A stretch of DNA of 64,000 nt from Lacisediminihabitans profunda (GTDB taxonomy: Bacteria > Actinomycetota > Actinomycetes > Actinomycetales > Microbacteriaceae), in assembly GCF_008040105.1 (NCBI RefSeq), contig NZ_VRMG01000009.1:310001-374000 (forward strand). The letters are read 5' to 3'. Position numbers and translations under genes: made by a program. The notes beneath the pieces are model-generated. The model saw only the letters and a program-made list of their open reading frames with translations. It made no database searches and had not been told where the DNA came from. Shown here in pieces: positions 1 to 64,000 of this stretch. The first letter of the stretch is position 1. Every line of letters starts with the position of its first letter.

Positions 1-1484
1 GCCGGAGCGAACAGGCGACACAGATCCTGGTCGCAGCCGCGGTGGTCGGCTTCGTGTTCTCCCTCTCCAATTCGCTTCCGCTCGCCTTTCTCACGCTTCC
101 GGTGCTGTCCTGGGCGGCCTTCCGCTTCAGTTACGGATTCGTGGTCGCCGAACTTTTCTTCACCGCCCTCGTCGCCTCCGTGCTCACTTCTCTGGGCGGC
201 GGACCTTTCGCCCGCGCCGAGCTCTTCGGTACGACGGTCACCGACGAGATGCTGCAGATCTTCATCGTCGCCCAGGCCGGGTCCGTGCTCTTCTACGGCG
301 CCGGGCGGCTCGAGCGCGAACGACTCGCCAGGCAGGTGGTCGCCCGGGAGCAACTCCTGCGCGGCGGACTCGTCGGTGCGCAGGTGGGGCTGCTCATCCT
401 CGAGCCCCGAGTGTTTCCCGAGGCGCGGATCGTGCTCGGCAATCTCGCGGCGGCGCAGTTGTTGGGCTGGCCGGAGTTGGAGGGCATCGGGGAGGCCGGA
501 GTGGCCACGAAGATGCTCGATCTCACCCGGCCCGATCCGGTGATCCGGATCCTCGCCAAACACTTCGCGGGCGACGGTTCGGCCCAGGCAGGTGAGACGA
601 CCACACCGACCGGGCGGCGGGTGCAGTTCTTTCTCGGTACCCTCGGCCCCGACTCCGACGGCGCGATTCTCACGGCGCAGTTCGTCGACATCACCGAGCG
701 TCACGCCCTGGAGGTCGCCAACGAGAAGGCCCTGCTGCGCGAGCAGGAGCTCGTGGACCAGTTGCGCGACCTCAACCGGCACAAGGACGACTTCGTCTCG
801 TCGGTGAGCCATGAGCTGCGAACCCCGATCACGAGCATGCTCGGATTCGCCGAGGAGCTCGAGGACTCCGTCGTCGATCCGACCCAGAGCGGGTACGTCC
901 AGGTGATCCTGCGCAATGCCCGGAGGCTGGCCGATCTGGTGGAAGACCTCCTCGAACTCGGAAGCATGACCTCCAGGATGCCCGTGCGGGATGCCGCGCT
1001 CGTCGACGCCAATGCGGTGGTCGTGGAGTGCATAGTCGAGCAGTCCACCACCGCGAGAGACCGCAGCATCGAGGTCTCGACGTCGCTCTCCGCCGAGTCA
1101 CCGTGGGTCAGATCGGCCTCCCACGACCTGGCGAGGATCGTCTCCAACCTCCTCTCGAACGCCATCAAGTTCTCCCACGCTCAGGGCTCGGTGAGCGTGA
1201 GCACGGCCTGCGAGGCGGATGAGGTGCGCATCACGATCACGGACAGGGGGCCGGGTATTCCGCCCGACGATCTCGAGCGCGTGTTCGAGCGCTTCTATCG
1301 ATCGCCGGCGGAGGCGCTCCGGGTGATCCCGGGCACGGGGCTCGGGCTCCCGATCGTGAAGTCTCTCGTGGAGCGTCACGGTGGCCGCCTCACCCTCGAG
1401 AGCGACCACGTGCTCGGCGGCACCACGGTCAGCGTGACGTTCCCCACCGAGCCGGCGCCGGCGGTCAGCCCTTCTGCGCGGTGA
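1..1484 (+). CDS. Sensor histidine kinase with MASE1-like membrane domain (5' end outside window)
   Basis: The reading frame is open back to the first bases, so the N-terminus lies upstream; the GTG at 42 is internal or an alternative start. The visible part starts with hydrophobic segments of MASE1 type (SLPLAFLTLPVLSWAAFRFS). A PAS-like stretch follows, then HisKA with the H-box SVSHELRTP (phospho-accepting His codon at 810-812), then a HATPase_c domain with N-box LLSNAIKFS, G1 DRGPGIP and G2 GTGLGLPIVKSL. By family it autophosphorylates and passes phosphate to a response regulator, which is not seen here and may lie upstream. Its last 20 bp overlap the convergent MFS gene. The signal sensed is unknown. 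Confidence 0.9.
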   Translation, partial: RSEQATQILVAAAVVGFVFSLSNSLPLAFLTLPVLSWAAFRFSYGFVVAELFFTALVASVLTSLGGGPFARAELFGTTVTDEMLQIFIVAQAGSVLFYGAGRLERERLARQVVAREQLLRGGLVGAQVGLLILEPRVFPEARIVLGNLAAAQLLGWPELEGIGEAGVATKMLDLTRPDPVIRILAKHFAGDGSAQAGETTTPTGRRVQFFLGTLGPDSDGAILTAQFVDITERHALEVANEKALLREQELVDQLRDLNRHKDDFVSSVSHELRTPITSMLGFAEELEDSVVDPTQSGYVQVILRNARRLADLVEDLLELGSMTSRMPVRDAALVDANAVVVECIVEQSTTARDRSIEVSTSLSAESPWVRSASHDLARIVSNLLSNAIKFSHAQGSVSVSTACEADEVRITITDRGPGIPPDDLERVFERFYRSPAEALRVIPGTGLGLPIVKSLVERHGGRLTLESDHVLGGTTVSVTFPTEPAPAVSPSAR

Positions 1485-2766
1485 CCTCGTCCGCGAGCAC
1501 GGCCTGCAACCGCTGTTGGCCGTCGTGGCTCAGGCTCAGCCGTCGATCGGCAAAGTGCAGCCGGAGGTGCCGGTACCGAATCAGCCAGCCGAGGGCGACC
1601 GCTGCGGCCAGAATTCCGGATGCCGCCCCCACGCCCAGTGCCCAGCGCGGCCCGAACTCGTTGGCGACCCAGCCGACGACGGGGGCGCCGATCGGCGTGC
1701 CCCCCATGAAGATCGCCATGTAGATGGCCATCACCCTGCCCCGAACCGGGGCCGGCGTCGACAACTGCACCGCCCCGTTCGCGGTGGTCATCAGTGTCTG
1801 TGAGGCGAGGCCCACCACGGTGAGCGCGACGGCGAAACCCCAGAAGCTCGGCATCACCGCGGCGGCGATGCAGGCCACGCCGAAGAGCGCCGTCGACGCG
1901 AAAAGAAAGCGCAGGCGAGGCTTCTCGCGCCGGGCCGAAAGCAGCGCGCCGACCACCGAACCGACTGCCATGACCGACGAGAGCAGGCCGAATTCGGCGG
2001 CCCCCTTGTGGAAGACGGAGGTGGTCATGGTGGAGATGAAGATGGGGAAGTTGAGGCCGAACGTGCCGATCAGGAACACCATGACGAGAATCACGCAGAT
2101 GTCGGGCCGGGTGAGCACGTAGCGGAAGCCCTCGGCGAGCGCGCCGCGTCGGTGCGGCGCCCGCGCCATCCGCTGGAGCTCGCTCACCCGGAGGAACCTG
2201 AGGGAGACGAGAACCGCGCCGAAGGAGGCGGCATTGATCAGGAACACCGGACCGGCACCGACGAGAGCCGTGAGTACACCGGCGAGGGCCGGGCCGATCA
2301 TGCGTGCCGCGCTGAAGGATGCCGAGTTGAGGGCGACGGCGTTGGAGAGGTTCTGCCGGCCCACGAGCTGCGCAACGAAGGTCTGTCTGGCCGGTGCGTC
2401 GAAGGCGGCGGCGCAGCCCAGCAGGAGCGCGAACACGTACACGTGCCAGAGCTGCACGACCCCGGTGACGGTGAGGGTGCCGAGAACCAGGCCCAGCACG
2501 CCCATGGTCGCCTGGGTGGTCATGAGCACTCTTCGCTGGTCGAAGCGGTCAGCGACGAGACCGCTGAGCGGAAGGAGGAGGAGCTGCGGGCCGAACTGGA
2601 GCGCCATGACGAATCCCACCGCCGCCGCGTCATGGTGGGTCAGCTGGGTGAGCACGATCCAGTCCTGGGCGGTGCGCTGCATCCACGTTCCCACGTTGGA
2701 GACCAGCGCGCCGGCGGCCCACACGCGGTAGTTGAAGCCGCTCAGCGATCGGAACATGGCACTCAC
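1465..2766 (-). CDS. MFS transporter, MFS_3/enterobactin-exporter-like
   Basis: A 433-residue, strongly hydrophobic protein with about 12 predicted membrane segments. The N-terminus (NYRVWAAGALVSNVGTWMQR) and the DRFDQRRVL loop match the MFS_3 group of proton-driven exporters, which often export drugs or siderophores. The GTG start overlaps the stop of the upstream marR gene by 4 bp (GTGA), so the two are translationally coupled; an ATG three codons in is an alternative start. Pairing with a MarR repressor suggests inducible efflux of a toxic small molecule. The substrate cannot be read from sequence. Confidence 0.88.
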   Translation of the reverse strand: MSAMFRSLSGFNYRVWAAGALVSNVGTWMQRTAQDWIVLTQLTHHDAAAVGFVMALQFGPQLLLLPLSGLVADRFDQRRVLMTTQATMGVLGLVLGTLTVTGVVQLWHVYVFALLLGCAAAFDAPARQTFVAQLVGRQNLSNAVALNSASFSAARMIGPALAGVLTALVGAGPVFLINAASFGAVLVSLRFLRVSELQRMARAPHRRGALAEGFRYVLTRPDICVILVMVFLIGTFGLNFPIFISTMTTSVFHKGAAEFGLLSSVMAVGSVVGALLSARREKPRLRFLFASTALFGVACIAAAVMPSFWGFAVALTVVGLASQTLMTTANGAVQLSTPAPVRGRVMAIYMAIFMGGTPIGAPVVGWVANEFGPRWALGVGAASGILAAAVALGWLIRYRHLRLHFADRRLSLSHDGQQRLQAVLADEVTAQKG

Positions 2767-3176
2767 TGGTCGGCGAGCTCCCTGAGGATCGGCGCGACCT
2801 CGTCGAGCAGGCGGCGGTGCTCGGGGGTGAGCAGCGCGAGCCGCTTGGTGAACCAGGCGTCCCGCCGCCGACGGGTCTCGTCGATGAAGGCGCGGCCGGC
2901 CTCCGAGAGGTCGAGCGTGACCTTGCGGGCGTCGTCCTCGGCGGTGACCCGGGTGACGAGGCCCGCCGCAACGAGGGCGTTGACCGTGCGGTTCATGCTC
3001 GGCGGCGTCACGTGCTCGTGTTCGCTCAGGGAGCCGAGGGTCTGCGAGCCCTTGTTGTCCAGGGCGAAGAGCACGCTGCGCTGGCCCTCCGTCACGTCTT
3101 CGTCGGCCTGCATGGAGCGGATGCGACGGGCGAGACGTTGGATGGAGAGGCGGATCTCCTGATCGTCGTGCGGCAC
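2763..3176 (-). CDS. MarR family transcriptional regulator
   Basis: A 137-residue winged-helix protein. The DNA-binding part is centred on QTLGSLSEHEHVTPPSMNRT (helix-turn-helix) followed by the wing (VTAEDDARKVTLDLSEAGR), and terminal helices form the dimer interface. The start is GTG. It is the first gene of a two-gene operon with the MFS exporter and lies divergent to an alpha/beta hydrolase. Two tandem TTAGC-N3-GCTAA-type repeats sit immediately upstream, so it probably represses its own operon and is released by a ligand. The ligand is unknown. Confidence 0.9.
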   Translation of the reverse strand: MPHDDQEIRLSIQRLARRIRSMQADEDVTEGQRSVLFALDNKGSQTLGSLSEHEHVTPPSMNRTVNALVAAGLVTRVTAEDDARKVTLDLSEAGRAFIDETRRRRDAWFTKRLALLTPEHRRLLDEVAPILRELADQ

Positions 3177-3182
3177 AATTAC

Positions 3183-3208
3183 TTAGCGTAGCAAATTAGC
3201 CTTGCTAA
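3183..3208. promoter_or_regulatory. Tandem MarR-type operator
   Basis: Two adjacent 13-bp near-palindromes lie just upstream of the marR start: TTAGCGTAGCAAA (3183-3195, imperfect) and TTAGCCTTGCTAA (3196-3208, perfect 5-3-5). On the minus strand a TACGCT -10-like hexamer (3185-3190) lies inside the first repeat, 8 nt before the GTG, so bound repressor would cover the promoter. The site also faces the divergent hydrolase gene. Confidence 0.6.
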
Positions 3209-3273
3209 TGAAAATGCGGGGTGACCGCGGCGCAATACACTGGGGGCACGAATTCGCGAGCGGAGGAGGCCGG

Positions 3274-4149
3274 ATGATCCAGTTCATCGCCGCACGCCAG
3301 GAGCGCACGTTCGTCGATGCGGACGGCGTGACGATCCACTTCTACCAGTGGAAGGTCGGCAAGCCGCGCGGAATCGTGCAGATCGCGCACGGCCTCGGTG
3401 AGTATGCGGGGCGTTATGAGGAGCTCGCGCAGAAGCTGGTCACCGCCGGCTTCACCGTCTACGCCGACGACCACCGCGGACACGGTCAGACCGGGCTCGA
3501 CCAGTGGGGCGGCGACCGATCGAAACTCGGCGATCTCGGCCCCGGCGGCATCCGCTCCACGATCGCGGAGGTGCGGCAGCTCAGCCAGATCATCCGGGAG
3601 GAGAATCCGGGAGTCCCGCTCGCCCTCCTCGGGCACAGCTGGGGCTCGCTCATCGCTCAGTCGATCGTCAACAAGCACGCCGAGGACTACGACGCCCTCG
3701 TGCTCACCGGCACCGCGTACCGCACGCTCATCCACATGAACGGTGGCGACCTCGCGAAGAAGCACGCCCACCTCGGCAGCACCGGCTACGAGTGGCTCAG
3801 CCGCGACGACAGCGTCGGACAGGCGTTCCTCGACGATCCGCTCACCTTCAAGGCCAACGGGATGAAACTCTTCGGGCTCGCGGACAGCCTGCGGCTGCTC
3901 GGCCGCCCGGCCAGGAACCTCGCCAGGGACATCCCGGTGCTGATCCAGATCGGCAGCGAGGACACGCTCGGCGGGGAGCGCAGCGTCGAGAAGCTCGCCC
4001 GGGCGTACCTCAGCCGCGCTCAGCTCAGCGACGTGGAGCTCATCGTCTACGCCGATGCCCGGCATGAGATCTTCAACGAGATCAATCGCGAAGAGGTCTA
4101 CGCGGACACAATCGCCTGGCTGCTCTCCCGCCTCGCCCCCGCCAGCTGA
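3274..4149 (+). CDS. Alpha/beta hydrolase, monoacylglycerol lipase-like (serine aminopeptidase S33 family)
   Basis: 291 residues from the ATG at 3274, chosen because GGAGGAGG lies 5-6 bp upstream; an in-frame ATG at 3202 has no such site. The fold is clear: oxyanion strand HGLGEYAGRYEE, nucleophile elbow GHSWG (Ser about 124), Asp in GSEDTLGG (about 229) and His in DARHEIF (about 264). The family hydrolyses monoacylglycerols, lysophospholipids or other esters in the cytoplasm. It is divergent to the marR-MFS pair, so it may share that control region. The real substrate is unknown. Confidence 0.88.
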   Translation: MIQFIAARQERTFVDADGVTIHFYQWKVGKPRGIVQIAHGLGEYAGRYEELAQKLVTAGFTVYADDHRGHGQTGLDQWGGDRSKLGDLGPGGIRSTIAEVRQLSQIIREENPGVPLALLGHSWGSLIAQSIVNKHAEDYDALVLTGTAYRTLIHMNGGDLAKKHAHLGSTGYEWLSRDDSVGQAFLDDPLTFKANGMKLFGLADSLRLLGRPARNLARDIPVLIQIGSEDTLGGERSVEKLARAYLSRAQLSDVELIVYADARHEIFNEINREEVYADTIAWLLSRLAPAS

Positions 4150-4176
4150 CCGTCGAAGCTCCCGCCGCCCGGCGGC

Positions 4177-4340
4177 TTCTCGTGCCGCGCGTTTCTCGTG
4201 CCGCGCGTCTCCCGTGCCGCGTTCTAGTTCCGCGTGTTTTTGGCGCCGCGCGTTCTAGTTCCGCGTGTTTCTGGCGCCGCGCGTTCTAGTTCCGCGTGTT
4301 TCTGGCGCCGCGTTTCTGGCGCCGCGTTTCTGGCGCCGCG
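4177..4340. repeat. Tandem repeats: 16-bp, 31-bp and 14-bp units
   Basis: The gene-free stretch between the hydrolase and the lipoate ligase opens with two or three copies of a 16-bp unit (ttctcgtgccgcgcgt). Three copies of a 31-bp unit that starts gttctagttccgcgtg follow at 4221, 4252 and 4283, the first two differing by one base. The array closes with two exact 14-bp units (gtttctggcgccgc) at 4312 and 4326. The unit edges share the core ctggcgccgc, so the shorter unit looks derived from the longer one. No convincing start or ribosome site exists here, and I read it as non-coding. Confidence 0.8.
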
Positions 4341-4430
4341 CGTTTCTCCGGAGGTTTTGCGTCATCCGGCCCGTTTCGACCGATGTGGGTCTGATTTGGG
4401 GCCTGGATGCGCGGATGCTCCGGAGAAACG
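4341..4430. repeat. Long inverted repeat (13-bp arms)
   Basis: CGTTTCTCCGGAG (4341-4353) is matched exactly in reverse complement by 4418-4430. Inside, CATCCG (4363-4368) pairs with CGGATG (4412-4417), which extends the stem after an internal bulge. The structure sits directly after the tandem repeats and could fold as DNA or RNA. It lacks a T-tract, so a simple intrinsic terminator is unlikely. Confidence 0.7.
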
Positions 4431-4554
4431 TGAGGGCGGCCGGCCGGGAGCGCGGGAGGGCGGCCGCGCGGCCGGGAGGGTGCGCGGGCGAGCGCGGGCG
4501 CGCGAGGCTTAGGCTGGAGCAGGCAAGCGGGCGGTCGATTCGAAAGGCACACTC

Positions 4555-5604
4555 ATGCACGGCGAGTTCAAGGTTCCTGGCGGCAAGCTGGTGGTGGTCG
4601 ACCTCGACGTCGTCGACGGTCTGATTGCCAACTTCCACCTGTCCGGCGACTTCTTCCTCGAACCGGACAGCGCACTCGGCCGCATCGACAGGGCCGTGAA
4701 CGGTCTGCCGGAAGACAGCGATGCGGCCACGATCGCGACAGCGGTGCGACGCGCACTGCCGGAGGATGCGATCCTGCTCGGCTTCGCGCCGGAATCGGTG
4801 GCTGTGGCTGTGCGCCGTTCGCTCGCTCGCGCTACCAGTTGGACCGACTACGACTGGCAGCTCATCCACGGGGAGGCCTATCCGCCGGTGCTTCAGATGG
4901 CGCTCGACCAGGTGCTTTCGGAGGAGGTCGGCTCCGGCCGTCGCCAACCGACGCTGCGCATCTGGGAGTGGAATGAACCCGGCGTGGTGATCGGCAGCTT
5001 CCAGTCGGTGAAGAACGAGGTCGACCTCAAGAACGCGGCGAAGTATGGATTCCAGGTGGTGCGCCGGGTGAGCGGCGGCGGGGCCATGTTCATGGAGGCA
5101 GGCTCCGTGATCACCTATTCGATCTACGCGCCGATCGAACTCGTGCAGGGGATGACCTTCGCCGATTCGTACGCCTTCCTCGACGAATGGGTGATCACCG
5201 CGCTCAAGTCGCTCGGCATCGACGCGTCTTACCAGCCGCTCAACGACATCACGAGCCCCACCGGCAAGATCGGCGGGGCCGCCCAGAAGCGGCTCGGCAC
5301 GGGTGCCGTGCTGCACCACGTGACGATGAGCTACGACATGGACGGCGACCGCATGGTCGAGGTGTTGCGGATCGGGCGCGAGAAGATGAGTGACAAGGGG
5401 ACGAAGAGCGCGAACAAGCGCGTCGACCCGTTGCGGAGCCAGACCGGGCTCAGTCGCGCCGCGATCATCCAGCGCATGGAGGAGACCTTCACTGGCATGT
5501 ACGGGGCGACCGCGAGCGACGTCACGATGGACGAACTCGCCCGCGCCCAGCAACTCGTCGTGGACAAGTTCGGTACCGAGGAGTGGCTGCAGCGCGTTCC
5601 CTAG
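4555..5604 (+). CDS. Lipoate-protein ligase family protein with N-terminal accessory domain
   Basis: 349 residues. The first 90 or so (MHGEFKVPGGKLVVVDLD) resemble the accessory domain that is C-terminal in E. coli LplA. The rest is the LplA/LipB/BirA catalytic fold with RRVSGGGAM (about 170) and GKIGGAAQKR, whose Lys normally contacts lipoyl-AMP. By family it attaches lipoate to E2 subunits or glycine-cleavage H protein in the cytoplasm. AAAGG lies about 8 bp before the ATG. It stands alone, with no lipoate synthase nearby. Octanoyl- or amidotransferase activity cannot be excluded. Confidence 0.82.
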   Translation: MHGEFKVPGGKLVVVDLDVVDGLIANFHLSGDFFLEPDSALGRIDRAVNGLPEDSDAATIATAVRRALPEDAILLGFAPESVAVAVRRSLARATSWTDYDWQLIHGEAYPPVLQMALDQVLSEEVGSGRRQPTLRIWEWNEPGVVIGSFQSVKNEVDLKNAAKYGFQVVRRVSGGGAMFMEAGSVITYSIYAPIELVQGMTFADSYAFLDEWVITALKSLGIDASYQPLNDITSPTGKIGGAAQKRLGTGAVLHHVTMSYDMDGDRMVEVLRIGREKMSDKGTKSANKRVDPLRSQTGLSRAAIIQRMEETFTGMYGATASDVTMDELARAQQLVVDKFGTEEWLQRVP

Positions 5605-5672
5605 CCGAACGGAACGGCGGGGGAGATTCCACGCCATCCGTGAATCGTCGAAGTGTCGTTTACGCTTGAGGC

Positions 5673-5969
5673 ATGAACTGGTGGATTTTCGGTGCCGTGG
5701 TGCTCGGCGTCGTCGTCCTCGGTTACCTCGCGCAGCGCTTCGGTCTCATCGACCTCAGCGGGCATGACAAGCCCAAGAGTTCGGGCACCGGGGCCGGGCT
5801 CATCGGCATCGGAGACGAGGTCTTCGCTCCTGCGCGGCACGAGGCGGCGATGGAACTGGATCGTCAGACGATTCTTCCCGCGCCGGCGCCGGTGGCCGGC
5901 GATCCGGATCGGGGCATCTACAACGGCCAGGTCAAGATCGACCTGAACCGCGGATCCCGTCGAAGCTAG
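5673..5969 (+). CDS. Small single-pass membrane protein, unknown function
   Basis: 98 residues with one N-terminal membrane segment (WWIFGAVVLGVVVLGYLAQRFG), then a hydrophilic tail containing EVFAPARHEAAMELDRQ. The tail resembles small actinobacterial proteins with a phenylalanine-proline 'FxPxRH' patch, but I do not recognise a named function. TACGCT (5661-5666) lies 6 nt before the ATG, so the mRNA may be leaderless. The stop overlaps the convergent GNAT gene by 4 bp. Confidence 0.7.
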   Translation: MNWWIFGAVVLGVVVLGYLAQRFGLIDLSGHDKPKSSGTGAGLIGIGDEVFAPARHEAAMELDRQTILPAPAPVAGDPDRGIYNGQVKIDLNRGSRRS

Positions 5970-6253
5970 CCGCGCAGCTCCAGCTCCTGGTATTCCGGGT
6001 GCTTCCCCAGCCAGTCCACCACGAACGGGCATTCAGCCACCACGCGGTAGCTCGTGTCGGTGCGGATGGCGTCGAACACCGACTGCACCATCTCCGCCCC
6101 GAGTCCGCTGCCCCGGAGGTGCGGGTCGATCTCCGTGTGGGTGATGTGGATCGAATTCCCGCGCAACGTGTAGTCGGTGAGGCCGACCTGTTCGCCGTCC
6201 TTCTTGAAGACGTAACGATTCTGGCCCGGGAGATGCAGCACTTCTGTGGACAT
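5966..6253 (-). CDS. Small GNAT acetyltransferase, NATD1/Acetyltransf_CG type
   Basis: 95 residues, the full length for this minimal GNAT group. The acetyl-CoA loop is HLRGSGLGAEMVQSVFDA (motif A, R-x-x-G-x-G/A), followed by RVVAECPFVVDWLGKHPEY, typical of the C-terminal half in the YjdJ/NATD1 family. These proteins bind acetyl-CoA, but the acceptor is generally unknown. A TAGGCT hexamer lies 6 nt before the ATG on the minus strand (6260-6265), fitting a leaderless transcript. It is convergent with the small membrane protein gene. Confidence 0.85.
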   Translation of the reverse strand: MSTEVLHLPGQNRYVFKKDGEQVGLTDYTLRGNSIHITHTEIDPHLRGSGLGAEMVQSVFDAIRTDTSYRVVAECPFVVDWLGKHPEYQELELRG

Positions 6254-6322
6254 CCATCGAGCCTACGTTTGGCGCGCTCGCCGACGCAACGTGACGGGCG
6301 GCCGCGATGGGAGAATGAGGGA

Positions 6323-7174
6323 ATGCCCCCGCTCTTCACCGCCGATTCCCCGAATCGGGTGATCCTGGGAGACAACCTGGAGGTTGCGGCCGGGCTGCCC
6401 GATGGTGCCTTCACCCTCATCTACCTCGATCCGCCGTTCAACACCGGCCGCAGCCAGGCCAGGCAGTCGACGACGAGTGTGCGGTCGGCGGATGGCCCCA
6501 TCCGGGGCTTCAAGGGCCAGCAGTACGAGCGCATCCGGGGAGACCTGATGAGCTATGACGACAGCTTCGAGGACTACTGGCTATTCCTCGAGCCGCGGCT
6601 TGCCGAGGCGTGGCGCCTGCTCGCCGATGACGGCACGCTGTACCTGCACCTGGACTTTCGCGAGGCGCACTATGCCAAGGTGCTGCTCGACGCGCTTTTC
6701 GGGCGGGAGTGCTTTCTCAACGAGATCATCTGGGCGTACGACTACGGGGCGAAATCCAAGTCCAAGTGGCCGACCAAGCACGACACGATCCTCGTCTATG
6801 TGAAGAACCCGCAGGCGTACCACTTCGACTCCACCGCGGTCGACCGCGAGCCGTACATGGCGCCGGGCCTCGTGACCGCCGAGCAGGTGGCCCGCGGCAA
6901 GCTTCCGACGGATGTCTGGTGGCACACGATCGTCTCCCCGACCGGCCGGGAGAAGACCGGATACCCCACGCAGAAGCCGGAGGGGATCCTGCGCCGCATC
7001 GTGCAGGCCTCCAGTCGCGAGGGCGACTGGGTTCTCGACTTCTTCGCCGGTTCCGGCACGACGGGTGCGGTCGCAGCCGCCCTCGGCCGTCGCTTCGTGC
7101 TGGTCGACCAGCGCGAGGAGTCGATAGCGGTGATCGGCGCCCGGCTGGCCAGGGCTGGAGTCAAGTTCTCCTAG
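6323..7174 (+). CDS. Site-specific DNA methyltransferase, beta class, orphan
   Basis: 283 residues. Catalytic motif IV (DPPF, D36-F39) comes first, a target-recognition stretch lies in the middle, and the S-adenosylmethionine site (DFFAGSGTTG, about 238-247) comes near the C-terminus. This order defines beta-class amino-methyltransferases, which make N6-methyladenine or N4-methylcytosine. The KTGYPTQKPEGILRRIV motif before motif I is also typical. No endonuclease or specificity gene is adjacent, so it is an orphan that could serve regulation or protection. It is convergent with cebR, 8 bp away. The recognition sequence is unknown. Confidence 0.88.
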   Translation: MPPLFTADSPNRVILGDNLEVAAGLPDGAFTLIYLDPPFNTGRSQARQSTTSVRSADGPIRGFKGQQYERIRGDLMSYDDSFEDYWLFLEPRLAEAWRLLADDGTLYLHLDFREAHYAKVLLDALFGRECFLNEIIWAYDYGAKSKSKWPTKHDTILVYVKNPQAYHFDSTAVDREPYMAPGLVTAEQVARGKLPTDVWWHTIVSPTGREKTGYPTQKPEGILRRIVQASSREGDWVLDFFAGSGTTGAVAAALGRRFVLVDQREESIAVIGARLARAGVKFS

Positions 7175-7182
7175 GCCGTCGC

Positions 7183-8205
7183 TCAGGCCGAGTCCCGCTC
7201 CACGATGTGGGTCTCCATGATGCGTCGGTGCTCCACGGGTTCGCCACGCAAGAGCGCGAGCATCATCCGGGCCATCTCGGCCCCGACCGCCTCGGATGGT
7301 TGGTGCACCGTCGTGAGCTGGATGGTGCCGCTGGTCGCCGCCGGCGAGTCGTCGAACCCCATCACGGCGACATCCCCAGGCACGCTCAGGCCACGCTCCA
7401 GGAGAACCTGGATGGCGCCCGTCGCCATGAGATCGCTCGCCACGAACACGGAATCGAGGTCGGGAAAGCGATCGAGCAGTTCGCGCATGGCTCTGGCGCC
7501 GCTCGCGAGGGAGAAGTCTCCGTACGCGATCCGTTCCGTCGACAGGCCGGCCGCGGCCATCGCCGCCGACCAGCCCGCCGCGCGGTCGAGGCCGGCCGGC
7601 ATGTCCGGCGGCCCGGCGACCGTCGCGATCCTGGTGCGCCCCTTGTTGATGAGGTATTGCGTGCCGCGCTCCGCGGCGGCCACGTTGTCCACGTCCACGA
7701 AGTAGGCCGGCGGGTCGTCGGGACGCAGCGGTCGCCCGCCGTAGACCACCGGCATCGAGGACGCCAGGCTGCCCGGAAACAGGTCACCCGAGTGGTGCGA
7801 GACGACGAAGGCGCCGTCCACATTGCCGCCGGCCAGGTACCGCATCGTCTTCTCGCGCGGGTGCGACTGCGCCACCTGCAGGGTGAGTACATAGTCGCTC
7901 TCGTCGAGACCCCGGGTGATGCCCTGCACGATCGCGGCGAAGTACGGGTCACCGAAGAACCGTGTGGTGTCCTCGGGAATCACCAGCGCGATCGCCATGG
8001 TCTGGTTGTTGGCGAGGGAGCGAGCGGCGCGGTTCGGGATGTAGTGCAGCCGCTCGATCGCCGCGTGCACGGCCGCCTCGACATCCGGGCTCACCTGGTT
8101 CGACCCGTTCACCACCCGCGAGACCGTGGACCGCGACACGCCCGCCTCGGCTGCAACCGCTTCCAGGGTCGGCGCGACACGGCGGGGTGGCGGCACGGTA
8201 GTCAT
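7183..8205 (-). CDS. cebR: LacI family repressor of the cellobiose operon (CebR-like)
   Basis: 340 residues. The helix-turn-helix is near residues 12-35 (TLEAVAAEAGVSRSTVSRVV), with hinge PNRAARSLANNQT and then a sugar-binding periplasmic-like domain. It is last in the cebEFG-bgl operon, 31 bp after the beta-glucosidase gene, the content seen in Streptomyces ceb loci. The operon promoter carries two perfect TGGGAGCGCTCCCA boxes, the sequence bound by Streptomyces CebR. Cellobiose or a cello-oligosaccharide would be the expected inducer. A TAGACT hexamer 9 nt upstream may give it a second promoter. Assignment as CebR rests on the box plus gene order. Confidence 0.85.
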   Translation of the reverse strand: MTTVPPPRRVAPTLEAVAAEAGVSRSTVSRVVNGSNQVSPDVEAAVHAAIERLHYIPNRAARSLANNQTMAIALVIPEDTTRFFGDPYFAAIVQGITRGLDESDYVLTLQVAQSHPREKTMRYLAGGNVDGAFVVSHHSGDLFPGSLASSMPVVYGGRPLRPDDPPAYFVDVDNVAAAERGTQYLINKGRTRIATVAGPPDMPAGLDRAAGWSAAMAAAGLSTERIAYGDFSLASGARAMRELLDRFPDLDSVFVASDLMATGAIQVLLERGLSVPGDVAVMGFDDSPAATSGTIQLTTVHQPSEAVGAEMARMMLALLRGEPVEHRRIMETHIVERDSA

Positions 8206-8236
8206 TTGAAACGAAGTCTAGCCAGTGATCCCCGAC

Positions 8237-9682
8237 CTACAGCGCTCTCGTCCCGATGATGTCTCGATACCCGATCGCGCTGTCCTTAGGGGTGCGCAAT
8301 TGGCTGTCATAGTCGACGCGCACGATGCCGAATCGCTTGTCGTAGCCCCAGGCCCACTCGAAGTTGTCCAGGAGCGACCAGTAGAAGTAGCCCTTCACCT
8401 CGACTCCGTCCTCTATCGCGTCGAGGATCGCGCCGAGGTGCAGTCGAAGGAACTGGAGCCGGTCGGCATCGTGCACCGAGCCGTCGGGCTCGACGACGTC
8501 GTTGTAGGCCGCGCCGTTCTCCGTGACGTAGAGCTCGACGCCGGCCGCCCCGGTGTACTCGTCGTGCACGCGCCGCAGGAGCCTGGTGAGCCCCTCGGGC
8601 TGCACCTCCCACTCCATGGCGGTGAGCGGGAGCCCGCGCGGATGCCAGAACACGTCGTCGGCCGCGGGGAACGGCGAACGCTTCGGGCGCTCGGAGGGAG
8701 CGGCGGTGGTGGCCTCGGCGGTGCCGGGCCGCGAGCTCACGAAGTCGCCGTGGTAGTAGTTGACGCCGAGAACGTCGATCGGCGCGGAGATGATGGCCAG
8801 GTCGCCCGGCTGCACCACTGTCTCGAAGTCGTTGCCCGCGACATCCGCCAGCACGTCTTCGGGGTATTCGCCGCGGAAGATGGGGTCGAGAAAGAAGCGG
8901 TTGAACTGCCCGTCGATGCGCCGCGCGGCGTCGACATCCCCCGGCTCGTTTGGATCGACCGGGTCGGCCACGGTGAGGTTGAGGGTGATGCCGAGTTCGA
9001 GGGACGAGTCGCGCGATCGAAGCTCGTTCACGACGAGGCCATGACCCAGCAGCAGGTGGTGTCCGGCGGCCAGGCCCGCGGGAACCTCCTGGCGACCGGG
9101 GGCGTGCTCCCCGCCGATGTAGCCGAGGAAGGCCGCGCACCAGGGCTCGTTGAGGGTGGTCCACGCGGTCACCCGGTCGCCGAGCACGTCGTGCACGGTG
9201 GCGGCGTACTCGGCGAACCGGAACGCGGTGTCGCGGTTGGCCCAGCCGCCCTTCTCCTCGAGGGTCTGGGGCAGGTCCCAGTGGTAGAGCGTGAGCCAGG
9301 GCTTGATGTTCTTCTCGAGCAGCTCGTCCACGAGCCTCGAGTAGAAGGCGAGACCCTGCTTGTTCACGTCGCGGCCGCCCGGGCGCACCCGGGACCAGCT
9401 GGTGGAGAAGCGGTAGGTCTGCAGCCCGAGGTCCGCCATGAGCGCCACGTCATCCGTGTACCGGTGGTAGTGGTCGCAGGCCACCTCGCCGTTGTCGCCG
9501 CCCACGACGGCACCCGGAACGCGGCAGAATGCGTCCCAGATCGAGTCGGTGCGGCCGTCCTCGTGAGCGGCGCCCTCGATCTGGTACGCCGCGGTGGCCA
9601 CCCCGAAGAGGAAGTCCTGGGGGAACGCTCGACGGGAGCCGTCCGGCGTCGGCCGGATCTCGCGCAGTGTCATGTCGGTCAT
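8237..9682 (-). CDS. bglC: Beta-glucosidase, glycoside hydrolase family 1
   Basis: 481 residues from the ATG at 9682, which overlaps the stop of the permease gene by 4 bp; a second ATG three codons in is possible. The general acid/base is Glu179 in TTLNEP and the nucleophile is Glu388 in VTENG; the substrate-site motif SLLDNFEWAWGYDKRFG follows. No signal peptide is seen, so it acts in the cytoplasm, hydrolysing imported cellobiose or cello-oligosaccharides to glucose. Position after cebG and before cebR matches BglC of Streptomyces. Confidence 0.92.
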   Translation of the reverse strand: MTDMTLREIRPTPDGSRRAFPQDFLFGVATAAYQIEGAAHEDGRTDSIWDAFCRVPGAVVGGDNGEVACDHYHRYTDDVALMADLGLQTYRFSTSWSRVRPGGRDVNKQGLAFYSRLVDELLEKNIKPWLTLYHWDLPQTLEEKGGWANRDTAFRFAEYAATVHDVLGDRVTAWTTLNEPWCAAFLGYIGGEHAPGRQEVPAGLAAGHHLLLGHGLVVNELRSRDSSLELGITLNLTVADPVDPNEPGDVDAARRIDGQFNRFFLDPIFRGEYPEDVLADVAGNDFETVVQPGDLAIISAPIDVLGVNYYHGDFVSSRPGTAEATTAAPSERPKRSPFPAADDVFWHPRGLPLTAMEWEVQPEGLTRLLRRVHDEYTGAAGVELYVTENGAAYNDVVEPDGSVHDADRLQFLRLHLGAILDAIEDGVEVKGYFYWSLLDNFEWAWGYDKRFGIVRVDYDSQLRTPKDSAIGYRDIIGTRAL

Positions 9683-10566
9683 CCCTTTACTGCTCCCTGC
9701 ATGATTCCGGCCACGAGCTGACGGCCCGCCACAGCGAACAGAGCGATCAGCGGGATCGTGGCGAGCAGCACCCCGGCAAGCACGATCGAGTAGTTCACGA
9801 AGTAGTTCGCCTGCAGTGTAGCCAACGAAACGGGGAGGGTGGGATTCGAGGCGTTCAACACGATGAACGGCCAGAAGAAGTTCGTCCAGGTCGTGATAAA
9901 GGTGAACAGGGCGAGCATCGCGGCGGCGGGACGCGCGGCGGGCAGGCCGACGCTCCAGAACGAGCGGAACATGCTCGCCCCGTCCATGCGGGCGGCTTCG
10001 ATGAGCTCGTCGGGAAGCGACTGGCTCAGGTACTGGGTCATCCAAAAGACGCCGAAGGCCGTGACGAGCGCGGGCACAATCACGGCGCCGAGCGTGCCGG
10101 TCCACCCGAAAGCGGACATCGCGATGAACAGGGGGACGACGCCGAGCTGGGTCGGCACCGCCATGGTCGCGATCACGAAGGTGAGCAGTCCGCGCTTGCC
10201 CCGGAACCGGAGCTTGGCGAACGCGTACCCCGCGAGCGTGGAAAAGAACACCACCGAGGCCGAGACGACCGTCGAGACGATGATGCTGTTCGTGACCGGC
10301 TTCCAGAAGTTCACGCTCTCGTTGTTGATCACCGATGCCGCGTTCGCGAAGAAGTTGCCCCCCGGGATCCAGGACATGGCGGGATCGTTGATCGTGCTGG
10401 AGTCGCCGCTTCCGATCAGCAGCGACCAATAGAGGGGGAACACCGACCCGAGGATCACGGCGGCGAGGAAGCCGTAGGCGACAAGGCCCGGGCCTCTGCG
10501 CGGAATTGACCGCTTGCGCCGCCTCGGCACCGCAGACGACGGCAGTCGTGGGTTCAGCGCGCTCAT
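9679..10566 (-). CDS. cebG: Carbohydrate ABC transporter permease, MalG-like (CebG)
   Basis: 295 residues from the ATG at 10566. After a basic N-terminus (PRRRKRSIPRRG) come six predicted membrane segments and the inner-membrane loop EAARMDGASMFRSFWSVGLP, the EAA motif that docks the ATPase. It is the second permease of a CUT1 importer. It overlaps cebF upstream and bglC downstream by 4 bp each. No ATPase gene lies in the operon, which in related actinobacteria is supplied by a shared MsiK-type protein encoded elsewhere. Confidence 0.9.
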   Translation of the reverse strand: MSALNPRLPSSAVPRRRKRSIPRRGPGLVAYGFLAAVILGSVFPLYWSLLIGSGDSSTINDPAMSWIPGGNFFANAASVINNESVNFWKPVTNSIIVSTVVSASVVFFSTLAGYAFAKLRFRGKRGLLTFVIATMAVPTQLGVVPLFIAMSAFGWTGTLGAVIVPALVTAFGVFWMTQYLSQSLPDELIEAARMDGASMFRSFWSVGLPAARPAAAMLALFTFITTWTNFFWPFIVLNASNPTLPVSLATLQANYFVNYSIVLAGVLLATIPLIALFAVAGRQLVAGIMQGAVKG

Positions 10567-11522
10567 GGGCGAACTCCTTCGTTGCTGGCGATCAGGCGGG
10601 TGATCGCCAAGTTCACGAGACCGATGATGACGATGACGAGGAACAGCAGCCAGGCGACGGCCGAGGCGCGGCCGAAGTTGAGTTGGGTCCAGCCGAGGTT
10701 GTAGAGGTACAGCGTGAGGGTGAGCCATTGACCGTTGGCGCCGCCGGTGCCGGTCTGGTCGAACAGCTTGGGCTCATCGAAGATCTGGAGACCGCCGATG
10801 GTGGCGGTGATGATCACGAAGATGAGCGTCGGCCTCAACTGCGGCACGGTGATGGAGAAGAAGCGGCGCACCGGGCCCGCCCCGTCGATCTCGGCGGCCT
10901 CGTAGTAGTCCCGCGAGATCGCCTGCATTCCGGCGAGCAGGATGAGGGCGTTGTACCCGGTCCAGCGGAAGTTCACCATCGTCGCAATCGCGAGTTGGCT
11001 GGCCAGGGGGTTCGAGTGCCACTGGATCGCGGGCACTCCGATGTGCCCGAGAAGCGTGTTGACGAGTCCGTAGCGATCGCCATACAGGTTGCTGAAGATG
11101 AGGGCCACCGCCACCGGCATGATGATGTACGGAATCAGCACCCCCATGCGCCAGAAGGTCTTGCCGCGGAGGTTTTGGTCCAACACCGCGGCGATGACTA
11201 TCGCGACGGCGATCTGGGGCACCGCCGAGAGCAGGAAGATGCTGAAGGTGTTGCCGAGCGCCTTCCAGAAGGTGGCCTGCGACAGCACGAAGGCGAAGTT
11301 GTCGAGGCCGACGAAGTCGCCCTGCCCGCCGATGAGGTCCCAGGCGTGAAGGGAGACCCAGCCGGTGTAGAGCAGAGGGAAGAGCCCGACCACCGCGAAC
11401 AGCAGGAAGAACGGCGAGATATAGAGGTACGGCGAGAACTTGATGTCCCAGCGACCCAGGGTCTGGCTGAAGGCGATGCGGCGAGGCGAGCGGTCGACGC
11501 GACGAAGAGTTGTGGTGGTCAT
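10563..11522 (-). CDS. cebF: Carbohydrate ABC transporter permease, MalF-like (CebF)
   Basis: 319 residues from the ATG at 11522, with GGAG just upstream. Six membrane segments are predicted; the EAA loop is EAAEIDGAGPVRRFFSITVPQ. It forms the membrane channel with CebG. The gap to the binding-protein gene is about 80 bp, longer than the other junctions, and may allow more binding protein to be made than permease. The name follows gene order and the CebR boxes; transport specificity is not proven by sequence. Confidence 0.9.
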   Translation of the reverse strand: MTTTTLRRVDRSPRRIAFSQTLGRWDIKFSPYLYISPFFLLFAVVGLFPLLYTGWVSLHAWDLIGGQGDFVGLDNFAFVLSQATFWKALGNTFSIFLLSAVPQIAVAIVIAAVLDQNLRGKTFWRMGVLIPYIIMPVAVALIFSNLYGDRYGLVNTLLGHIGVPAIQWHSNPLASQLAIATMVNFRWTGYNALILLAGMQAISRDYYEAAEIDGAGPVRRFFSITVPQLRPTLIFVIITATIGGLQIFDEPKLFDQTGTGGANGQWLTLTLYLYNLGWTQLNFGRASAVAWLLFLVIVIIGLVNLAITRLIASNEGVRP

Positions 11523-11601
11523 GGAGCACTCCGGGGGTTGGGGGCGATGCATCCGGGGGTGAGGCCGTGCCCGGCGGACGGGCACGGCCTCACCGGTGGG
11601 G

Positions 11602-12879
11602 CTAGCCCAGCGCCTTGATGTCGGAGACCACCTGGGTCCACGAGTCATCGATGGACTGCGATCCGGATTCGACCCGGGTCAGACCGTTCTGCACCGCGGT
11701 CATGACCGCGGAGTACTTGACTCCCTTGAAGGGAGTCACCTTCACGGCCTTGGCGCGGTCGATGAAGATCTGGCCGATTGCGGCGTTGTTGAAGAACTCG
11801 TTGGTTGCGCCCGTCAGGGTCGGGTCCGTGTAGGCCGCGACCTGGCTCGGGAAGGTTCCGGCGGTCTTGAACGCCGAAATCTGCTGCGCAGGAGCGGTCA
11901 GCCAGTCCGCGAAGGCCTTGGCCTCGGCGGTGTGCTTTCCCTGGGCGGGGACGGTCAGGTACGACCCACCCCAGTTGCCACCACCGTTGGGAAAGACGCT
12001 CGCGATGTTCCAGCCGGTGACCTTCGGCGAGTCGCCGGCGATGACGCCAAGCATCCAGGCCGGGCAGAGCATGGTCGCGTAGGCGCCATTGGCCATTCCC
12101 GACGCCCAGTCGTTCGTCCACTCCGCCAGGTGCGACGACGACGTCTTGCTGGCAGTCAACACGGAGTAGAAGGCCTTCTTCACATCCGGGTTGCTCGTGG
12201 CGATGACGGTTCCATCGTTCTTCTCGTAGAAGTTCTTGTACTGGTTGGCGAGACCCTGGAAGGTCGCGCCCGCGGAGTCGAACCAGGCAGCGCCCGTCTT
12301 CGCCGCGGTGAACTTGTCGCCGACGGCGAAGTAGTTGTCCCAGTCGCCGGTGAGGAGCTTGGCGACGTCGGCCGGAGCGGTCGGCAGGCCGGCCTTGGCG
12401 AGGAGGTCTGAGCGATAGCAGATCGCCTCGGGACCGATGTCGGTCCCGAGCCCGATGACCTTGCCGGCCGCGGTTCCGCCGGCCGTCTTCCAGGCGGAGT
12501 AGCGGCCCTTGTTGTCGGCGCTCGCGAGGTCGACGAACTTGCTCGAGTATTGGCGAAGCTTGGGCATCCAGTCGCCGTCCACCGCCTCGATGTCGCCGAG
12601 GCCGGAGCCGGCGGCGAGCTTGGTGAACATGTTGGTCTGCGCGGCGTCCGACGTGGCGGCCTTGTTCTGGACCACCGTGATGTTGGGGTGCAGCTTGTGG
12701 TAGCTGGCCAGCAACGCGTCCGAATAGCCGAAGTTGTTGAAGGTTGCCAGGGTGAGGGTGATCGGCTTGCTCGAGTCGGCGGCCGGGGCTGTTGAGGCCG
12801 AGCATCCGGTGGCGATGATGGCGAAAGCTGCGGCGCCGGCGATGGCTGCTGCGGCTGTGGTGCGTCGTGAAAACTTCAC
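11602..12879 (-). CDS. cebE: Extracellular solute-binding lipoprotein, family 1 (CebE-like)
   Basis: 425 residues from the GTG at 12879, which has AAGGAG 5 bp before it; a GTG two codons earlier would overlap that site. The N-terminus is a lipoprotein signal (KFSRRTTAA, hydrophobic core, IIATGC with Cys26). The rest is a type 1 extracellular sugar-binding fold. It would catch cello-oligosaccharides outside the membrane and hand them to CebF/CebG. It is first in the operon, behind a promoter with two CebR boxes. Confidence 0.88.
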   Translation of the reverse strand: MKFSRRTTAAAAIAGAAAFAIIATGCSASTAPAADSSKPITLTLATFNNFGYSDALLASYHKLHPNITVVQNKAATSDAAQTNMFTKLAAGSGLGDIEAVDGDWMPKLRQYSSKFVDLASADNKGRYSAWKTAGGTAAGKVIGLGTDIGPEAICYRSDLLAKAGLPTAPADVAKLLTGDWDNYFAVGDKFTAAKTGAAWFDSAGATFQGLANQYKNFYEKNDGTVIATSNPDVKKAFYSVLTASKTSSSHLAEWTNDWASGMANGAYATMLCPAWMLGVIAGDSPKVTGWNIASVFPNGGGNWGGSYLTVPAQGKHTAEAKAFADWLTAPAQQISAFKTAGTFPSQVAAYTDPTLTGATNEFFNNAAIGQIFIDRAKAVKVTPFKGVKYSAVMTAVQNGLTRVESGSQSIDDSWTQVVSDIKALG

Positions 12880-12923
12880 GGTCACTCCTTTGTGTGCGTG
12901 TGTGTGCGTGGGTGTGGGGTGCG

Positions 12924-12961
12924 TGGGAGCGCTCCCAAATCGGGTTGTGGGAGCGCTCCCA
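12924..12961 (-). promoter_or_regulatory. Two CebR operators
   Basis: Perfect 14-bp palindromes TGGGAGCGCTCCCA at 12924-12937 and 12948-12961, centres 24 bp apart. This is the box known for CebR in Streptomyces. Both lie downstream of the -10 hexamer and upstream of the cebE start, so bound repressor would block promoter escape or elongation. Confidence 0.92.
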
Positions 12962-12974
12962 CGCAATGCGGCCA

Positions 12975-13004
12975 ACCATACCCAGAGACTTCGACCGCTG
13001 TCAA
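12975..13004 (-). promoter_or_regulatory. cebE promoter
   Basis: On the minus strand TTGACA (12999-13004) and TATGGT (12975-12980) are separated by 18 bp, a good match to the primary sigma factor consensus. The CebR boxes begin 14 bp after the -10 hexamer. Confidence 0.75.
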
Positions 13005-13010
13005 CACGAA

Positions 13011-13047
13011 AAGGGGCGGCTCACCAAAACCGCTGGTGAGCCGCCCC
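13011..13047 (-). terminator. Intrinsic terminator of the DHA2 exporter gene
   Basis: A 14-bp perfect stem, GGGGCGGCTCACCA (13013-13026) with 13034-13047, has a 7-nt loop. Read on the minus strand it ends in CCCCTTTT, so it terminates transcription coming from the exporter gene before the cebE promoter. Confidence 0.85.
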
Positions 13048-13061
13048 AAATTGGTCGAACG

Positions 13062-14957
13062 CTACGAGCCGGACGGCGCCGGTTCCCGGCGACCGCCACT
13101 CGTCGCCGTGTCGGGCTCGAGCGGTGCGCCCATCATCTCGGCGGCCTGCACGGCGAGGATCGCCGCGTCCTGGTCGGCGACCTCCTGGATTGCCGACTTC
13201 TGGCGAAGCGGCGTGGCCTTGAGGAAGAAGCTCAGGATGAAGGCCACGAGCACCACGATCAGGCTCACCCAGAATCCGCGCACCATGGCATCCGAGAACC
13301 CGTTGAGGAACGGCGCGGCGAGGGCGTGATCGGCGTGAGTGAGGAACGAGGTGTTGCCGTCCAGAGACGTCGACGCGCTGCTGCTTTCGCCGGCACCCGG
13401 CGTGAACTTGGCGATCACGCCGTCCACGACCTGATGACGTGCCGCTGCATTCGAGAGGTCCACCTGCGGGGGCAGATTGTGCTTGATCGGATCCACGATC
13501 GCGTTGTAGATCTTGGACATGATGCCCTTGTTGTTGGGCGCACCGGCAACGGCCGGGTTGAGTGCGGCATCGAGCGCCGCGCGAAGCGTGCCCTTATTGC
13601 TGAACGAGGCCTTGATGTAGCCACCCACGACGCTGAACACCACCGAGAAGACCACGGCGACACCGAGGGTGCCACCGACCTGGCGGAAGAAGGTCGACGA
13701 TGACGTGGCCACCCCGATGTCGCGTGGTCCGACCGAGTTCTGGCTGGCGATGGTGAGGGTCTGCATGAGCTGGCCCAGGCCGAGGCCAACGAGCAGCATC
13801 GCGCCGGCGAGCACCCAGTAGTTGGTGTCCGCCCTGATCGTGGTGAACAGCAGGAAGCCGATCACCATGAATCCGGTGCCCACGATCGGGAAGATCTTGT
13901 AGCGTCCGGTGCGCGAGATGAGCTGGCCGCTGACGATCGAGGAGATCATGAGACCGAGGATCATCGGCAGCAGCTGGAAGCCGCTCTCGGTGGGGGTCGA
14001 GCCCTTCACGAGCTGCAGGTACAACGGAACGGTCGAGATCGCACCGAACATGCCGAATCCGACGAGCACGCCGAGGATGGTGGCAACCGAGAAGGTGGGC
14101 GACGTGAAGAGCTTGAGCGGGATGAGCGCGTCGTCCCCCATGAGCTTCTCGGAGACGATGAAGGCGATGATGCCGAGCCCGCCGACGATGTAGCAGGCGA
14201 TCGCTCCGGTCGAACCCCAGCCCCAGTCGCGCCCCTGCTCGGCGACGAGCAGCAACGGCGCGACGGCGATGATGACCGTCGTGGCGCCCCACCAGTCGAT
14301 GCGCACGCTGCGATTGACGCTCCGCTTCGGCAGGTGCAGGAACCGCAGCACCATGCCGAGGGCGATGATGCCGATCGGGATGTTGATCAGGAAGACCCAA
14401 CGCCAGCCGTCGATGAAGAGGATGAACGGCGCACCGGCGAAGAGGCCGCCGATGAGCGGACCGATGACGCTCGAAATGCCGAATACCGCGAGGAAGTACC
14501 CCTGGTACTTGGCGCGCTCCCGCGGGGCGAGCATGTCACCCATGATCGCGAGGGGGAGGGCCATGAGGCCTCCGGCTCCGATCCCCTGGATGGCGCGGAA
14601 CCCGGCGAGCTCGAGGATCGAGGTCGAGAACCCGGAGGCGATCGAGCCCACGATGAAGATCGAGATCGCGACGATGAACAACGGCCGGCGACCGAAGATG
14701 TCGGAGAGCTTGCCGTAGATCGGCGTCGCGATGGTCGACACGATCAGGTAGGCGGTGGTGACCCAGGCCTGCTGGCTCAGCCCGTTCAGGTCATCCGCGA
14801 TGGTTCGGATCGACGTGCCGACGACGGTCTGGTCGAGGGCGGAGAGGAACATTCCGGCCATGAGGCCGTAGAGCACGAAGAGAATCTGGCGGTGAGTCAT
14901 AATCCCACCAGAGTCGTGGACCGCTTGGGCCCGGCTTGAAGTTTCGGCGCGTGACAT
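13062..14957 (-). CDS. MFS multidrug exporter, DHA2 (EmrB/QacA) family
   Basis: 631 residues from the ATG at 14957, picked for the GAGGATCC ribosome site; an ATG at 14900 (MTHRQILFVLYG) is the alternative. About 14 membrane segments are predicted. Family motifs include LDQTVVGTSIRTIADDL in segment 1 and GKLSDIFGRRPLFIVA in the first loop. A large soluble loop lies before the last segment (around GAGESSSASTSLDGNT). It should export drugs or other toxic lipophiles by proton antiport. No regulator is adjacent, and a strong terminator follows. Confidence 0.9.
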   Translation of the reverse strand: MSRAETSSRAQAVHDSGGIMTHRQILFVLYGLMAGMFLSALDQTVVGTSIRTIADDLNGLSQQAWVTTAYLIVSTIATPIYGKLSDIFGRRPLFIVAISIFIVGSIASGFSTSILELAGFRAIQGIGAGGLMALPLAIMGDMLAPRERAKYQGYFLAVFGISSVIGPLIGGLFAGAPFILFIDGWRWVFLINIPIGIIALGMVLRFLHLPKRSVNRSVRIDWWGATTVIIAVAPLLLVAEQGRDWGWGSTGAIACYIVGGLGIIAFIVSEKLMGDDALIPLKLFTSPTFSVATILGVLVGFGMFGAISTVPLYLQLVKGSTPTESGFQLLPMILGLMISSIVSGQLISRTGRYKIFPIVGTGFMVIGFLLFTTIRADTNYWVLAGAMLLVGLGLGQLMQTLTIASQNSVGPRDIGVATSSSTFFRQVGGTLGVAVVFSVVFSVVGGYIKASFSNKGTLRAALDAALNPAVAGAPNNKGIMSKIYNAIVDPIKHNLPPQVDLSNAAARHQVVDGVIAKFTPGAGESSSASTSLDGNTSFLTHADHALAAPFLNGFSDAMVRGFWVSLIVVLVAFILSFFLKATPLRQKSAIQEVADQDAAILAVQAAEMMGAPLEPDTATSGGRREPAPSGS

Positions 14958-15105
14958 GGATCCTCGTTCTGGATGGAGTTGGGGATTAACGGACAGTGGC
15001 CACAGCGGAACGCATCCACCAGTGGCCAAGAAACTTTGCGTAGAGTGCAAACTTACACCTGCGGCAAGCATTTTCGCAAGTTGCCGCGGGGCTAAAATCG
15101 GCAGC

Positions 15106-15876
15106 ATGTCCTCGCGCAGCAGAAGCCCCGCCTTCGTCTGCGTGGTGGTCGTCGCTACCGCGCTCGGGCTGGTGGGATGCGCGCCGGAGACGGCCCCGAC
15201 CCGCTCGTCGAGCGCGACCCCAGCGGCCCCTCAGGCGCCCACCGCATCCCCCTCACCCACCGGTTTCGACAAGACCGCCCTGCCGATCGACGATCCTGCG
15301 AGCATCTGGGTGGTGGTGAACAAGCTCCGCGCGCTCCAGCCGTCCAGCTACGTGCCGGCCGACCTGATCGCCACGCCGGTGCCGCACCTCAACCCTCCCC
15401 ACCTTCGTTCGGAGGCCGCGAGCGCGATGGCGGCCATGTTCGCCGCCGCGAAGGCGGAAGGGGCGGGGGGAATGCAGCTCCAGAGTGCGAGCCGCTCGTA
15501 CGGCGTGCAGGTGAACGTCTACAACGGTTACGTCTCACGCTCGGGCGAAGACGGTGCGGATGCGCAGAGCGCCAGGCCCGGACACAGCGAGCACCAGACC
15601 GGCCTCGCGGCAGACATCAGTGCCCTTCCGTTGACCTGCGCGCTCGCCGCCTGCTTCGGGCAGACCCCCCAGGGGCGGTGGCTCGCCGCCAACGCATACC
15701 GGTTCGGCTTCCTGCTGAGATACCCGGCGGACAAGACCGCGATCACCGGCTACATGTACGAGCCCTGGCACTTCCGCTACATCGGGTTGCCGCTGGCCAC
15801 CGAGATGCACGCCACCGGAGTCACGACCCTGGAGGAGTTCTTCGGCCTGCCGCCGGCGCCCGACTACTCGTCCTGA
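15106..15876 (+). CDS. D-alanyl-D-alanine carboxypeptidase lipoprotein, VanY/peptidase M15B
   Basis: 256 residues with a lipoprotein signal (LGLVGC, Cys25) and a low-complexity Ala/Pro/Ser linker. The peptidase domain has the zinc and catalytic motifs SEHQTGLAADI (SxHxxGxAxD) and EPWHFRYIG. It would trim the terminal D-Ala from peptidoglycan stem peptides at the outer face of the membrane. Nothing suggests vancomycin resistance: no VanH, VanA or VanX is near. TAAAAT (15093-15098) lies 7 nt before the ATG without a clear ribosome site, so the transcript may be leaderless. Confidence 0.88.
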   Translation: MSSRSRSPAFVCVVVVATALGLVGCAPETAPTRSSSATPAAPQAPTASPSPTGFDKTALPIDDPASIWVVVNKLRALQPSSYVPADLIATPVPHLNPPHLRSEAASAMAAMFAAAKAEGAGGMQLQSASRSYGVQVNVYNGYVSRSGEDGADAQSARPGHSEHQTGLAADISALPLTCALAACFGQTPQGRWLAANAYRFGFLLRYPADKTAITGYMYEPWHFRYIGLPLATEMHATGVTTLEEFFGLPPAPDYSS

Positions 15877-15927
15877 GCGGTCGGCTCACCACTCTCCCGC
15901 CGCGACGGCTCCCGCGGCCGCCAGGGA

Positions 15928-17547
15928 TCAGGAGCCGAGGGCGGCATCCACGATGGTCTTCGCCTCGGCCTGCACGCGCTTGAGGTGCTCCGCCCCGAGG
16001 AACGACTCGGCGTAGATCTTGTACACGTCCTCGGTGCCGCTCGGGCGGGCCGCGAACCAGGCGTGCTCGGTGACCACCTTCACGCCACCGACGGCGGCGC
16101 CGTTGCCAGGCGCCTCGCTGAGCTTGGCGACGATCGGCTCGCCGGCGAGGCTGTCGGCCGTGATCGCAGAGCCGTTCAGCTTGCCGAGCGCGGCCTTCTG
16201 CGCCTTCGTGGCCACGGCATCCACCCGCTCGTAGACCGGGGAGCCGTACTTCTCGGTGAGTTCGGTGTAGAGCTCGCTCGGCGACTTGCCGGTCACGGCG
16301 ATGATTTCGCTGGCGAGCAGGGCGAGCAGGATGCCGTCCTTGTCGGTGGTCCAGACGGTGCCGTCCTTGCGCAGGAAGCTCGCCCCCGCCGACTCCTCGC
16401 CGCCGAACGCGACCGAGCCGTCCACGAGCCCGGGCACGAACCACTTGAAGCCCACCGGCACCTCCCAGAGGCGGCGGCCGAGCGAGCTGGCCACCCGGTC
16501 GATCATGGTGCTCGAGACAAGGGTCTTGCCCACCGCGGCATCCGGCTTCCAGCCTGGGCGGTGACCGTACAGATACTGCACGGCCACGGCGAGGTAGTGA
16601 TTGGGGTTCATCAGGCCGCCGTCGGGGGTGACGATGCCGTGCCTGTCGGCGTCCGCATCGTTGCCGGTGACCACGTCGAAGTCGTCCTTGTGCTTCAGCA
16701 CGCTCGCCATGACGGATGACGAAGAAGGGTCCATGCGGATCTTGCCGTCCCAGTCCAGGGTCATGAATCCCCACTGCGGGTCGACGGTCGGGTTGACGAC
16801 GGTGAGGTCGAGACCATAGCGCTCGGCGATGGCGCTCCAGTAGTGCACGCTCGCGCCACCGAGCGGGTCGGCACCGATGCGCACCCCGGCCTTCTTGATC
16901 GCCTCGATGTCGATGATGTTCTCGAGGTCGTCCACGTACTTGCCGCGGTAGTCGTAGGTGCCCACCCCGGTCGGCTCCGAGCGCTTGACGTCGTGGCTGC
17001 CCTCGGCGATGATCTCGTTCGCGCGGTTGGCTATCCAGTTGGTGGCGTCGCTGTCGGCCGGTCCGCCGTGCGGAGGGTTGTACTTGAAGCCGCCGTCGCG
17101 GGGCGGGTTGTGGCTCGGGGTGACGACGATCCCGTCGGCCTGGTCGTCGTGGCCGGCCGCGTTGTAGGCGATTATCGCGTGGCTGAGCGCCGGGGTGGGC
17201 ACGAAGTCGTCGAACTCGTCAACGAGGGCGTTCACGCCATTGGCGGATAACACCTCGAGCGCCGTGGTCTCGGCCGGCCGGCTGAGCGCGTGGGTGTCCC
17301 GGCCGATGAAGAGGGGTCCCGTGATGCCCTGGGACGCCCGGTACTCCACGATCGCCTGGGTGATGGCGGCGATGTGCGTCTCGTTGAACGCGGCGTCGAA
17401 GCTCGACCCTCGGTGGCCGGACGTGCCGAAAACCACGCGCTGTTCCGGTACCGTCACGTCCGGTATCAGCTCGTAGTAGGCGTGCACCAACGCCTTGATG
17501 TCGATGAGATCGGATTCCTGGGCGGGCTGTCCTGCGCGAGCGTTCAT
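15928..17547 (-). CDS. pgm: Phosphoglucomutase, alpha-D-glucose phosphate-specific
   Basis: 539 residues, close to the usual 545 or so for this bacterial type. The phosphoserine loop is TPSHNPPRDGGFKYNPP (Ser145), the metal loop is GNDADADRHG and the sugar loop is GGEESAGASF. It interconverts glucose-1-phosphate and glucose-6-phosphate in the cytoplasm. The start is an ATG at 17547. It stands alone, convergent with the VanY-like gene. The long stretch upstream of its start is full of repeats. Confidence 0.95.
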   Translation of the reverse strand: MNARAGQPAQESDLIDIKALVHAYYELIPDVTVPEQRVVFGTSGHRGSSFDAAFNETHIAAITQAIVEYRASQGITGPLFIGRDTHALSRPAETTALEVLSANGVNALVDEFDDFVPTPALSHAIIAYNAAGHDDQADGIVVTPSHNPPRDGGFKYNPPHGGPADSDATNWIANRANEIIAEGSHDVKRSEPTGVGTYDYRGKYVDDLENIIDIEAIKKAGVRIGADPLGGASVHYWSAIAERYGLDLTVVNPTVDPQWGFMTLDWDGKIRMDPSSSSVMASVLKHKDDFDVVTGNDADADRHGIVTPDGGLMNPNHYLAVAVQYLYGHRPGWKPDAAVGKTLVSSTMIDRVASSLGRRLWEVPVGFKWFVPGLVDGSVAFGGEESAGASFLRKDGTVWTTDKDGILLALLASEIIAVTGKSPSELYTELTEKYGSPVYERVDAVATKAQKAALGKLNGSAITADSLAGEPIVAKLSEAPGNGAAVGGVKVVTEHAWFAARPSGTEDVYKIYAESFLGAEHLKRVQAEAKTIVDAALGS

Positions 17548-17680
17548 GCCGCAAGTCTCGCATCCGGCGGTGTCGGGCCACCAGCCACGGATTGCTCGCG
17601 CGGGCAATTCGTCGTCGGCTACGCCGTGCCGCGAGCCAGCCGTTGTCCTCGGGCCGTCATTGTCCTCGGCCGCCCTCGGG

Positions 17681-17750
17681 CAGCCTCCATCGGCCAGCCT
17701 CCGTCGGCCAGCCTCCTTCGGCCAGCCACCGTCGGCCAGCCTCCGTTGCC
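17681..17750. repeat. Five 14-bp tandem repeats
   Basis: Five head-to-tail copies of cagcctcc-N-tcggc starting at 17681, 17695, 17709, 17723 and 17737, each differing by one or two bases. They lie upstream of pgm and next to the first large palindromic element. I see no supported gene in 17548-18696. Confidence 0.85.
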
Positions 17751-17775
17751 GTCCCTCGTTGCCCCCCCCCGCCGC

Positions 17776-17872
17776 GTGCATAACTCCTGCAGGATGCGTC
17801 CGGCTCAGGCTCCGGCGCAGGAAACCCGGCATCGTTCATGCCCCTGGCCCGAGATTTGCCGGAGTTATGCAC
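17776..17872. repeat. Palindromic element, copy 1 (97 bp)
   Basis: The ends are GTGCATAACTCC and its exact reverse complement GGAGTTATGCAC; pairing extends outward to CCGC/GCGG and inward with one mismatch. Inside, GCAGGATGC and a later GCATCGTTC are also partly complementary. This copy differs from copies 2 and 3 at several internal bases. Confidence 0.88.
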
Positions 17873-17997
17873 GCGGACGGGAGGGGGGCGTCGGCGATCA
17901 GGGTGGAGCGGCGTATGCGCGCGCCGCCTCCCGAGCGCCGCCTCCTGCGCCCGGTCGTGGGCCGCCGGTCACGGGCCCGGGTCCCGCGCCGCCCGCA

Positions 17998-18093
17998 GTG
18001 CATAACTCCTGCAGGATGCGTCCGGCTCCGGCTCCGGCGCGGGAATCTCGGCATCGTTCCTGCCCGTGGCCGAAATTTGCCGGAGTTATGCAC
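17998..18093. repeat. Palindromic element, copy 2 (96 bp)
   Basis: The same ends as copy 1 (GTGCATAACTCC/GGAGTTATGCAC). By eye it is identical to copy 3 over all 96 bp. The spacer after it (gcgatcagggcggagcggcg) resembles the spacer after copy 1, so element plus spacer forms a repeat unit of about 220-270 bp. Confidence 0.9.
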
Positions 18094-18095
18094 GC

Positions 18096-18175
18096 GGACG
18101 GGACGGGACGGGACGGGACAGGACGGGACAGGACGGGATGGGAAGGGACGGGACCGGACGGGATGGCAAGAGAAG
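18096..18175. repeat. GGGAC simple-sequence tract
   Basis: An 80-bp tract made almost wholly of the 5-bp unit gggac with occasional changes (ggaca, gggat, gggaa). It sits in the spacer between palindromic copies 2 and 3 and accounts for that spacer being longer. Such tracts are prone to slippage. Confidence 0.85.
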
Positions 18176-18269
18176 GGGTGACGGCGATCAGGGCGGAGCG
18201 GCGGATGCGGGCCGGGTACCTCCCGCGGGCCGTCTCCTGCGTGCCGTCGGTCGCGTGCCGCCGCCCGCA

Positions 18270-18365
18270 GTGCATAACTCCTGCAGGATGCGTCCGGCTC
18301 CGGCTCCGGCGCGGGAATCTCGGCATCGTTCCTGCCCGTGGCCGAAATTTGCCGGAGTTATGCAC
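18270..18365. repeat. Palindromic element, copy 3 (96 bp)
   Basis: The same terminal inverted repeat GTGCATAACTCC/GGAGTTATGCAC and the same inner sequence as copy 2. It is the last copy before the 35-bp tandem repeats. Confidence 0.9.
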
Positions 18366-18428
18366 GCGGAGCCCAGTCCGGGCGCGCGGAATGTGGCCGA
18401 GGGCAGCGGGATACTCGGGGGCGGCGGG

Positions 18429-18641
18429 GCAGCCGAGGACGGCGGCGGCAGCCGAAGGCGGCGGGGTACTCGAGAACAGCGGGCAGCCGAAGGCGGCGGG
18501 GTACTCGAGAACAGCGGGCAGCCGAAGGCGGCGGGGTACTCGAGAACAGCGGGCAGCCGAGGACGCCGGGGCAGCCGAGGAGAGCGGGGCAGCCGAGAAA
18601 GGCCGGGCAGCCGAAGGCGGCGGGGCACTCAAGGACACCGG
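18429..18641. repeat. 35-bp and 18-bp tandem repeats upstream of pheA
   Basis: Three exact head-to-tail copies of a 35-bp unit beginning gcagccgaaggcggcggg at 18448, 18483 and 18518, then three diverged 18-bp half units (18553, 18571, 18589) and one more diverged full unit (18607-18641). The 35-bp unit looks like an 18-bp plus a 17-bp part. The frames through it are open on both strands only because of composition and periodicity; no ribosome site supports a gene. Confidence 0.85.
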
Positions 18642-18696
18642 GGCAACAAGGACGCCGGTGGGCCGGTCGAGGCCGCCCAGCCAATAGGCTCGGGGC

Positions 18697-19638
18697 ATGC
18701 CCGAAACACCGCAGCCGGAGACCTACAGCTACCTCGGGCCAGCCGGCACCTTCACCGAGGTCGCCCTGTCCCAGGTGGCCGCCGCCGCCGGCAAGCCGTG
18801 GCGCTCGGTGAACAACGTGGGTGAGGCACTCGACGACGTGGTCTCCGGCCGCAGCGCCGCCGCCATGATCGCGATCGAGAACTCGGTCGAGGGCGGTGTC
18901 TCGGCCACTCAGGACGCCCTCGCGAGCATCCCGCACCTGCGCATCATCGGGGAGTACCTCGTGCCGGTGAACTTCGTGCTCGTGGCGCGACGGGGCACGA
19001 CCCTCGCCGACGTGCGGGTGATCAACGCGCATCCGGTGGCCTACGCCCAGTGCCACGTCTGGCTCGACGCCAATCTCCCGAGCCACGGCCACATCCCGGC
19101 CACCTCCAACGTGGCCGCCGCCGCCTCGCTCTTCGATTCGGACCACGCGGATGCCGCGATCGCCCCGCCCGGGATCACGGCGCACCACGACCTCGACGTG
19201 CTGGCGGAGAACATCGGCGACAACCCGAACGCCGTCACCCGGTTCATCCTGGTCAGCCGGACGACCACGACCCCGGCGGCGACCGGGGCGGACAAGACGA
19301 GCATCATCGCCGAGCTGCCGGATGACCGGGCCGGGTCGCTTCTCGAGATGCTCGAGCAGTTCGCCACCCGCGGGGTGAACATGAGCCTGCTGGAATCCCG
19401 ACCCATCGGCGACGCCCTCGGACGCTACCGCTTCGTGATCGACCTGGACGGACACATCGACGAGGAACGCGTCGCGGATGCGCTGATGGGCCTCCGTCGA
19501 TTCAGCCCGAATGTGACGTTCCTGGGTTCCTACCCCCGCGCCGACGGAATACGAGTAAAATTCGACCAACGATACGGCGACGCCGTGTTCACCGAAGCGC
19601 GAGACTGGCTCGACCGTCTGAAGTCCGGGCTGGAATAG
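18697..19638 (+). CDS. pheA: Prephenate dehydratase
   Basis: 313 residues. The dehydratase domain starts TYSYLGPAGTFTE and holds IAIENSVEGGVSATQDAL and the conserved NAVTRFILVSR (Thr-Arg-Phe). The C-terminal ACT domain runs from SIIAELPDDRAGSLLEML and contains the ESRP patch that binds phenylalanine. It converts prephenate to phenylpyruvate in phenylalanine synthesis, with feedback inhibition expected. TAGGCT (18685-18690) lies 6 nt before the ATG, so the transcript is probably leaderless. Two membrane protein genes follow in the same direction. Confidence 0.95.
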   Translation: MPETPQPETYSYLGPAGTFTEVALSQVAAAAGKPWRSVNNVGEALDDVVSGRSAAAMIAIENSVEGGVSATQDALASIPHLRIIGEYLVPVNFVLVARRGTTLADVRVINAHPVAYAQCHVWLDANLPSHGHIPATSNVAAAASLFDSDHADAAIAPPGITAHHDLDVLAENIGDNPNAVTRFILVSRTTTTPAATGADKTSIIAELPDDRAGSLLEMLEQFATRGVNMSLLESRPIGDALGRYRFVIDLDGHIDEERVADALMGLRRFSPNVTFLGSYPRADGIRVKFDQRYGDAVFTEARDWLDRLKSGLE

Positions 19639-19667
19639 CCGGAATCGTCGGTCGCCGAGGGGGCAGC

Positions 19668-20099
19668 ATGACCGACGACCGAGTGCAGCGGATAGATCCG
19701 CGTTACAACCCGGAGTTCCAGCGCGGCTACGAGCCGGGCGCTGGGCCATCGAGGGCTCGGGTCGAGTCGCCGCCGGCGTCCCCCGGGCCGGTTCCGGATG
19801 TCGCTCCCGAGGAGCACGCGGACGCGAACGGCGTCGAACCCGTGCGACGCGGCTTCAACCCGTACTTCGCGGCCCTCTGGGTGCTGGCCGTGGTGTGCGT
19901 GGCCGGCGGCGTGCTGGTCTCGATCTGGTCGACGATCGCGAACTTCGAGGGCATGGTCCAGGGTCCGGTCGACCGGGTCGTCCGGACCATGCAGGTGGTC
20001 GCCTACTTCGCGGGGCCGGCGACCGTGACGGTGGGGCTCCTGACCATCGCCGGCCTCATCTTCGTGGCGGCCGTGCGCGGCTCCGGGCGCTCGCGATGA
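19668..20099 (+). CDS. Two-pass membrane protein, unknown function
   Basis: 143 residues. A charged, proline-rich cytoplasmic N-terminus of about 60 residues (RIDPRYNPEFQRGYEPG) precedes two predicted membrane segments (YFAALWVLAVVCVAGGVLVS and VAYFAGPATVTVGLLTIAGL). It is 29 bp after pheA and its stop overlaps the next gene (ATGA), so the three may form one operon. I do not recognise a family with a known function. Confidence 0.75.
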   Translation: MTDDRVQRIDPRYNPEFQRGYEPGAGPSRARVESPPASPGPVPDVAPEEHADANGVEPVRRGFNPYFAALWVLAVVCVAGGVLVSIWSTIANFEGMVQGPVDRVVRTMQVVAYFAGPATVTVGLLTIAGLIFVAAVRGSGRSR

Positions 20100-20371
20100 A
20101 TTGGGCCGAGCGGGCGCTGATCGCCTTCGCCGGACTGCTCCTGACCGCGGTCGTCGCCGGCGCGGCGTATGCCGACCTCATCCGCCAAGAGACCTTCACC
20201 GAGGGACACATCCCGGTCTCGCTAATCCTCAGCCAGCTCATCTCTCAGCTCGCCCCGTCGTTGACCCTGGCCGGGATGGGGATCCTCGTCGGGCTGCTGT
20301 TCGCGCGCGGACTGCGCTGGCCCACCCGGGTCGATGCGGACGACGCCGACGCCGGCGCGCGCCCGGAGTAG
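20096..20371 (+). CDS. Small two-pass membrane protein, unknown function
   Basis: 91 residues with two predicted membrane segments (ALIAFAGLLLTAVVAGAAYA and APSLTLAGMGILVGLLFARG) and an acidic C-terminal tail. The ATG overlaps the stop of the preceding membrane protein gene by 4 bp, which implies coupled synthesis and perhaps a joint complex. Function unknown. Confidence 0.72.
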   Translation: MNWAERALIAFAGLLLTAVVAGAAYADLIRQETFTEGHIPVSLILSQLISQLAPSLTLAGMGILVGLLFARGLRWPTRVDADDADAGARPE

Positions 20372-20434
20372 AGGAGCGAGGGCCCGGCCCGGCCCGTTCG
20401 CCTGCCGCGCGTGTACCCGCCCGTCGCTGCTGGC

Positions 20435-21430
20435 CTAGGAGTGGTCGCCCTCGGTGGGCACCTTCACGGCGAGGGCACCGGCATCCGCCCAGGTGTGCAG
20501 CGACTTGGCGAGGCCGAACTCGTCCCCGTCGAGCTGTACCTCCTGCGGCGTCTCCACCGTCAGGCGAAGGTCCTTGCCGCGAAAGTAGAGGACATCCTTC
20601 ACGTCGGCGGTGAGGTCGATGATCGAGCGGCCGAGCGCGCTCTTGCGCAGGACGCCGTTCTCCCAGGCGACCTTGTTCCAGACCTTGAGCCAGCCGAACG
20701 GGCCGCTCGGGCGCAGAACGGCGATGTCGAGGATTCCGTCATCGGGCTTGGCGTCCGGCATGAGCAGGATGCCGCCGGGCAGCATTCCGCAATTGCCCAC
20801 CATGATCGTGTGCACGCTCGCGGTTCTGTCGCCGGCCCCGTCGAGGCTGTAGCGCAGGCGCACCGGCTTCAGTTCGGGCAGGGCGCGCACGCCGGCATCC
20901 ACGTAGGCCAGCCAGCCGACGGCCTTCTTGAGCTTGGAACTGGTCTTGGCGATCATCTTCGCGTCGAGCCCGAGGCCGGCCATCACCAGGAACACGTGCC
21001 GTTCCTCGGCGTCGTCTTCGCGCACGATCTCGGCGATGCCGAGGTCGATCGTGCGCTCGCCGCTCCCGAAGGCCACCCGGATCGACTCCTCGACGTTGTT
21101 GAGCGTGAGGGAGAGGTTGCGGGCCAGCAGGTTGCCGGTGCCGGAGGGCACCAGAGCGATCGGCACGCCGCTGTCGCGCAGCGCCTCGGCCACCGCCCGA
21201 ACCGTGCCGTCGCCGCCGGCGGCGAGAACGACGGCCGCGCCCCCGTCGAGTGCCTGCTTCGTCATGCCCTGGCCGGCATCCTCCTCGGAGGTCGCGAGCC
21301 AGACTGTCGACTCCCAACCGGCCTCGGTCTCGGCGGCCTCGACGATGGCCTCGAGCTTCGGCAGATCGACCTTGATCGGGTTGTAGACGACGGCGGCATG
21401 CCGGCTGCTGGGGGAGGAGGTCTCGGGCAC
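20435..21430 (-). CDS. Diacylglycerol/lipid kinase family protein
   Basis: 331 residues from the GTG at 21430. The kinase core has AVVYNPIKVDL, the glycine-rich nucleotide loop AAGGDGTVRAVAEALRDSG and LVPSGTGNLLARNL, all diagnostic of the DAGK_cat (YegS/LCB5) family; the C-terminal part is the usual beta-sandwich. It likely phosphorylates diacylglycerol or a related lipid at the inner membrane face. TACCGT lies 7 nt before the GTG on the minus strand (21438-21443), so it too may be leaderless. It is divergent from serS. Confidence 0.88.
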   Translation of the reverse strand: MPETSSPSSRHAAVVYNPIKVDLPKLEAIVEAAETEAGWESTVWLATSEEDAGQGMTKQALDGGAAVVLAAGGDGTVRAVAEALRDSGVPIALVPSGTGNLLARNLSLTLNNVEESIRVAFGSGERTIDLGIAEIVREDDAEERHVFLVMAGLGLDAKMIAKTSSKLKKAVGWLAYVDAGVRALPELKPVRLRYSLDGAGDRTASVHTIMVGNCGMLPGGILLMPDAKPDDGILDIAVLRPSGPFGWLKVWNKVAWENGVLRKSALGRSIIDLTADVKDVLYFRGKDLRLTVETPQEVQLDGDEFGLAKSLHTWADAGALAVKVPTEGDHS

Positions 21431-21468
21431 GTGACCTACGGTACGGCATTGCTCAATAGACTGGACGG

Positions 21469-22734
21469 GTGATCGACCCCCAGCTGCTTCGTGACAATCC
21501 CGAGGCAATACGGGACTCCCAACGAGCGCGAGGGGCCGCGGCAGAGCTCGTGGATGTCGCGCTCGCCGCCGACATCAACCGCCGCAGCGCGATTTCGGAG
21601 TCCGAATCCCTGCGTGCCACCCAGAAGATCCTCGGCAAACTCGTGGCCCAGGCGTCCGGCAACGAGAAGGCCACCCTGCTCTCCGAGGCACAGGAACTCG
21701 CCATGCGGGTGAAGGCGCTCGCCCAGCAGGCGGCGGATGCCGAGGTCGAGTTCACGCGCGCGGCGCGGGGCATCGCCAACCCCATCATCCACGGCGTGCC
21801 GGCCGGCGGCGAAGAGAATTTCGTCACCTTGCGCGAGGTGGGGCAGAAGCCGACGTTCGAGTTCGAGCCGCGTGACCATCTCGAACTCGGCGAACTGCTC
21901 AGGGCCATCGACATGACCCGCGGCGCCAAGGTGTCCGGCAGCCGCTTCTACTTTCTGCGCGGCATCGGCGCACGGCTCGAGATCGCGCTGATGAACCTCG
22001 CGCTCGACACGGCGCTCGGCCACGGCTTCGAGCCGCTCATCACACCGACCCTTGTGCGCCCGGAGATCATGGACGGCACCGGTTTCCTCGGCGAGCACTC
22101 CGACGAGATCTACTACCTCCCCGCCGACGACCTCTACCTCACCGGCACAAGCGAGGTCGCGCTCGCCGGCTTCCACTCCGACGAGATCCTCGACCTGACC
22201 GGCGGCCCGGTGCGGTACGCCGGGTGGTCGACCTGTTATCGGCGCGAGGCGGGCTCGGGCGGGAAGGACACCCGCGGCATCCTGCGCGTGCACCAGTTCA
22301 ACAAGCTCGAGATGTTCAGCTACGTGCTGCCGGAGCAGGCGGAGGCCGAGCATGAGCGGCTCGTGGCGCTGCAGGAGTCGATGCTGCAGGCTTGCGAGCT
22401 CAGCTACCGCGTGATCGACGTCGCGGCCGGCGACCTCGGCTCGAGCGCCGCACGCAAGTTCGACATCGAGGCCTGGGTGCCCACCCAGGGCACCTACCGC
22501 GAGCTCACCAGCACGAGCAACTGCACCACCTACCAGGCCAGACGACTCGACACCCGCTATCGCACGGAGTCGGGCAAGACCGCCCCGGTCGCGACGCTCA
22601 ACGGCACCCTCGCCACCACCCGCTGGCTCGTCGCGATTCTCGAGACCCACCAGCAGGCGGACGGTTCGGTGCGCGTGCCGGCGCCGCTCCGTCCGTACCT
22701 CGGCGGCCTCGAAGTGATGGAACCCGCCCTGTGA
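21469..22734 (+). CDS. serS: Seryl-tRNA synthetase
   Basis: 421 residues, full length, GTG start. A tRNA-binding coiled coil comes first (about residues 25-100), then the class II core: motif 2 around [20 protein letters not shown], the serine site TSEVALAGF, and motif 3 [16 protein letters not shown]. It charges tRNA-Ser with serine. TAGACT (21457-21462) lies 6 nt before the GTG with no ribosome site, so a leaderless message is likely. It overlaps the HAD phosphatase gene by 4 bp (GTGA). A tRNA-Ser gene lies 860 bp downstream. Confidence 0.97.
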
Positions 22735-23531
22735 CCGACCGCTGGCTCATCGCCCTGGACATCGACGGCACGATCCTGCGCGAGGACGGCACGGTCTCCG
22801 ACGAGGTGATCGCGCAGGTGCAGCGCGTGCGTGACCTCGGGCACGAGGTCATGCTCGCGACCGGGCGATCCGTGTCGATGACGCTCCCCGTGCTCGACCG
22901 GTTCGACATCTCTCCGCACTACATAGTCTGCTCGAACGGCGCGATCACTTTGGAGCGAGATGCCGACGCGCCCACCGGGTACTCGCGCATCGCGGTCGAC
23001 TCCTTCGACCCCTCCGAGGTGCTCACCACGATTCGGGAGAGCCTCGCGGATGCCAGCTACGCAGTCGAGGACGAGAACGGCTTCTACCGCTACACCGGAT
23101 TCTTCCCCGATTCCACGCTCGGCGCGAGCAGCCAGAAGGTGGCCTTCGAGGAGCTGCTCGAGCACGAGGCGACGCGGGTGGTCGTGATCTCGCCCGAGCA
23201 CGCGATCGAGGACTTCCTCTCGATCGTGGAGCGGATGGGGCTGCACAAGGTGACCTACAACGTCGGCTGGACGGCCTGGCTCGACATCGCCCCGGATGGC
23301 GTGAACAAGGCGACGGCGCTCGAGCGTGTTCGGGAGTGGCACGGCATCCCGCGTTCGCGCGTGATGGCGGTCGGTGACGGACGCAACGACATCGACATGC
23401 TCGAGTGGGCATCCCTCGAGGGCAGGGGCGTCGCGATGGGGCAGGCGCCGCACGAGGTTCTCGCTGTGGCAAGCGAGGTCACGGCCTCCGACCTGGATGA
23501 CGGCGTCGCCATCCTCTTCGCCGACTTCTGA
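22731..23531 (+). CDS. HAD-superfamily Cof-type phosphatase
   Basis: 266 residues from a GTG that overlaps the serS stop. Motif I is [13 protein letters not shown], motif II is ATGRS, the cap is of IIB (Cof) type, and motif IV is [12 protein letters not shown]. The family dephosphorylates sugar phosphates, flavin precursors or pyridoxal phosphate in the cytoplasm. Coupling to serS is common in related actinobacteria but gives no hint of substrate. Confidence 0.9.
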
Positions 23532-23596
23532 CCCTCATCCCGGCCGCGATCCGGTCTCTGACCGACAAGTTCGGTAGGATCGGGCGTGTTCCACCT

Positions 23597-23681
23597 GGAG
23601 GGCTGTCCGAGCGGCCGATGGAGCCAGTCTTGAAAACTGGTGGGCAGAAATGTCTCTAGGGTTCGAATCCCTAGCCCTCCG
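23597..23681 (+). tRNA. tRNA-Ser(UGA)
   Basis: An 85-nt cloverleaf with acceptor arm GGAGGGC (23597-23603) pairing with GCCCTCC (23674-23680) and discriminator G at 23681. The anticodon stem-loop CCAGTCTTGAAAACTGG has anticodon TGA. A long variable arm, as in serine tRNAs, is followed by the T arm CTAGG-GTTCGAAT-CCCTAG. CCA is not fully encoded. The 3' end serves as the left attachment site of the downstream island. Confidence 0.97.
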
Positions 23682-23682
23682 C
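23659..23682 (+). other. attL-like site in the tRNA-Ser 3' end
   Basis: The last 24 bp of the tRNA-Ser gene (GGGTTCGAATCCC-TA-GCCCTCCGC) recur at 46633-46656 as GGGTTCGAATCCC-CG-GCCCTCCGC, differing at two adjacent bases. A tRNA 3' end is the usual target of tyrosine integrases, and the copy remaining at the tRNA keeps the gene intact. Confidence 0.75.
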
Positions 23683-23750
23683 ATAAAAAATGCTGGTCAG
23701 CGCTCTCTTTATCGGGCATCGGTCGAAACTTGCCCATATTTGCCCACATG

Positions 23751-23885
23751 AGCGGGCGGTGCCGTCGAGGAACGCGACCGTTTCGGCGACGTGGTGGGGC
23801 CGGCCGAGCCGCTCTCGAGCGGGATTGCCTCGGAGAGGCTTGCGATGGTGGTCTCGACCTTGCCGTCGAGAACCAGGGGTCGAAG
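23751..23885 (-). pseudogene. Fragment of an SDR gene, duplicate of the gene at 25067-25828
   Basis: This stretch aligns base for base with 25111-25245 (for example shared AGGAACGCGACCGT and GCGATGGTGG blocks), with scattered substitutions and a 2-bp insertion in gctCTcgagcggg that breaks the frame. It corresponds to the C-terminal part of the FabG-like SDR, in the same orientation. It lies 70 bp after the tRNA, at the very edge of the island, so it looks like debris from an earlier duplication or insertion. Confidence 0.8.
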
Positions 23886-23923
23886 ATCACGGTGATGCGT
23901 TAGTCACCGCACGGCAATAGCGA

Positions 23924-24058
23924 CTAGTTGAGGCGGCCGAGTGTGATCCAGACAAGGGCCACGATGACGAGGACCTGGATTGTGGCGATGACAGCGAGCA
24001 CGACCCGTTCTCCCACGGTGAAGGGCACGTGTTTCTTGTCGTTCCCCGTCATCGTCAC
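23924..24058 (-). CDS. Small membrane protein, unknown function
   Basis: 44 residues from a GTG with AGGA about 6 bp upstream; an ATG two codons later would give 42. A short charged N-terminus (TGNDKKHVPFTVGER) is followed by one membrane segment (VVLAVIATIQVLVIVALVWI). It lies 70 bp downstream of the SDR gene, on the same strand. No family is recognised. It is short enough that coding status needs confirmation. Confidence 0.5.
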   Translation of the reverse strand: MTMTGNDKKHVPFTVGERVVLAVIATIQVLVIVALVWITLGRLN

Positions 24059-24131
24059 GCGGTCCTGTCTCCCTGATTTGCTGCCCGATCGCTCCGACAC
24101 TGATCTGGGCGTCGGAGCGGTCCCGGCCTCT

Positions 24132-25022
24132 TCAGTGCTGGACGGTGAGTAGGTCGGCGAGGTCCATGCGGGTGAGGAACTCACGTCGGATCCGGTCGGC
24201 GACGTCGGAGACCTCTCCGGAGCCGTCGTTCGCAGGGTCGACGTGCACTCGGAACGGACGCCGCCCTGCAGGCAGCGCGACGATTCGGGCGATCTCCTCG
24301 GACACCATCGACGCGTCCGCTCCTTCCGGTGCAAGGGCGGCGAGCTTTCCGGCAACCTGCTCCATGAGGCCTGCATACCTCGCCTCGTACTCTGCTTCCA
24401 CCGCAGTGTCTGCGGGGCGACCCGAGTGGGCGAAGTGGTTCGTGCCGGAGGTGAACGATCCGGGGACGACGATGGAGGTTTCGACGCCCCACCGGGCTAG
24501 TTCTGCGGCGTAGCTGACGGCAAGAGAGTCCATGCCGGCCTTCGCTGCGAAGTACGGGGAGAGGAAGGGCGGGGTGCCTCCCTTCACTGAGGTGCTGGAC
24601 ACCCAGAGCACCAGGCCCACTCCGCGGTGGCGCATTCCCGGGAGTACGGCACGGTTGACACGCTGAGTGGAGAGCACGTTGACGTTGTAGAGCTCGGCGA
24701 GTTGGTCCGGCGTGAATGCCTCAGTCGGACCGGTGACCATGTGCCCGGCGTTGTGGATGAGGACGTCGACACGGCCGTTCTCGGTTTCGATGTGCTTGAT
24801 CGCGGTGTCGACGGACTCCTGCGAGTTCACATCCATCTCAATCGCGTGCAGTTCGACACTGTGCTCGGTTGCGTAGTCCGCTGCGGCCTGGACCTGGGGC
24901 GCGTTGCGGCTCTCTGTATCACGCATGCCGGCGTAGACGGTATTGCCGGTGTCGGCGAGGGCGCGGGCTGTGAGGGCGCCGAAACCGCTGGAGGCGCCGG
25001 TGATGACGATGACATAACTCAT
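24132..25022 (-). CDS. Short-chain dehydrogenase/reductase (SDR 1)
   Basis: 296 residues. Cofactor loop TGASSGFG at the N-terminus, NAGH (NNAG equivalent) and active-site YFAAK (Tyr-x-x-x-Lys) are present. Length and the loop after FTSGTNHFA match a subgroup of classical SDRs acting on alcohols or ketones. RBS AAGGAGAA lies 7 bp before the ATG. It is the last long gene of the tetR-SDR-SDR unit. It is a clear paralog of the SDR gene at 45475-46371 near the other end of the island. Substrate unknown. Confidence 0.88.
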   Translation of the reverse strand: MSYVIVITGASSGFGALTARALADTGNTVYAGMRDTESRNAPQVQAAADYATEHSVELHAIEMDVNSQESVDTAIKHIETENGRVDVLIHNAGHMVTGPTEAFTPDQLAELYNVNVLSTQRVNRAVLPGMRHRGVGLVLWVSSTSVKGGTPPFLSPYFAAKAGMDSLAVSYAAELARWGVETSIVVPGSFTSGTNHFAHSGRPADTAVEAEYEARYAGLMEQVAGKLAALAPEGADASMVSEEIARIVALPAGRRPFRVHVDPANDGSGEVSDVADRIRREFLTRMDLADLLTVQH

Positions 25023-25066
25023 GGTTGTTCTCCTTCGAAGAGGGCGGGTGGGGACGAAGTCGCCGC

Positions 25067-25828
25067 CTAAGCGAGTCCGCCGTTGGTGAAGATGACCTGG
25101 CCGTTGACCCAGCGGGCGGGGCCGGCGAGGAACGCGACCGTCTCGGCGATGTCGTCGGGCTGGCCGAGCCGCTCGAGCGGGACCGCTTTGGAGAGGGTCG
25201 CGATGGTGGCCTCATCCTTGCCGTCGAGGAACAGGGCCGTCGCGGTGGGCCCGGGGGCAACGGCGTTGACGGTGATGTCCTTGCCACGCAGCTCGCGGGC
25301 GAGAATCAGGGTGATGCTCTCGACCGCTGCCTTGCTCGCCACGTATGCGCCATAGGTGGGGAACTGGGTGCGAGTGACGGAGGTGGAGAAGTTGATGATC
25401 GCCCCACCGTTACGCACCCGACGGGCGGCCTGCTGGGAGACCACGAAAGTGCCGCGGACGTTCGTGCGGTGCATCCGGTCGAGGTCGTCGAGGTTCAGCG
25501 TCGAGATCGGCGAGAGGATCATGATGCCCGCCGTGTTCACGACGATGTCGATCCCGCCGAACTCCGCCTCCACGGCGTCGAACGCTGCCGACATGGCCTG
25601 CTCGTCGGCGACGTCACCGCCGACGGCGATCGCACGACCGCCGTTCCCGATGACCGCGGCGACGGTCTCCGCGGCCTTCGCCTTGTTGCCGGCGTAGTGC
25701 ACTCCTACGGCAATCCCGTCAGCTGCGAGGCGTTCGACAACGGCGCGGCCGATGCCGCCGGAGCCGCCGGTGACGAGAGCGACCCGTTGGGTCTGGGCGG
25801 TGGGATCGGTATCGATTGTGGTGCTCAT
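25067..25828 (-). CDS. Short-chain dehydrogenase/reductase, FabG-like (SDR 2)
   Basis: 253 residues. Cofactor loop TGGSGGIG, conserved NTAG, active-site Ser in FSTSVTR and YxxxK in YGAYVASK are all in place, and the C-terminus VNGQVIFTNGG is standard. It reduces a ketone or oxidises an alcohol with NAD(P). It is between tetR and SDR 1 on the same strand, 99 bp after tetR. A broken copy of its 3' part lies at 23751-23885. Confidence 0.88.
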   Translation of the reverse strand: MSTTIDTDPTAQTQRVALVTGGSGGIGRAVVERLAADGIAVGVHYAGNKAKAAETVAAVIGNGGRAIAVGGDVADEQAMSAAFDAVEAEFGGIDIVVNTAGIMILSPISTLNLDDLDRMHRTNVRGTFVVSQQAARRVRNGGAIINFSTSVTRTQFPTYGAYVASKAAVESITLILARELRGKDITVNAVAPGPTATALFLDGKDEATIATLSKAVPLERLGQPDDIAETVAFLAGPARWVNGQVIFTNGGLA

Positions 25829-25927
25829 GAGTGATTCTCTTTCCTGTGTGTTCTGTGTGCCCGCCCGTCGGGCGCGCCGGATAACGCCCCGCAGAGTGGG
25901 TGGCGAGCCTTGGTGGTGTGGCGTGTT

Positions 25928-26626
25928 TTAGTCGGAAGGCGGCTGAGACTGGATGCGTTCCAGCCATTCATCCAGTAGTCCGGCCTCGCGCTCGGAGAAC
26001 AGAGCACCGGGCATCGCCGAAAGCACGGTGCGCAAGGTGATCGCCGCAATGCGGCCCGATTCGCCAGCATCAGACGCTGGCGCGGTGTCGGACACCAGCG
26101 TGCTGTGGACGATGTCGCGCATCATCGTTGACAACGACATATCGGGATAGAGAGCAGGGCGGAGAATCAGGGCGAGAGCGACCCCAGTGTTTGCCGCCAT
26201 CACCACGCGTGCCGCGAGCTCCGGTGCGACGCGCAACCTCCCCTGCGCCGCCAGCCGTTCGAGCACCACACGCAGCAACCGCATCGCCTCGTCCGCGGAC
26301 TCCGCTTTGTCGACTGCACCGGACCCGAACAGTAGCCGGTAGGCGTTCGGGTTGGCGATCGCGAACGCCGTGTGGCTGTCCCAGCCCGACCGCAAATCCT
26401 CCAAGGGATCGGCGGACTGCCGCGCGGAGCGCTTCATGCCCAGATATTCATCCCAGACATGATCCACCGTGGCCGCGAGCAGACCATCCTTGTCACCGAA
26501 CAGGCGATAGATGACCGGCTGCTGCACTCCGGCCGCTTCGCACACCGATCGCGTCGAGATGTCCCCACTCGGCGACTGCGCCAACAATTCGGCCGTTGCG
26601 AGGATTAGCGTGGATCTGGTGCTCAT
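25928..26626 (-). CDS. TetR family transcriptional regulator
   Basis: 232 residues. The N-terminal helix-turn-helix (DISTRSVCEAAGVQQPVIYRLF) is typical; the C-terminal ligand domain is unassigned. A perfect 12-bp inverted repeat lies 5 bp upstream of its ATG, so autorepression is very likely. It heads the gene pair for two SDRs and should control them. The ligand may be a substrate of those enzymes. Confidence 0.9.
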   Translation of the reverse strand: MSTRSTLILATAELLAQSPSGDISTRSVCEAAGVQQPVIYRLFGDKDGLLAATVDHVWDEYLGMKRSARQSADPLEDLRSGWDSHTAFAIANPNAYRLLFGSGAVDKAESADEAMRLLRVVLERLAAQGRLRVAPELAARVVMAANTGVALALILRPALYPDMSLSTMMRDIVHSTLVSDTAPASDAGESGRIAAITLRTVLSAMPGALFSEREAGLLDEWLERIQSQPPSD

Positions 26627-26630
26627 GTGA

Positions 26631-26660
26631 GCAACGATAACACCTGATTGTTATCGTTGC
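26631..26660. promoter_or_regulatory. TetR operator
   Basis: GCAACGATAACA (26631-26642) and its exact reverse complement (26649-26660) are separated by 6 bp. The operator lies 5 bp from the tetR start codon and takes the place of the ribosome site, so the promoter and any leader must sit within or just upstream of it. The remaining 200 bp up to the alcohol dehydrogenase gene holds only a short hairpin (GAAAGC/GCTTTC near 26673-26694). Confidence 0.85.
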
Positions 26661-26856
26661 AACCAAACAATGGAAAGCGTCGATAACAGCTTTCAGCGCA
26701 AATGCCTCGAGTCGTGGTTGGACCGATGACGGAACGGGGGACCCGCCATTCGGCCTGCTCCGGTTGGTCGGTTCTCGACCGAGTGGACAAGCGATCGAAA
26801 TCAGCGACTGATTCTGGGGCCGTGGCCATTGCGCCATCGTGTGGTGGGCGCGGCTG

Positions 26857-27963
26857 TCACGGGAAGATCAACACGGGCTTGACGGCGTCCCCGGACAGTG
26901 AATCCGCGAGCGCCCGATTGATCTCCCCGAATGGATAGCGGGTGATCAGCTTGTCCACAGGGAGTGCGCCAGACGACATGAGTGCGGCCATCTGTGGGAT
27001 GAGGAGTTGTGGATGCGCATCGCCCTCGAGAACCATTGACACTCGCCGCCCAGCGCCAAGCGATTGACTTAGATCAAGCGACACTTCTTGTCCGGGGATT
27101 GGTGCGCCCACTAACGCCCCATGCCCACGCACGGTCAGCGAATCAAGCATCGCTCGGAAGACCTCAGGTTTGCCGACCGCATCGATCGCAAAATCGACGC
27201 CCCGCCCCTGGGTGATCTCGCGGATCAACTCGACGGCATTCGCACCGCTACCGTCTACTGCATGCGAAGCGCCGAGGGCCAGCGACTTCGCCAATCGAGA
27301 TTTCAGCACGTCGATGAGAATCATCGCGGAGCATCCGCTGAGGCGGGCTGCGAGCAACGCCGACAATCCGACGCCGCCGGCCCCGAAGATTGCAATCGTG
27401 GATCCTGGCTTGGGGCGCAGGACGTTGAAGACCGTGCCTACCCCAGTCATGACGCCGCAGCCCAGGGGAGCGAGTACGTCGAGTGCCAGGTCCTTCGGCA
27501 CTTTCACCGCGAGGTGCTCTGAAACGTTGGTGTGCGTAGCGAACGACGATTGCCCAAAGAAGGAGCCGGCGATGGCTCCGTGGCCGTCGGAGAGAGGGCT
27601 CGAGCCGTCGGGTCGGAGTGCGCCGAAGTTGTACTGAGCGGTATGGATACAGTTACCGGGGAAGCCGGCCAGGCACGTTTCGCAGTGCTGGCAGTAGTTG
27701 AATCCGAGCACTACGTGGTCGCCCACTTGGAGCGTCGAGGATGAGTGCCCGACAGCCTCCACAATTCCCGCGCCTTCGTGGCCAAGAACGGCCGGAAGGG
27801 GGACTGGGTAGATCTGGTCCCGTGCGATGACGTCTGCATGGCAAATTCCCGTGGCAACAAGTCGAACTCGTACCTGGCCAGCGCGTGGTTCCTCGAGGAA
27901 CAGTGATTCCAGCTCCAGCGGTGCTCCACTGTGTCGAGCTACGGCCGCGACTATCTCTGGCAT
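26857..27963 (-). CDS. Zinc-dependent alcohol dehydrogenase, aryl-alcohol type (ADH 1)
   Basis: 368 residues of the medium-chain dehydrogenase superfamily. Catalytic zinc region TGICHADV and GHEGAGIVE, structural zinc cysteines in CQHCETCLAGFPGNC, and the NAD loop FGAGGVGLSA are intact. The closest well-known relatives are benzyl/aryl alcohol dehydrogenases such as XylB. It would oxidise a hydroxymethyl group to an aldehyde. The aldehyde dehydrogenase gene ends 4 bp upstream of its start, so they are one operon. A paralog lies at 29455-30561. Confidence 0.87.
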   Translation of the reverse strand: MPEIVAAVARHSGAPLELESLFLEEPRAGQVRVRLVATGICHADVIARDQIYPVPLPAVLGHEGAGIVEAVGHSSSTLQVGDHVVLGFNYCQHCETCLAGFPGNCIHTAQYNFGALRPDGSSPLSDGHGAIAGSFFGQSSFATHTNVSEHLAVKVPKDLALDVLAPLGCGVMTGVGTVFNVLRPKPGSTIAIFGAGGVGLSALLAARLSGCSAMILIDVLKSRLAKSLALGASHAVDGSGANAVELIREITQGRGVDFAIDAVGKPEVFRAMLDSLTVRGHGALVGAPIPGQEVSLDLSQSLGAGRRVSMVLEGDAHPQLLIPQMAALMSSGALPVDKLITRYPFGEINRALADSLSGDAVKPVLIFP

Positions 27964-27967
27964 CGTG

Positions 27968-29434
27968 CTACTTCAATATGGGCACAGCGAGTGATACTCC
28001 GTGCAGATAGAGGGTGCGCTGTTCGGTGAATGTGCGAATGGAGTCGATCCCGCCGAGCCGACCGAATCCTGACATGCCAACGCCACCGAAGGGAACGTGC
28101 GGTTCGTCTCCCACCGAGGGGCCGTTGACGTGCACGGCGCCCGCTCTTATCCGATTGGCGACGTTCCACGCGTGGCCGGCATCTCCCGACAGTACGCTGG
28201 CGATGAGCCCGAACTCCGTATCATTTGCCTGGCGTATCGCGTCATTCTCATCTATCGCACGCTGCACCGAGACGATTGGCGAGAACGCCTCCTCGTAGAA
28301 CAACTGCGCCGTCTTGCTCAGGCCGGCGAGCATCACTGGCGTGGCGTAGAGGCCGTCGGTGTCTCCCGATCCGGTGAGCCTCACAGCGCCGGTTGACTCC
28401 GCGTCGCGAACAAGGTGCCTGAACTGGCTGGCGGCCCGCTCGTTGATGAGCGGTCCGAGGTCGGTGATCGTCTTGCGCGGATCGCCTACCACCAGACCGT
28501 TGGACCTGGCGACCAGTCGATGCACCAGTTCGTCGTAGATGCGCCCGGATGCGATGATTCGGTCGGTTGCCATGCAAACCTGACCGGAATTCGCGAAGCT
28601 GCTGAAGACCAGCTGATCGGCGGCGACGTCCAAGTCGGCGTCGTCGAGGACGATGGTCGGATTCTTGCCACCGAGTTCCATCACAGTCGGAGTGAGATGG
28701 TTTCCCGCCACTTCCGCGAGTTGTCTGCCAACGAGAGTCGAGCCGATGAAGACAACTCGCCGCACGTGGGGATGGGCAATGGCCGCCCGAATTACCTCCC
28801 GACCCTCGCCGGGAGCCGATGTCAGTACGTTGATCACTCCAGAGGGGATTCCCGCGTGCATTAGGGCATCCGCGAGCAGATGACCAGCCGCATTCGGGGA
28901 TTCTTCACTCGGACGAAGCACCACCGTGTTACCCACCGCAAGTGCGATCGCGACGGATCGTGCGGCAAGCACGAGGGGCGCGTTCCACGGCACGATCGCA
29001 AGAACCACACCGGCAGGAACCCGGACGCTCAGATTGCTGGACGCCGGGTCGTGCGACGGAAGCAACTCGCCGGTCGACGTGCTGGTCAGCCCGGCGGCTT
29101 CGCGCAGCGTCGCGCAGGCTTCGGCCGTGTTCATCCCCGCCCAGCGGGCCGTCGACCCTGTCTCCGATGCCATTTCATCGGTGATCTCCCCCACGCGTGA
29201 CTCCAGATAGTCGGCGGCGGTGAGAAGCACCCGGCGTCTTTCGGTGAAAGGCGTGCCACTCCACCTGTCGAAGGCGTCGCTGGCCGCGCGAATTGCATTC
29301 TCGACATCGACAAGAGAGGCTGCGGCGACGTCGGCGATGACATCGCCCGTCACAGGTGACAATTTCTGGAAGGTTCGGCCATTCGACGCATCGACGTATT
29401 GGCCGTCGACAAGTAGCTTCAGCGAGGCTGTCAT
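27968..29434 (-). CDS. Aldehyde dehydrogenase, benzaldehyde/vanillin dehydrogenase-like (ALDH 1)
   Basis: 488 residues, full length. Glu in MELGGKNP (general base) and Cys in NSGQVCMATDR (nucleophile) are present, as are the NAD site PWNAPLVLAARS and FIGSTLVG. Aromatic-aldehyde dehydrogenases of the salicylaldehyde/vanillin group are the nearest familiar relatives. It sits between the two zinc alcohol dehydrogenases, so alcohol to aldehyde to acid is the natural reading. Confidence 0.87.
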   Translation of the reverse strand: MTASLKLLVDGQYVDASNGRTFQKLSPVTGDVIADVAAASLVDVENAIRAASDAFDRWSGTPFTERRRVLLTAADYLESRVGEITDEMASETGSTARWAGMNTAEACATLREAAGLTSTSTGELLPSHDPASSNLSVRVPAGVVLAIVPWNAPLVLAARSVAIALAVGNTVVLRPSEESPNAAGHLLADALMHAGIPSGVINVLTSAPGEGREVIRAAIAHPHVRRVVFIGSTLVGRQLAEVAGNHLTPTVMELGGKNPTIVLDDADLDVAADQLVFSSFANSGQVCMATDRIIASGRIYDELVHRLVARSNGLVVGDPRKTITDLGPLINERAASQFRHLVRDAESTGAVRLTGSGDTDGLYATPVMLAGLSKTAQLFYEEAFSPIVSVQRAIDENDAIRQANDTEFGLIASVLSGDAGHAWNVANRIRAGAVHVNGPSVGDEPHVPFGGVGMSGFGRLGGIDSIRTFTEQRTLYLHGVSLAVPILK

Positions 29435-29454
29435 TGGGTCACAATCTTGAAGGG

Positions 29455-30561
29455 CTAGAAAACAAGTACGGGCTTGATGGTGACACCGGCGGCGGCATCT
29501 GCGGCGGCGGCATTGATGTCAGCGAACGGGTAGACGCGCTCAAGGCGATCGATCGGGAACAAGCCACGACGGTAGGCATCTATCAACACCGGTATGAAGG
29601 TTTGTGGCTCGCTGTCACCAAGCGTGATGCCGCGAATGACACGCCCAGGGAGCATCCGGTTGACGTCGAAGGCCGCCGTCGACCCCGCGCGCGGCGCACC
29701 AATAAGCGCGCAAGTGCCGCCGACCGCCAATGAGAGGACGGATGCCTCGAGCACGCCCACGTTACCGGTCGTCTCTACGACGTAATCCACTCCGCGCCCG
29801 TCGGTGATGTCGAGAAGGCTGGAGGTCAGGTCATTGTCGGACGTGTCGATGACGTCGCTTGCGCCGAGTTGCTTCGCGAGTTCGAGCCTGGATTGCACGC
29901 GGTCGATCACGATAACTCGACTCGCCGGGGTCATGCGCGCGGCCATTGCAGCGGCCAAGCCCACAGCCCCTGCACCGGTCACCGCAATCGTCGAGCCCGG
30001 CTCTGGTCGCAGGACATTGAGCACAGCGCCGGCGCCGGTTTGAAACCCACAGCCGAGCGGCGCAAAAATGATGAGCTCATCGTTCGTCGTGTCGCTTGGC
30101 AACACGACTATGGATCGCTCGTCGACGACGGCAGTCTCGGAGAATGAGGACTGGCCGAAGAAGTGCGCGTTCAACTCGCCTGACGAATGTCTGAGCGTCG
30201 TCGTACCGTCCGCGCGCCGTCCGCCGAACAGATTGAGGATGAGGTGTGAGTCGCAGAGCGCAGGGTGGCCGTTTCGGCATCCGGCGCAGCGGCCGCAAGA
30301 GGTGAAACTGAGGAGAACACGGTCGCCCACCTTCGTGCGGGTCACACTCGTGCCGACGGCTTCCACGATTCCGGCGCCTTCGTGACCTAGAACACCAGGA
30401 AGCGGGAAGGGGGTACTGCCATTTGCGGCACTCAGGTCGGTATGGCACACGCCGGTCGCGACGAGATGAACGCGAACTTCATCGGAGCGAAGCTCATCGA
30501 GGTAAATCTCCTCGAGCGAAAAAGAATCGCCCTCTTTCCATACGATCGCCGCAGTAGGCAC
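29455..30561 (-). CDS. Zinc-dependent alcohol dehydrogenase, aryl-alcohol type (ADH 2)
   Basis: The GTG at 30561 is taken as start: AAGGGA lies 8 bp before it and it gives 368 residues, the same length as ADH 1; an ATG at 30591 would add 10 residues. Zinc motifs TGVCHTDL, GHEGAGIVE and CGRCAGCRNGHPALC and the NAD loop TGAGAVGLAA are intact. It is first in the operon with ALDH 1 and ADH 1, divergent from the MBL-fold gene. The pair may act on two different hydroxymethyl groups or substrates. Confidence 0.86.
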   Translation of the reverse strand: MPTAAIVWKEGDSFSLEEIYLDELRSDEVRVHLVATGVCHTDLSAANGSTPFPLPGVLGHEGAGIVEAVGTSVTRTKVGDRVLLSFTSCGRCAGCRNGHPALCDSHLILNLFGGRRADGTTTLRHSSGELNAHFFGQSSFSETAVVDERSIVVLPSDTTNDELIIFAPLGCGFQTGAGAVLNVLRPEPGSTIAVTGAGAVGLAAAMAARMTPASRVIVIDRVQSRLELAKQLGASDVIDTSDNDLTSSLLDITDGRGVDYVVETTGNVGVLEASVLSLAVGGTCALIGAPRAGSTAAFDVNRMLPGRVIRGITLGDSEPQTFIPVLIDAYRRGLFPIDRLERVYPFADINAAAADAAAGVTIKPVLVF

Positions 30562-30627
30562 TGGCAGGTCCCTTCGTCGAGAGTGCATCATCGCGCGCTC
30601 ATTCCCGTCACTATACCGAATGCATGT

Positions 30628-30669
30628 CCTGAATTACAGGTATGTCTTCCTGCATAATGGAGATACAAT
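30628..30669 (+). promoter_or_regulatory. Putative IclR operator and promoter, site A
   Basis: CCTGAATTACAGG (30628-30640) is a 4-5-4 inverted repeat. A second, weaker site starts with CCT 21 bp later (30649). A TACAAT -10-like hexamer follows at 30664-30669. The layout repeats at 33598-33638 with the same 21-bp step. No good -35 is seen, which suits an activated promoter. It lies between the divergent ADH 2 and MBL-fold genes. Confidence 0.6.
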
Positions 30670-30738
30670 GAGTTTGCAGTGAAATGGTCTGGCTGTATTC
30701 CCGGCTGGATTTGAACTACGTGGTCAATGGAGACAAAT

Positions 30739-31689
30739 ATGAACGCCACCCCTCCCACCGAGCGTCCAGTACCGTACGCGCGGTTTCGTCATGGCCGATT
30801 CGAATGCACGGTGGTGAGCGACGGGGTGCTGGAAATGGGTCCGGCGCGAGTGAACTTTCCCACCGCAAGCCCGGCCGAAATCGACGAGCTTCTCACCACA
30901 AACTATCTTCCTACCGAGAACGTGCGGCTGAACGAGAACATCCTCGTTATCAACACCGGTGACAAGCTCGTGCAGTTCGATTCCGGGGTAGGAGTGGACC
31001 CGGCCTTGGGTCGAGGGTTCTTCGGCCCGAAGACCGGCCAGGCTCTCTTGAATCTTCGCGCCGCGGGCATCGATCCCGCTGACATCGACATCGTCGCCAT
31101 CACCCACACGCATCCTGACCACGTGTGGGGGCTTGTCGACGCCGATGGCGTTCCTGTTTATCCGAACGCGACGATCGTGGTCAGCCGAGAAGACTTCGAC
31201 TACTGGACGGACCTTTCGCGGGTCGAGACCGCACCCAACGAACACATGAAAGACCACTTCCGCGGGGCGCACAAGAATCTCATGCCCTACGCCGAACAGG
31301 GGAGGATCCAGTGGGCGGCCGACGGGGACGAGATCGTCCCCGGCATCACGGTCCTGGCTACCCCGGGTCACAGTCCGGGGCATGTCGTCTACCTCATCGA
31401 GAGCGACGGCGAGACCATGGTGTGTTGGGGCGACCTATGCCATCACCAGGTACTGCTGCTCCAGCGGCCCGACTGGGGTTTCCAGTTCGACTATGAGCAG
31501 CCCGCCGCGACCGCACAGCGCTGGCGTGTCTACGACATCGTCGAGCGCAATCGATACGCCGTGCTTGCCTATCACTTCCCCTTCCCTGGTCTTGGGCACC
31601 TCAAGAAAGACGGAACGGGCTACGCATGGTTGCCGAGCGAACTCGAACGGGAATTGCCCGTCGAGACGAAAGCACAGGTCGGCGCCTGA
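30739..31689 (+). CDS. MBL-fold metallo-hydrolase (MBL 1)
   Basis: 316 residues from the ATG at 30739, which has GGAG 7-8 bp upstream; an ATG at 30727 is inside that site. The metal motif HTHPDH (123-128), PGHSPGH and the later Asp and His (GDLCHH, YHFPFPG) define a binuclear metallo-beta-lactamase-fold hydrolase. This length and pattern is seen in lactonases and other ester hydrolases. It aligns with MBL 2 (42228-43157) without gaps through the metal site. In this cluster a lactone or ester on an aromatic ring is a reasonable substrate, but that is inference. Confidence 0.87.
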   Translation: MNATPPTERPVPYARFRHGRFECTVVSDGVLEMGPARVNFPTASPAEIDELLTTNYLPTENVRLNENILVINTGDKLVQFDSGVGVDPALGRGFFGPKTGQALLNLRAAGIDPADIDIVAITHTHPDHVWGLVDADGVPVYPNATIVVSREDFDYWTDLSRVETAPNEHMKDHFRGAHKNLMPYAEQGRIQWAADGDEIVPGITVLATPGHSPGHVVYLIESDGETMVCWGDLCHHQVLLLQRPDWGFQFDYEQPAATAQRWRVYDIVERNRYAVLAYHFPFPGLGHLKKDGTGYAWLPSELERELPVETKAQVGA

Positions 31690-31715
31690 GCGCCGGCGAC
31701 TTCGAGGAGGAGATC

Positions 31716-32678
31716 ATGACAAACACGCGCATTGATGTACACGCTCATTTCGTACCCGAGCACTATCGGCATGCCCTGGCTGCGGCGGGCCACGACCACC
31801 CGGACGGGATCAAGGCAATCCCCGAGTGGTCACCGGAATTGGCACTTGCCGCAATGGACCGCCTCGGAGTCGCCACTTCGCTATTGTCCATCTCCTCGCC
31901 CGGCGTCCACTTTGGTGACGACGCCAAGGCCGCTGAACTCGCCCGCCTGGTGAACGAGGATGCGATGCGCCTGCGCGAGCAGCACCCCGAACGCTTCGGA
32001 TTCTTCGCGAGCGTACCGCTCCCGGATGTGGATGCTTCGCTGTCGGAAATGAGGTTCGCACTCGACGATCTGGGTGCTGATGGCATCACCATCGAGACGA
32101 ATCACCACGGCATGTACCTCGGTGACGAGCGGCTCGAACCGATATTCGCTGAAGCATCCGCTCGAGAGACCGTGATTTTCATACACCCCACCTCCCCCCA
32201 TGGCGCGGGAGAGTTGGCGCTGGGCTACCCGAGGCCGATGCTTGAATTCATGTTTGACACGACCCGGTCGGTGACGAACTTGGTGCTCTCAGGGATGCTC
32301 CAGCGTCATCCGGGTGCCCGCGTCATCGTGCCGCACGCTGGAGCTGCACTCCCGGTGCTTGCGAACCGCATCGAGTTGCTTCTCCCGCTGCTCACTCCCG
32401 CCGGCGGCGCGACGCCCCCGAGCATTCGAAGTGCGCTTGCTCGATTGCACTTCGACCTGGCCGGTGCACCCGTGGACGAGTTACTGACTGCGCTGCTGTC
32501 GGTAGCCGACCCGACCCGGATTCATTACGGCAGCGACTATCCATTCACTCCTGCCGACGCGGCCGTTGGCCTCGCGGAGCGGCTTGAATCGACAACGTCA
32601 ATCGACGATGACATGCGGCAATCGTTCTTTGTCGATAACGCCCTCGCCTTGTTCCCGCGGCTGGGCGTCCTCGCGTGA
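31716..32678 (+). CDS. Amidohydrolase-family decarboxylase-like protein
   Basis: 320 residues from the ATG at 31716 (GAGGAGG upstream). It opens with the metal motif DVHAHFVP, and has IHPTSPHG, VPHAGA and GSDYPF, the pattern of the ACMSD/gamma-resorcylate/6-methylsalicylate decarboxylase branch of the amidohydrolase superfamily. These zinc or manganese enzymes remove CO2 from hydroxylated aromatic or muconate acids without a redox cofactor. A hydrolase of the same fold cannot be ruled out. It lies 26 bp after MBL 1 and just before iclR. Confidence 0.82.
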   Translation: MTNTRIDVHAHFVPEHYRHALAAAGHDHPDGIKAIPEWSPELALAAMDRLGVATSLLSISSPGVHFGDDAKAAELARLVNEDAMRLREQHPERFGFFASVPLPDVDASLSEMRFALDDLGADGITIETNHHGMYLGDERLEPIFAEASARETVIFIHPTSPHGAGELALGYPRPMLEFMFDTTRSVTNLVLSGMLQRHPGARVIVPHAGAALPVLANRIELLLPLLTPAGGATPPSIRSALARLHFDLAGAPVDELLTALLSVADPTRIHYGSDYPFTPADAAVGLAERLESTTSIDDDMRQSFFVDNALALFPRLGVLA

Positions 32679-32685
32679 GCTCCTG

Positions 32686-33534
32686 ATGGCTAGTCCGGGG
32701 ATGAGCCGCCCTAAACTGGACGGCGTGGCTGAGACGACCGTTCCGAAGTTGCCCGACAAGCCCAGCGCGTACCGGGAGAGAAACAGTACTGCCGACCGCG
32801 CCCTCGACATCCTCGGTCTGTTCACAACTGAGCGCTTGCGGGTTTCCGCCGCCGACGTGGCGGCGGAATTGGGCGTTGCGCGCTCCACGGCCTATCGCTA
32901 TCTCGTCACGCTTGGCGCTGCCGGCTACGTAGAGGAGGATCCCGGCGGGGGATTCAGGTTGGGCTTGAAGGTGTTTGAGTTGGCTCGCTTGGCCAGGACC
33001 TCCTACGGTCTGTCGACGGTCGCGCTCCCTGTTCTTGAGGAGTTGAGCCGCAGCACAGGGGAGACCGCTCTCTTGACGCGGCGTTCTGGGGCCCGCGCAG
33101 TCTGTCTTGAGAAGGAAGAGCCATCCGGCCAGGGTATGCGCGTGTCGTACGAGCGCGGAAGCGTCATGACTCTCAACGCAGGCGCCTCGGCCTGGGTGCT
33201 CTTGGCTTGGGAGGATCCTGCTGTTGTTCGTGCGCTGCTGCGCGCAGGAGAACTTCCACGATTCACAGATGCCTCCGTAACGTCTGAATCCGCGGTAGAG
33301 GCTCGCCTCGCCGGCATAAGGAGAGACGGATACGCAATCTCCTATGGCGAACTCGATCCGGACGCAGTGGGAATCGCTGCGCCTGTGCGGGACGATCAGG
33401 ATCGCGTCGTCGCAGGCGTCAGCATTGTGGCAATGAGTCGCCGAGTACCGGCATCCCAGGTGAAGCAGCTTGTCGACGCTGTCATGGACGCATCGCGGAG
33501 GATCTCCGAAATGGTTGCACTCACCGCTCAGTAG
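32686..33534 (+). CDS. IclR family transcriptional regulator
   Basis: 282 residues if the ATG at 32686 is used; the ATG at 32701 or a GTG at 32725 would remove 5 or 13. The winged helix-turn-helix (RVSAADVAAELGVARSTAYRYL) is followed by the IclR effector domain ending RRVPASQVKQLVDAV. Many IclR proteins govern aromatic catabolism (PcaR, PobR, MhpR). Matching operators lie upstream of the MBL 1 and monooxygenase genes that flank its unit, and a strong terminator closes its own transcript. The effector is probably a pathway intermediate. Confidence 0.9.
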   Translation: MASPGMSRPKLDGVAETTVPKLPDKPSAYRERNSTADRALDILGLFTTERLRVSAADVAAELGVARSTAYRYLVTLGAAGYVEEDPGGGFRLGLKVFELARLARTSYGLSTVALPVLEELSRSTGETALLTRRSGARAVCLEKEEPSGQGMRVSYERGSVMTLNAGASAWVLLAWEDPAVVRALLRAGELPRFTDASVTSESAVEARLAGIRRDGYAISYGELDPDAVGIAAPVRDDQDRVVAGVSIVAMSRRVPASQVKQLVDAVMDASRRISEMVALTAQ

Positions 33535-33544
33535 CGGGGCATCT

Positions 33545-33583
33545 GAATCGCCCGACGCTCCTCGAGGTCGGGCGATTCTTTTT
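33545..33583 (+). terminator. Intrinsic terminator after iclR
   Basis: A perfect 12-bp stem, GAATCGCCCGAC (33545-33556) with 33567-33578, a 10-nt loop and five T residues (33579-33583). It separates the MBL 1-amidohydrolase-iclR unit from the monooxygenase operon. Confidence 0.93.
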
Positions 33584-33597
33584 GCCCAAATTCTTGT

Positions 33598-33638
33598 CCT
33601 GTTTAACAGGATCAAAGTCCTCACAAATAGGATATGCT
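33598..33638 (+). promoter_or_regulatory. Putative IclR operator and promoter, site B
   Basis: CCTGTTTAACAGG (33598-33610; with flanks, TCCTGT-TTA-ACAGGA) is a perfect inverted repeat. A second TCCT-N7-AGGA lies 21 bp later (33618-33632), then TATGCT (33633-33638) as -10. It resembles site A in sequence and spacing and stands before the monooxygenase operon. Confidence 0.65.
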
Positions 33639-33679
33639 GCTCTACAGCGGACACAGAGGTCCGCAGGAATGGTGTCGAT

Positions 33680-35335
33680 GTGGACAACGAAGCGAAACAA
33701 TATGACGGCGATGTCATTGTCGTGGGCGCTGGTCCGGTCGGCATGACCGCAGCGATATTGCTCGCCAAGCTCGGGCTTTCAGTTGTCATTCTTGAGCAGC
33801 AGGAAACACCGAGTTCTGCCCCGAAGGCGATCAGCCTGGACGACGAATCGCTGCGGACCTATCAGGCCGCCGGTGTCGTGGATCGAGTGTTGTCGATTAT
33901 CGTGCCCGGCACCGGGACCATGTATTACGGCGTCGACGGCGAGGTCCTCTTCCATGCTCGAGGCCCGGTTCCATATCGACTGGGGCATCCGTTCAAGAAC
34001 CCATTTGCGCAACCAGACCTGGAGCGCGTGCTGCGCGACGTGATTCTTGAGCAGCCGGGAATTGACCTTCGCTACGGGTCGACCGTCTTCGAGCTGGACC
34101 AGGACATCGCCGGGGTCTCTATCGAGGTCGAAACGAGCGGTGGTGTGCGGTCCCTTCGCAGTAGATACCTCATCGGCGCAGACGGCGGACGTTCCACCAT
34201 TCGCGAGAGTCTCGGGATCACGATGACGGGCAAGAGCCACCCCGAAACCTGGCTCGTGATCGACACTCTCGAAGACGAGCACCAAGAGCGCTACGGCATG
34301 CACCACGGCGAGCCGGCTCGTCCGCACGTCATCGTGCCCGGGCTCGACGGACGATGCCGATACGAATTCCTTCTCTTCGATGGCGAAGGAACGGCGGGGC
34401 AAGATCCGGGCTTCGAACTGATGCGCACTCTGCTTGCCCCCTATCGTGACTTGCGTCCCGAACAAATCGAGCGCGCAGTGAATTACCGATTCAACGCGCT
34501 GAATGCCGATTCATGGAAAAGCGGACGGGCGTTCCTTGCGGGAGATGCGGCCCACATGATGCCGCCCTTCGCTGGGCAGGGGCTTAACTCAGGAATCCGT
34601 GACGTCACCAACCTGTGTTGGAAACTGGCCGCGGCGGTCAAGGGACGGCTCTCCGAGATCGCACTCGACAGCTATCAAGACGAGCGAAAGCCTCACGCGC
34701 AGGCAACAATCCGACTCTCGGAACGACTCGGCCGGGTCGTGATGACAACGTCGCCACGCCTGGCCGGCTGGCGTGATTCAACGATTCGCACCGCACTCGC
34801 GACGCCGGCGGGTCGCACCTATCTGGAAGAGATGCGCTACCGCCCCACCATTCGGTTCGAGAAGGGGCTCATCGTTCATTCGAACAGCCAACCGCGTATC
34901 GGCAAGGGCATCTCTCAGCCGCGCGTGTTCGATGCCGAATCGCACCGACCGCGGATGTTCGACGAGGTGGTCGCAGGGGGGTGGTCGATTGTGGGCGTCG
35001 ACGTCGATCCCGAGGATTGGGTGCTGGTGGCGCAACTTCGCGATCGCGCACACGCTCGCGCCATTCACATTCCTACTAGCGATTCGTTCCCGCGGTTGAC
35101 CGGTCGGGCCCGTGTGCTCGTCGACCTCGATGGAAGCCTCAACCGTGAATTCGAGTCCTTCGTCGGACATTTTGTACTGATTCGTCCAGACCACATCATC
35201 GCGGCAGTCTGGCGTCCCACCGAAACCGAACGGATTCTCCGGCAGACGCGCGAGTGGTTTCCCCACTCGGCGGTCGCGGCACGCCTCGTCGAACCAGAGT
35301 CCACCGTCACCACCAGAGCAGGAGTTGAAAGATGA
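33680..35335 (+). CDS. FAD-dependent aromatic monooxygenase, class A (MhpA-like)
   Basis: 551 residues from the GTG at 33680. The FAD motif GAGPVG (16-21), the DG motif IGADGGRSTIR and the GD motif FLAGDAAHMMPPFAGQG are complete, and the C-terminal thioredoxin-like domain typical of phenol/3-hydroxyphenylpropionate hydroxylases follows. It would hydroxylate a phenolic ring with NAD(P)H and oxygen, making a catechol. Its stop overlaps the extradiol dioxygenase start (ATGA), tying the two steps together. Confidence 0.88.
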   Translation: MDNEAKQYDGDVIVVGAGPVGMTAAILLAKLGLSVVILEQQETPSSAPKAISLDDESLRTYQAAGVVDRVLSIIVPGTGTMYYGVDGEVLFHARGPVPYRLGHPFKNPFAQPDLERVLRDVILEQPGIDLRYGSTVFELDQDIAGVSIEVETSGGVRSLRSRYLIGADGGRSTIRESLGITMTGKSHPETWLVIDTLEDEHQERYGMHHGEPARPHVIVPGLDGRCRYEFLLFDGEGTAGQDPGFELMRTLLAPYRDLRPEQIERAVNYRFNALNADSWKSGRAFLAGDAAHMMPPFAGQGLNSGIRDVTNLCWKLAAAVKGRLSEIALDSYQDERKPHAQATIRLSERLGRVVMTTSPRLAGWRDSTIRTALATPAGRTYLEEMRYRPTIRFEKGLIVHSNSQPRIGKGISQPRVFDAESHRPRMFDEVVAGGWSIVGVDVDPEDWVLVAQLRDRAHARAIHIPTSDSFPRLTGRARVLVDLDGSLNREFESFVGHFVLIRPDHIIAAVWRPTETERILRQTREWFPHSAVAARLVEPESTVTTRAGVER

Positions 35336-36258
35336 AAGCGGAACGAATTGTCCTTGCCCAGAAAGACGCGGTGGGATCACTCCGGCATACCGCCGTGTCG
35401 CACCTGGCCCTTCGAGTACCCGACGTCGCCGCGACGGCGGAATTTTATGGGCGGATTCTCGGACTTGTCGTGCACGAACCTCTGGCGAATGGCGGTCTGC
35501 GTCTCGGATGGGGGGTCGGCCATCACGTACTCGACTTGCTCGAAGGTGCACGTGCGCTCGACCACTACGCGTTCGAGGTACGCGACTTCGACGGCGTTGC
35601 GGCAATCAGAGATCGGCTGCAGGCCGCCGGCTACACAGTCTCGAGCGTCGATGTCGATCTCATTGACAGCTCGATCGGGCATGCACACGGCATCAGCGTC
35701 GTAGATCCCGACGGAAACACCGTGCAGTTTCACTCGCCCGTTTGGCGACAGGGCGAGGGAGCCGCTACCCCCGGGCGTCGTCCGGTGAAATACCAGCACA
35801 TCACACTCGGCACGACCGATGTCACGCCCCTCGCGGCGTTCTTCACTGACATTGTCGGATTCCAGATCTCCGACCAGCTCGACGATGGGCGTTTCGCCTG
35901 GCTGCGCAGCGACAAGGATCACCACACTCTGGCCATCGTCAACGTCGGCGAGGCCGGCAACGTCGATCACTACTCATACGACCTGGCCGAGTGGGAGGAC
36001 TTCAAGTCGTGGTGCGACAAACTCACCGAATACGACGTCGATGTGGCTTGGGGTCCTGGTCGCCACGGACCGGGAAACAACCTCTTCGTGTTCTTCGACG
36101 ACCCCGCTGGGAACCACGTCGAGTTGTCTGCGGAGATGGAAAAGTTCTACGACGATCGAGTGACCTATGTGCCGCGGCGGTGGGAGCCACTACCAAAGAC
36201 CGTGAATCTCTGGGGTGGGCAGACCCCCTCGTGGCGTCGTGTCGGTGGAACGGCCTGA
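35332..36258 (+). CDS. Extradiol ring-cleavage dioxygenase (type I, two VOC domains)
   Basis: 308 residues in two vicinal-oxygen-chelate halves. The iron ligands of the active C-terminal half are His156 (QHITLG), His213 (DHYSYDL) and Glu264 (HVELSAEM). The family (BphC, catechol 2,3-dioxygenase) splits catechols next to the hydroxyl pair. It is coupled by 4-bp overlap to the monooxygenase and is followed 3 bp later by the FAH-family gene. The exact catechol is unknown. Confidence 0.9.
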   Translation: MKAERIVLAQKDAVGSLRHTAVSHLALRVPDVAATAEFYGRILGLVVHEPLANGGLRLGWGVGHHVLDLLEGARALDHYAFEVRDFDGVAAIRDRLQAAGYTVSSVDVDLIDSSIGHAHGISVVDPDGNTVQFHSPVWRQGEGAATPGRRPVKYQHITLGTTDVTPLAAFFTDIVGFQISDQLDDGRFAWLRSDKDHHTLAIVNVGEAGNVDHYSYDLAEWEDFKSWCDKLTEYDVDVAWGPGRHGPGNNLFVFFDDPAGNHVELSAEMEKFYDDRVTYVPRRWEPLPKTVNLWGGQTPSWRRVGGTA

Positions 36259-36261
36259 GAC

Positions 36262-37095
36262 GTGTACTACGCCAGCTATTTTCACCGCGGTGAGCCCGGT
36301 GTGGCAGAAGTGCGAGACGGCCTTCTCGTTCCTCTCGCCGAACTCACCGAGATCTCCGCCAAGACCAGCACCGATGATCTCGCGAACGCTCGTCGGTTGC
36401 CGAGTGACGCCATCTCCCTCGAGTCAGTGACGCTAAGGCCGGTGGTGCCTAATCCCAGGAAGATCATCTGTGTCGGTCTCAACTATCTGGACCACGTTGA
36501 AGAGGCGAAGCGGGACCTCCCTGCCTATCCCGTGCTGTTTGCCAAATTCGCTTCCAGCCTGATCGGCCCCGATGACGCCATCATCCTGCCTCCGGAATCG
36601 GAACAGGTCGACTACGAAGGCGAACTCGCCGTTGTGATCGGGCGCCCCGGCCGCAGAATCTCGGAGGACGATGCACTGAACCACGTCCTCGGGTATTCAG
36701 TTGCCAACGACGTGACGATGCGTGACTACCAGTACAAAACCCACCAATGGCTGCAGGGAAAGGCGTGGGACTCGTCCACGCCTGTTGGGCCGTTCATTCG
36801 AGTGGCGAGCACTGTCGACATGGCGAACGCGGTGATCCGGACCACCTTGAATGGGCGAGTGGTGCAGGATTCCGACCTCTCGCATCTAATTTTTTCGATT
36901 CCTCGACTCATCGCCGTGATTTCTGATTTCACGGCACTCTCGCCCGGCGACATCATTCTGACCGGCACACCGGGCGGAGTCGGATTCAGGCGAGATCCGC
37001 AAGTGTTTCTTCGCCCTGGGGATTCGATCACGGTCGAGATAGACGGAGTCGGCGCGCTTACATCTGGCGTCCGAGCGGAACAGGCGTCACTTTAG
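36262..37095 (+). CDS. Fumarylacetoacetate hydrolase family protein (FAH 1)
   Basis: 277 residues, GTG start. The catalytic domain begins around residue 60 (PRKIICVGLNYLDHVEEA) and has the metal ligands in DYEGELAVVIG and VANDVTMRD, then GKAWDSSTPVGPF and TGTPGGVGF. Members cleave or decarboxylate ring-fission products (HpcE, MhpD-like, 2-hydroxyhepta-2,4-diene-dioate isomerase). Placed right after the extradiol gene, it should act on the meta-cleavage product. Confidence 0.88.
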   Translation: MYYASYFHRGEPGVAEVRDGLLVPLAELTEISAKTSTDDLANARRLPSDAISLESVTLRPVVPNPRKIICVGLNYLDHVEEAKRDLPAYPVLFAKFASSLIGPDDAIILPPESEQVDYEGELAVVIGRPGRRISEDDALNHVLGYSVANDVTMRDYQYKTHQWLQGKAWDSSTPVGPFIRVASTVDMANAVIRTTLNGRVVQDSDLSHLIFSIPRLIAVISDFTALSPGDIILTGTPGGVGFRRDPQVFLRPGDSITVEIDGVGALTSGVRAEQASL

Positions 37096-37170
37096 CCCTC
37101 AATCCGCGCACCACAACGCACCACCTGAAAATCCGCATAGCCGCAATGAAGCGAAGGAGAAATCAGCAAC

Positions 37171-38331
37171 ATGAACATCACAGTGAACCCAGAAAGACAG
37201 AAGAAGGCCCATCGAGTGGTGATCGCCGCTGCCGTCGTGACAGCGACGGTCGCACTTCTCGCGGCATGCTCCTCGCCGGGATCGCCGCAAGGCCACGCCG
37301 CGTCGACCGCCGGCGACATCGTGCAAATCAAGGCGTTCTCATCTGTGCCCAAGCCGGGACCCACGATCGACGTGAACTCCCTCAAGGGAAAGACCGTGTA
37401 TTGGATTCCCATCACTACCCAAGCCTCCGTGTTCACAGTCGAACAGGCAGCGGCAACTGAGGCTCTCGCCGCCGCGGGAATCAAACTCCAGCTCTGTGAT
37501 GGTGAGGCAAATCCCGCAACGGTTGCCAAGTGCGTGAACCAGGCGATCGCGGCCAAGGCCGGGGGAATTATCAGTCCTTCCATCCCGCCGGAATTCGCAC
37601 AGCAGGCGTACGCTTCCGCGATCGCGGCGGGCATCCCACTCGAGTTCGTAAACGCGAAAGACTCCTCTGTCCCGGCGGGCTGGGAGAAGCTTGCGGCCTC
37701 GTTCCCGTCGAACTTCGTCGATCAGGCGAAGATCAACGACGATCTGATCATCAAGGACTCTGGCGGAAAGGCGAACGTCCTGATGATCAAGGTGACGGAC
37801 AGTAGTGTCACCACGCATGCGTTCGACGTCGGGATGAAGAAGTACCTTCAAGACACTTGTGCGGGCTGCGGGATCGACACAGTGGAGGTGGGCAGCACAA
37901 CCGTGTCAAACCTGTCAGCACAGGTAAGCGCGGCGCTGGTGAAAAACCCCAAGATCAACTACGTGTTCCCCGAATTCGATTCGTTCTCAGCGCCAGTAGT
38001 CCAGGCGATTCGCCAGTTGAACAAGAGCTCATCGATAAAGGTCGTCACGATGCTTGGCCAGCTCGATGGGCTCCAGCGCGTGCGTGATGGCGGAGCTTTC
38101 GCAGACACGGGCTACAGTCTCGCTGCTCTCGGGTGGAACGAAGTTGACATCATGCTCCGACTGATGCTTGGAAAGACCCCAGACGTCGGCGCCTACCGCA
38201 CGCCGATCCGCACTTTCACAAGCGCCAACATCGGAAAGTTCGATCTGACCCAGGCGGGCTGGCAGAGCGGGAAGTGGACATCTGACGATGACTTCCGCGC
38301 GATGTACAAGTCACTCTGGTCGGTTGGATAG
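37171..38331 (+). CDS. Substrate-binding lipoprotein of an RbsB-like ABC importer
   Basis: 386 residues with a lipoprotein signal (VALLAAC, Cys33). The body is a type 1 periplasmic-binding fold (Peripla_BP_4): WIPITTQASVFTVEQAAATEAL, then CVNQAIAAKAGGIISPSIPP. Such proteins usually bind monosaccharides, but in catabolic clusters they also serve aromatic or cyclic compounds. It heads a three-gene importer (binding protein, ATPase, permease) inside the island. Confidence 0.87.
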   Translation: MNITVNPERQKKAHRVVIAAAVVTATVALLAACSSPGSPQGHAASTAGDIVQIKAFSSVPKPGPTIDVNSLKGKTVYWIPITTQASVFTVEQAAATEALAAAGIKLQLCDGEANPATVAKCVNQAIAAKAGGIISPSIPPEFAQQAYASAIAAGIPLEFVNAKDSSVPAGWEKLAASFPSNFVDQAKINDDLIIKDSGGKANVLMIKVTDSSVTTHAFDVGMKKYLQDTCAGCGIDTVEVGSTTVSNLSAQVSAALVKNPKINYVFPEFDSFSAPVVQAIRQLNKSSSIKVVTMLGQLDGLQRVRDGGAFADTGYSLAALGWNEVDIMLRLMLGKTPDVGAYRTPIRTFTSANIGKFDLTQAGWQSGKWTSDDDFRAMYKSLWSVG

Positions 38332-38399
38332 TCCACTACCCGCCCCTTCCTGGGGAGCACCCTCACCAGCCGATGGATTGTGCACTGGAGGCGCAACGC

Positions 38400-39974
38400 A
38401 TGACAATATCCACACACGCTGACACCAGCGTCGACCCGGCATTGTTCCGGTCGCGGCTGATGATGTCGGGCATCAACAAGACGTTTGGCCGTAACGCCGT
38501 CTTGACGGATGCCGGCATCGAGGTGCTCCCCGGGGAGATCCATGGTCTCTTGGGTCAAAACGGCAGTGGCAAGTCCACTCTCATCAAGATCCTCTCGGGG
38601 CTGTACCGACCCGATGGTGAGGATGCCGTGATTCGGGTCGACGGGACCGACGTGGTACAACCGATCACACCGGTCGGCGTCATGAGTCAAGGCGTCACCA
38701 TCATCCATCAGAGTCTCGGACTGATTCCTGGACACTCGGTGACGGAGAATATCCGGTTAGGGACATTGTCCGGACGGCGATTTGGCCGTTTCATCGACTG
38801 GTCATACGAGCGTGAGCAGGCACGACTGACCCTCGAACGCATGCAGTCCGATATCGATCCCGACCGACTTGTCGACCTCTTGCACGTTGGCCAGCGAGCG
38901 ACCGTGGCAATAGCGCGAGCGCTACAAGTGATCGTGCCCGGATCAGGATGTGTGGTTCTTGACGAATCGACCCAATCGCTGTCTCGAGAGGTGCTTCCTG
39001 AGTTCTACGGCACGATCAGGCAACTGGCTCGGCAGGGCACGTCAATTGTTCTTGTCAGCCATCGATTGGATGAGGTCCTCACCCTCGCGGACCGGGTGAC
39101 AATCCTTCGCGATGGCCGCGTAACTGCGGCCGGCGTCGCTACCCACGGCATGTCGGAAGCGCAACTGTCGAAGGAGATACTCGGCCGCCAGTTGATCGCC
39201 TTCAACCGGGTCGAGAAGATGGCGATTCCTGATGCCGAGCCATTTGGCGCCCGAGAGCCCGCGGTCAGGCTCCGTGGAGTGACTGGAGAAGTGCTTCGCG
39301 GGGTCGACATCGATGTGCATGCGGGGGAGGTAGTCGGCGTAATAGGAGCGACAGAAGCAGGGCACGAGGAACTGCCGTACGTCATAACGGGGGCTCACTC
39401 GTCCACAGCGGCGGGGTCGATCGAAATCCACACCGCGATTCGGGACCTGGCTGAACTCAGAGTCAGCCAGTCTCTGGCCGATGGCGTCGTTCTAGTGCCT
39501 ACTGACCGGGCGGGCCAGGGTCTCGCACTCGGCGAGACCGCGATCAGCAACGTTTCGTTGCCTCGCGTGCGCGACAAGTCCCGTCATGGAATCCTTCGTG
39601 CCGCATGGCAGAAGGAGGAGTTTTCTGCTGCTTGCGCAATGTTGAACATTTCGCCTCCCGACCCCGATCAGCTCGCTGCATCCTTCAGTGGCGGTAACCA
39701 ACAGAAGCTGCTGTTGGCCAAATGGCTTCTTCAGAAACCTCGATTCTTCGTCCTTCACGAGCCGACTCAGGCCGTTGACGTGGGGGCGCGAGCGGACATA
39801 CTCCGCGCCATCAGCGCGATCGCCGCGGAAGGGGTACCCGTCCTCGTGAGTTCGATCGAGGCGGAGGACCTGTCCCTGATCTGCGATCGAATCATCGTGC
39901 TTCAAGACGGACAGAATTCCCGGGAGCTGACGAGGCCATTCACGCCCGAGCAGGTCCAGGAAGCCATCGGATGA
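38400..39974 (+). CDS. ABC transporter ATPase with two nucleotide-binding domains (RbsA-like)
   Basis: 524 residues from the ATG at 38400, which has GGAGG 8 bp upstream; an ATG at 38373 lacks one. The first half has Walker A GQNGSGKST (52-60) and Walker B VVLDEST (Ser replaces the usual Pro). The second half lacks a good Walker A (GATEAGHEE), as usual in this family, but has the signature FSGGNQQKLLLAKWL and HEPTQAVDVGA. It energises the importer with the permease that follows. Confidence 0.9.
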   Translation: MTISTHADTSVDPALFRSRLMMSGINKTFGRNAVLTDAGIEVLPGEIHGLLGQNGSGKSTLIKILSGLYRPDGEDAVIRVDGTDVVQPITPVGVMSQGVTIIHQSLGLIPGHSVTENIRLGTLSGRRFGRFIDWSYEREQARLTLERMQSDIDPDRLVDLLHVGQRATVAIARALQVIVPGSGCVVLDESTQSLSREVLPEFYGTIRQLARQGTSIVLVSHRLDEVLTLADRVTILRDGRVTAAGVATHGMSEAQLSKEILGRQLIAFNRVEKMAIPDAEPFGAREPAVRLRGVTGEVLRGVDIDVHAGEVVGVIGATEAGHEELPYVITGAHSSTAAGSIEIHTAIRDLAELRVSQSLADGVVLVPTDRAGQGLALGETAISNVSLPRVRDKSRHGILRAAWQKEEFSAACAMLNISPPDPDQLAASFSGGNQQKLLLAKWLLQKPRFFVLHEPTQAVDVGARADILRAISAIAAEGVPVLVSSIEAEDLSLICDRIIVLQDGQNSRELTRPFTPEQVQEAIG

Positions 39975-40031
39975 CACGTGCCTCTTGGACACTCGCCTCG
40001 CCCCCCTGCCCCCGTTCGGAAGGATTGATCA

Positions 40032-41030
40032 ATGAGCACCACACTTAGCGCTTCTCGCCCCCCAGAGCAGTCTGCAGCCAGGAGCTTGCGCCGACGAATC
40101 ACGTCCCGCTACGGCATCGTCGTCGTCTGGATAGCAATGTCAGCGATCTTCGCGGCGCTCGCGCCCCAGACTTTTCTCACATTCGGCACATTCCAAACGA
40201 TATTCGGGTCCCAGTCAACCCTGGTCTTCCTCGGGATGGCCGCGGTCTGCATTTTCGTGGTTGGCGAATTCGATCTCTCGATTGCCTCAATGATGGGACT
40301 GTCAGCCACCGTTCTCGCAGTTCTCGTGGTGAACCAGGGAGTGCCCGAATGGCTCGCCGTGATCATCGCTCTTGTGGTGGGCGCGGCGGCCGGCGCCGTG
40401 AATGGCTTCGTCATCGTGCGACTGGGAATCGATCCGATCGTGACCACATTGGGGATGAGCGTGCTGCTCTTGGGCGTCGCTCAGGCTATCTCCAACCTCG
40501 TGGCGGTCACCGGGTTGAGCTTCGGCCTCGCCAACCTGGCCGTGTACAACATTCTCGGCCTCCCGCTCGCCTTCTACTACGGGTTGATAGTGGCAATCAT
40601 TTTTGCCCTGGTCCTTGCGTTTACGCCCCTCGGACGCCACATGACCTTCGTCGGCGCGAACCGCGAAGTGGCCAGGCTGAGCGGGATTCCCGTGCAGCGA
40701 ATCCGTTACGGCGCCTACGTCTTTTCCGGCCTAAGTTCTGCTGTGGCGGGAGTTCTGCTCGCAGCGAGCGTGGGCGGCTTCGATTCCAGCACCTCAGGTT
40801 CGTATCTCCTCCCTGCCCTCGCCGCAACCTTCCTCGGCACGGCTGTGGTCCGCCCCGGAACCTTCAATCCGATCGGAACTCTGATCACGATCTACTTCTT
40901 GGTGACCGGCATCGTGGGCCTTCAGCTCCTTGGCTATTCAAGCTGGGTCAGCAACGTGTTCTACGGGGCAGCTCTGATCATCGCCGTCACGATCTCGACG
41001 ATCGCGCGCTCTCGACTGCTCCGACGATGA
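40032..41030 (+). CDS. ABC transporter permease (RbsC-like)
   Basis: 332 residues with about eight to ten predicted membrane segments and the BPD_transp_2 pattern (VVGEFDLSIASMMGLSA, NGFVIVRLGIDPIVTTLGM, GANREVARLSGIPVQRI). GGAAGG lies 8 bp before the ATG. Its stop overlaps an in-frame ATG at 41027 that could be an alternative start of the next gene. Only one permease is present, so it probably forms a homodimer. Confidence 0.9.
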   Translation: MSTTLSASRPPEQSAARSLRRRITSRYGIVVVWIAMSAIFAALAPQTFLTFGTFQTIFGSQSTLVFLGMAAVCIFVVGEFDLSIASMMGLSATVLAVLVVNQGVPEWLAVIIALVVGAAAGAVNGFVIVRLGIDPIVTTLGMSVLLLGVAQAISNLVAVTGLSFGLANLAVYNILGLPLAFYYGLIVAIIFALVLAFTPLGRHMTFVGANREVARLSGIPVQRIRYGAYVFSGLSSAVAGVLLAASVGGFDSSTSGSYLLPALAATFLGTAVVRPGTFNPIGTLITIYFLVTGIVGLQLLGYSSWVSNVFYGAALIIAVTISTIARSRLLRR

Positions 41031-41098
41031 CCGGCAACGTCATCGACCCCATCGGCGCGACAGTGCACCAATCTCGACCAAAGAAGGCAGCATCACCA

Positions 41099-42223
41099 AT
41101 GAATAGGGAATTCGTCGTCGCGACTCGCGTCGTGTCCGGTCTCGGGGCTCTCGGTGCTTTGCCCACCGAGTTGGTCAAGCTCTCGGCCGAACGCATCGTT
41201 GTCGTGGCTGACCAGGGCGTCTCCGACGTCGGACTTCTGGAAAAGATCCTGGCGCGCATACCCGACGGGTTGATTGTGGCTCGCTGTCTCGTCGGTCCGA
41301 ACCCCGACGTCCACACTGTCGAGCTCGCGTCTGAGCAAGCGCGCCTCGCTCGCGCCGATGTGGTGCTTGCAGTTGGTGGCGGAAGTGCGTTGGGTGCAGC
41401 GAAAGCGGTTGCCATCCGGTTGACGAATCCCAGAAGGATCGATGAGTACGAGGGGGTGGGGCGAGTGCCAAACATGCCGGCACCGACCGTCGCAGTCCCG
41501 ACGACTGCGGGCAGCGGAAGCGAAGTGTCCACTGTGCTGGTGCTGCATGAGGAGGGGCGCGCGGAAGAACTCGTCGTGCGCTCTCCCGGCTGTGAGCCGC
41601 GCGTGGCCATCCTTGACGGCACAGTGCTCCGCAATCTTCCGTGGGCTCCCCTGGTGTTCGCCTCACTTGACGCCTTGTCGCACTGCATCGAATCCACCTG
41701 GACGCGGCGCCAAACACTCTTCACCGAATCGTTGGCGCTGCGCGCCGCCCAGACGATCATCGATGCGCTTCCGGTCGCGGTCGAAGGTGTCGCTTCCGGG
41801 CGAAACGCGAGCGGCGAAAACGACGCCACTTTGCAACTGTTGCTCGAGGCGAGCTGTGCGGCGAATATGGCTTGCGGTAACAGCGGCCTTGCACTGGTGC
41901 ACGCGTTGTCGACTGCGCCGTCTGTGCACATTGCGCACGGGCTGCAAAACGGGATTCTCCTTCCTCATGTTGCCCTTTTCAACGCGGAAGTGACGACGGC
42001 GGCCGCCCGAGTGCTCGTGAGCCAGCTGGACTCCCTGTATGCCCGGATCGGGTTCACCGCGACTTTCAGCGGTGGAGCGGTCGGACCCGAAGAGAGCGAA
42101 GCGATGATCGCCGCCAGCACCGGACACCCGTTCAGAAAGAACAACTTGCGAGAGGCGACCGATGACGAGCTTCGATCCATTCTCCGAAACGCAGGTGCCG
42201 TCGTCGATCGGCTCAAGGGGTAA
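41099..42223 (+). CDS. Iron-containing alcohol dehydrogenase, maleylacetate reductase-like
   Basis: 374 residues from the ATG at 41099 (AAGAAGG upstream); an ATG at 41027 overlapping the permease stop would add 24. The NAD loop is AVGGGSALGAAKA, TTAGSGSEVS is the family motif, and the metal ligands are Asp191, His195, His268 and His280 (HGLQNGILLPH). Maleylacetate reductases share this type. It could reduce an oxo-acid made after ring opening, or act on a simple alcohol. No intradiol dioxygenase is nearby, so a standard hydroxyquinol route is not complete here. Confidence 0.82.
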   Translation: MNREFVVATRVVSGLGALGALPTELVKLSAERIVVVADQGVSDVGLLEKILARIPDGLIVARCLVGPNPDVHTVELASEQARLARADVVLAVGGGSALGAAKAVAIRLTNPRRIDEYEGVGRVPNMPAPTVAVPTTAGSGSEVSTVLVLHEEGRAEELVVRSPGCEPRVAILDGTVLRNLPWAPLVFASLDALSHCIESTWTRRQTLFTESLALRAAQTIIDALPVAVEGVASGRNASGENDATLQLLLEASCAANMACGNSGLALVHALSTAPSVHIAHGLQNGILLPHVALFNAEVTTAAARVLVSQLDSLYARIGFTATFSGGAVGPEESEAMIAASTGHPFRKNNLREATDDELRSILRNAGAVVDRLKG

Positions 42224-42227
42224 CACC

Positions 42228-43157
42228 ATGACCGCACATCTTCGGGCAGATCTACCTCCGGGATTCACGCGTTTCACGCACGGAGAGCTGCTCTGCACCG
42301 TCGTTTCTGATGGGGTTATCCAACTGGGCGCGGCGAGAGACAGCTTCCCGAACGCGGCGCCTTCGCAGGTTGATGAATTGCTGAGGCGGCACTACCTTCC
42401 AACCGACGCCGTGTACCTGAACCAAAACATCCTGGTAGTCGAAGCGGGCGACACGGTCGTCATGTTCGATTCTGGAGTCGGGGCCGATCCGGAGCTTGGG
42501 CGCAAGACCTTCGGCGACCAAACGGGAAAGACGATCCCGAACCTTCGTCTGGCGGGGATCGAGCCAGAAGACATCGACGTGGTGGCCCTCACTCACGCAC
42601 ATCCCGACCACGCGTGGGGATTAGCCGCAGCCGATGGCTCACGCCTGTACCCAAACGCGAAAATCGCAGTTGGCCGAGCAGACTACGACTGGTGGACTGA
42701 CCTGTCGCGTGTGGCCGAACAGCCAACCGAGCACCAGCGTGACCAGATCGTCGGCGCGCAGAAGAACCTCACCGCATACGAAGGCGATCTCATCTTGCTG
42801 AATGGAGGAGAAGCGATCGCCCCGGGCATCCGTGCAATCGCGACCCCCGGCCATAGTCCCGGCCACATGGTCTTCGAGATTTCCAGCGGGGACGACACCA
42901 TGGTCTGTTGGGGCGACCTGTGCCATCATCACGTCCTGCTGCTCGAGCATCCAGAATGGAACTTCGTTTTCGACCACGACGGTGCACGGGCGACCGATCA
43001 ACGCATCCGGATGTACGACTTCGTCGATTCGCAGCGACACGCGGTCTTCGGCTATCACTTCCCATTCCCCGGACACGGCCACTTGCGCCGTGATCTCAGC
43101 GGATTCACCTGGATCCCGTCGGATCTTCCCCGATCCCTGCCGGACGACGCGCCGTGA
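42228..43157 (+). CDS. MBL-fold metallo-hydrolase (MBL 2)
   Basis: 309 residues from the ATG at 42228 (AAGGGG 7 bp upstream). Metal motif HAHPDH (123-128), PGHSPGH, GDLCHHH and YHFPFPG are placed as in MBL 1 and the two proteins are close paralogs. It is 4 bp after the Fe dehydrogenase gene and overlaps the class II aldolase gene by 4 bp (GTGA), so it belongs to a tight operon. Keeping two copies in two operons suggests two related lactone or ester substrates, or separate induction. Confidence 0.87.
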   Translation: MTAHLRADLPPGFTRFTHGELLCTVVSDGVIQLGAARDSFPNAAPSQVDELLRRHYLPTDAVYLNQNILVVEAGDTVVMFDSGVGADPELGRKTFGDQTGKTIPNLRLAGIEPEDIDVVALTHAHPDHAWGLAAADGSRLYPNAKIAVGRADYDWWTDLSRVAEQPTEHQRDQIVGAQKNLTAYEGDLILLNGGEAIAPGIRAIATPGHSPGHMVFEISSGDDTMVCWGDLCHHHVLLLEHPEWNFVFDHDGARATDQRIRMYDFVDSQRHAVFGYHFPFPGHGHLRRDLSGFTWIPSDLPRSLPDDAP

Positions 43158-43861
43158 CATCGCCGTCGAGAGACTCGGAGACGCGGCAGCTAGTCGTGCA
43201 GGCATGCCGCGTGCTGAAAGCCAATGGCCACGATGACTACATCTGGGGGCATGTCACAGTGCGTGATCGGGCCGGACGCGGAATGTGGATGAAGCCGGCC
43301 GGACTCGGATTCGAAGAAGTAGAGGAGGACGACGTAATCCTGATCGCTGGTGATGGAGAGGTCATCGTCGGTGACAGACCGCGACACTCTGAGTGGCCAA
43401 TCCACTCAGCCATCATGGCGGCACGGCAAGACGTCAACTCCGTTGTCCACTCGCATCCCCCGTACGCGATCGCCCTCGCGGCGGCCGGCCATCGACTGCT
43501 CCCTCTCGCTCATGCGGGCACCCTCTTCTACCCGCCCGATGTGCCTCGCTTCGACCAGACGTCGAACCTGATCCTGACGACAGAGCTCGGCTCGTCCCTG
43601 GCCGAAGCGCTCGGATCTGAAAACGCCATGTTCATGGTCAATCACGGGATTGTTACGAGTGGCGCTTCCTTGAAGGACGCCGTGGTGCGCGCAGTCCTGC
43701 TGGAAAAGGCCTGCCAGCAACAGCTCATCGCTCTTCAGGCGGGCGCCCCTCTAATCTCACCAGGGCCCGAGGCCGCCCGAGAGAAGAGGGCAACAGTCTG
43801 GCCTCCCGCTCACCTCGACGCGCTCTGGGACTACTTAGTGCGCACCCTACCTGGCGATTGA
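43154..43861 (+). CDS. Class II aldolase/adducin family protein, possible aromatic-acid decarboxylase
   Basis: 235 residues, GTG start overlapping MBL 2. The metal motif SVVHSHPPYA (His99, His101), Glu80 in SEWPIH and a later His in VNHGIV mark the fold. The family includes fuculose-phosphate aldolases, but also decarboxylases of aromatic acids such as 3,4-dihydroxyphthalate decarboxylase and a pyridine-dicarboxylate decarboxylase. In an aromatic cluster a decarboxylase role is worth testing; an aldolase acting on the 4-hydroxy-2-oxo acid after ring cleavage is the other option. Confidence 0.8.
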   Translation: MTSPSRDSETRQLVVQACRVLKANGHDDYIWGHVTVRDRAGRGMWMKPAGLGFEEVEEDDVILIAGDGEVIVGDRPRHSEWPIHSAIMAARQDVNSVVHSHPPYAIALAAAGHRLLPLAHAGTLFYPPDVPRFDQTSNLILTTELGSSLAEALGSENAMFMVNHGIVTSGASLKDAVVRAVLLEKACQQQLIALQAGAPLISPGPEAAREKRATVWPPAHLDALWDYLVRTLPGD

Positions 43862-43886
43862 CCCATCCAAACGAGGAGTTACCCGA

Positions 43887-45371
43887 ATGACCAGCAGACC
43901 CGGAACCAACGCGACCCAACCCACCATCCCAATGTGGGTTGGCGGACGGGAGGCGTTCGCCTCCGACGGCGCGACCCTCGACAGCTTCAACCCGGCGACA
44001 GGTGAGGTGACGGCGCGGTTCCCCAACGCGACAGCGGACGATGTGGATTCGGCGGTTGCCGCTGGCATCGCGGCAAGTCGAGAGTGGAAGCGGACGACCC
44101 CGGAAGATCGTGGCAAGGTGCTCAGTCGCCTCGCGGAAATCATCGAGCGACATGCCGAAGAGCTCGCGCTGTTGGATGTGATCGACAATGGAAGTCCGAT
44201 CCGCGAGATGCGTCGCGATGCCGGCATGGCCGTGGATGCCCTGCGCTATTACGCCGGACTCGTTCTACATGTTCGGGGCGAGACGGTGCCAACCAGCTTC
44301 GACCGGCTGAATTTCACTTTGCTGCAGCCGTACGGCGTGGTTGCCCGAATCATCCCCTTCAACCACCCATTCATGTTCGCGGCTTCAAAAATCGCCGCCC
44401 CCTTGGCGGCAGGAAACGCGGTCATTGTCAAGCCGAGCGAGCACACCAGCCGCTCGGCGTTGAGGCTGGGTGAGCTCGCGCGCGGCATAGTTCCGGACGG
44501 CCTGCTCAGCATCATCACGGGTGAGGGCAGGGTCGCCGGAGACGCGATTGTCAGGCATCCCGAAATCCGACGACTCGCGTTCATCGGATCGGCGGACACG
44601 GGCCGAGCGATTCAGGCAGCTGCAGCGTCAGTCGCGGTCAAGAACGTCACGTTGGAACTTGGGGGGAAGAATCCGCTCGTGGTCTTTCCCGACGCGGACC
44701 TTGACCGGGCTGTTCTTGCGGCAAAGCGCGGCATGAATTTCACCTGGCAGGGGCAGTCCTGCGGGTCGACCAGCCGACTGCTTGTCCACCGTGACATTTA
44801 CAGCGAATTCATCGAGTCGTTGGCAGGAAGCATCGAGGGCATGAAGTCCGGCTCCCCAGTTGACGAATCGACTGAGACCGGGTCGATAGTCAACTCGCTT
44901 CAATACGACAAGGTGCGCTCGTATATCGAAATCGCTCACAAGGAAGGGTCGCGATTGGTCACCGGGGGGAACGTGCTGACAGACGGCGACTTCGCGAACG
45001 GATTCTTTGTTCGTCCCACGCTCTTCGCGGATGTCGATCCCCAGTCGCGACTGGCTCAAGAGGAGATCTTTGGGCCGGTTCTCGCGGCGATGCCCTTCAC
45101 CGGCTATGACGACGCATTGGCAATCGCGAACGGTGTGCGTTACGGACTCACGGCGAGCGTATTCACCGAAAGCCTCCGAACTGCCCACCGCTTTGCTCGA
45201 GATGTCGAAGCGGGGTATGTCTGGGTGAATGAGGTATCCAAGCATGTTCACGGGACGAGCTTCGGCGGAGTCAAGGACAGCGGGCTTGGACGCGAGGAAG
45301 GAATCGACGAGCTCCTGTCCTATACACAGTCGAAAAACGTGCACGTGAACTTCGAGTCGTCCGAGGCGTGA
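43887..45371 (+). CDS. Aldehyde dehydrogenase (ALDH 2)
   Basis: 494 residues, full length. General base Glu is in LELGGKNP, the nucleophile Cys in WQGQSCGSTSR, and FGPVLAAMPF is the later motif. It resembles betaine/aminomuconate-type aldehyde dehydrogenases more than ALDH 1 does. GAGGAG lies before the ATG. It could oxidise a ring-fission semialdehyde or a hydroxymethyl-derived aldehyde. It follows the class II aldolase gene by 25 bp. Confidence 0.87.
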   Translation: MTSRPGTNATQPTIPMWVGGREAFASDGATLDSFNPATGEVTARFPNATADDVDSAVAAGIAASREWKRTTPEDRGKVLSRLAEIIERHAEELALLDVIDNGSPIREMRRDAGMAVDALRYYAGLVLHVRGETVPTSFDRLNFTLLQPYGVVARIIPFNHPFMFAASKIAAPLAAGNAVIVKPSEHTSRSALRLGELARGIVPDGLLSIITGEGRVAGDAIVRHPEIRRLAFIGSADTGRAIQAAAASVAVKNVTLELGGKNPLVVFPDADLDRAVLAAKRGMNFTWQGQSCGSTSRLLVHRDIYSEFIESLAGSIEGMKSGSPVDESTETGSIVNSLQYDKVRSYIEIAHKEGSRLVTGGNVLTDGDFANGFFVRPTLFADVDPQSRLAQEEIFGPVLAAMPFTGYDDALAIANGVRYGLTASVFTESLRTAHRFARDVEAGYVWVNEVSKHVHGTSFGGVKDSGLGREEGIDELLSYTQSKNVHVNFESSEA

Positions 45372-45474
45372 CCTCGGCCGGTGGCGGGAGGCCAAGCCAC
45401 TCGTCCCGTCGGGTCCCACCGACAGTCCCTGCGACTTATCCCGCATTGCGAATGGAAGAAACAGAGTTCGGAAT

Positions 45475-46371
45475 ATGAGCAAAGTAATCGTCATCAGTGG
45501 AGCCGGTTCAGGATTCGGTGCCCTCGCTGCACGTGCGCTCGCACTCGCAGGCCACATCGTCTACGCCGGCATTCGCGAGTCCGAAGGCCGCAACTTGGCG
45601 CGCGTAGGTGAAGCGCGGGAGTTCGCCAAGGCACACAAGGTCAACTTGCGTACCGTCGAATTGGACGTCAGCGACCAGGCTTCGGTGGATGCGGGTATCA
45701 CATCCATCCTTGCCGAGACCGGCCGTTTGGACGTGGTCATCCACAACGCCGGTCATATGGTGACCGGCCCTGCTGAAGCGTTCACGCCCGATCAGCTCGC
45801 CGCGGTGTATGACTCGAACGTGCTCAGCACCCAGAGGCTCAACAGAGCAACGCTGCCTCATCTGCGAGCGCAAGGACATGGGCTTGTGGTGTGGGTGGGC
45901 AGCACCAGCACGAGAGGCGGCACCCCGCCCTACCTAGCGCCGTATTTCGCGGCTAAGGCGGCCATGGACGCCCTCGCCGTGAGTTACGCCGCCGAGTTGG
46001 TGCGCTTCGGAATCGAAACCACCATCGTTGTTCCTGGCGCGTTCACCTCGGGCACCAATCACTTTGCCACTGCCGGCGAGCCCGCCGACCTCGCGGTCGT
46101 AGCAGACTACGACACCAGGTACGCCGGACTGGCCGTTGAGATCGCAGCGAAACTGAGGGCAGCGACCCCGGCGGATGCCAGCGCGTCCATGGTCGCGGAC
46201 GAGATTGCGAGGATCGTCGCGCTCCCGCGCGGGGAACGACCGTTTCGAACCCACGTGGACCCACTAGACGACGGATCCCAAGAGGTGTCCGACGTTGCCG
46301 ACCAAGTCCGGGCCAATTTTCTGACCCGGCTCGGGCTTGGAGACCTGCTGAAGGTCGAGAAGTCAAAGTAG
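45475..46371 (+). CDS. Short-chain dehydrogenase/reductase (SDR 3)
   Basis: 298 residues. Cofactor loop SGAGSGFG, NAGHMVTGP, active site YFAAK and VVPGAFTSGTNHFA are shared almost word for word with SDR 1 (24132-25022). It is the last gene of the rightward operon, 104 bp after ALDH 2. It lies 260 bp inside the right att-like repeat while SDR 1 lies near the left end in the opposite direction. Function: oxidoreductase, substrate unknown. The 260 bp after it holds no supported gene. Confidence 0.88.
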   Translation: MSKVIVISGAGSGFGALAARALALAGHIVYAGIRESEGRNLARVGEAREFAKAHKVNLRTVELDVSDQASVDAGITSILAETGRLDVVIHNAGHMVTGPAEAFTPDQLAAVYDSNVLSTQRLNRATLPHLRAQGHGLVVWVGSTSTRGGTPPYLAPYFAAKAAMDALAVSYAAELVRFGIETTIVVPGAFTSGTNHFATAGEPADLAVVADYDTRYAGLAVEIAAKLRAATPADASASMVADEIARIVALPRGERPFRTHVDPLDDGSQEVSDVADQVRANFLTRLGLGDLLKVEKSK

Positions 46372-46632
46372 CGGACAAGTTCACCTTGTGCGCGCGCCGT
46401 CCTCTCACATCCGTTTTCGCTGTGACTCTGACTCGGTAGTGGAGCGCACGGAGGTGTCGAGGTCAACTCGCACGGTGTGCGGATGCTGGGAGTCGACGAC
46501 GACTGTCGAGTGCGCATAGAGAAGCGCGCCTGATCGACTTGCCCCGAGCAGAACGGTGGCGGTCATGAGGTCACGGTGCAGCTGGATCCCCTCATTTACG
46601 GGGAGGTTCATTGCAGTCGAGGGCTCAGGGTT

Positions 46633-46656
46633 GGGTTCGAATCCCCGGCCCTCCGC
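46633..46656 (+). other. attR-like second copy of the tRNA-Ser 3' end
   Basis: GGGTTCGAATCCC-CG-GCCCTCCGC repeats the last 24 bp of tRNA-Ser(UGA) with two changed bases. The upstream sequence does not form the matching tRNA arms, so this is not a tRNA. It marks the right edge of the island and the left edge of the next segment. Confidence 0.75.
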
Positions 46657-46689
46657 GGTGCTTTGAGCCCCCAAAACCCCGGATTACAG

Positions 46690-46925
46690 GGCGCGTAGAC
46701 GTCCAGAGTCATGGCGGCAGACGCGTGACCGAGCATTCGCTGGGCTGCTTTGACGTTCGCGCCGGAGCTGATGGCGAGGCTTGCCGCCGTGTGGCGAGGG
46801 TCATGCAGGGTCATCGGTTCAAGGCCCGCAGCGACCAGAGCAGTCTTGAACCAGGAGCGGGCTCCGCGCGTGGCGCGGCGAAGGTAGTCGCCCGTTCTGA
46901 CGGGGCCGACCCGCAGCAGTCGACG
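46690..46925 (-). pseudogene. Tyrosine recombinase (integrase) C-terminal remnant
   Basis: A frame on the minus strand encodes RTGDYLRRATRG, then the box II region HDPRHTAASLAIS (usual form HDLRHTAAS), MLGHASAAMTLDVYA with the catalytic His and Tyr. The N-terminal two thirds, including the first catalytic Arg, are missing, and the usual 30 or so residues after the Tyr are replaced by unrelated sequence running into the att-like repeat 34 bp away. An integrase ending beside its att site and reading toward the tRNA is the normal arrangement, so this is the relic of an older element. Confidence 0.82.
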
Positions 46926-47013
46926 ACATCTCACCGCGACCGGAGACGGGCTCCCGTTCGACTTCGCTGCCGAGACCCTGGATGCCGGCAGGGATCCCCC
47001 TGTGAAAAATCGC

Positions 47014-47057
47014 TTGACAGCATTCACTCCGGTGCATAGCATTTCTGAAACGATTCA
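47014..47057 (+). promoter_or_regulatory. Promoter with LacI-type operator for the six-hairpin glycosidase
   Basis: TTGACA (47014-47019), 17-bp spacer and TAGCAT (47037-47042) form a near-consensus promoter. TGAAACGATTCA (47046-47057) directly downstream is a LacI-family box. A related box lies at 58729-58740 upstream of the importer gene. The local LacI regulator at 51837-52847 is the likely ligand. Confidence 0.75.
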
Positions 47058-47155
47058 TTTCTCTTCTGCCGGTGCCGTCAGAGTTGCGGCACCGGTAGAG
47101 CACCGCACCTTGTGACATTCCTTCTAGACCACGATCTAGCAATCGGAGACCTTTG

Positions 47156-50100
47156 ATGAGCATCAGTAGTCGTTTCACCCCCACCAGGCGGTCATTCCTC
47201 CAGGGCGCCGGTTTGGTGGCAGCGGCAAGCGCCCTGACCACACAGGCCAGCCAGGCCGCCTCGGCAACGGAAGCCTCGACGTACCGTCTGAAGAACGGCT
47301 TCATCAGCCTCTCGGGCGCATACGGGAAGCTCACTGAGTTGGCCTTCGATCCGGCCGGAACCGGAAATTACCAACCGACCGCATTCAGTTCGGTGCTTCT
47401 CGGCAAAGCGGACTACTTCGATTCGGGATACAACGGGGGCGTCACCTGGACGTCGACCGCCACGAGGCTCAGTCTGACCGGGATCCAGATTCCCGCACCG
47501 GCCAACCTGCGGCAAGGGCAACTCAATGCACCCATACAGCTCAACGCCGGCCAGAGCCTCGGCCAGGCTTTCACTGCGAAGACCGCCGGTATTTCGCGGG
47601 TCGGCGGCCAGTTTCCGACCTGGAACAGCTCCACCACTTCCCTGAAACTGACGCTGTATTCGGGAACGCCCGCCATCGGGCTCACCGAGGTCGGCAGCAC
47701 TACGCTGAACCCGGTCAAGGACAACGGGTGGGGCTATGTCGATGTGCCGCCGCAACCAGCGGGCGTCTATTACCTCGAGGCGTCCGGTGGTACGGGAACT
47801 CCGGGCTGGTGGGGTTTTAGCGGCACCCCGACCGTCGACGTGGGAGGGGCGGCCTATGCCAATCGCCAGTCGCTGCCGGGACGCAGCATGACGATCGACA
47901 TTGTCGGCTACACCGTCGATGGCGTCGCATCCTGGGAACTGGAACTCGACGGGCCGAAGCTGAGCGCCTCCTACGAAATGCACTGGCAGGGCGATCCGCG
48001 ACCGGACTTCGGCATGACGTTGAACACCTCGTGGGTCAAAGACGGATACTCGGTCGACTATGCGGATGGCGTGTTGTTCAGCCGTTTCGTCGGGGACGCC
48101 GGAGATTACCTCCCCTCCCAGCAACTGAAACGGCGCACTTCCTGGACCAATACGGTGTCGGGGGCGCGGTGGGTGGCGGCGACCGGCACGGGGCCGTACG
48201 ACCTTCGGATCACGGCACCACAGCCAATCCTCAACGGCACCATGACGAACGATTCTTTGTCCCTGTCGTTGAACACCGGCACCACTGTCGCAGCACCGGT
48301 GATCACGCGGACGATCGCCATCGATGTCCAGCCCCATACGGATGCCCTGCCAGAGATCTTCCCGGTCTTCCTCGCATCGGATCAGGTCAGGGCGACGCAG
48401 CTCTCGACCTTCTACTGGGAACGCGCACTGAGTTTCAGATTCGACGGGCACGCGATGGCCTGGGCCGACTGGAACGGCCGCACGCTGGACTGGACCGGCA
48501 CGGCGGGCAGGCAGGCGCAGGCGGACAGCCTGCTGAATACCAAGCAGGATGATGACGGCTACGTGTGGGCCTGGTCGAATTCCCCGGGCTGGCCGTTTCC
48601 CGACCCGAAACTCTACGACGCGAGGCACTTCACCTCGAACGCGATGTACATCCTCGCGGCGTGGCGTTACTACTCGTGGTCTGGCGACTCCGCCTTCCTC
48701 ACCACGATGCTTCCGCGACTGAGAAAAGCGATGAGTTTCTATCTGGACTCGCTCGGTGGCAGCAGCGGGATCGTCACAATCGCGTCGCCTGACCACAGCG
48801 GGCGAGACGGCGCGGTCAGCTCGAACTACTGGGACATCACCTCATTCGGTCACCTTGACGCGTTTCTCAACGCCTATTTCTACGGTGCTCTCGAGGCCAT
48901 GGCCCAGCTCGAGGAACACGTGCGGAACATGCAGCAGGCGAAGCAGCTGCGAGCGCTGCGTCCGACGGTTCTGAAACGTTACAACCAACTGTTCTGGAAC
49001 GATGAAGCCGGTAGGTACGTGCAAACCGTGGACGCGGATGGCGTGAGTCACGACTACGGATCGACCTATGTCAATCTGGAAGCGGCATCCTTTGGGCTGC
49101 CCTCAGCCGCCCAGGCCGACCGTATCTTCGACTGGCTCGACCATGGCCACACCGAGCTTCAGAACACCGTCGTGCTGCTCGAGGGCGGCGGCCTTGCGCC
49201 AAAGCTCCAGCCGGGTCACACGATGGGAATGAGTTTCACGGCCAACGCGGCCATCGTGAGCGTGGGGGCGCGGTTCGCGACCTATAGTGAGCGCGGAGCC
49301 GCGTTCACGATGGCGCTGTATAAGGGCGCGCCAGGCAGCGCGGGGTCGGTGAAGATAGCCGAACAGCAGTACACCGACTGGGGCGATGGTGGGGTGGCTC
49401 ACATCGACGTGCCGAAACAGGCGCCGGGCGTGTACTACCTGGAGGTCTCGAACGTGACGGGCACCCTCGCCTGGTGGTCGTCGATGACCGTGGAAGGTGG
49501 CGCGCTGGCGTACGCTGACGGAGTTCCCGATGCAAACGCCAGGTCGCGGTTCGTCGCGGCCCTCGGTGCATACTTCGAGGGACCGGCGGACATCTACTCG
49601 AAGTGGGTCTTCGCCCCGCGGTCGACCACGCGTCGAAACAACTACTGGTTCTTCCTGGAAAACGTCACGATTCCGTGGGGAAACCAGGTGCAGGACGGCG
49701 GGGCGATCCTCTATACCTCCGGTTTCGACATCATGGCCCGCTCTCTCTATCGGGGAGCCGACGATGCGTGGTCGCGGATGACCGCCATCCTCGATCGCTG
49801 GAAGGATCCAGACCACCTGTGCGGCGGCACTCCACTATTCCGAGGCGAGAGCACGGTCGATAGCGGCACTAAAAACACCTCGGTAGGAACAGACATTCCG
49901 TTCCCGGAGAGCGGGCTCGCGCCGGCCAGCTTCCTCTACGCCTTCGTCGGTGTTGAAGCCGAGCCGGATGCGCTGGTGATCACGCCGAAGCTGCCATCGA
50001 CTCTCAGCCACGTGGGGATGCGAAACATCTACTGGCACGGGGAAAATTTCGAAGTGATGGTGACTCGCGACAGGATCACCATATCGGGAAGCGGAAGATC

Positions 50101-50167
50101 CGTGTCACGGCCCTACAAGCCCGGACAGTCGGTGCGCTTGGAGTCCAACCAGCTCTTGCACGGATAG
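47156..50167 (+). CDS. Tat-exported six-hairpin glycosidase with a duplicated embedded module
   Basis: 1003 residues from the ATG at 47156 (GGAGA upstream). The N-terminus is a twin-arginine signal (RRSFLQ at 11-16, then AASALTTQASQAAS). The centre is an (alpha/alpha)6 six-hairpin catalytic core (FDGHAMAWADWNGRTLDW, KQDDDGYVWAW, RHFTSNAMYILAAWRYY), related to alpha-L-rhamnosidase-type enzymes but not clearly GH78. A beta-rich module at about 113-245 recurs at about 679-791, where it interrupts the catalytic domain; both contain AFTA/SFTA, LYxG and PGVYYLE or AGVYYLE. It should act outside the cell on a plant or bacterial glycoside. The activity is not assignable by eye. Confidence 0.75.
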   Translation: MSISSRFTPTRRSFLQGAGLVAAASALTTQASQAASATEASTYRLKNGFISLSGAYGKLTELAFDPAGTGNYQPTAFSSVLLGKADYFDSGYNGGVTWTSTATRLSLTGIQIPAPANLRQGQLNAPIQLNAGQSLGQAFTAKTAGISRVGGQFPTWNSSTTSLKLTLYSGTPAIGLTEVGSTTLNPVKDNGWGYVDVPPQPAGVYYLEASGGTGTPGWWGFSGTPTVDVGGAAYANRQSLPGRSMTIDIVGYTVDGVASWELELDGPKLSASYEMHWQGDPRPDFGMTLNTSWVKDGYSVDYADGVLFSRFVGDAGDYLPSQQLKRRTSWTNTVSGARWVAATGTGPYDLRITAPQPILNGTMTNDSLSLSLNTGTTVAAPVITRTIAIDVQPHTDALPEIFPVFLASDQVRATQLSTFYWERALSFRFDGHAMAWADWNGRTLDWTGTAGRQAQADSLLNTKQDDDGYVWAWSNSPGWPFPDPKLYDARHFTSNAMYILAAWRYYSWSGDSAFLTTMLPRLRKAMSFYLDSLGGSSGIVTIASPDHSGRDGAVSSNYWDITSFGHLDAFLNAYFYGALEAMAQLEEHVRNMQQAKQLRALRPTVLKRYNQLFWNDEAGRYVQTVDADGVSHDYGSTYVNLEAASFGLPSAAQADRIFDWLDHGHTELQNTVVLLEGGGLAPKLQPGHTMGMSFTANAAIVSVGARFATYSERGAAFTMALYKGAPGSAGSVKIAEQQYTDWGDGGVAHIDVPKQAPGVYYLEVSNVTGTLAWWSSMTVEGGALAYADGVPDANARSRFVAALGAYFEGPADIYSKWVFAPRSTTRRNNYWFFLENVTIPWGNQVQDGGAILYTSGFDIMARSLYRGADDAWSRMTAILDRWKDPDHLCGGTPLFRGESTVDSGTKNTSVGTDIPFPESGLAPASFLYAFVGVEAEPDALVITPKLPSTLSHVGMRNIYWHGENFEVMVTRDRITISGSGRSVSRPYKPGQSVRLESNQLLHG

Positions 50168-50194
50168 CCGGCCCGGGGCCCAGCACAGAATTGT

Positions 50195-50226
50195 TTCTCC
50201 TCCCGGCTTCGCGGCCGGGAGGAGAA
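50195..50226 (+). terminator. Strong hairpin after the six-hairpin glycosidase gene
   Basis: A 13-bp perfect stem, TTCTCCTCCCGGC (50195-50207) with 50214-50226, and a 6-nt loop. No T-run follows on either side, but the stem stability and position 28 bp after the stop suggest termination or mRNA end protection. Confidence 0.7.
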
Positions 50227-50369
50227 CCGGTTGCGTGTGGTCCTGCAGCCTCCTCGCGGAGCCAACCCGGCACTGCATCCGGAGAGCTACGAACCCGCTT
50301 CATCGACGCCAGTCCCCAGTCGTCGGACAGCCACACGCACGGGTACGGGCGTCGAACCTCGACACAAGA

Positions 50370-51761
50370 ATGGGATCGATCATCACACTGCAACTGCCGC
50401 CCGCATTCGAATTCGGCGTCGCGACCAGCGCCTTCCAGATCGAGGGAGCCTGGAATGAAGACGGCAAGAGCCCCTCCATCTGGGACACCTTCAGCCAGAC
50501 CCCGGGGAATGTGCGCGGCGACGTGCCAGGCAATGTCGCCTGCGATCACTACCACCGCTATCCGGAAGATATCGCGCTGATGAAAGACCTGGGCATAGAC
50601 ACGTACCGGCTGTCGATCAGTTGGTCACGGCTCATGCCAGACGGCGTCGGCGCTGTGAATCAGAAGGGGGTCGATTTCTATAACCGGCTCATTGACGACC
50701 TGCTTGCCGCGGACATCCAACCGAATGTGACCCTCTATCACTGGGATCTGCCCCAGGTGCTCGAAGACCGGGGCGGATGGCCAAATCGCGATGTCGCGGA
50801 CTGGTTCGGCGAGTACTCCGCCAAGTCCTTCGATCTCTTCGGAGATCGTGTGCACCGGTGGGCGACCCTCAACGAGCCCATTGCGCTCTGGGTCGGATAC
50901 GCCCTCGGCGCCTTCGCGCCTGGGCTGCGAGACGAGAAGCTTGGCAGGCAGGCGATGCACAACGCGATGCTCGCGCACGGCAAGAGTGTGCAGGCGTTCC
51001 GCGCGGCCAACAACGCCGACAGTGAGATCGGAATCGTTCTAGACATCTGGAAGCGGCAGCCGCTCACCGAGTCTGCCGAAGATCGGGCGCTTGCCCACGA
51101 GGGCGAAGACGATGGCTTCCGATTCTTCCTTGATGCTCTGCGCGGCGGCGGCTACAGCGACCGCCTGAGGCAGCGTCTCGAGAGCACCGGCACCTTCCCT
51201 CACATCGAGCCGGGCGATCAGCAGCTCATCGAGACTCCCATCGACTATCTGGGGCTCAACGTGTACTCGCGCGTCGTAGTGGATTCGACTCAGCAGAAAC
51301 CCGGGGCCTGGGCGGAGAGCCACCCGCAGCCCGGCGGCAACTTCCTCGAGAGCGGATCGGAGTTCTATCCGCGAGCGGTCTACGAGGCGCTCGAGATGGT
51401 GCGTGACGATTACGGCTGGAGCGGGCCCATCTTCATCACCGAGAACGGTGTTCCAGACGCCTCGGCTGCGACGACCGCGGATCCCCTCGACGACGCAGAG
51501 CGAATCACGTACGTCGCGGGATTCCTGCACTGGATCTCGGTGGCGATCGCCGAGGGGGCGGATGTGCGTGGCTACTACCTGTGGAGCCTTCTTGACAACT
51601 ACGAGTGGGGAGCCGCGTTCACCTTCAAGTACGGGCTCGTGCGCGTGGATCCGGAGACCCAGGTGAGAACGCCGAAGAAGTCCGCCGGGTGGTACGCGAA
51701 AACCATCGCGGATCACAAAAGGGCTATATCGGCCAGCGCCGACTTTTCGCCTGCGCGGTGA
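50370..51761 (+). CDS. Beta-glucosidase, glycoside hydrolase family 1
   Basis: 463 residues from the ATG at 50370. General acid/base Glu169 in ATLNEP, nucleophile Glu358 in ITENG, and SLLDNYEWGAAFTFKYG in the substrate site. No signal peptide, so it is cytoplasmic. It follows the exported six-hairpin enzyme and is near the rhamnosidase and importer, so it may take glucose from rhamnose-bearing disaccharides or glycosides after uptake. The start lacks an obvious ribosome site; an upstream start in the 200-bp gap is possible but gives no GH1 homology. Confidence 0.9.
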   Translation: MGSIITLQLPPAFEFGVATSAFQIEGAWNEDGKSPSIWDTFSQTPGNVRGDVPGNVACDHYHRYPEDIALMKDLGIDTYRLSISWSRLMPDGVGAVNQKGVDFYNRLIDDLLAADIQPNVTLYHWDLPQVLEDRGGWPNRDVADWFGEYSAKSFDLFGDRVHRWATLNEPIALWVGYALGAFAPGLRDEKLGRQAMHNAMLAHGKSVQAFRAANNADSEIGIVLDIWKRQPLTESAEDRALAHEGEDDGFRFFLDALRGGGYSDRLRQRLESTGTFPHIEPGDQQLIETPIDYLGLNVYSRVVVDSTQQKPGAWAESHPQPGGNFLESGSEFYPRAVYEALEMVRDDYGWSGPIFITENGVPDASAATTADPLDDAERITYVAGFLHWISVAIAEGADVRGYYLWSLLDNYEWGAAFTFKYGLVRVDPETQVRTPKKSAGWYAKTIADHKRAISASADFSPAR

Positions 51762-51836
51762 GATCACCGACCCCGCGCCGGCAGATGTCGCTTCGGCATC
51801 CGTCTCCCCCATCGAGGCCGCCTACATCTCGGGTGG

Positions 51837-52847
51837 TCACTGCACCATGCTGCTCGCCCGCACGATCAGTTCTGGCTGAAGAAGGTGCCGACCGTGCTTA
51901 TGGTTCTCGTCTCCAGCCACCTCCTGTTCGAGCAGCTCAAGCGCGGCACGCGCCAACGACTCCCGAGGCTGGCGGATGGTGCTGAGCGGCACCACAGTGG
52001 ACGATGCGAAGTCGATATCGTCGTAGCCGACGATCGCGATGTCCCGGGGCACCGAGAGCGTGCGATCGAGGACCAGGGTCTGGATCAGGCCTATCGCGAG
52101 CAGATCGTTGGCTGCGAAGACGGCATCCGGCCTGTCTTCTTCGCGGAGCGCCAGGATTCGCTCGGCGACGTGCCTGCCTTCTTCAACCGTGAGGTCCTGT
52201 GTCTCGATGATGGAGAGCGTCACGCCGGGTGTCTCCTGCGCGGCGCGCGCTGCGCCGGAGACGCGGTCACCGATCTGGGAGAGCGGTCCACCGGCGACGA
52301 CCAGCCGCCGCCGACCGGTCTCGACCAGGTGACGCACTGCGATGTATCCACCGGCAGCGCCGTCGAGTCCGACCGAACAGACCTCATCCGAGTCGATGTT
52401 GCCGTCGAACAGCACCACAGGGGTTCCACTCGCTCTCAATCGGCTCAGCCTCGGAGTGAGACCATGTTGCGGAACGATGAGCAGCCCACGCACACGCTGC
52501 TCATCGAACAGATCGATGTAGCGCTGCTCTCGGGCGGCGTTCTGATCGCTCGAGCCGAGCACGACGGTGTGGCCGACTTCTTCTGCCGCCGCCTCGAGTT
52601 CGTGGGCGAGGTCTGCGAAGAATGGGTTGGCGATATTGACGGCGACAAAACCGATTGCGGTTCCCCTGCCCATGCGAAGCTGGCGGGCCAGGTCGTTGCG
52701 CACGAAGCCGAGCGCCTGCATGGTCTGCTGCACCCTGGCGAGCGTCTTGGAGCTCACTTGATCGGGATGATTCAGCACGTTTGAGACGGTGCCCACCGAC
52801 ACGCCAGCAGACTGGGCAACGTCGCGAATGCCTACGTTGGCCCTCAT
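51837..52847 (-). CDS. LacI family transcriptional regulator
   Basis: 336 residues. Helix-turn-helix IRDVAQSAGVSVGTVSNVLN at the N-terminus, hinge NDLARQLRMGRGTAIG, then the sugar-binding domain. It is convergent with the GH1 gene and downstream of the rhamnosidase gene on the same strand, in the middle of the glycoside cluster. Two TGAAAC/GATTCA-type boxes at the cluster promoters are its probable targets. The stretch before its start holds ACCTGC-GA-GCAGGT (52888-52901), which may be a terminator stem or another operator. Confidence 0.88.
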   Translation of the reverse strand: MRANVGIRDVAQSAGVSVGTVSNVLNHPDQVSSKTLARVQQTMQALGFVRNDLARQLRMGRGTAIGFVAVNIANPFFADLAHELEAAAEEVGHTVVLGSSDQNAAREQRYIDLFDEQRVRGLLIVPQHGLTPRLSRLRASGTPVVLFDGNIDSDEVCSVGLDGAAGGYIAVRHLVETGRRRLVVAGGPLSQIGDRVSGAARAAQETPGVTLSIIETQDLTVEEGRHVAERILALREEDRPDAVFAANDLLAIGLIQTLVLDRTLSVPRDIAIVGYDDIDFASSTVVPLSTIRQPRESLARAALELLEQEVAGDENHKHGRHLLQPELIVRASSMVQ

Positions 52848-52932
52848 GGGATGGGTGTCAGACTATTCATTGGGTAGGGTGCAGTATACCTGCGAGCAGG
52901 TGTCAGACAGTCCCGCGAAATCCCGCACGATG

Positions 52933-55548
52933 TCACGCCGTCGCCAGCACGACTGGCACATCCGCGGCGAACGCGTGATGGCCGTGTTCGACGTTCGCAA
53001 TGTGGGTGCCATCCGGCAGTTCCACCGTCGCCGTAACGCCGATTGGCACCGTCACCTCGAGCTCGAAACGGCCATCGACAATTCTCCAGCCGACCTCGAT
53101 CCGACCGTACGGGCAGTCGTAGGTGATTCTGCTGCTGTCGAGCCCGGCGCCGGGAACGGGCGCGATTCGCACCGTGCGACACGCCGGCGCGAGAGCGCTC
53201 AGGCCGCCGATCGTGCGGTGCATCCAATCCGCCACGGCCCCGAAGGCGTAGTGGTTGAACGACGTCATCTCACCCGGGTTCACGGAGCCGTCGGGCAGCA
53301 GGCTGTCCCAGCGCTCCCAGATCGTCGTAGCGCCGAGATCCACGGCGTAGAGCCAGCTCGGAAACGCCCGCGCGGTCAGCATCCGGTAGGCATGATCGGT
53401 TCGCCCCGCGATGGTGAGGGCATGCAGCACGAGGGGAGTGCCGAGAAATCCGGTCGCGACAGTGAAGCCCTGTGATTCGACGAGTTCGGCCAGACGCTCT
53501 CCGGCGCGGGATCGAACGGCGGCGTCATCGATCAGGTCCCAGGCGAGCGCCAGCGCGTAGACCGTCTGGCAATCGCTCGTGATGCGCCCATTGTCCTGCA
53601 CATACGCGCGAGAGAAAGCGGACCGGATGCGCGCTGCAAGCGTCGCGTAGTGTTCTGCGTCCTCGGTCATCCCGAGGGCGCCAGCGCTGAGAGCGAGCAG
53701 ATCTGCCGAGTGGAAGAAGTAGGCGGTCGCAACGACATCGGGGTCGGCCTGGGCCGCCGCTGGTTTGTCCGGTGGGGCGAGTGGATCGAGCCAATCGCCC
53801 AGCTGCTCGCCGCCACGCCAGAGCAGCTCGTCGCCGGCGAGCGTGCGCACACGTTCGACCCAGGCGGCCATGCTGGCGTACTGCCGACGCAGAATGCCGA
53901 CGTCTCCATCGCGCTGGTACAGCACCCATGGGACGATCACCGCAGCGTCCCCCCAGCCGGCGAGGGCGGATTCTTTGGGAAACACCCGCGGAACGGTGGC
54001 AGGCACTGTGCCATCCGGCAGCTGGTCGAGCGCGAGCGTATCCAGCCATCCGCCGAGAAATGCTGAGACGTCGAAGAGGGTGGATGCCGTTGGCGCGAAC
54101 ACCTGGATGTCACCACTCCAACCCAGCCGCTCGTCGCGCTGGGGGCAGTCCGTCGGCACGTCGAGGAAATTGCCGACCATGCTGTTGACCACGTTCTGAT
54201 GGAGCTGTGACAGCGACGGATCGGAGCACTCGAACCAGGCCGTTCTGGTCAGGTCGCTTCCGATGGTCACGGCTTCGATCGAGACTAGAGACCCGGGTGG
54301 CAGTCCGGCGATCTCGGCGTAACGGAAGCCGTGATAGGTGAGTTCCGGTTCGAGCAGCTCGTTCGCTCCGCCGGCAAGCACGTACCGATCGGTCGCTTCA
54401 GCGGAACGCAACGGGCGGACCGACAGTTCTCCGTCATCCAGAACTTCGGCGTGCCGCACCACGACCGTGGTTCCGGCGGGGGCTGTGACGCGCAGCCGCA
54501 CCCAGCCGACGAGATTGCGCCCGAAGTCGGCGATGACGATGTCGGCGTAATCCTGCAGCGTCGCGGGGGCGATGGTCTCCAGCTCTCGCACGGGTGGGGC
54601 GACGGCGAGATCGAGTCGGCCGGTTTCGTCGTCGAGCCTCTCGACGGGTGCCGCAAGCGATGGTGCCGCCGGCATCCGCAGGTCAGTCGTCTGCCCGTCG
54701 TAGAAGTCATTGGCGAGGATCCGCGATGGTGCCGTTCGCCACTCGTCGTCAGTGCCGATCGTGACACGTCGCCCGTCTGCGTATTCGAGCTCAAGCTGTG
54801 CCAGCAGGCCGAGGCGGTCACCGTAGGGGCGCCCCCGGTGGATGGGCAGCGAGGCGATCCGGCCGCGATACCAGCCGTTGCCGACCAGCGCGCTGAGTTG
54901 GTTGTCACCCTCGTGCAGCAGGGTGGTCACGTCGTAGCTCCGGAAGCGAATGAGGCGGTCGTACGTGGTCCACCCTGGCACGAAGTGATCGCCCGACACC
55001 AGGTAGCCGTTGATGCGAGGTGTGACGATGCCGAGCGCGGTGACGTGCAGGCGGGCCCGGATGAGGCCGGAGTCCACCTCGAATGCGGTACCGATGATGG
55101 GCGCTGGATCGCTTGGGTCCGCGCCGGTCACGGGTGTGATCCAGCTCGCAGCCCAGTCGTCGGATCGCAGAAGGGAAGCCTCGACCGCGGCCGGCGGACT
55201 CCACGGGCTCCAGCCGCCAGGGCCGGAGACGCGCACCCTCAGCTCCGCACGATCGCGTGACTGGAGAGGCCTGAATGGCCAGTCCAGAAGAATCTGGTCG
55301 TCACCGTCCAGCCGGGCGATCTGCGTGCTGCCGTCCGGGTACCTCACCTCGACCTCGCTGCCGAGCTGATGCCATCCTGGGGGAGCCGCACTGATCCGCC
55401 AGGTGAGACGCGGCGATGAGACGCCAACGAACGTGACCGGTGCGTCGCCCGCGCTCCCTGGTATCGATGGGCTGGATAGCTCGAACCGGATCGGCGCATC
55501 GATACGCACGCCGACATGCACCGCGCTCGGCGCGGAGTCCTTGATCAA
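52933..55548 (-). CDS. Alpha-L-rhamnosidase, glycoside hydrolase family 78
   Basis: 871 residues, full length. N-terminal beta domains (SPRLTWRISAAPPGW, FRPLQSRDRAELRVRVSG) and a carbohydrate-binding beta domain (VTALGIVTPRINGYLVSGD) precede the six-hairpin core with the family hallmark DVPTDCPQRDERLGWSGD and TIWERWDS. No signal peptide, so it cleaves imported rhamnosides such as rutinose- or neohesperidose-type sugars in the cytoplasm. It lies 9 bp after the second permease gene, making it part of the importer operon. Confidence 0.93.
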   Translation of the reverse strand: MIKDSAPSAVHVGVRIDAPIRFELSSPSIPGSAGDAPVTFVGVSSPRLTWRISAAPPGWHQLGSEVEVRYPDGSTQIARLDGDDQILLDWPFRPLQSRDRAELRVRVSGPGGWSPWSPPAAVEASLLRSDDWAASWITPVTGADPSDPAPIIGTAFEVDSGLIRARLHVTALGIVTPRINGYLVSGDHFVPGWTTYDRLIRFRSYDVTTLLHEGDNQLSALVGNGWYRGRIASLPIHRGRPYGDRLGLLAQLELEYADGRRVTIGTDDEWRTAPSRILANDFYDGQTTDLRMPAAPSLAAPVERLDDETGRLDLAVAPPVRELETIAPATLQDYADIVIADFGRNLVGWVRLRVTAPAGTTVVVRHAEVLDDGELSVRPLRSAEATDRYVLAGGANELLEPELTYHGFRYAEIAGLPPGSLVSIEAVTIGSDLTRTAWFECSDPSLSQLHQNVVNSMVGNFLDVPTDCPQRDERLGWSGDIQVFAPTASTLFDVSAFLGGWLDTLALDQLPDGTVPATVPRVFPKESALAGWGDAAVIVPWVLYQRDGDVGILRRQYASMAAWVERVRTLAGDELLWRGGEQLGDWLDPLAPPDKPAAAQADPDVVATAYFFHSADLLALSAGALGMTEDAEHYATLAARIRSAFSRAYVQDNGRITSDCQTVYALALAWDLIDDAAVRSRAGERLAELVESQGFTVATGFLGTPLVLHALTIAGRTDHAYRMLTARAFPSWLYAVDLGATTIWERWDSLLPDGSVNPGEMTSFNHYAFGAVADWMHRTIGGLSALAPACRTVRIAPVPGAGLDSSRITYDCPYGRIEVGWRIVDGRFELEVTVPIGVTATVELPDGTHIANVEHGHHAFAADVPVVLATA

Positions 55549-55557
55549 TTTCGCCGC

Positions 55558-56382
55558 CTACTCTAGGCCGGTGCCGGTGATGCCGCGGGTGAACCACTTC
55601 TGGAACACGACGAAAACGACCAGCACGGGCACCATGGCGATGACGGCTGCGGCAAATCCGACGGAGGGCGAGATATTGGAGAACTGGGTGGTGGCGAGCG
55701 GAGCGAGCGCGAGGGTCAGCACCCTGGTCTGCTCTCCCGGGGCGACGAGCAGCGGCCAGATATAGAGGTTCCAGGCGGTGAGAAACGTCACAACCGAGTA
55801 CGCCGCGACGATCGGTCTCGCCAGGGGAAGCGCAATGCTGAAGAATGTCCGGAACCAGCCCGCTCCATCGATGCGAGCGGCCTCGATCAGGCCGTCGGGG
55901 AGCGTCGAGAAGAACTGTCGGAACAGCAGCACTCCCACCGAAGCCTGCCCGGCGATCGGAAGAACCAGTCCGAAGAAGTTGCCGACGAGCCCCAGCTGCA
56001 GGGTCACGACGAAGGTCGGAATCAGCAGCAGGTTGGTCGGCAGCAGGACGGGGACCAGGAACAGCCCGAACACGATCTTCGAGCCGCGGAACTTGATCTT
56101 CGACAGCGCGAACCCCGCCGGCAGGCAGATGGCCAACTGAATGAGCAGAACGCTGCCAACGAAAGCGAACGTGTTGAAGATCGTGCGCGGGGTGAGGTAG
56201 CTCCAGGCCTGGGCGAAGTTGTCCCAGATCGGGGTGGTCGGGAACAGCCGCGGTGGGTACTGAGCGATGTCGTTGAACGACATGAGGGAACCCGACAGCA
56301 GGTAGAGCATCGGGAAGGCGATGATGAGGCCGAGCAGGATGATCGTCGAGTAGCGGCCGATGCGCAGACGGGTATGTCTCAT
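55558..56382 (-). CDS. Carbohydrate ABC transporter permease, MalG-like
   Basis: 274 residues, six predicted membrane segments and EAA loop EAARIDGAGWFRTFFSIALP. Its start overlaps the stop of the MalF-like gene by 4 bp. It is the second channel subunit of the CUT1 importer that serves the rhamnosidase operon. No ATPase gene is in the operon, as in the ceb operon. Confidence 0.92.
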   Translation of the reverse strand: MRHTRLRIGRYSTIILLGLIIAFPMLYLLSGSLMSFNDIAQYPPRLFPTTPIWDNFAQAWSYLTPRTIFNTFAFVGSVLLIQLAICLPAGFALSKIKFRGSKIVFGLFLVPVLLPTNLLLIPTFVVTLQLGLVGNFFGLVLPIAGQASVGVLLFRQFFSTLPDGLIEAARIDGAGWFRTFFSIALPLARPIVAAYSVVTFLTAWNLYIWPLLVAPGEQTRVLTLALAPLATTQFSNISPSVGFAAAVIAMVPVLVVFVVFQKWFTRGITGTGLE

Positions 56383-57323
56383 CGTGAGAATCTCCTGGTG
56401 ATGAGGCGGCCGAGGCCGATGACAGCGACGATGATGACCATCTGGACCACGGAGAGCACGCTGGCGTAGCCGACATCCTGATTGGAGAATGCCTGCCGGT
56501 ACGCGTACAGGCTGAGAGCGGTCGTCGCGCCGAGTGGTCCACCGTTCGTCATGATCAGGGAGACGTCGAGAGAGCTGGCCACGTAGTTGACGATTTCAAG
56601 AATCGCCACCACGAAGGTCGTGGATGCCACGTTCGGCCAGGTGATCGACCACAGCGTGCGCCACGGTCCTGCGCCGTCGAGGGCGGCGGCCGAATAGATG
56701 TCTTCGGGCACGCGCTGCAGGCCGGCCAGATACAGAATGATCACAATGGGCAGGGCGAGCCAGACCATCATCACAACCAGGGCGGGTAAGGCCAGCGTGT
56801 CGGTGTGGAGGATGTCGATCGGCGGCAACCCGAGCAGGCGCAGCAGGGCGCCGATCGGCCCCTGCCGCGAGTCGTAGATGAATGCCCAGAGCACCGCGGA
56901 GACTGCCACCGAGAGTACGACCGGCACGAAGTAGAGAACCCGGAGGACACCGACGCCTGGCATGTTGGCGTTGATCAGAACGGCCAGCATGAACCCGAGG
57001 GCGATGGTGGGAACGACCCCGAGGAGCACGAAGAGCAGGGTGACTCCGAGAGAGTTCCACGCTGCTGAATCGGCGGCGAACTTCGCGAAGTTTGCGAGGC
57101 CGATGAATGAGGGGGTGTCGAAGAAGTTCCACTCGTAGAAGCTCAGCCCGACGCCGACGATGGTGGGGATGATGATGAAGAGAATGAAGAGGACGAGCGC
57201 CGGAGCGAGCAGCAGCCAGGCCGACGCGGCATCCGCTGCGCGGTATTTGGTCTTGGCACGAAGTTGTGACCGGGAGTGCCGGCGCAGAGCGCCGGCACTC
57301 CTTTTGGTCTCTAGAGCGGTCAA
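56379..57323 (-). CDS. Carbohydrate ABC transporter permease, MalF-like
   Basis: 314 residues. A basic N-terminus (RRHSRSQLRAKTKYR) precedes six membrane segments; the EAA-type loop is SAAALDGAGPWRTLWSITWP. It follows the binding-protein gene by 7 bp and overlaps the MalG-like gene. It should import an oligosaccharide or glycoside captured by the lipoprotein. Confidence 0.92.
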   Translation of the reverse strand: MTALETKRSAGALRRHSRSQLRAKTKYRAADAASAWLLLAPALVLFILFIIIPTIVGVGLSFYEWNFFDTPSFIGLANFAKFAADSAAWNSLGVTLLFVLLGVVPTIALGFMLAVLINANMPGVGVLRVLYFVPVVLSVAVSAVLWAFIYDSRQGPIGALLRLLGLPPIDILHTDTLALPALVVMMVWLALPIVIILYLAGLQRVPEDIYSAAALDGAGPWRTLWSITWPNVASTTFVVAILEIVNYVASSLDVSLIMTNGGPLGATTALSLYAYRQAFSNQDVGYASVLSVVQMVIIVAVIGLGRLITRRFSR

Positions 57324-57330
57324 GGGTCTA

Positions 57331-58635
57331 TTACTTCAACAGTCCGTTGAGTTCGTCCTGCGCGGCGGTGTACGCCTCTTTGATCGACATGCCCTTCAGC
57401 ACTACCTGCTGCATAGCGGTCTGCAGGGCGGGTACGACCTTCGGCTGCACGGCATCCGGGATCGCGTTCGGAAGAATCGCGTTCGGAACGGACGCCTTGA
57501 TCGTCGCGACGAAGCTCGCCGGGACCGGGGCGGCCTCCGTCAGCCACTTTCCGTTAGCGATGCCATCCGTTGTCGCGGGGATGACGCCATCGGGCTGCGC
57601 GGTCGTCATGCCGCCCTTGGTGGAGAAGAACCATGCCATGAACTGGTAGGCGCCCTCCTTGTTGTCCGACTTTGCACTGATGGAGAGCGAGTACGAGCCA
57701 CCACCGGTGGTCGACTTGCCGTTCAGCTTCGGCATCGGGAGGATGTCCCACGCATCTTTGATCTTCTCGCGGAGCCCCGCAACACCAGCCGTCGAGCCGA
57801 CTCCCATGGCGACCTGCCCGCTCTCGAGGAGGGTGTTATTGGTAGCGAGCGAGTACGGTGAGCCGAACTTGTCGGTGTACGGGGCGAGGATCTTCGTCCA
57901 GGCCTCGATGCCGCCCTCGTTCGCGAAGGTGAACTTCTTCGTGGCCGGGTCGTACAGGTTGCTGCCGAGGGCCTTCAGCACCGGATAGAAGGTGAAGACG
58001 GGGCTGCCGTCGCCGACCGGGGTCTTGATCCCGAACACCTTTCCGCCCGACTTCTCGGTGATCGCCTTGGCCGAGGCGTACATGTCGTCGAGGGTCCAGT
58101 CTTTCGTCGGCACGGGTACACCGTACTTCTCGAAGAGCGCCGTGTGGATCGTGACGATGCCGGTGTCGGCACTCACCGGGATACCGGTGATGGTTTTGCC
58201 CACCTTGTACTGGTCGAGGAAGGCCGGAATGAAGCCCGAACCCTTCAGGCCGTCGTGACCGGAGTCGAGCCACGGCTTGATGTCGTAGAGCAGGTGGTTC
58301 GAGTTGAGCGTCTGGTTCAGCGAGTCGTAGTTGAAGATGATGTCGGGCAGGGACTTGCTGAGCCCCTGGGTGACGAGCTGCTGGATGTAATCCGGCTGAG
58401 CGTCAGGCACCGCCTTCACGGTGACGGTGAAACCCTTGTGGGTCTTCTCGAACTCCTTGGCGTAGCGTTCGAACTGCGGAACCAGACCAGAGTTCATCCC
58501 GATGAGGATGTTCTTGCCGGCCTTGGCGTCCGTGTTGCTGCCGCCGCTGCTGCTGCAAGCCGCGAGGCTTGCTGCTAGGACTGTCGCGACGGATAGTGCT
58601 GCGATCCGCCCGAAGAGGCGTTTTTTGGTGACCAC
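57331..58635 (-). CDS. Extracellular solute-binding lipoprotein, family 1
   Basis: 434 residues from the GTG at 58635, with AGGAGGG 8 bp upstream. Lipoprotein signal ends LAASLAAC (Cys27), then a Gly/Ser linker and the sugar-binding fold. It heads the importer-rhamnosidase operon and carries a LacI-type box at its promoter. The likely ligand is a rhamnose-containing oligosaccharide or glycoside, inferred from the GH78 partner. Confidence 0.92.
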   Translation of the reverse strand: MVTKKRLFGRIAALSVATVLAASLAACSSSGGSNTDAKAGKNILIGMNSGLVPQFERYAKEFEKTHKGFTVTVKAVPDAQPDYIQQLVTQGLSKSLPDIIFNYDSLNQTLNSNHLLYDIKPWLDSGHDGLKGSGFIPAFLDQYKVGKTITGIPVSADTGIVTIHTALFEKYGVPVPTKDWTLDDMYASAKAITEKSGGKVFGIKTPVGDGSPVFTFYPVLKALGSNLYDPATKKFTFANEGGIEAWTKILAPYTDKFGSPYSLATNNTLLESGQVAMGVGSTAGVAGLREKIKDAWDILPMPKLNGKSTTGGGSYSLSISAKSDNKEGAYQFMAWFFSTKGGMTTAQPDGVIPATTDGIANGKWLTEAAPVPASFVATIKASVPNAILPNAIPDAVQPKVVPALQTAMQQVVLKGMSIKEAYTAAQDELNGLLK

Positions 58636-58728
58636 TATGTCAACCCTCCTGTTACGTCGTTGTGATTGCAGAAGTGGGATCGGGGTCGATCCCGTTCCCG
58701 AGTGATTGCGCTCGGATGGATGAAGCAT

Positions 58729-58779
58729 TGATACGTTTCAGTTCATTCCGAGTGTTGCACCCCTCCCTTCCGATGTCAA
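58729..58779 (-). promoter_or_regulatory. Importer promoter with LacI-type operator
   Basis: On the minus strand TTGACA (58774-58779) and AACACT (58751-58756) are 17 bp apart, followed by TGAAACGTATCA (reverse complement of 58729-58740). The operator lies after the -10, the same layout as at 47014-47057. Confidence 0.68.
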
Positions 58780-58827
58780 CGACGATTTCGAGGCTGTCTG
58801 CCGGATTTGCCCTCCTTCGGCGATCGA

Positions 58828-59623
58828 TCAGATGTGGACGCGGATGAATTCGCTCTCGAGAAACTCGTGGATTCCCGCGAATCCACCCTTCCTCCCCAGG
58901 CCGCTCTGCATGTACCCGCCGAAGGGCGCGGCCGGGTCGGAGATCACGCCCTTGTTCACGGCGACCGTGCCGGACTCCAGCGATTTTGCTCCTCGCATAC
59001 CGGGCCAGATCGCTGGAGAACAGGTACGAGATCGGGCCGAACTCCCAGACGTTCGCCAAGGCGATCGCCTCATCATCCGAGGCGACGGCGACAACGGGAG
59101 CGACCGGACCGAAGATGTCCAGGGTCAAGATCGGGTTGTCCGCGTCAAGAGTTAGAACGGTTGCGGGGCAGAAGGCGCCCACTCCGGCGGGTCTTACGCC
59201 GCCCGCGAGAACCACTGCTCCGTGGACGATAGACGCATCCACGAGGCTCGCGATCTTGTCGTGTTCTGCGATCGAGACGCTGGCGCCGAGGCCGGCGCCG
59301 GCGGTCAATCCCGGAGCCATCCGGATGCTCGCCATCGCCACGGAGAGTCGCCTGGCGAACTCGTCGGCTATGGATCGAGACACGTAAAAGCGATTCGCTG
59401 CGGTACCTGCCGCACCGCCATTTCGGAGTTTCGCGATCATCGCACCGGCGACAGCCCTATCGAGATCCGCGTCGTCGAGCACGATGAACGGACCATTGCC
59501 TCCGAGTTCCATCGAGGTGCGGATCACCCGGTCCGACGCCTGTTTGAGGAGCAGCCGCCCCACCTCCGTCGACCCCGTAAATGAAAGGTTTCGAACTTGC
59601 GGGTCTCGCAGCATCCGTGTCAT
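58828..59623 (-). pseudogene. Aldehyde dehydrogenase remnant, truncated and frameshifted
   Basis: Homology to succinate-semialdehyde-type aldehyde dehydrogenases starts at LRDPQVRNLSFTGSTEVG, so the first 200 or so residues are gone. Glu is kept (MELGGNGPF), but the catalytic Cys region reads RNGGAAGTAANRFYV where relatives have RNAGQTC-V-ANR, so the nucleophile is lost. Near 59000 the frame shifts; the C-terminus (SGTVAVNKG, PFGGYMQSGLGRKGG) continues in another frame to 58828. An ATG at 59623 overlaps the upstream stop (ATGA), so a useless fragment might still be translated. Confidence 0.85.
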
Positions 59624-60630
59624 GCCTGCGTCGCCACGACGCGATTGCGCAGCGTTCCGATCCCCTCGACCGTGAGTTCGACAACATCGCCGGGTTCCAG
59701 CCACTTGCTCTGCTCGACGCCTGAACCGTGGCCGACCGTGCCAGAGCCGAATACCTCACCCACCCGTACCAGTTCGTCGCGGGAGGCGTAGGCGATCATC
59801 TGCTCGAATTTCCAATGCATGTCGGCGCTCGAGCCGTCGGTCCAGTTCACGCCGTTCACGAACGCGGTCATCCTGAGGGCGTACGGGTCTCCAAGCTCAT
59901 CCGCCGTCACGACGACAGGCCCGAGCACATGGGCCCCCAGGAAGTCCTTGCCCTTTGCCGGGCCGAGGCCCACCGTCATCTCAGCCTCCTGGATGTCTCG
60001 TGCGGAGAAGTCGTCGTAGACGGTGTACCCGAAGATATAAGAAAGAGCATCCTCTTCGGGGATATCGACCCCCGCGCGCCCGATGATCGCGGCGAACTCG
60101 AACTCGAGATCCAGCCGATCGGCATAGGTCGGAATGGCCACGTCCTGCTCGTGGGCGCCGACGGCGGAGGGGTTGCCTTTGTAGTAGACCGGGCGGCGAT
60201 ACCACTCATCCGGTATCTCGCGTCCGAGCTTCGGGAAGACGTTGAGGAGGTGCTCTTCGAAGGCCATGAAGTCGCGCAGAAGAGGCGGATCGCTGATCGC
60301 GGGGAGATGGGTGATCTCGCTCGCGTCGTAGCGGATGCGTGCGCCGTGTGGATCGCGGTCCCAGCCGCGCTCGAGGGCGGTGGCGAGCGCCTCGTCGGCC
60401 AGGCCGCGTGACCTGGCTCCGCCCTCGATGAAACCGAGAAGAGAGCTCGGTACGAGGGCGGCGGCGATTCGCCGCGCACCCTCGTCAGCGATATGTTCCG
60501 CGGCCAGCAGAGCTCGGGTCGCGGCACCCAGATCCACGAGTTCGCCGGTGTCGGCGTCGCCAGTCACCAGCGCGCCGAGATGGGCGACCCTGCCATGGTG
60601 GCCAGCTGTCTCGAATGAGACGAGCTTCAT
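59620..60630 (-). CDS. Fumarylacetoacetate hydrolase family protein (FAH 2)
   Basis: 336 residues, the longer fumarylacetoacetase-like type. Metal ligands lie in DLEFEFAAIIG and YTVYDDFSARD; PAKGKDFLGAHVLGP and SGTVGHGSGVE are further family marks. Known members split 2,4-diketo acids, including the last step of the non-phosphorylating rhamnose pathway. Its operon partners (dehydratase, dehydrogenase, lactonase-like) fit such a role. It overlaps the ABM gene by 4 bp. Confidence 0.87.
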   Translation of the reverse strand: MKLVSFETAGHHGRVAHLGALVTGDADTGELVDLGAATRALLAAEHIADEGARRIAAALVPSSLLGFIEGGARSRGLADEALATALERGWDRDPHGARIRYDASEITHLPAISDPPLLRDFMAFEEHLLNVFPKLGREIPDEWYRRPVYYKGNPSAVGAHEQDVAIPTYADRLDLEFEFAAIIGRAGVDIPEEDALSYIFGYTVYDDFSARDIQEAEMTVGLGPAKGKDFLGAHVLGPVVVTADELGDPYALRMTAFVNGVNWTDGSSADMHWKFEQMIAYASRDELVRVGEVFGSGTVGHGSGVEQSKWLEPGDVVELTVEGIGTLRNRVVATQA

Positions 60631-60923
60631 CCGATCACCTGGCGGTACAGTTCACGCTCCCGCTTCTCGAGCAGTGGCACGATGATGCCTTCGATGAATT
60701 CTGCGAAGTGCGGGGTTTCCCGGTGCGCTGCAACCGCATCCTCGTTCTCGTACACCTCATACAGGCAGTACAGGTTCTCGTTCTCGGGGTCGACGTTCGC
60801 GTTGTACAGCAGGCACGCTGGCTCGTCCGCCTTTACGCGCTCGGCCATTTTGCGGAGGGTTTCTTCGACACGTGGGGCGTTGCCTGGTACTACGTAGTAG
60901 CGGGCGATCAGGGCTGAAGTCAT
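60627..60923 (-). CDS. Antibiotic-biosynthesis-monooxygenase (ABM) fold protein
   Basis: 98 residues, a single ferredoxin-like alpha/beta domain: ALIARYYVVPGNAPRVEETLRK, then NLYCLYEVYENEDAVAAHRET and HFAEFIEGIIVPLLEKRE. ABM domains include quinone-forming monooxygenases, but many small ones are of unknown use. A mutarotase-like job in sugar metabolism is a weaker option. It sits inside the operon with a 4-bp overlap to FAH 2. Confidence 0.82.
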   Translation of the reverse strand: MTSALIARYYVVPGNAPRVEETLRKMAERVKADEPACLLYNANVDPENENLYCLYEVYENEDAVAAHRETPHFAEFIEGIIVPLLEKRERELYRQVIG

Positions 60924-60930
60924 GCTGCGG

Positions 60931-61836
60931 TCACTTTCTCGTTGGGTGGTGCTGGTTGGGGTCGTTGTCGATAAGGGTGGTGAGCCGCGGCTCCGCGACG
61001 AGCGTCGCGAGGTTGTCGCCCATGATGCCCGCGAGCTGGCCTGGCGAGAGGAAGTCGGCGTGCGAGAGCACGGCTTCGATCGACTGTCGGTAGGTGAGAT
61101 GGTCGCGGGAGGCAGGGAAGTCGCTGCCCCAATAGAGCCGCTCGGAACCGAAGCCGTCCACAATTGCGCGGAAGATCTCCTGGGCCTCCGGATACGGAAA
61201 CTCCCAGTGTTCAGAAGCGTTGTAGTTGAAGCCCGAGATCTTGACACCGACGTTCGGCAGATCGCCGAGAGCCACGAGGGCATCGAACTCTACCGCCGAC
61301 GACGGATGCGACATGTGATGGATGAGCACAGGCAGCCCGGGGTTCGCGGCGGCGACGGGTCGAAGGTCGCCGAACCAGGCGGCCGAGAGCGCGAGGGAGG
61401 CGATGAGTCCCGAGTCGGCGGCGAATCGAAAGAACTCACCAGCGTCATCGGATGCGAGCCAGCCGTCGTTGGCATCGGGCGTCACATAGTGGGTGAACCC
61501 GCCGGCGCCGGTGCGCTCGATCTCGGCACGCAGACGGTCGGCGGCACCCGGGCTGTGATGCTCTTCGCGCCACAGGCAGTCCACATCAACCCACGGCGTG
61601 ATGCGGTCGGGATGCGCCGCGGCGAACCGCGCGACGTAGTCGTTGTTGTCGTCGTTGGCAAAGCCAGCGCCGCCGGCGCCGCCACCGATGCGGGCACACA
61701 CCACCGCGGCACGTTCGACGTCGTGCGTGTCCATCTCGTACAGCAGTGCCTCGATGCTGCCGCGTGTCTCCGGATCGGGCACCGCGGTGTCATACGGCCA
61801 GCGGCGCCAGGCGTGGCAGTGTGCATCGAAGAGCAT
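60931..61836 (-). CDS. Amidohydrolase-family protein, possible sugar-lactone hydrolase
   Basis: 301 residues from the ATG at 61836. It begins with MLFDAHCHAW, has IHHMSHPSS, LYWGSDFP and no further metal cluster, matching the COG2159/COG3618 branch of amidohydrolases. That branch includes rhamnono- and fuconolactonases, and also decarboxylases. Given a dehydratase and an FAH-family hydrolase in the same operon, a lactonase step on an aldonolactone is reasonable. It starts 2 bp before the stop of the preceding gene. Confidence 0.82.
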   Translation of the reverse strand: MLFDAHCHAWRRWPYDTAVPDPETRGSIEALLYEMDTHDVERAAVVCARIGGGAGGAGFANDDNNDYVARFAAAHPDRITPWVDVDCLWREEHHSPGAADRLRAEIERTGAGGFTHYVTPDANDGWLASDDAGEFFRFAADSGLIASLALSAAWFGDLRPVAAANPGLPVLIHHMSHPSSAVEFDALVALGDLPNVGVKISGFNYNASEHWEFPYPEAQEIFRAIVDGFGSERLYWGSDFPASRDHLTYRQSIEAVLSHADFLSPGQLAGIMGDNLATLVAEPRLTTLIDNDPNQHHPTRK

Positions 61837-61837
61837 C

Positions 61838-62890
61838 TCAGTTCCCACGGCCGGCAACGACGCGATCGGTGATCTGCGCGCGCGGCTCGATGCCGGCGGA
61901 GAGACGCTCCAACTCGTCCACCATGAGAGCGAAGAACCGCGGCTGTGCTTCAACGGTCACCCCGGCGATATGTGCCGAGAGGAACACGTTCGACATCCCC
62001 CGTAGCGGAGAGTCGACGGCGAGAGGCTCCGGGTCGTGCGCGTCAAGGCCAAACCACGTGTCGCCCTGCTGCGCTCGCGCTATCAAAGCCCGGACATCCA
62101 CGACGCTGCCCCGCGAGACATTGACGAACACCGCACCCTCGCGGAGCAGGGCCAACTCGGCCTCGCCGATCATCCCCGTGGTGTGCGGGGTCGCGGGAGC
62201 GAGACAGACCACGACGTCCCGCCCCATCACCGTCGCAAGCGAGGCGAAATCGACGCGTTGCGCATCTGCGAGCTCGCGGGGCGCGTACGGGTCATAGGCG
62301 ATGATCGGGCACTCGAACGGTGCGAGGAATTCGCGCAGGCGCCAGCCGATGTGACCGAACCCGATCAGGCCGACCGTCTTGCCCGTGAGCTCCCGGCCGG
62401 GAGGCCTCGTGCGATATTCGCTCTGGCTCATGTCGTGACCTGCGATGATCTCGCGAAAGCGCGCATTCTGGCGCAGCCCTATCAGCATCAGGGCAAGCGC
62501 CCACTCGGCGACCGGCCACGACGACGCATGGGTGGTGTCCACGACCAGCACGCCGGCGGCACGCGCAGCGGCAACATCGATGCGGCCGGCGAACCGATCA
62601 CCCTCGATGTCGCCGACGAGCCTGAGGTTCGGCGCGGCGGCAAAGACGCGTGAGGTCACGCGCGGGGCGCCGTGGAAGACGAGGAGGACGTCTTTGTCTG
62701 AGGCGAATTCTGCGAGGCGATCGTCGAGCTCGGGGACGACCGGGATCTGCCCCCAAGGGTCGCCTGGCGCCTCGAAGTCGGCGAAACTGATTTCGGCGAT
62801 CGTGCCGAGGCGGGTGAGGTCGCCCTGGCTGATGTAGTGGTCGCGGAGGCCGGGGTGACAGGCGATTCCGACCTTGAGCTCCGCGGTCAT
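61838..62890 (-). CDS. D-isomer-specific 2-hydroxyacid dehydrogenase family protein
   Basis: 350 residues. The NAD domain has TVGLIGFGHIGWRL, VNVSRGSVVDVRAL and the catalytic His in SAHIAG; Arg and Glu of the triad fall in the same region. It would oxidise or reduce a 2-hydroxy/2-oxo acid. Its start overlaps the enolase-superfamily stop by 4 bp. In the rhamnonate model it could take the place of an SDR that handles the 2-oxo-3-deoxy acid, but that is inference. Confidence 0.87.
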   Translation of the reverse strand: MTAELKVGIACHPGLRDHYISQGDLTRLGTIAEISFADFEAPGDPWGQIPVVPELDDRLAEFASDKDVLLVFHGAPRVTSRVFAAAPNLRLVGDIEGDRFAGRIDVAAARAAGVLVVDTTHASSWPVAEWALALMLIGLRQNARFREIIAGHDMSQSEYRTRPPGRELTGKTVGLIGFGHIGWRLREFLAPFECPIIAYDPYAPRELADAQRVDFASLATVMGRDVVVCLAPATPHTTGMIGEAELALLREGAVFVNVSRGSVVDVRALIARAQQGDTWFGLDAHDPEPLAVDSPLRGMSNVFLSAHIAGVTVEAQPRFFALMVDELERLSAGIEPRAQITDRVVAGRGN

Positions 62891-64000
62891 CGGTATGCCA
62901 CCGATCCGTCCTCACGCAGAGCAGGGGAGATGGCAAAGACGCCGACGCGAGCACCCACCAGCGCCGCATCATTCAGCTCCATCCCGAGGCCGGGGGCGTC
63001 GATGGGATAGAGATAGCCGTCAACCAGCGGTGTGATCCTATTCACCATCGACAGGACCGGCTCAACATCCTGTTCAACATGTTCCTGCACCTCCCAGTTC
63101 GGAATCGTGATCCCCAGATGCACGTGCGCCATAGTCGCGACCGGACCGGATGGCACGCAATGTGGAATGACGCCGATGTGGTGCGCCTCCGCCATCGCGC
63201 AGATCTTGCGCACGTGAGTGAATCCGCCGGCGATGCCGACGTCGGGGCGAATGAACGAGATCCCGGCATTCTCGATGTACTCCCGGAACTCGTAAATCGT
63301 GGTGTTGCGTTCCCCGGCAGCCATCGGAACGGTCACCTTCGCCGACACCTCGCCGAACGCGATTGCACTGTCGGGCGGGATCGGATCCTCGACGAAGAGT
63401 GGCCGGAACCTGGCGAGTTCTGTGATCAGGGCGATGGAGTTGCCTGGCTGCATGTTCCTGTGCAGTTCGATGCCGATATCCATTCGATCACCGACAGCGT
63501 CCCGGATGGCGCCGAAACGCTCCACGAGGTCGGCGGTGCGCTCGGCATGCCGCATGCCGTGGTGCTCGGGTTGGAAGAGCAGCACCTTGATCGCCGTATA
63601 GCCGGCCTGCTGGGCTGCGACCGAGGCGGCAACGACCTCGTCGGTGGTTCCTGTCTGCACCACCTTCATGGCGCGAACACCCTTGCGCGAACGGCCGCCG
63701 AGCAACTGCCACACCGGCTCCTCGAAGCGCTTGCCGCGCAGGTCCCAGAGTGCCTGGTCGATCGCGCTGATCGCGCCCCCCAGGGTGATGCCGCGCCAGC
63801 CCAGTGCACGGTATATGCGCAGCCAGTGGGCTTCGACATCCATTCCGTCGGCGCCCACCAGGTAGCCGCTGATCGCTTTCAGCACTTCGACGACGGCGAG
63901 CGGGAACGCGAAAGCGGTCGACTCGCCGATGCCGGTCAGGCCAGACTCGGTGGTGAGGCGCACGAAGACGGAGGTGTTGGACGCGAAGGTCTCGACCTCG
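62887..64000 (-). CDS. Mandelate racemase/enolase superfamily dehydratase (5' end outside window)
   Basis: The frame is open to the window edge (VETFASNTSVFVRL precedes the GTG at 63963), so the gene starts beyond it. N-terminal capping region SGLTGIGES is followed by a TIM-barrel with metal-ligand stretches GIELHRNM, FVEDPIPP and AAGERNTT and the late PHCVPSGPV and NWEVQEH. The pattern is close to galactonate/rhamnonate-type sugar acid dehydratases. The first ligand appears as Glu where relatives usually have Asp. It is the first visible gene of the operon. Confidence 0.88.
   Translation of the reverse strand, partial: EVETFASNTSVFVRLTTESGLTGIGESTAFAFPLAVVEVLKAISGYLVGADGMDVEAHWLRIYRALGWRGITLGGAISAIDQALWDLRGKRFEEPVWQLLGGRSRKGVRAMKVVQTGTTDEVVAASVAAQQAGYTAIKVLLFQPEHHGMRHAERTADLVERFGAIRDAVGDRMDIGIELHRNMQPGNSIALITELARFRPLFVEDPIPPDSAIAFGEVSAKVTVPMAAGERNTTIYEFREYIENAGISFIRPDVGIAGGFTHVRKICAMAEAHHIGVIPHCVPSGPVATMAHVHLGITIPNWEVQEHVEQDVEPVLSMVNRITPLVDGYLYPIDAPGLGMELNDAALVGARVGVFAISPALREDGSVAYR

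What the first reader, a model, noticed from the sequence alone, without database searches (positions are those of the whole stretch)
26857..46371. Unassigned aromatic pathway with lactonase-like and two kinds of decarboxylase-like enzymes
The combination is unusual: two aryl-alcohol dehydrogenases, two aldehyde dehydrogenases, two MBL-fold hydrolases, an ACMSD/resorcylate-type amidohydrolase, a class II aldolase-family protein of the group that includes dihydroxyphthalate and pyridine-dicarboxylate decarboxylases, a class A monooxygenase, an extradiol dioxygenase, an FAH-family enzyme and a maleylacetate-reductase-like enzyme. One coherent order is lactone opening (MBL), oxidation of CH2OH to COOH (ADH, ALDH), decarboxylation, hydroxylation, meta-cleavage and FAH processing. 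That would suit a phthalide-type lactone, a hydroxymethyl benzoate or a related plant or fungal aromatic. I know of no described cluster with exactly this content.
Basis: inference. Interest (0 to 1): 0.75.

Follow-up and report, generated by a model that had tools for sequence, protein, structure and literature searches.

The report
Mobile aromatic-catabolism island beside tRNA-Ser
The cluster is a piece of apparently mobile DNA, parked between a tRNA gene and a copy of that gene's end, carrying genes that look able to import an aromatic compound, trim its side chain and break its ring; a bacterium isolated from lichen carries a matching island in a different tRNA gene, but what compound it eats is still unknown.

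Summary
The genes lie inside a 22,974-bp segment (23,683-46,656) bounded by a tRNA-Ser gene and a 22/24 copy of its 3' end. In a same-genus genome (G761) the tRNA is followed about 40 bp on by DNA that lies 71 kb away here. Naasia lichenicola (Microbacteriaceae) has a shorter counterpart, 13 genes in nearly the same order (one SDR differs in place), between a tRNA-Arg gene and an exact 45-bp copy of its end.

The core is IclR, MhpA-like monooxygenase, extradiol dioxygenase and FAH-family hydrolase; the last three match hcdABC (7-hydroxycoumarin degradation) in order (paper's text; sequences not compared). A second block (Fe-ADH, MBL2, class II aldolase, ALDH2) is absent from Naasia's island. 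'Maleylacetate-reductase-like' is not supported. The proposed step order is one of two open options: the decarboxylase candidates may act after ring cleavage. The substrate is unresolved.

The parts
23597..23682 (+). tRNA-Ser (TGA); its last 24 nt (23659-23682) are the left attachment-like repeat
   Evidence: ARAGORN; repeat D6
46633..46656 (+). 22/24 copy of the tRNA-Ser 3' end, right attachment-like repeat; with the tRNA itself the only places with <=5 mismatches in 103,391 bp
   Evidence: Markov control
46692..46901 (-). C-terminal tyrosine-integrase fragment just right of the right repeat (PF00589 positions 107-166 at 46692-46871, 38.1 bits, cut-off 27.1)
24132..25022 (-). SDRa, short-chain dehydrogenase (named by 66% identity to SDRc; pairs with SDRb, also found as a pair without the cluster)
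25067..25828 (-). SDRb, short-chain dehydrogenase
25928..26626 (-). TetR regulator
26857..27963 (-). ADH1, Zn alcohol dehydrogenase (44% to ADH2)
27968..29434 (-). ALDH1, aldehyde dehydrogenase
29455..30591 (-). ADH2, benzyl-alcohol-dehydrogenase-type Zn ADH
   Evidence: 5tnx 341 bits, function not named; 1f8f 328 bits; the next 215 bits
30727..31689 (+). MBL1, MPH/dihydrocoumarin-hydrolase-type metallo-hydrolase
31716..32678 (+). AMD, amidohydrolase 2 of the ACMSD/resorcylate decarboxylase fold, 2f6k subgroup
32686..33534 (+). IclR-family regulator (start approximate)
33680..35335 (+). FMO, MhpA-like class A FAD monooxygenase (start approximate)
35332..36258 (+). VOC type I extradiol dioxygenase
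36262..37095 (+). FAH-family hydrolase/decarboxylase
37171..38331 (+). ABC importer, periplasmic binding protein (Peripla_BP_4)
   Evidence: no PDB sequence match at E 1e-5
38373..39974 (+). ABC importer, double ATPase (AraG/RbsA type)
40032..41030 (+). ABC importer, permease (BPD_transp_2)
41099..42223 (+). Fe-ADH, closest to AdhE, NAD(P)-methanol dehydrogenase and lactaldehyde reductase (not maleylacetate reductase)
42228..43157 (+). MBL2, paralogue of MBL1 (56%; start approximate)
43154..43861 (+). ALDO, class II aldolase/adducin family (decarboxylase or aldolase)
43887..45371 (+). ALDH2, aldehyde dehydrogenase (best family HpaE, 443 bits, cut-off 638)
45475..46371 (+). SDRc, short-chain dehydrogenase (66% to SDRa)

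Best explanation
A 23-kb accessory island inserted at tRNA-Ser carries a meta-cleavage pathway for a hydroxylated aromatic with a benzylic CH2OH/CHO and a phenolic ester or lactone. Steps, all inferred from family: uptake by the sugar-type ABC importer; ester/lactone opening by MBL1; CH2OH to COOH by ADH1/ADH2 and ALDH1; FMO hydroxylation to a catechol or trihydroxybenzene; extradiol cleavage by VOC; C-C hydrolysis or decarboxylation by FAH; removal of the carboxyl group by AMD before or after ring cleavage; control by IclR. The second block (Fe-ADH, MBL2, ALDO, ALDH2) widens the substrate range or doubles the ester-opening and decarboxylation steps. The island nature and the hydroxylase-dioxygenase-FAH core rest on tool results; the chemistry is not shown.
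For: Direct repeats of the tRNA 3' end around the cluster: 22/24 here (0 of 100 Markov-1 simulations of 103 kb reach <=2 mismatches) and 45/45 in Naasia (only those two places with <=10 mismatches in 55.5 kb). Empty site in G761: about 40 bp after the tRNA the homologous DNA is own 94,907; by blastn none of 5 same-genus loci checked has island DNA in the 2.1-16 kb seen after the tRNA. Conserved Naasia order at 56-78% identity. Of 30 loci with VOC >=40%, FMO in 26, FAH in 24, IclR in 20. ADH2 next to benzyl alcohol dehydrogenase. MBL1 next to OPH/DHCH/MPH structures. AMD fold next to dihydroxybenzoate and ACMS decarboxylases.
Against: No substrate evidence at all. No integrase found inside the segment; the integrase fragment lies just outside the right repeat. 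In Naasia the island's GC (0.647) equals the DNA to its right (0.648; 0.684 in the 1.3 kb to the left), so composition does not mark it there; in the window the right side is also lowered (0.641 against 0.619 inside, 0.676 left). The empty site lacks 71 kb, not just the 23 kb between the repeats. The sugar-type importer is unusual for an aromatic acid and could point to a glycoside. MBL1 also matches an acylhomoserine lactonase structure (E 1.2e-37). The lower steps (hydratase, pyruvate aldolase) of a classical catechol meta pathway are not recognised among the proteins scanned. AMD shows no arginine near the place of ACMSD Arg47 (counted by hand).
Confidence: 0.62

Rival explanations
1. Post-cleavage decarboxylation: FMO and VOC act on a ring that still carries the carboxyl group (2,3-dihydroxybenzoate-like), and AMD and/or ALDO decarboxylate the carboxymuconate semialdehyde, followed by ALDH2 and FAH.
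For: OpaD (ACMSD-type) and DhbB (class II aldolase) do this step in two Pseudomonas pathways (PMC6362003 passages). AMD has the HxH/His/His/Asp metal set and an Arg at the human Arg235 place. Among 30 VOC loci ALDO is in 8 and AMD (>=40%) in 2, never both, as if interchangeable; the window has both. ALDO and ALDH2 neighbour each other in L043 and L125.
Against: No Arg seen near the ACMSD Arg47 place (hand count). 20 of the 30 loci show neither ALDO nor an AMD of >=40% (one of the 20, L053, has a 29% AMD-like match), so the core seems to work without it; some of these loci are cut short by contig ends. Foldseek ranks 2,6-dihydroxybenzoate decarboxylase above ACMSD.
Confidence: 0.3
2. One reading: lactone opening, oxidation of CH2OH to COOH, decarboxylation of the aromatic acid, then hydroxylation and cleavage (phthalide or hydroxymethylbenzoate type).
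For: In Amycolatopsis tucumanensis AMD (46%) overlaps an MFS gene that I read by eye as an aromatic-acid symporter and lies beside ADH2 (64%) and ALDH1 (58%). ADH2 is benzyl-alcohol-type. Dihydroxybenzoate decarboxylases are the nearest characterised folds to AMD.
Against: AMD has HxH where resorcylate decarboxylases have ExH (recalled). NCBIfam gives no family at all for AMD. No substrate evidence.
Confidence: 0.25
3. hcd-like route: MBL opens a dihydrocoumarin-type lactone and FMO/VOC/FAH degrade the resulting dihydroxyphenylpropionate.
For: hcdABC is FMO, extradiol, FAH in that order (PMC6222606). MBL1 is near dihydrocoumarin hydrolase structures. FMO's best NCBIfam models are MhpA-type, below cut-off.
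Against: No cupin, DUF1185 or FMN-reductase partner (hcdD, F, G) among the island proteins scanned. Benzyl-alcohol and aldehyde dehydrogenases are not needed.
Confidence: 0.12
4. Two pathways side by side: the Naasia-type set, plus an unrelated later insertion (Fe-ADH, MBL2, ALDO, ALDH2) for another compound.
For: The block is missing from Naasia's island; no ALDO or second MBL orthologue found in that genome (Fe-ADH and ALDH2 not searched genome-wide). MBL2 is as far from MBL1 (56%) as from Naasia's MBL1 (57%).
Against: ALDO is near VOC in 8 of 30 loci of other bacteria. All genes from MBL1 to SDRc are on one strand with gaps under 150 bp.
Confidence: 0.3
5. The tRNA repeats are coincidence and the cluster is ordinary chromosomal DNA.
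For: The T-arm sequence of tRNAs is generic; no integrase found inside; GC does not mark the Naasia island.
Against: 45-bp exact repeat in Naasia around the same genes; empty site in G761; 0 of 100 simulations.
Confidence: 0.04

Closest known systems
hcdABC of Pseudomonas mandelii 7HK4 (7-hydroxycoumarin)
   Same: FAD hydroxylase, type I extradiol dioxygenase and FAH-family hydrolase in the same order (PMC6222606: abstract, section 2.4 and Discussion)
   Different: No hcdD/F/G-like partners seen; here benzyl-alcohol and aldehyde dehydrogenases, an amidohydrolase, MBL enzymes and an ABC importer; sequences not compared
opa / dhb 2,3-dihydroxybenzoate meta pathways (Pseudomonas PTH10, P. reinekei MT1)
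   Same: Type I extradiol dioxygenase with an ACMSD-type or class II aldolase decarboxylase and an aldehyde dehydrogenase (PMC6362003 passages)
   Different: No Rieske dioxygenase here; the FAH enzyme is HpaG/HpcE-like; no tautomerase, hydratase or HOV aldolase recognised among the proteins scanned
ICEs and tRNA-targeted genomic islands carrying aromatic catabolism (e.g. ICEclc family)
   Same: Catabolic cargo beside a tRNA gene with a duplicated tRNA end
   Different: No conjugation gene or integrase among the proteins between the repeats; 15.7 and 23 kb only (ICE features recalled; PMC9960961 and PMC8704644 seen in the search listing only)
Aminobacter plasmid pANY103b VOC-FAH-IclR-MhpA-like block (NZ_AP017988)
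   Same: Same four families together (VOC 34%, FAH 49%, IclR 29%, FMO 35%)
   Different: Distant sequences; TRAP transporter, RraA, CoA transferase and dienelactone hydrolase instead of this set; no study of it was looked for

Membership tests
tRNA-targeted genomic island | Direct repeat of the tRNA 3' end at the far border | tested here: met
   22/24 at 46633-46656; 45/45 in Naasia
tRNA-targeted genomic island | Empty site in relatives | tested here: met
   G761: tRNA-Ser then own 94,907 after about 40 bp; 5 of 5 same-genus loci examined lack island DNA there by blastn. The missing stretch is 71 kb, more than the 23 kb between the repeats. For Naasia only the tRNA itself was shared with 8 congeners, so no empty site shown
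tRNA-targeted genomic island | Integrase gene | tested here: inconclusive
   Only a C-terminal fragment just outside the right repeat; a related one in a 307-aa frame at C161:412,560-413,030; none found by motif or fragment search in 55.5 kb around Naasia's island
tRNA-targeted genomic island | Deviating base composition | tested here: inconclusive
   Lower GC than the left flank here (0.619 against 0.676), little against the right (0.641); not seen in Naasia
tRNA-targeted genomic island | Excision or transfer | not testable with these tools
   needs experiment
HcdABC-type module | FMO, extradiol, FAH adjacent in that order | tested here: met
   window 33680-37095 against the paper's text
HcdABC-type module | Sequence orthology to HcdA/B/C | not tested
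   sequences not held in reach
HcdABC-type module | Partner genes hcdD, hcdF, hcdG (DUF1185-like, cupin, FMN reductase) | tested here: not met
   none among the island proteins scanned
MPH/dihydrocoumarin hydrolase group (MBL) | HxHxDH, His, Asp, His metal set and closest PDB sequences of this group | tested here: met
   (PDB closeness shown for MBL1; MBL2 by 56% identity and motifs)
MPH/dihydrocoumarin hydrolase group (MBL) | Lactone or aryl-ester hydrolysis | not testable with these tools
   needs assay
AidB AHL lactonase | NCBIfam NF047979 cut-off 360 bits | tested here: not met
   153.6 and 139.2 bits
ACMSD | Metal ligands HxH, His, His, Asp | tested here: met
   H8, H10, H156, H206, D273 (numbers of the scanned piece, without the start Met) invariant in 7 of 7 aligned homologues
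ACMSD | Both substrate arginines (human Arg47 and Arg235) | tested here: inconclusive
   Arg217 aligns with Arg235; no Arg near the Arg47 place, but that stretch lies outside the printed alignment and was counted by hand
gamma-resorcylate decarboxylase | ExH in place of HxH (recalled) | tested here: not met
   DVHAHF
3,4-dihydroxyphthalate decarboxylase PhtC | NF053537 cut-off 200 bits | tested here: not met
   ALDO 93.3 bits
Benzyl alcohol dehydrogenase | Sequence nearest to 1f8f among characterised structures, catalytic and structural zinc ligands | tested here: met
   ADH2; ADH1 only by 44% identity to ADH2 and motifs
Maleylacetate reductase | Closest characterised relative | tested here: not met
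   about 20 orders of magnitude weaker than AdhE, methanol dehydrogenase and lactaldehyde reductase

The most novel reading that the evidence does not exclude
A family of small tRNA-hopping catabolic islands in Microbacteriaceae, specialised for phenolic esters or lactones made by lichens or their fungi: MBL enzymes split the ester, side chains are oxidised and removed, and the resorcinol-type ring is opened by the hydroxylase-dioxygenase-FAH core.
Probability: 0.1. Interest if true: 0.7.

Novelty: new variant of a known kind. Interest (0 to 1): 0.45.

Why it matters
It moves the question from 'odd gene mixture' to a defined, bounded unit with a conserved counterpart in a cultured species, so the substrate can be sought by growth tests on one named strain. 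It also gives a testable case of non-homologous decarboxylase candidates exchanging places around one ring-cleavage core, and of catabolic cargo sitting in two different tRNA genes in actinobacteria.

Tried and rejected
Maleylacetate-type hydroxyquinol route: rejected, the Fe-ADH is not that family and Pfam showed no intradiol dioxygenase among the proteins scanned. Quorum-quenching AidB lactonases: NCBIfam cut-off missed. SDRa/SDRb as dedicated pathway enzymes: doubtful; the pair stands without other cluster genes (tblastn E 1e-25) in 4 of 4 regions looked at, out of 6 other family genomes with a match, though also beside the core in Conexibacter L053. pBAM2 (2,6-dichlorobenzoate) as the closest characterised relative: VOC 33%, FAH 44%; the passages read (PMC8460812) do not describe those enzymes, so nothing was drawn from it. 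Orcinol and lichen-depside literature searches gave no matching gene set. Passages of the Rhodococcus opacus 1CP paper (PMC13101518) gave nothing usable. The binding protein found no PDB sequence relative, so the importer's ligand stays open. Neighbour genes in loci other than the window were mostly read by eye from ORFs chosen with a GC-position rule and are less sure than the tblastn counts; one search's output was cut. The tblastx part was noisy and cut and was not used; only its blastn part was. One search scanned 8 triad loci for tRNAs: only L026 (Naasia) had one, so a tRNA neighbour is not a feature of the core in general.


Full report
What was checked. The window lies in an unnamed 4.0-Mb genome. 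They add an IclR regulator, a three-gene sugar-type ABC importer, SDRs and a TetR regulator.

The unit is an island. A tRNA-Ser gene ends at 23,682. Its last 24 bases recur at 46,633-46,656 with two mismatches. In 103,391 bp (window plus the rest of the contig to the right) these are the only two places with five or fewer mismatches. In 100 first-order Markov simulations of that length the best match had five or more mismatches; none reached two. The segment between the repeats has 61.9% GC, against 67.6% to the left and 64.1% to the right. At least part of the left flank is found in 13 of 13 genomes of the genus, own included. In five of them examined further, with 2.1 to 16 kb seen after the tRNA, blastn finds no island DNA. 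In four the next homologous DNA is own position 94.9-96.5 kb; in the fifth none is seen. In G761 it follows the tRNA after about 40 bp, so about 71 kb sits there in our genome, the catabolic cluster being the first 23 kb. A tyrosine-integrase C-terminal fragment lies at 46,692-46,901, just outside the right repeat; it is 80% identical over 41 residues to an integrase near the contig end.

The counterpart. A genome-contig scan with a VOC alignment found Naasia lichenicola YIM 131853, a Microbacteriaceae species isolated from lichen (title in the reference list of PMC10138632, passages). Its locus L026 carries ADH1-ALDH1-ADH2 divergent from MBL1-AMD-IclR-FMO-VOC-FAH-SDR-SBP-ATPase-permease at 56-78% identity; the SDR sits after FAH there and at the far end here. 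That set lies between tRNA-Arg and an exact 45-bp copy of its end, 15,659 bp apart; the 45-mer occurs only twice (<=10 mismatches) in 55.5 kb there. GC does not mark the Naasia island (0.647; right flank 0.648), and no empty site could be shown for it, since only about 50-110 bp around the tRNA are shared with eight congeners. Fe-ADH, MBL2, ALDO and ALDH2 are not in Naasia's island; its genome has one MBL match at E 1e-20 (the MBL1 orthologue) and only a distant class II aldolase, 31%. Among 398 genomes of the family only the window's and G701 (inferred to be Naasia from its coordinates) have AMD above 70% identity; 0 of 9 other same-genus genomes pass E 1e-60. Of 8 core-bearing loci scanned for tRNAs only Naasia's had one.

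The core and its company. Of the 30 loci whose VOC is at least 40% identical, FMO is in 26, FAH in 24, IclR in 20, ALDO in 8, AMD (>=40%) in 2 and MBL1 in 1 (a 29% AMD-like match in one more). AMD and ALDO never occur together there, but do in the window. In Nocardia, Actinokineospora and others the core is followed, in varying subsets, by an NMT1-like protein, a cupin-like protein (just under the Pfam cut-off), an MDR dehydrogenase, another MBL protein and ALDO. In Amycolatopsis tucumanensis AMD, ADH2 and ALDH1 accompany the core. Distant VOC/FAH/IclR/FMO sets exist in Proteobacteria. So the ring-cleavage core is a common module with exchangeable peripheral enzymes.

Chemistry, from families. 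ADH2 is nearest to 5tnx and benzyl alcohol dehydrogenase 1f8f. MBL1 is nearest to organophosphorus hydrolase, reconstructed dihydrocoumarin hydrolase and methyl parathion hydrolase. The last is described as acting on aryl esters and lactones (abstract start of PMC5052733) and as descended from a dihydrocoumarin hydrolase (PMC8222346 passages). FMO scores just under the MhpA-type NCBIfam cut-offs (437 of 546 and 388 of 390 bits). VOC and FAH carry the expected metal and catalytic motifs (motif meanings recalled). hcdABC has the same three enzymes in the same order and degrades 3-(2,4-dihydroxyphenyl)propionate (PMC6222606); an FAH-type rather than alpha/beta hydrolase suits a trioxo acid from a resorcinol-type ring (inference).

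The decarboxylases. AMD belongs to the 2f6k subgroup, for which no function was seen (E 2e-57). Its AlphaFold2 model (pLDDT 83, seven sequences) matches 2f6k first, then 2,6-dihydroxybenzoate decarboxylase, then ACMSD and LigW. The metal ligands are those of ACMSD, but only one of the two ACMSD substrate arginines could be placed. So 'decarboxylase' is likely, and which carboxyl group is open. ALDO misses the PhtC cut-off (93 of 200 bits).

Verdict. The pathway class is well supported, the step order and the substrate are not. No description of the gene set was found in the searches made, which cover only open-licence PubMed Central papers.

Noticed in passing
23751-23878: Truncated second copy of the 3' part of SDRb (89% and 83% to 25111-25236) at the island's left end, right after the tRNA.
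   Followed up: no
24132-25828; L053 17613-19337; L206-L209: SDRb-SDRa pair is 75-84% identical in four other Microbacteriaceae genomes and in Conexibacter, far more than the core genes (46-59% in Conexibacter): a separately travelling cassette.
   Followed up: partly
L031 8434-15546, L032, L038, L040, L042: Conserved actinobacterial gene run: FMO, VOC, FAH, NMT1-like protein, cupin-like protein, MDR dehydrogenase, another MBL protein, often class II aldolase; recalls hcd plus a lactonase.
   Followed up: partly
L030-L032, about 1.7-6.6 kb: A second FMO (NF004829 596 bits in L031, above cut-off 390), FAH (37-38%) and, in two of the three loci, a second VOC near the first triad.
   Followed up: no
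L014 10108-11562: Lignostilbene-dioxygenase-like gene (RPE65 family; under the NCBIfam cut-off) next to the IclR/FMO/VOC/FAH core, perhaps pointing to stilbene-derived substrates there.
   Followed up: no
47153-50167: GH-like protein with an MGH1/rhamnosidase-type domain; 1 of 12 other same-genus genomes (G761) has an 89% homologue, on another contig than its tRNA-Ser.
   Followed up: no
46657 to about 94,900 of the joined window-plus-contig coordinates: A further 48 kb to the right of the right repeat is also missing beside the tRNA-Ser in relatives: possibly a second, older island; contents not studied.
   Followed up: no
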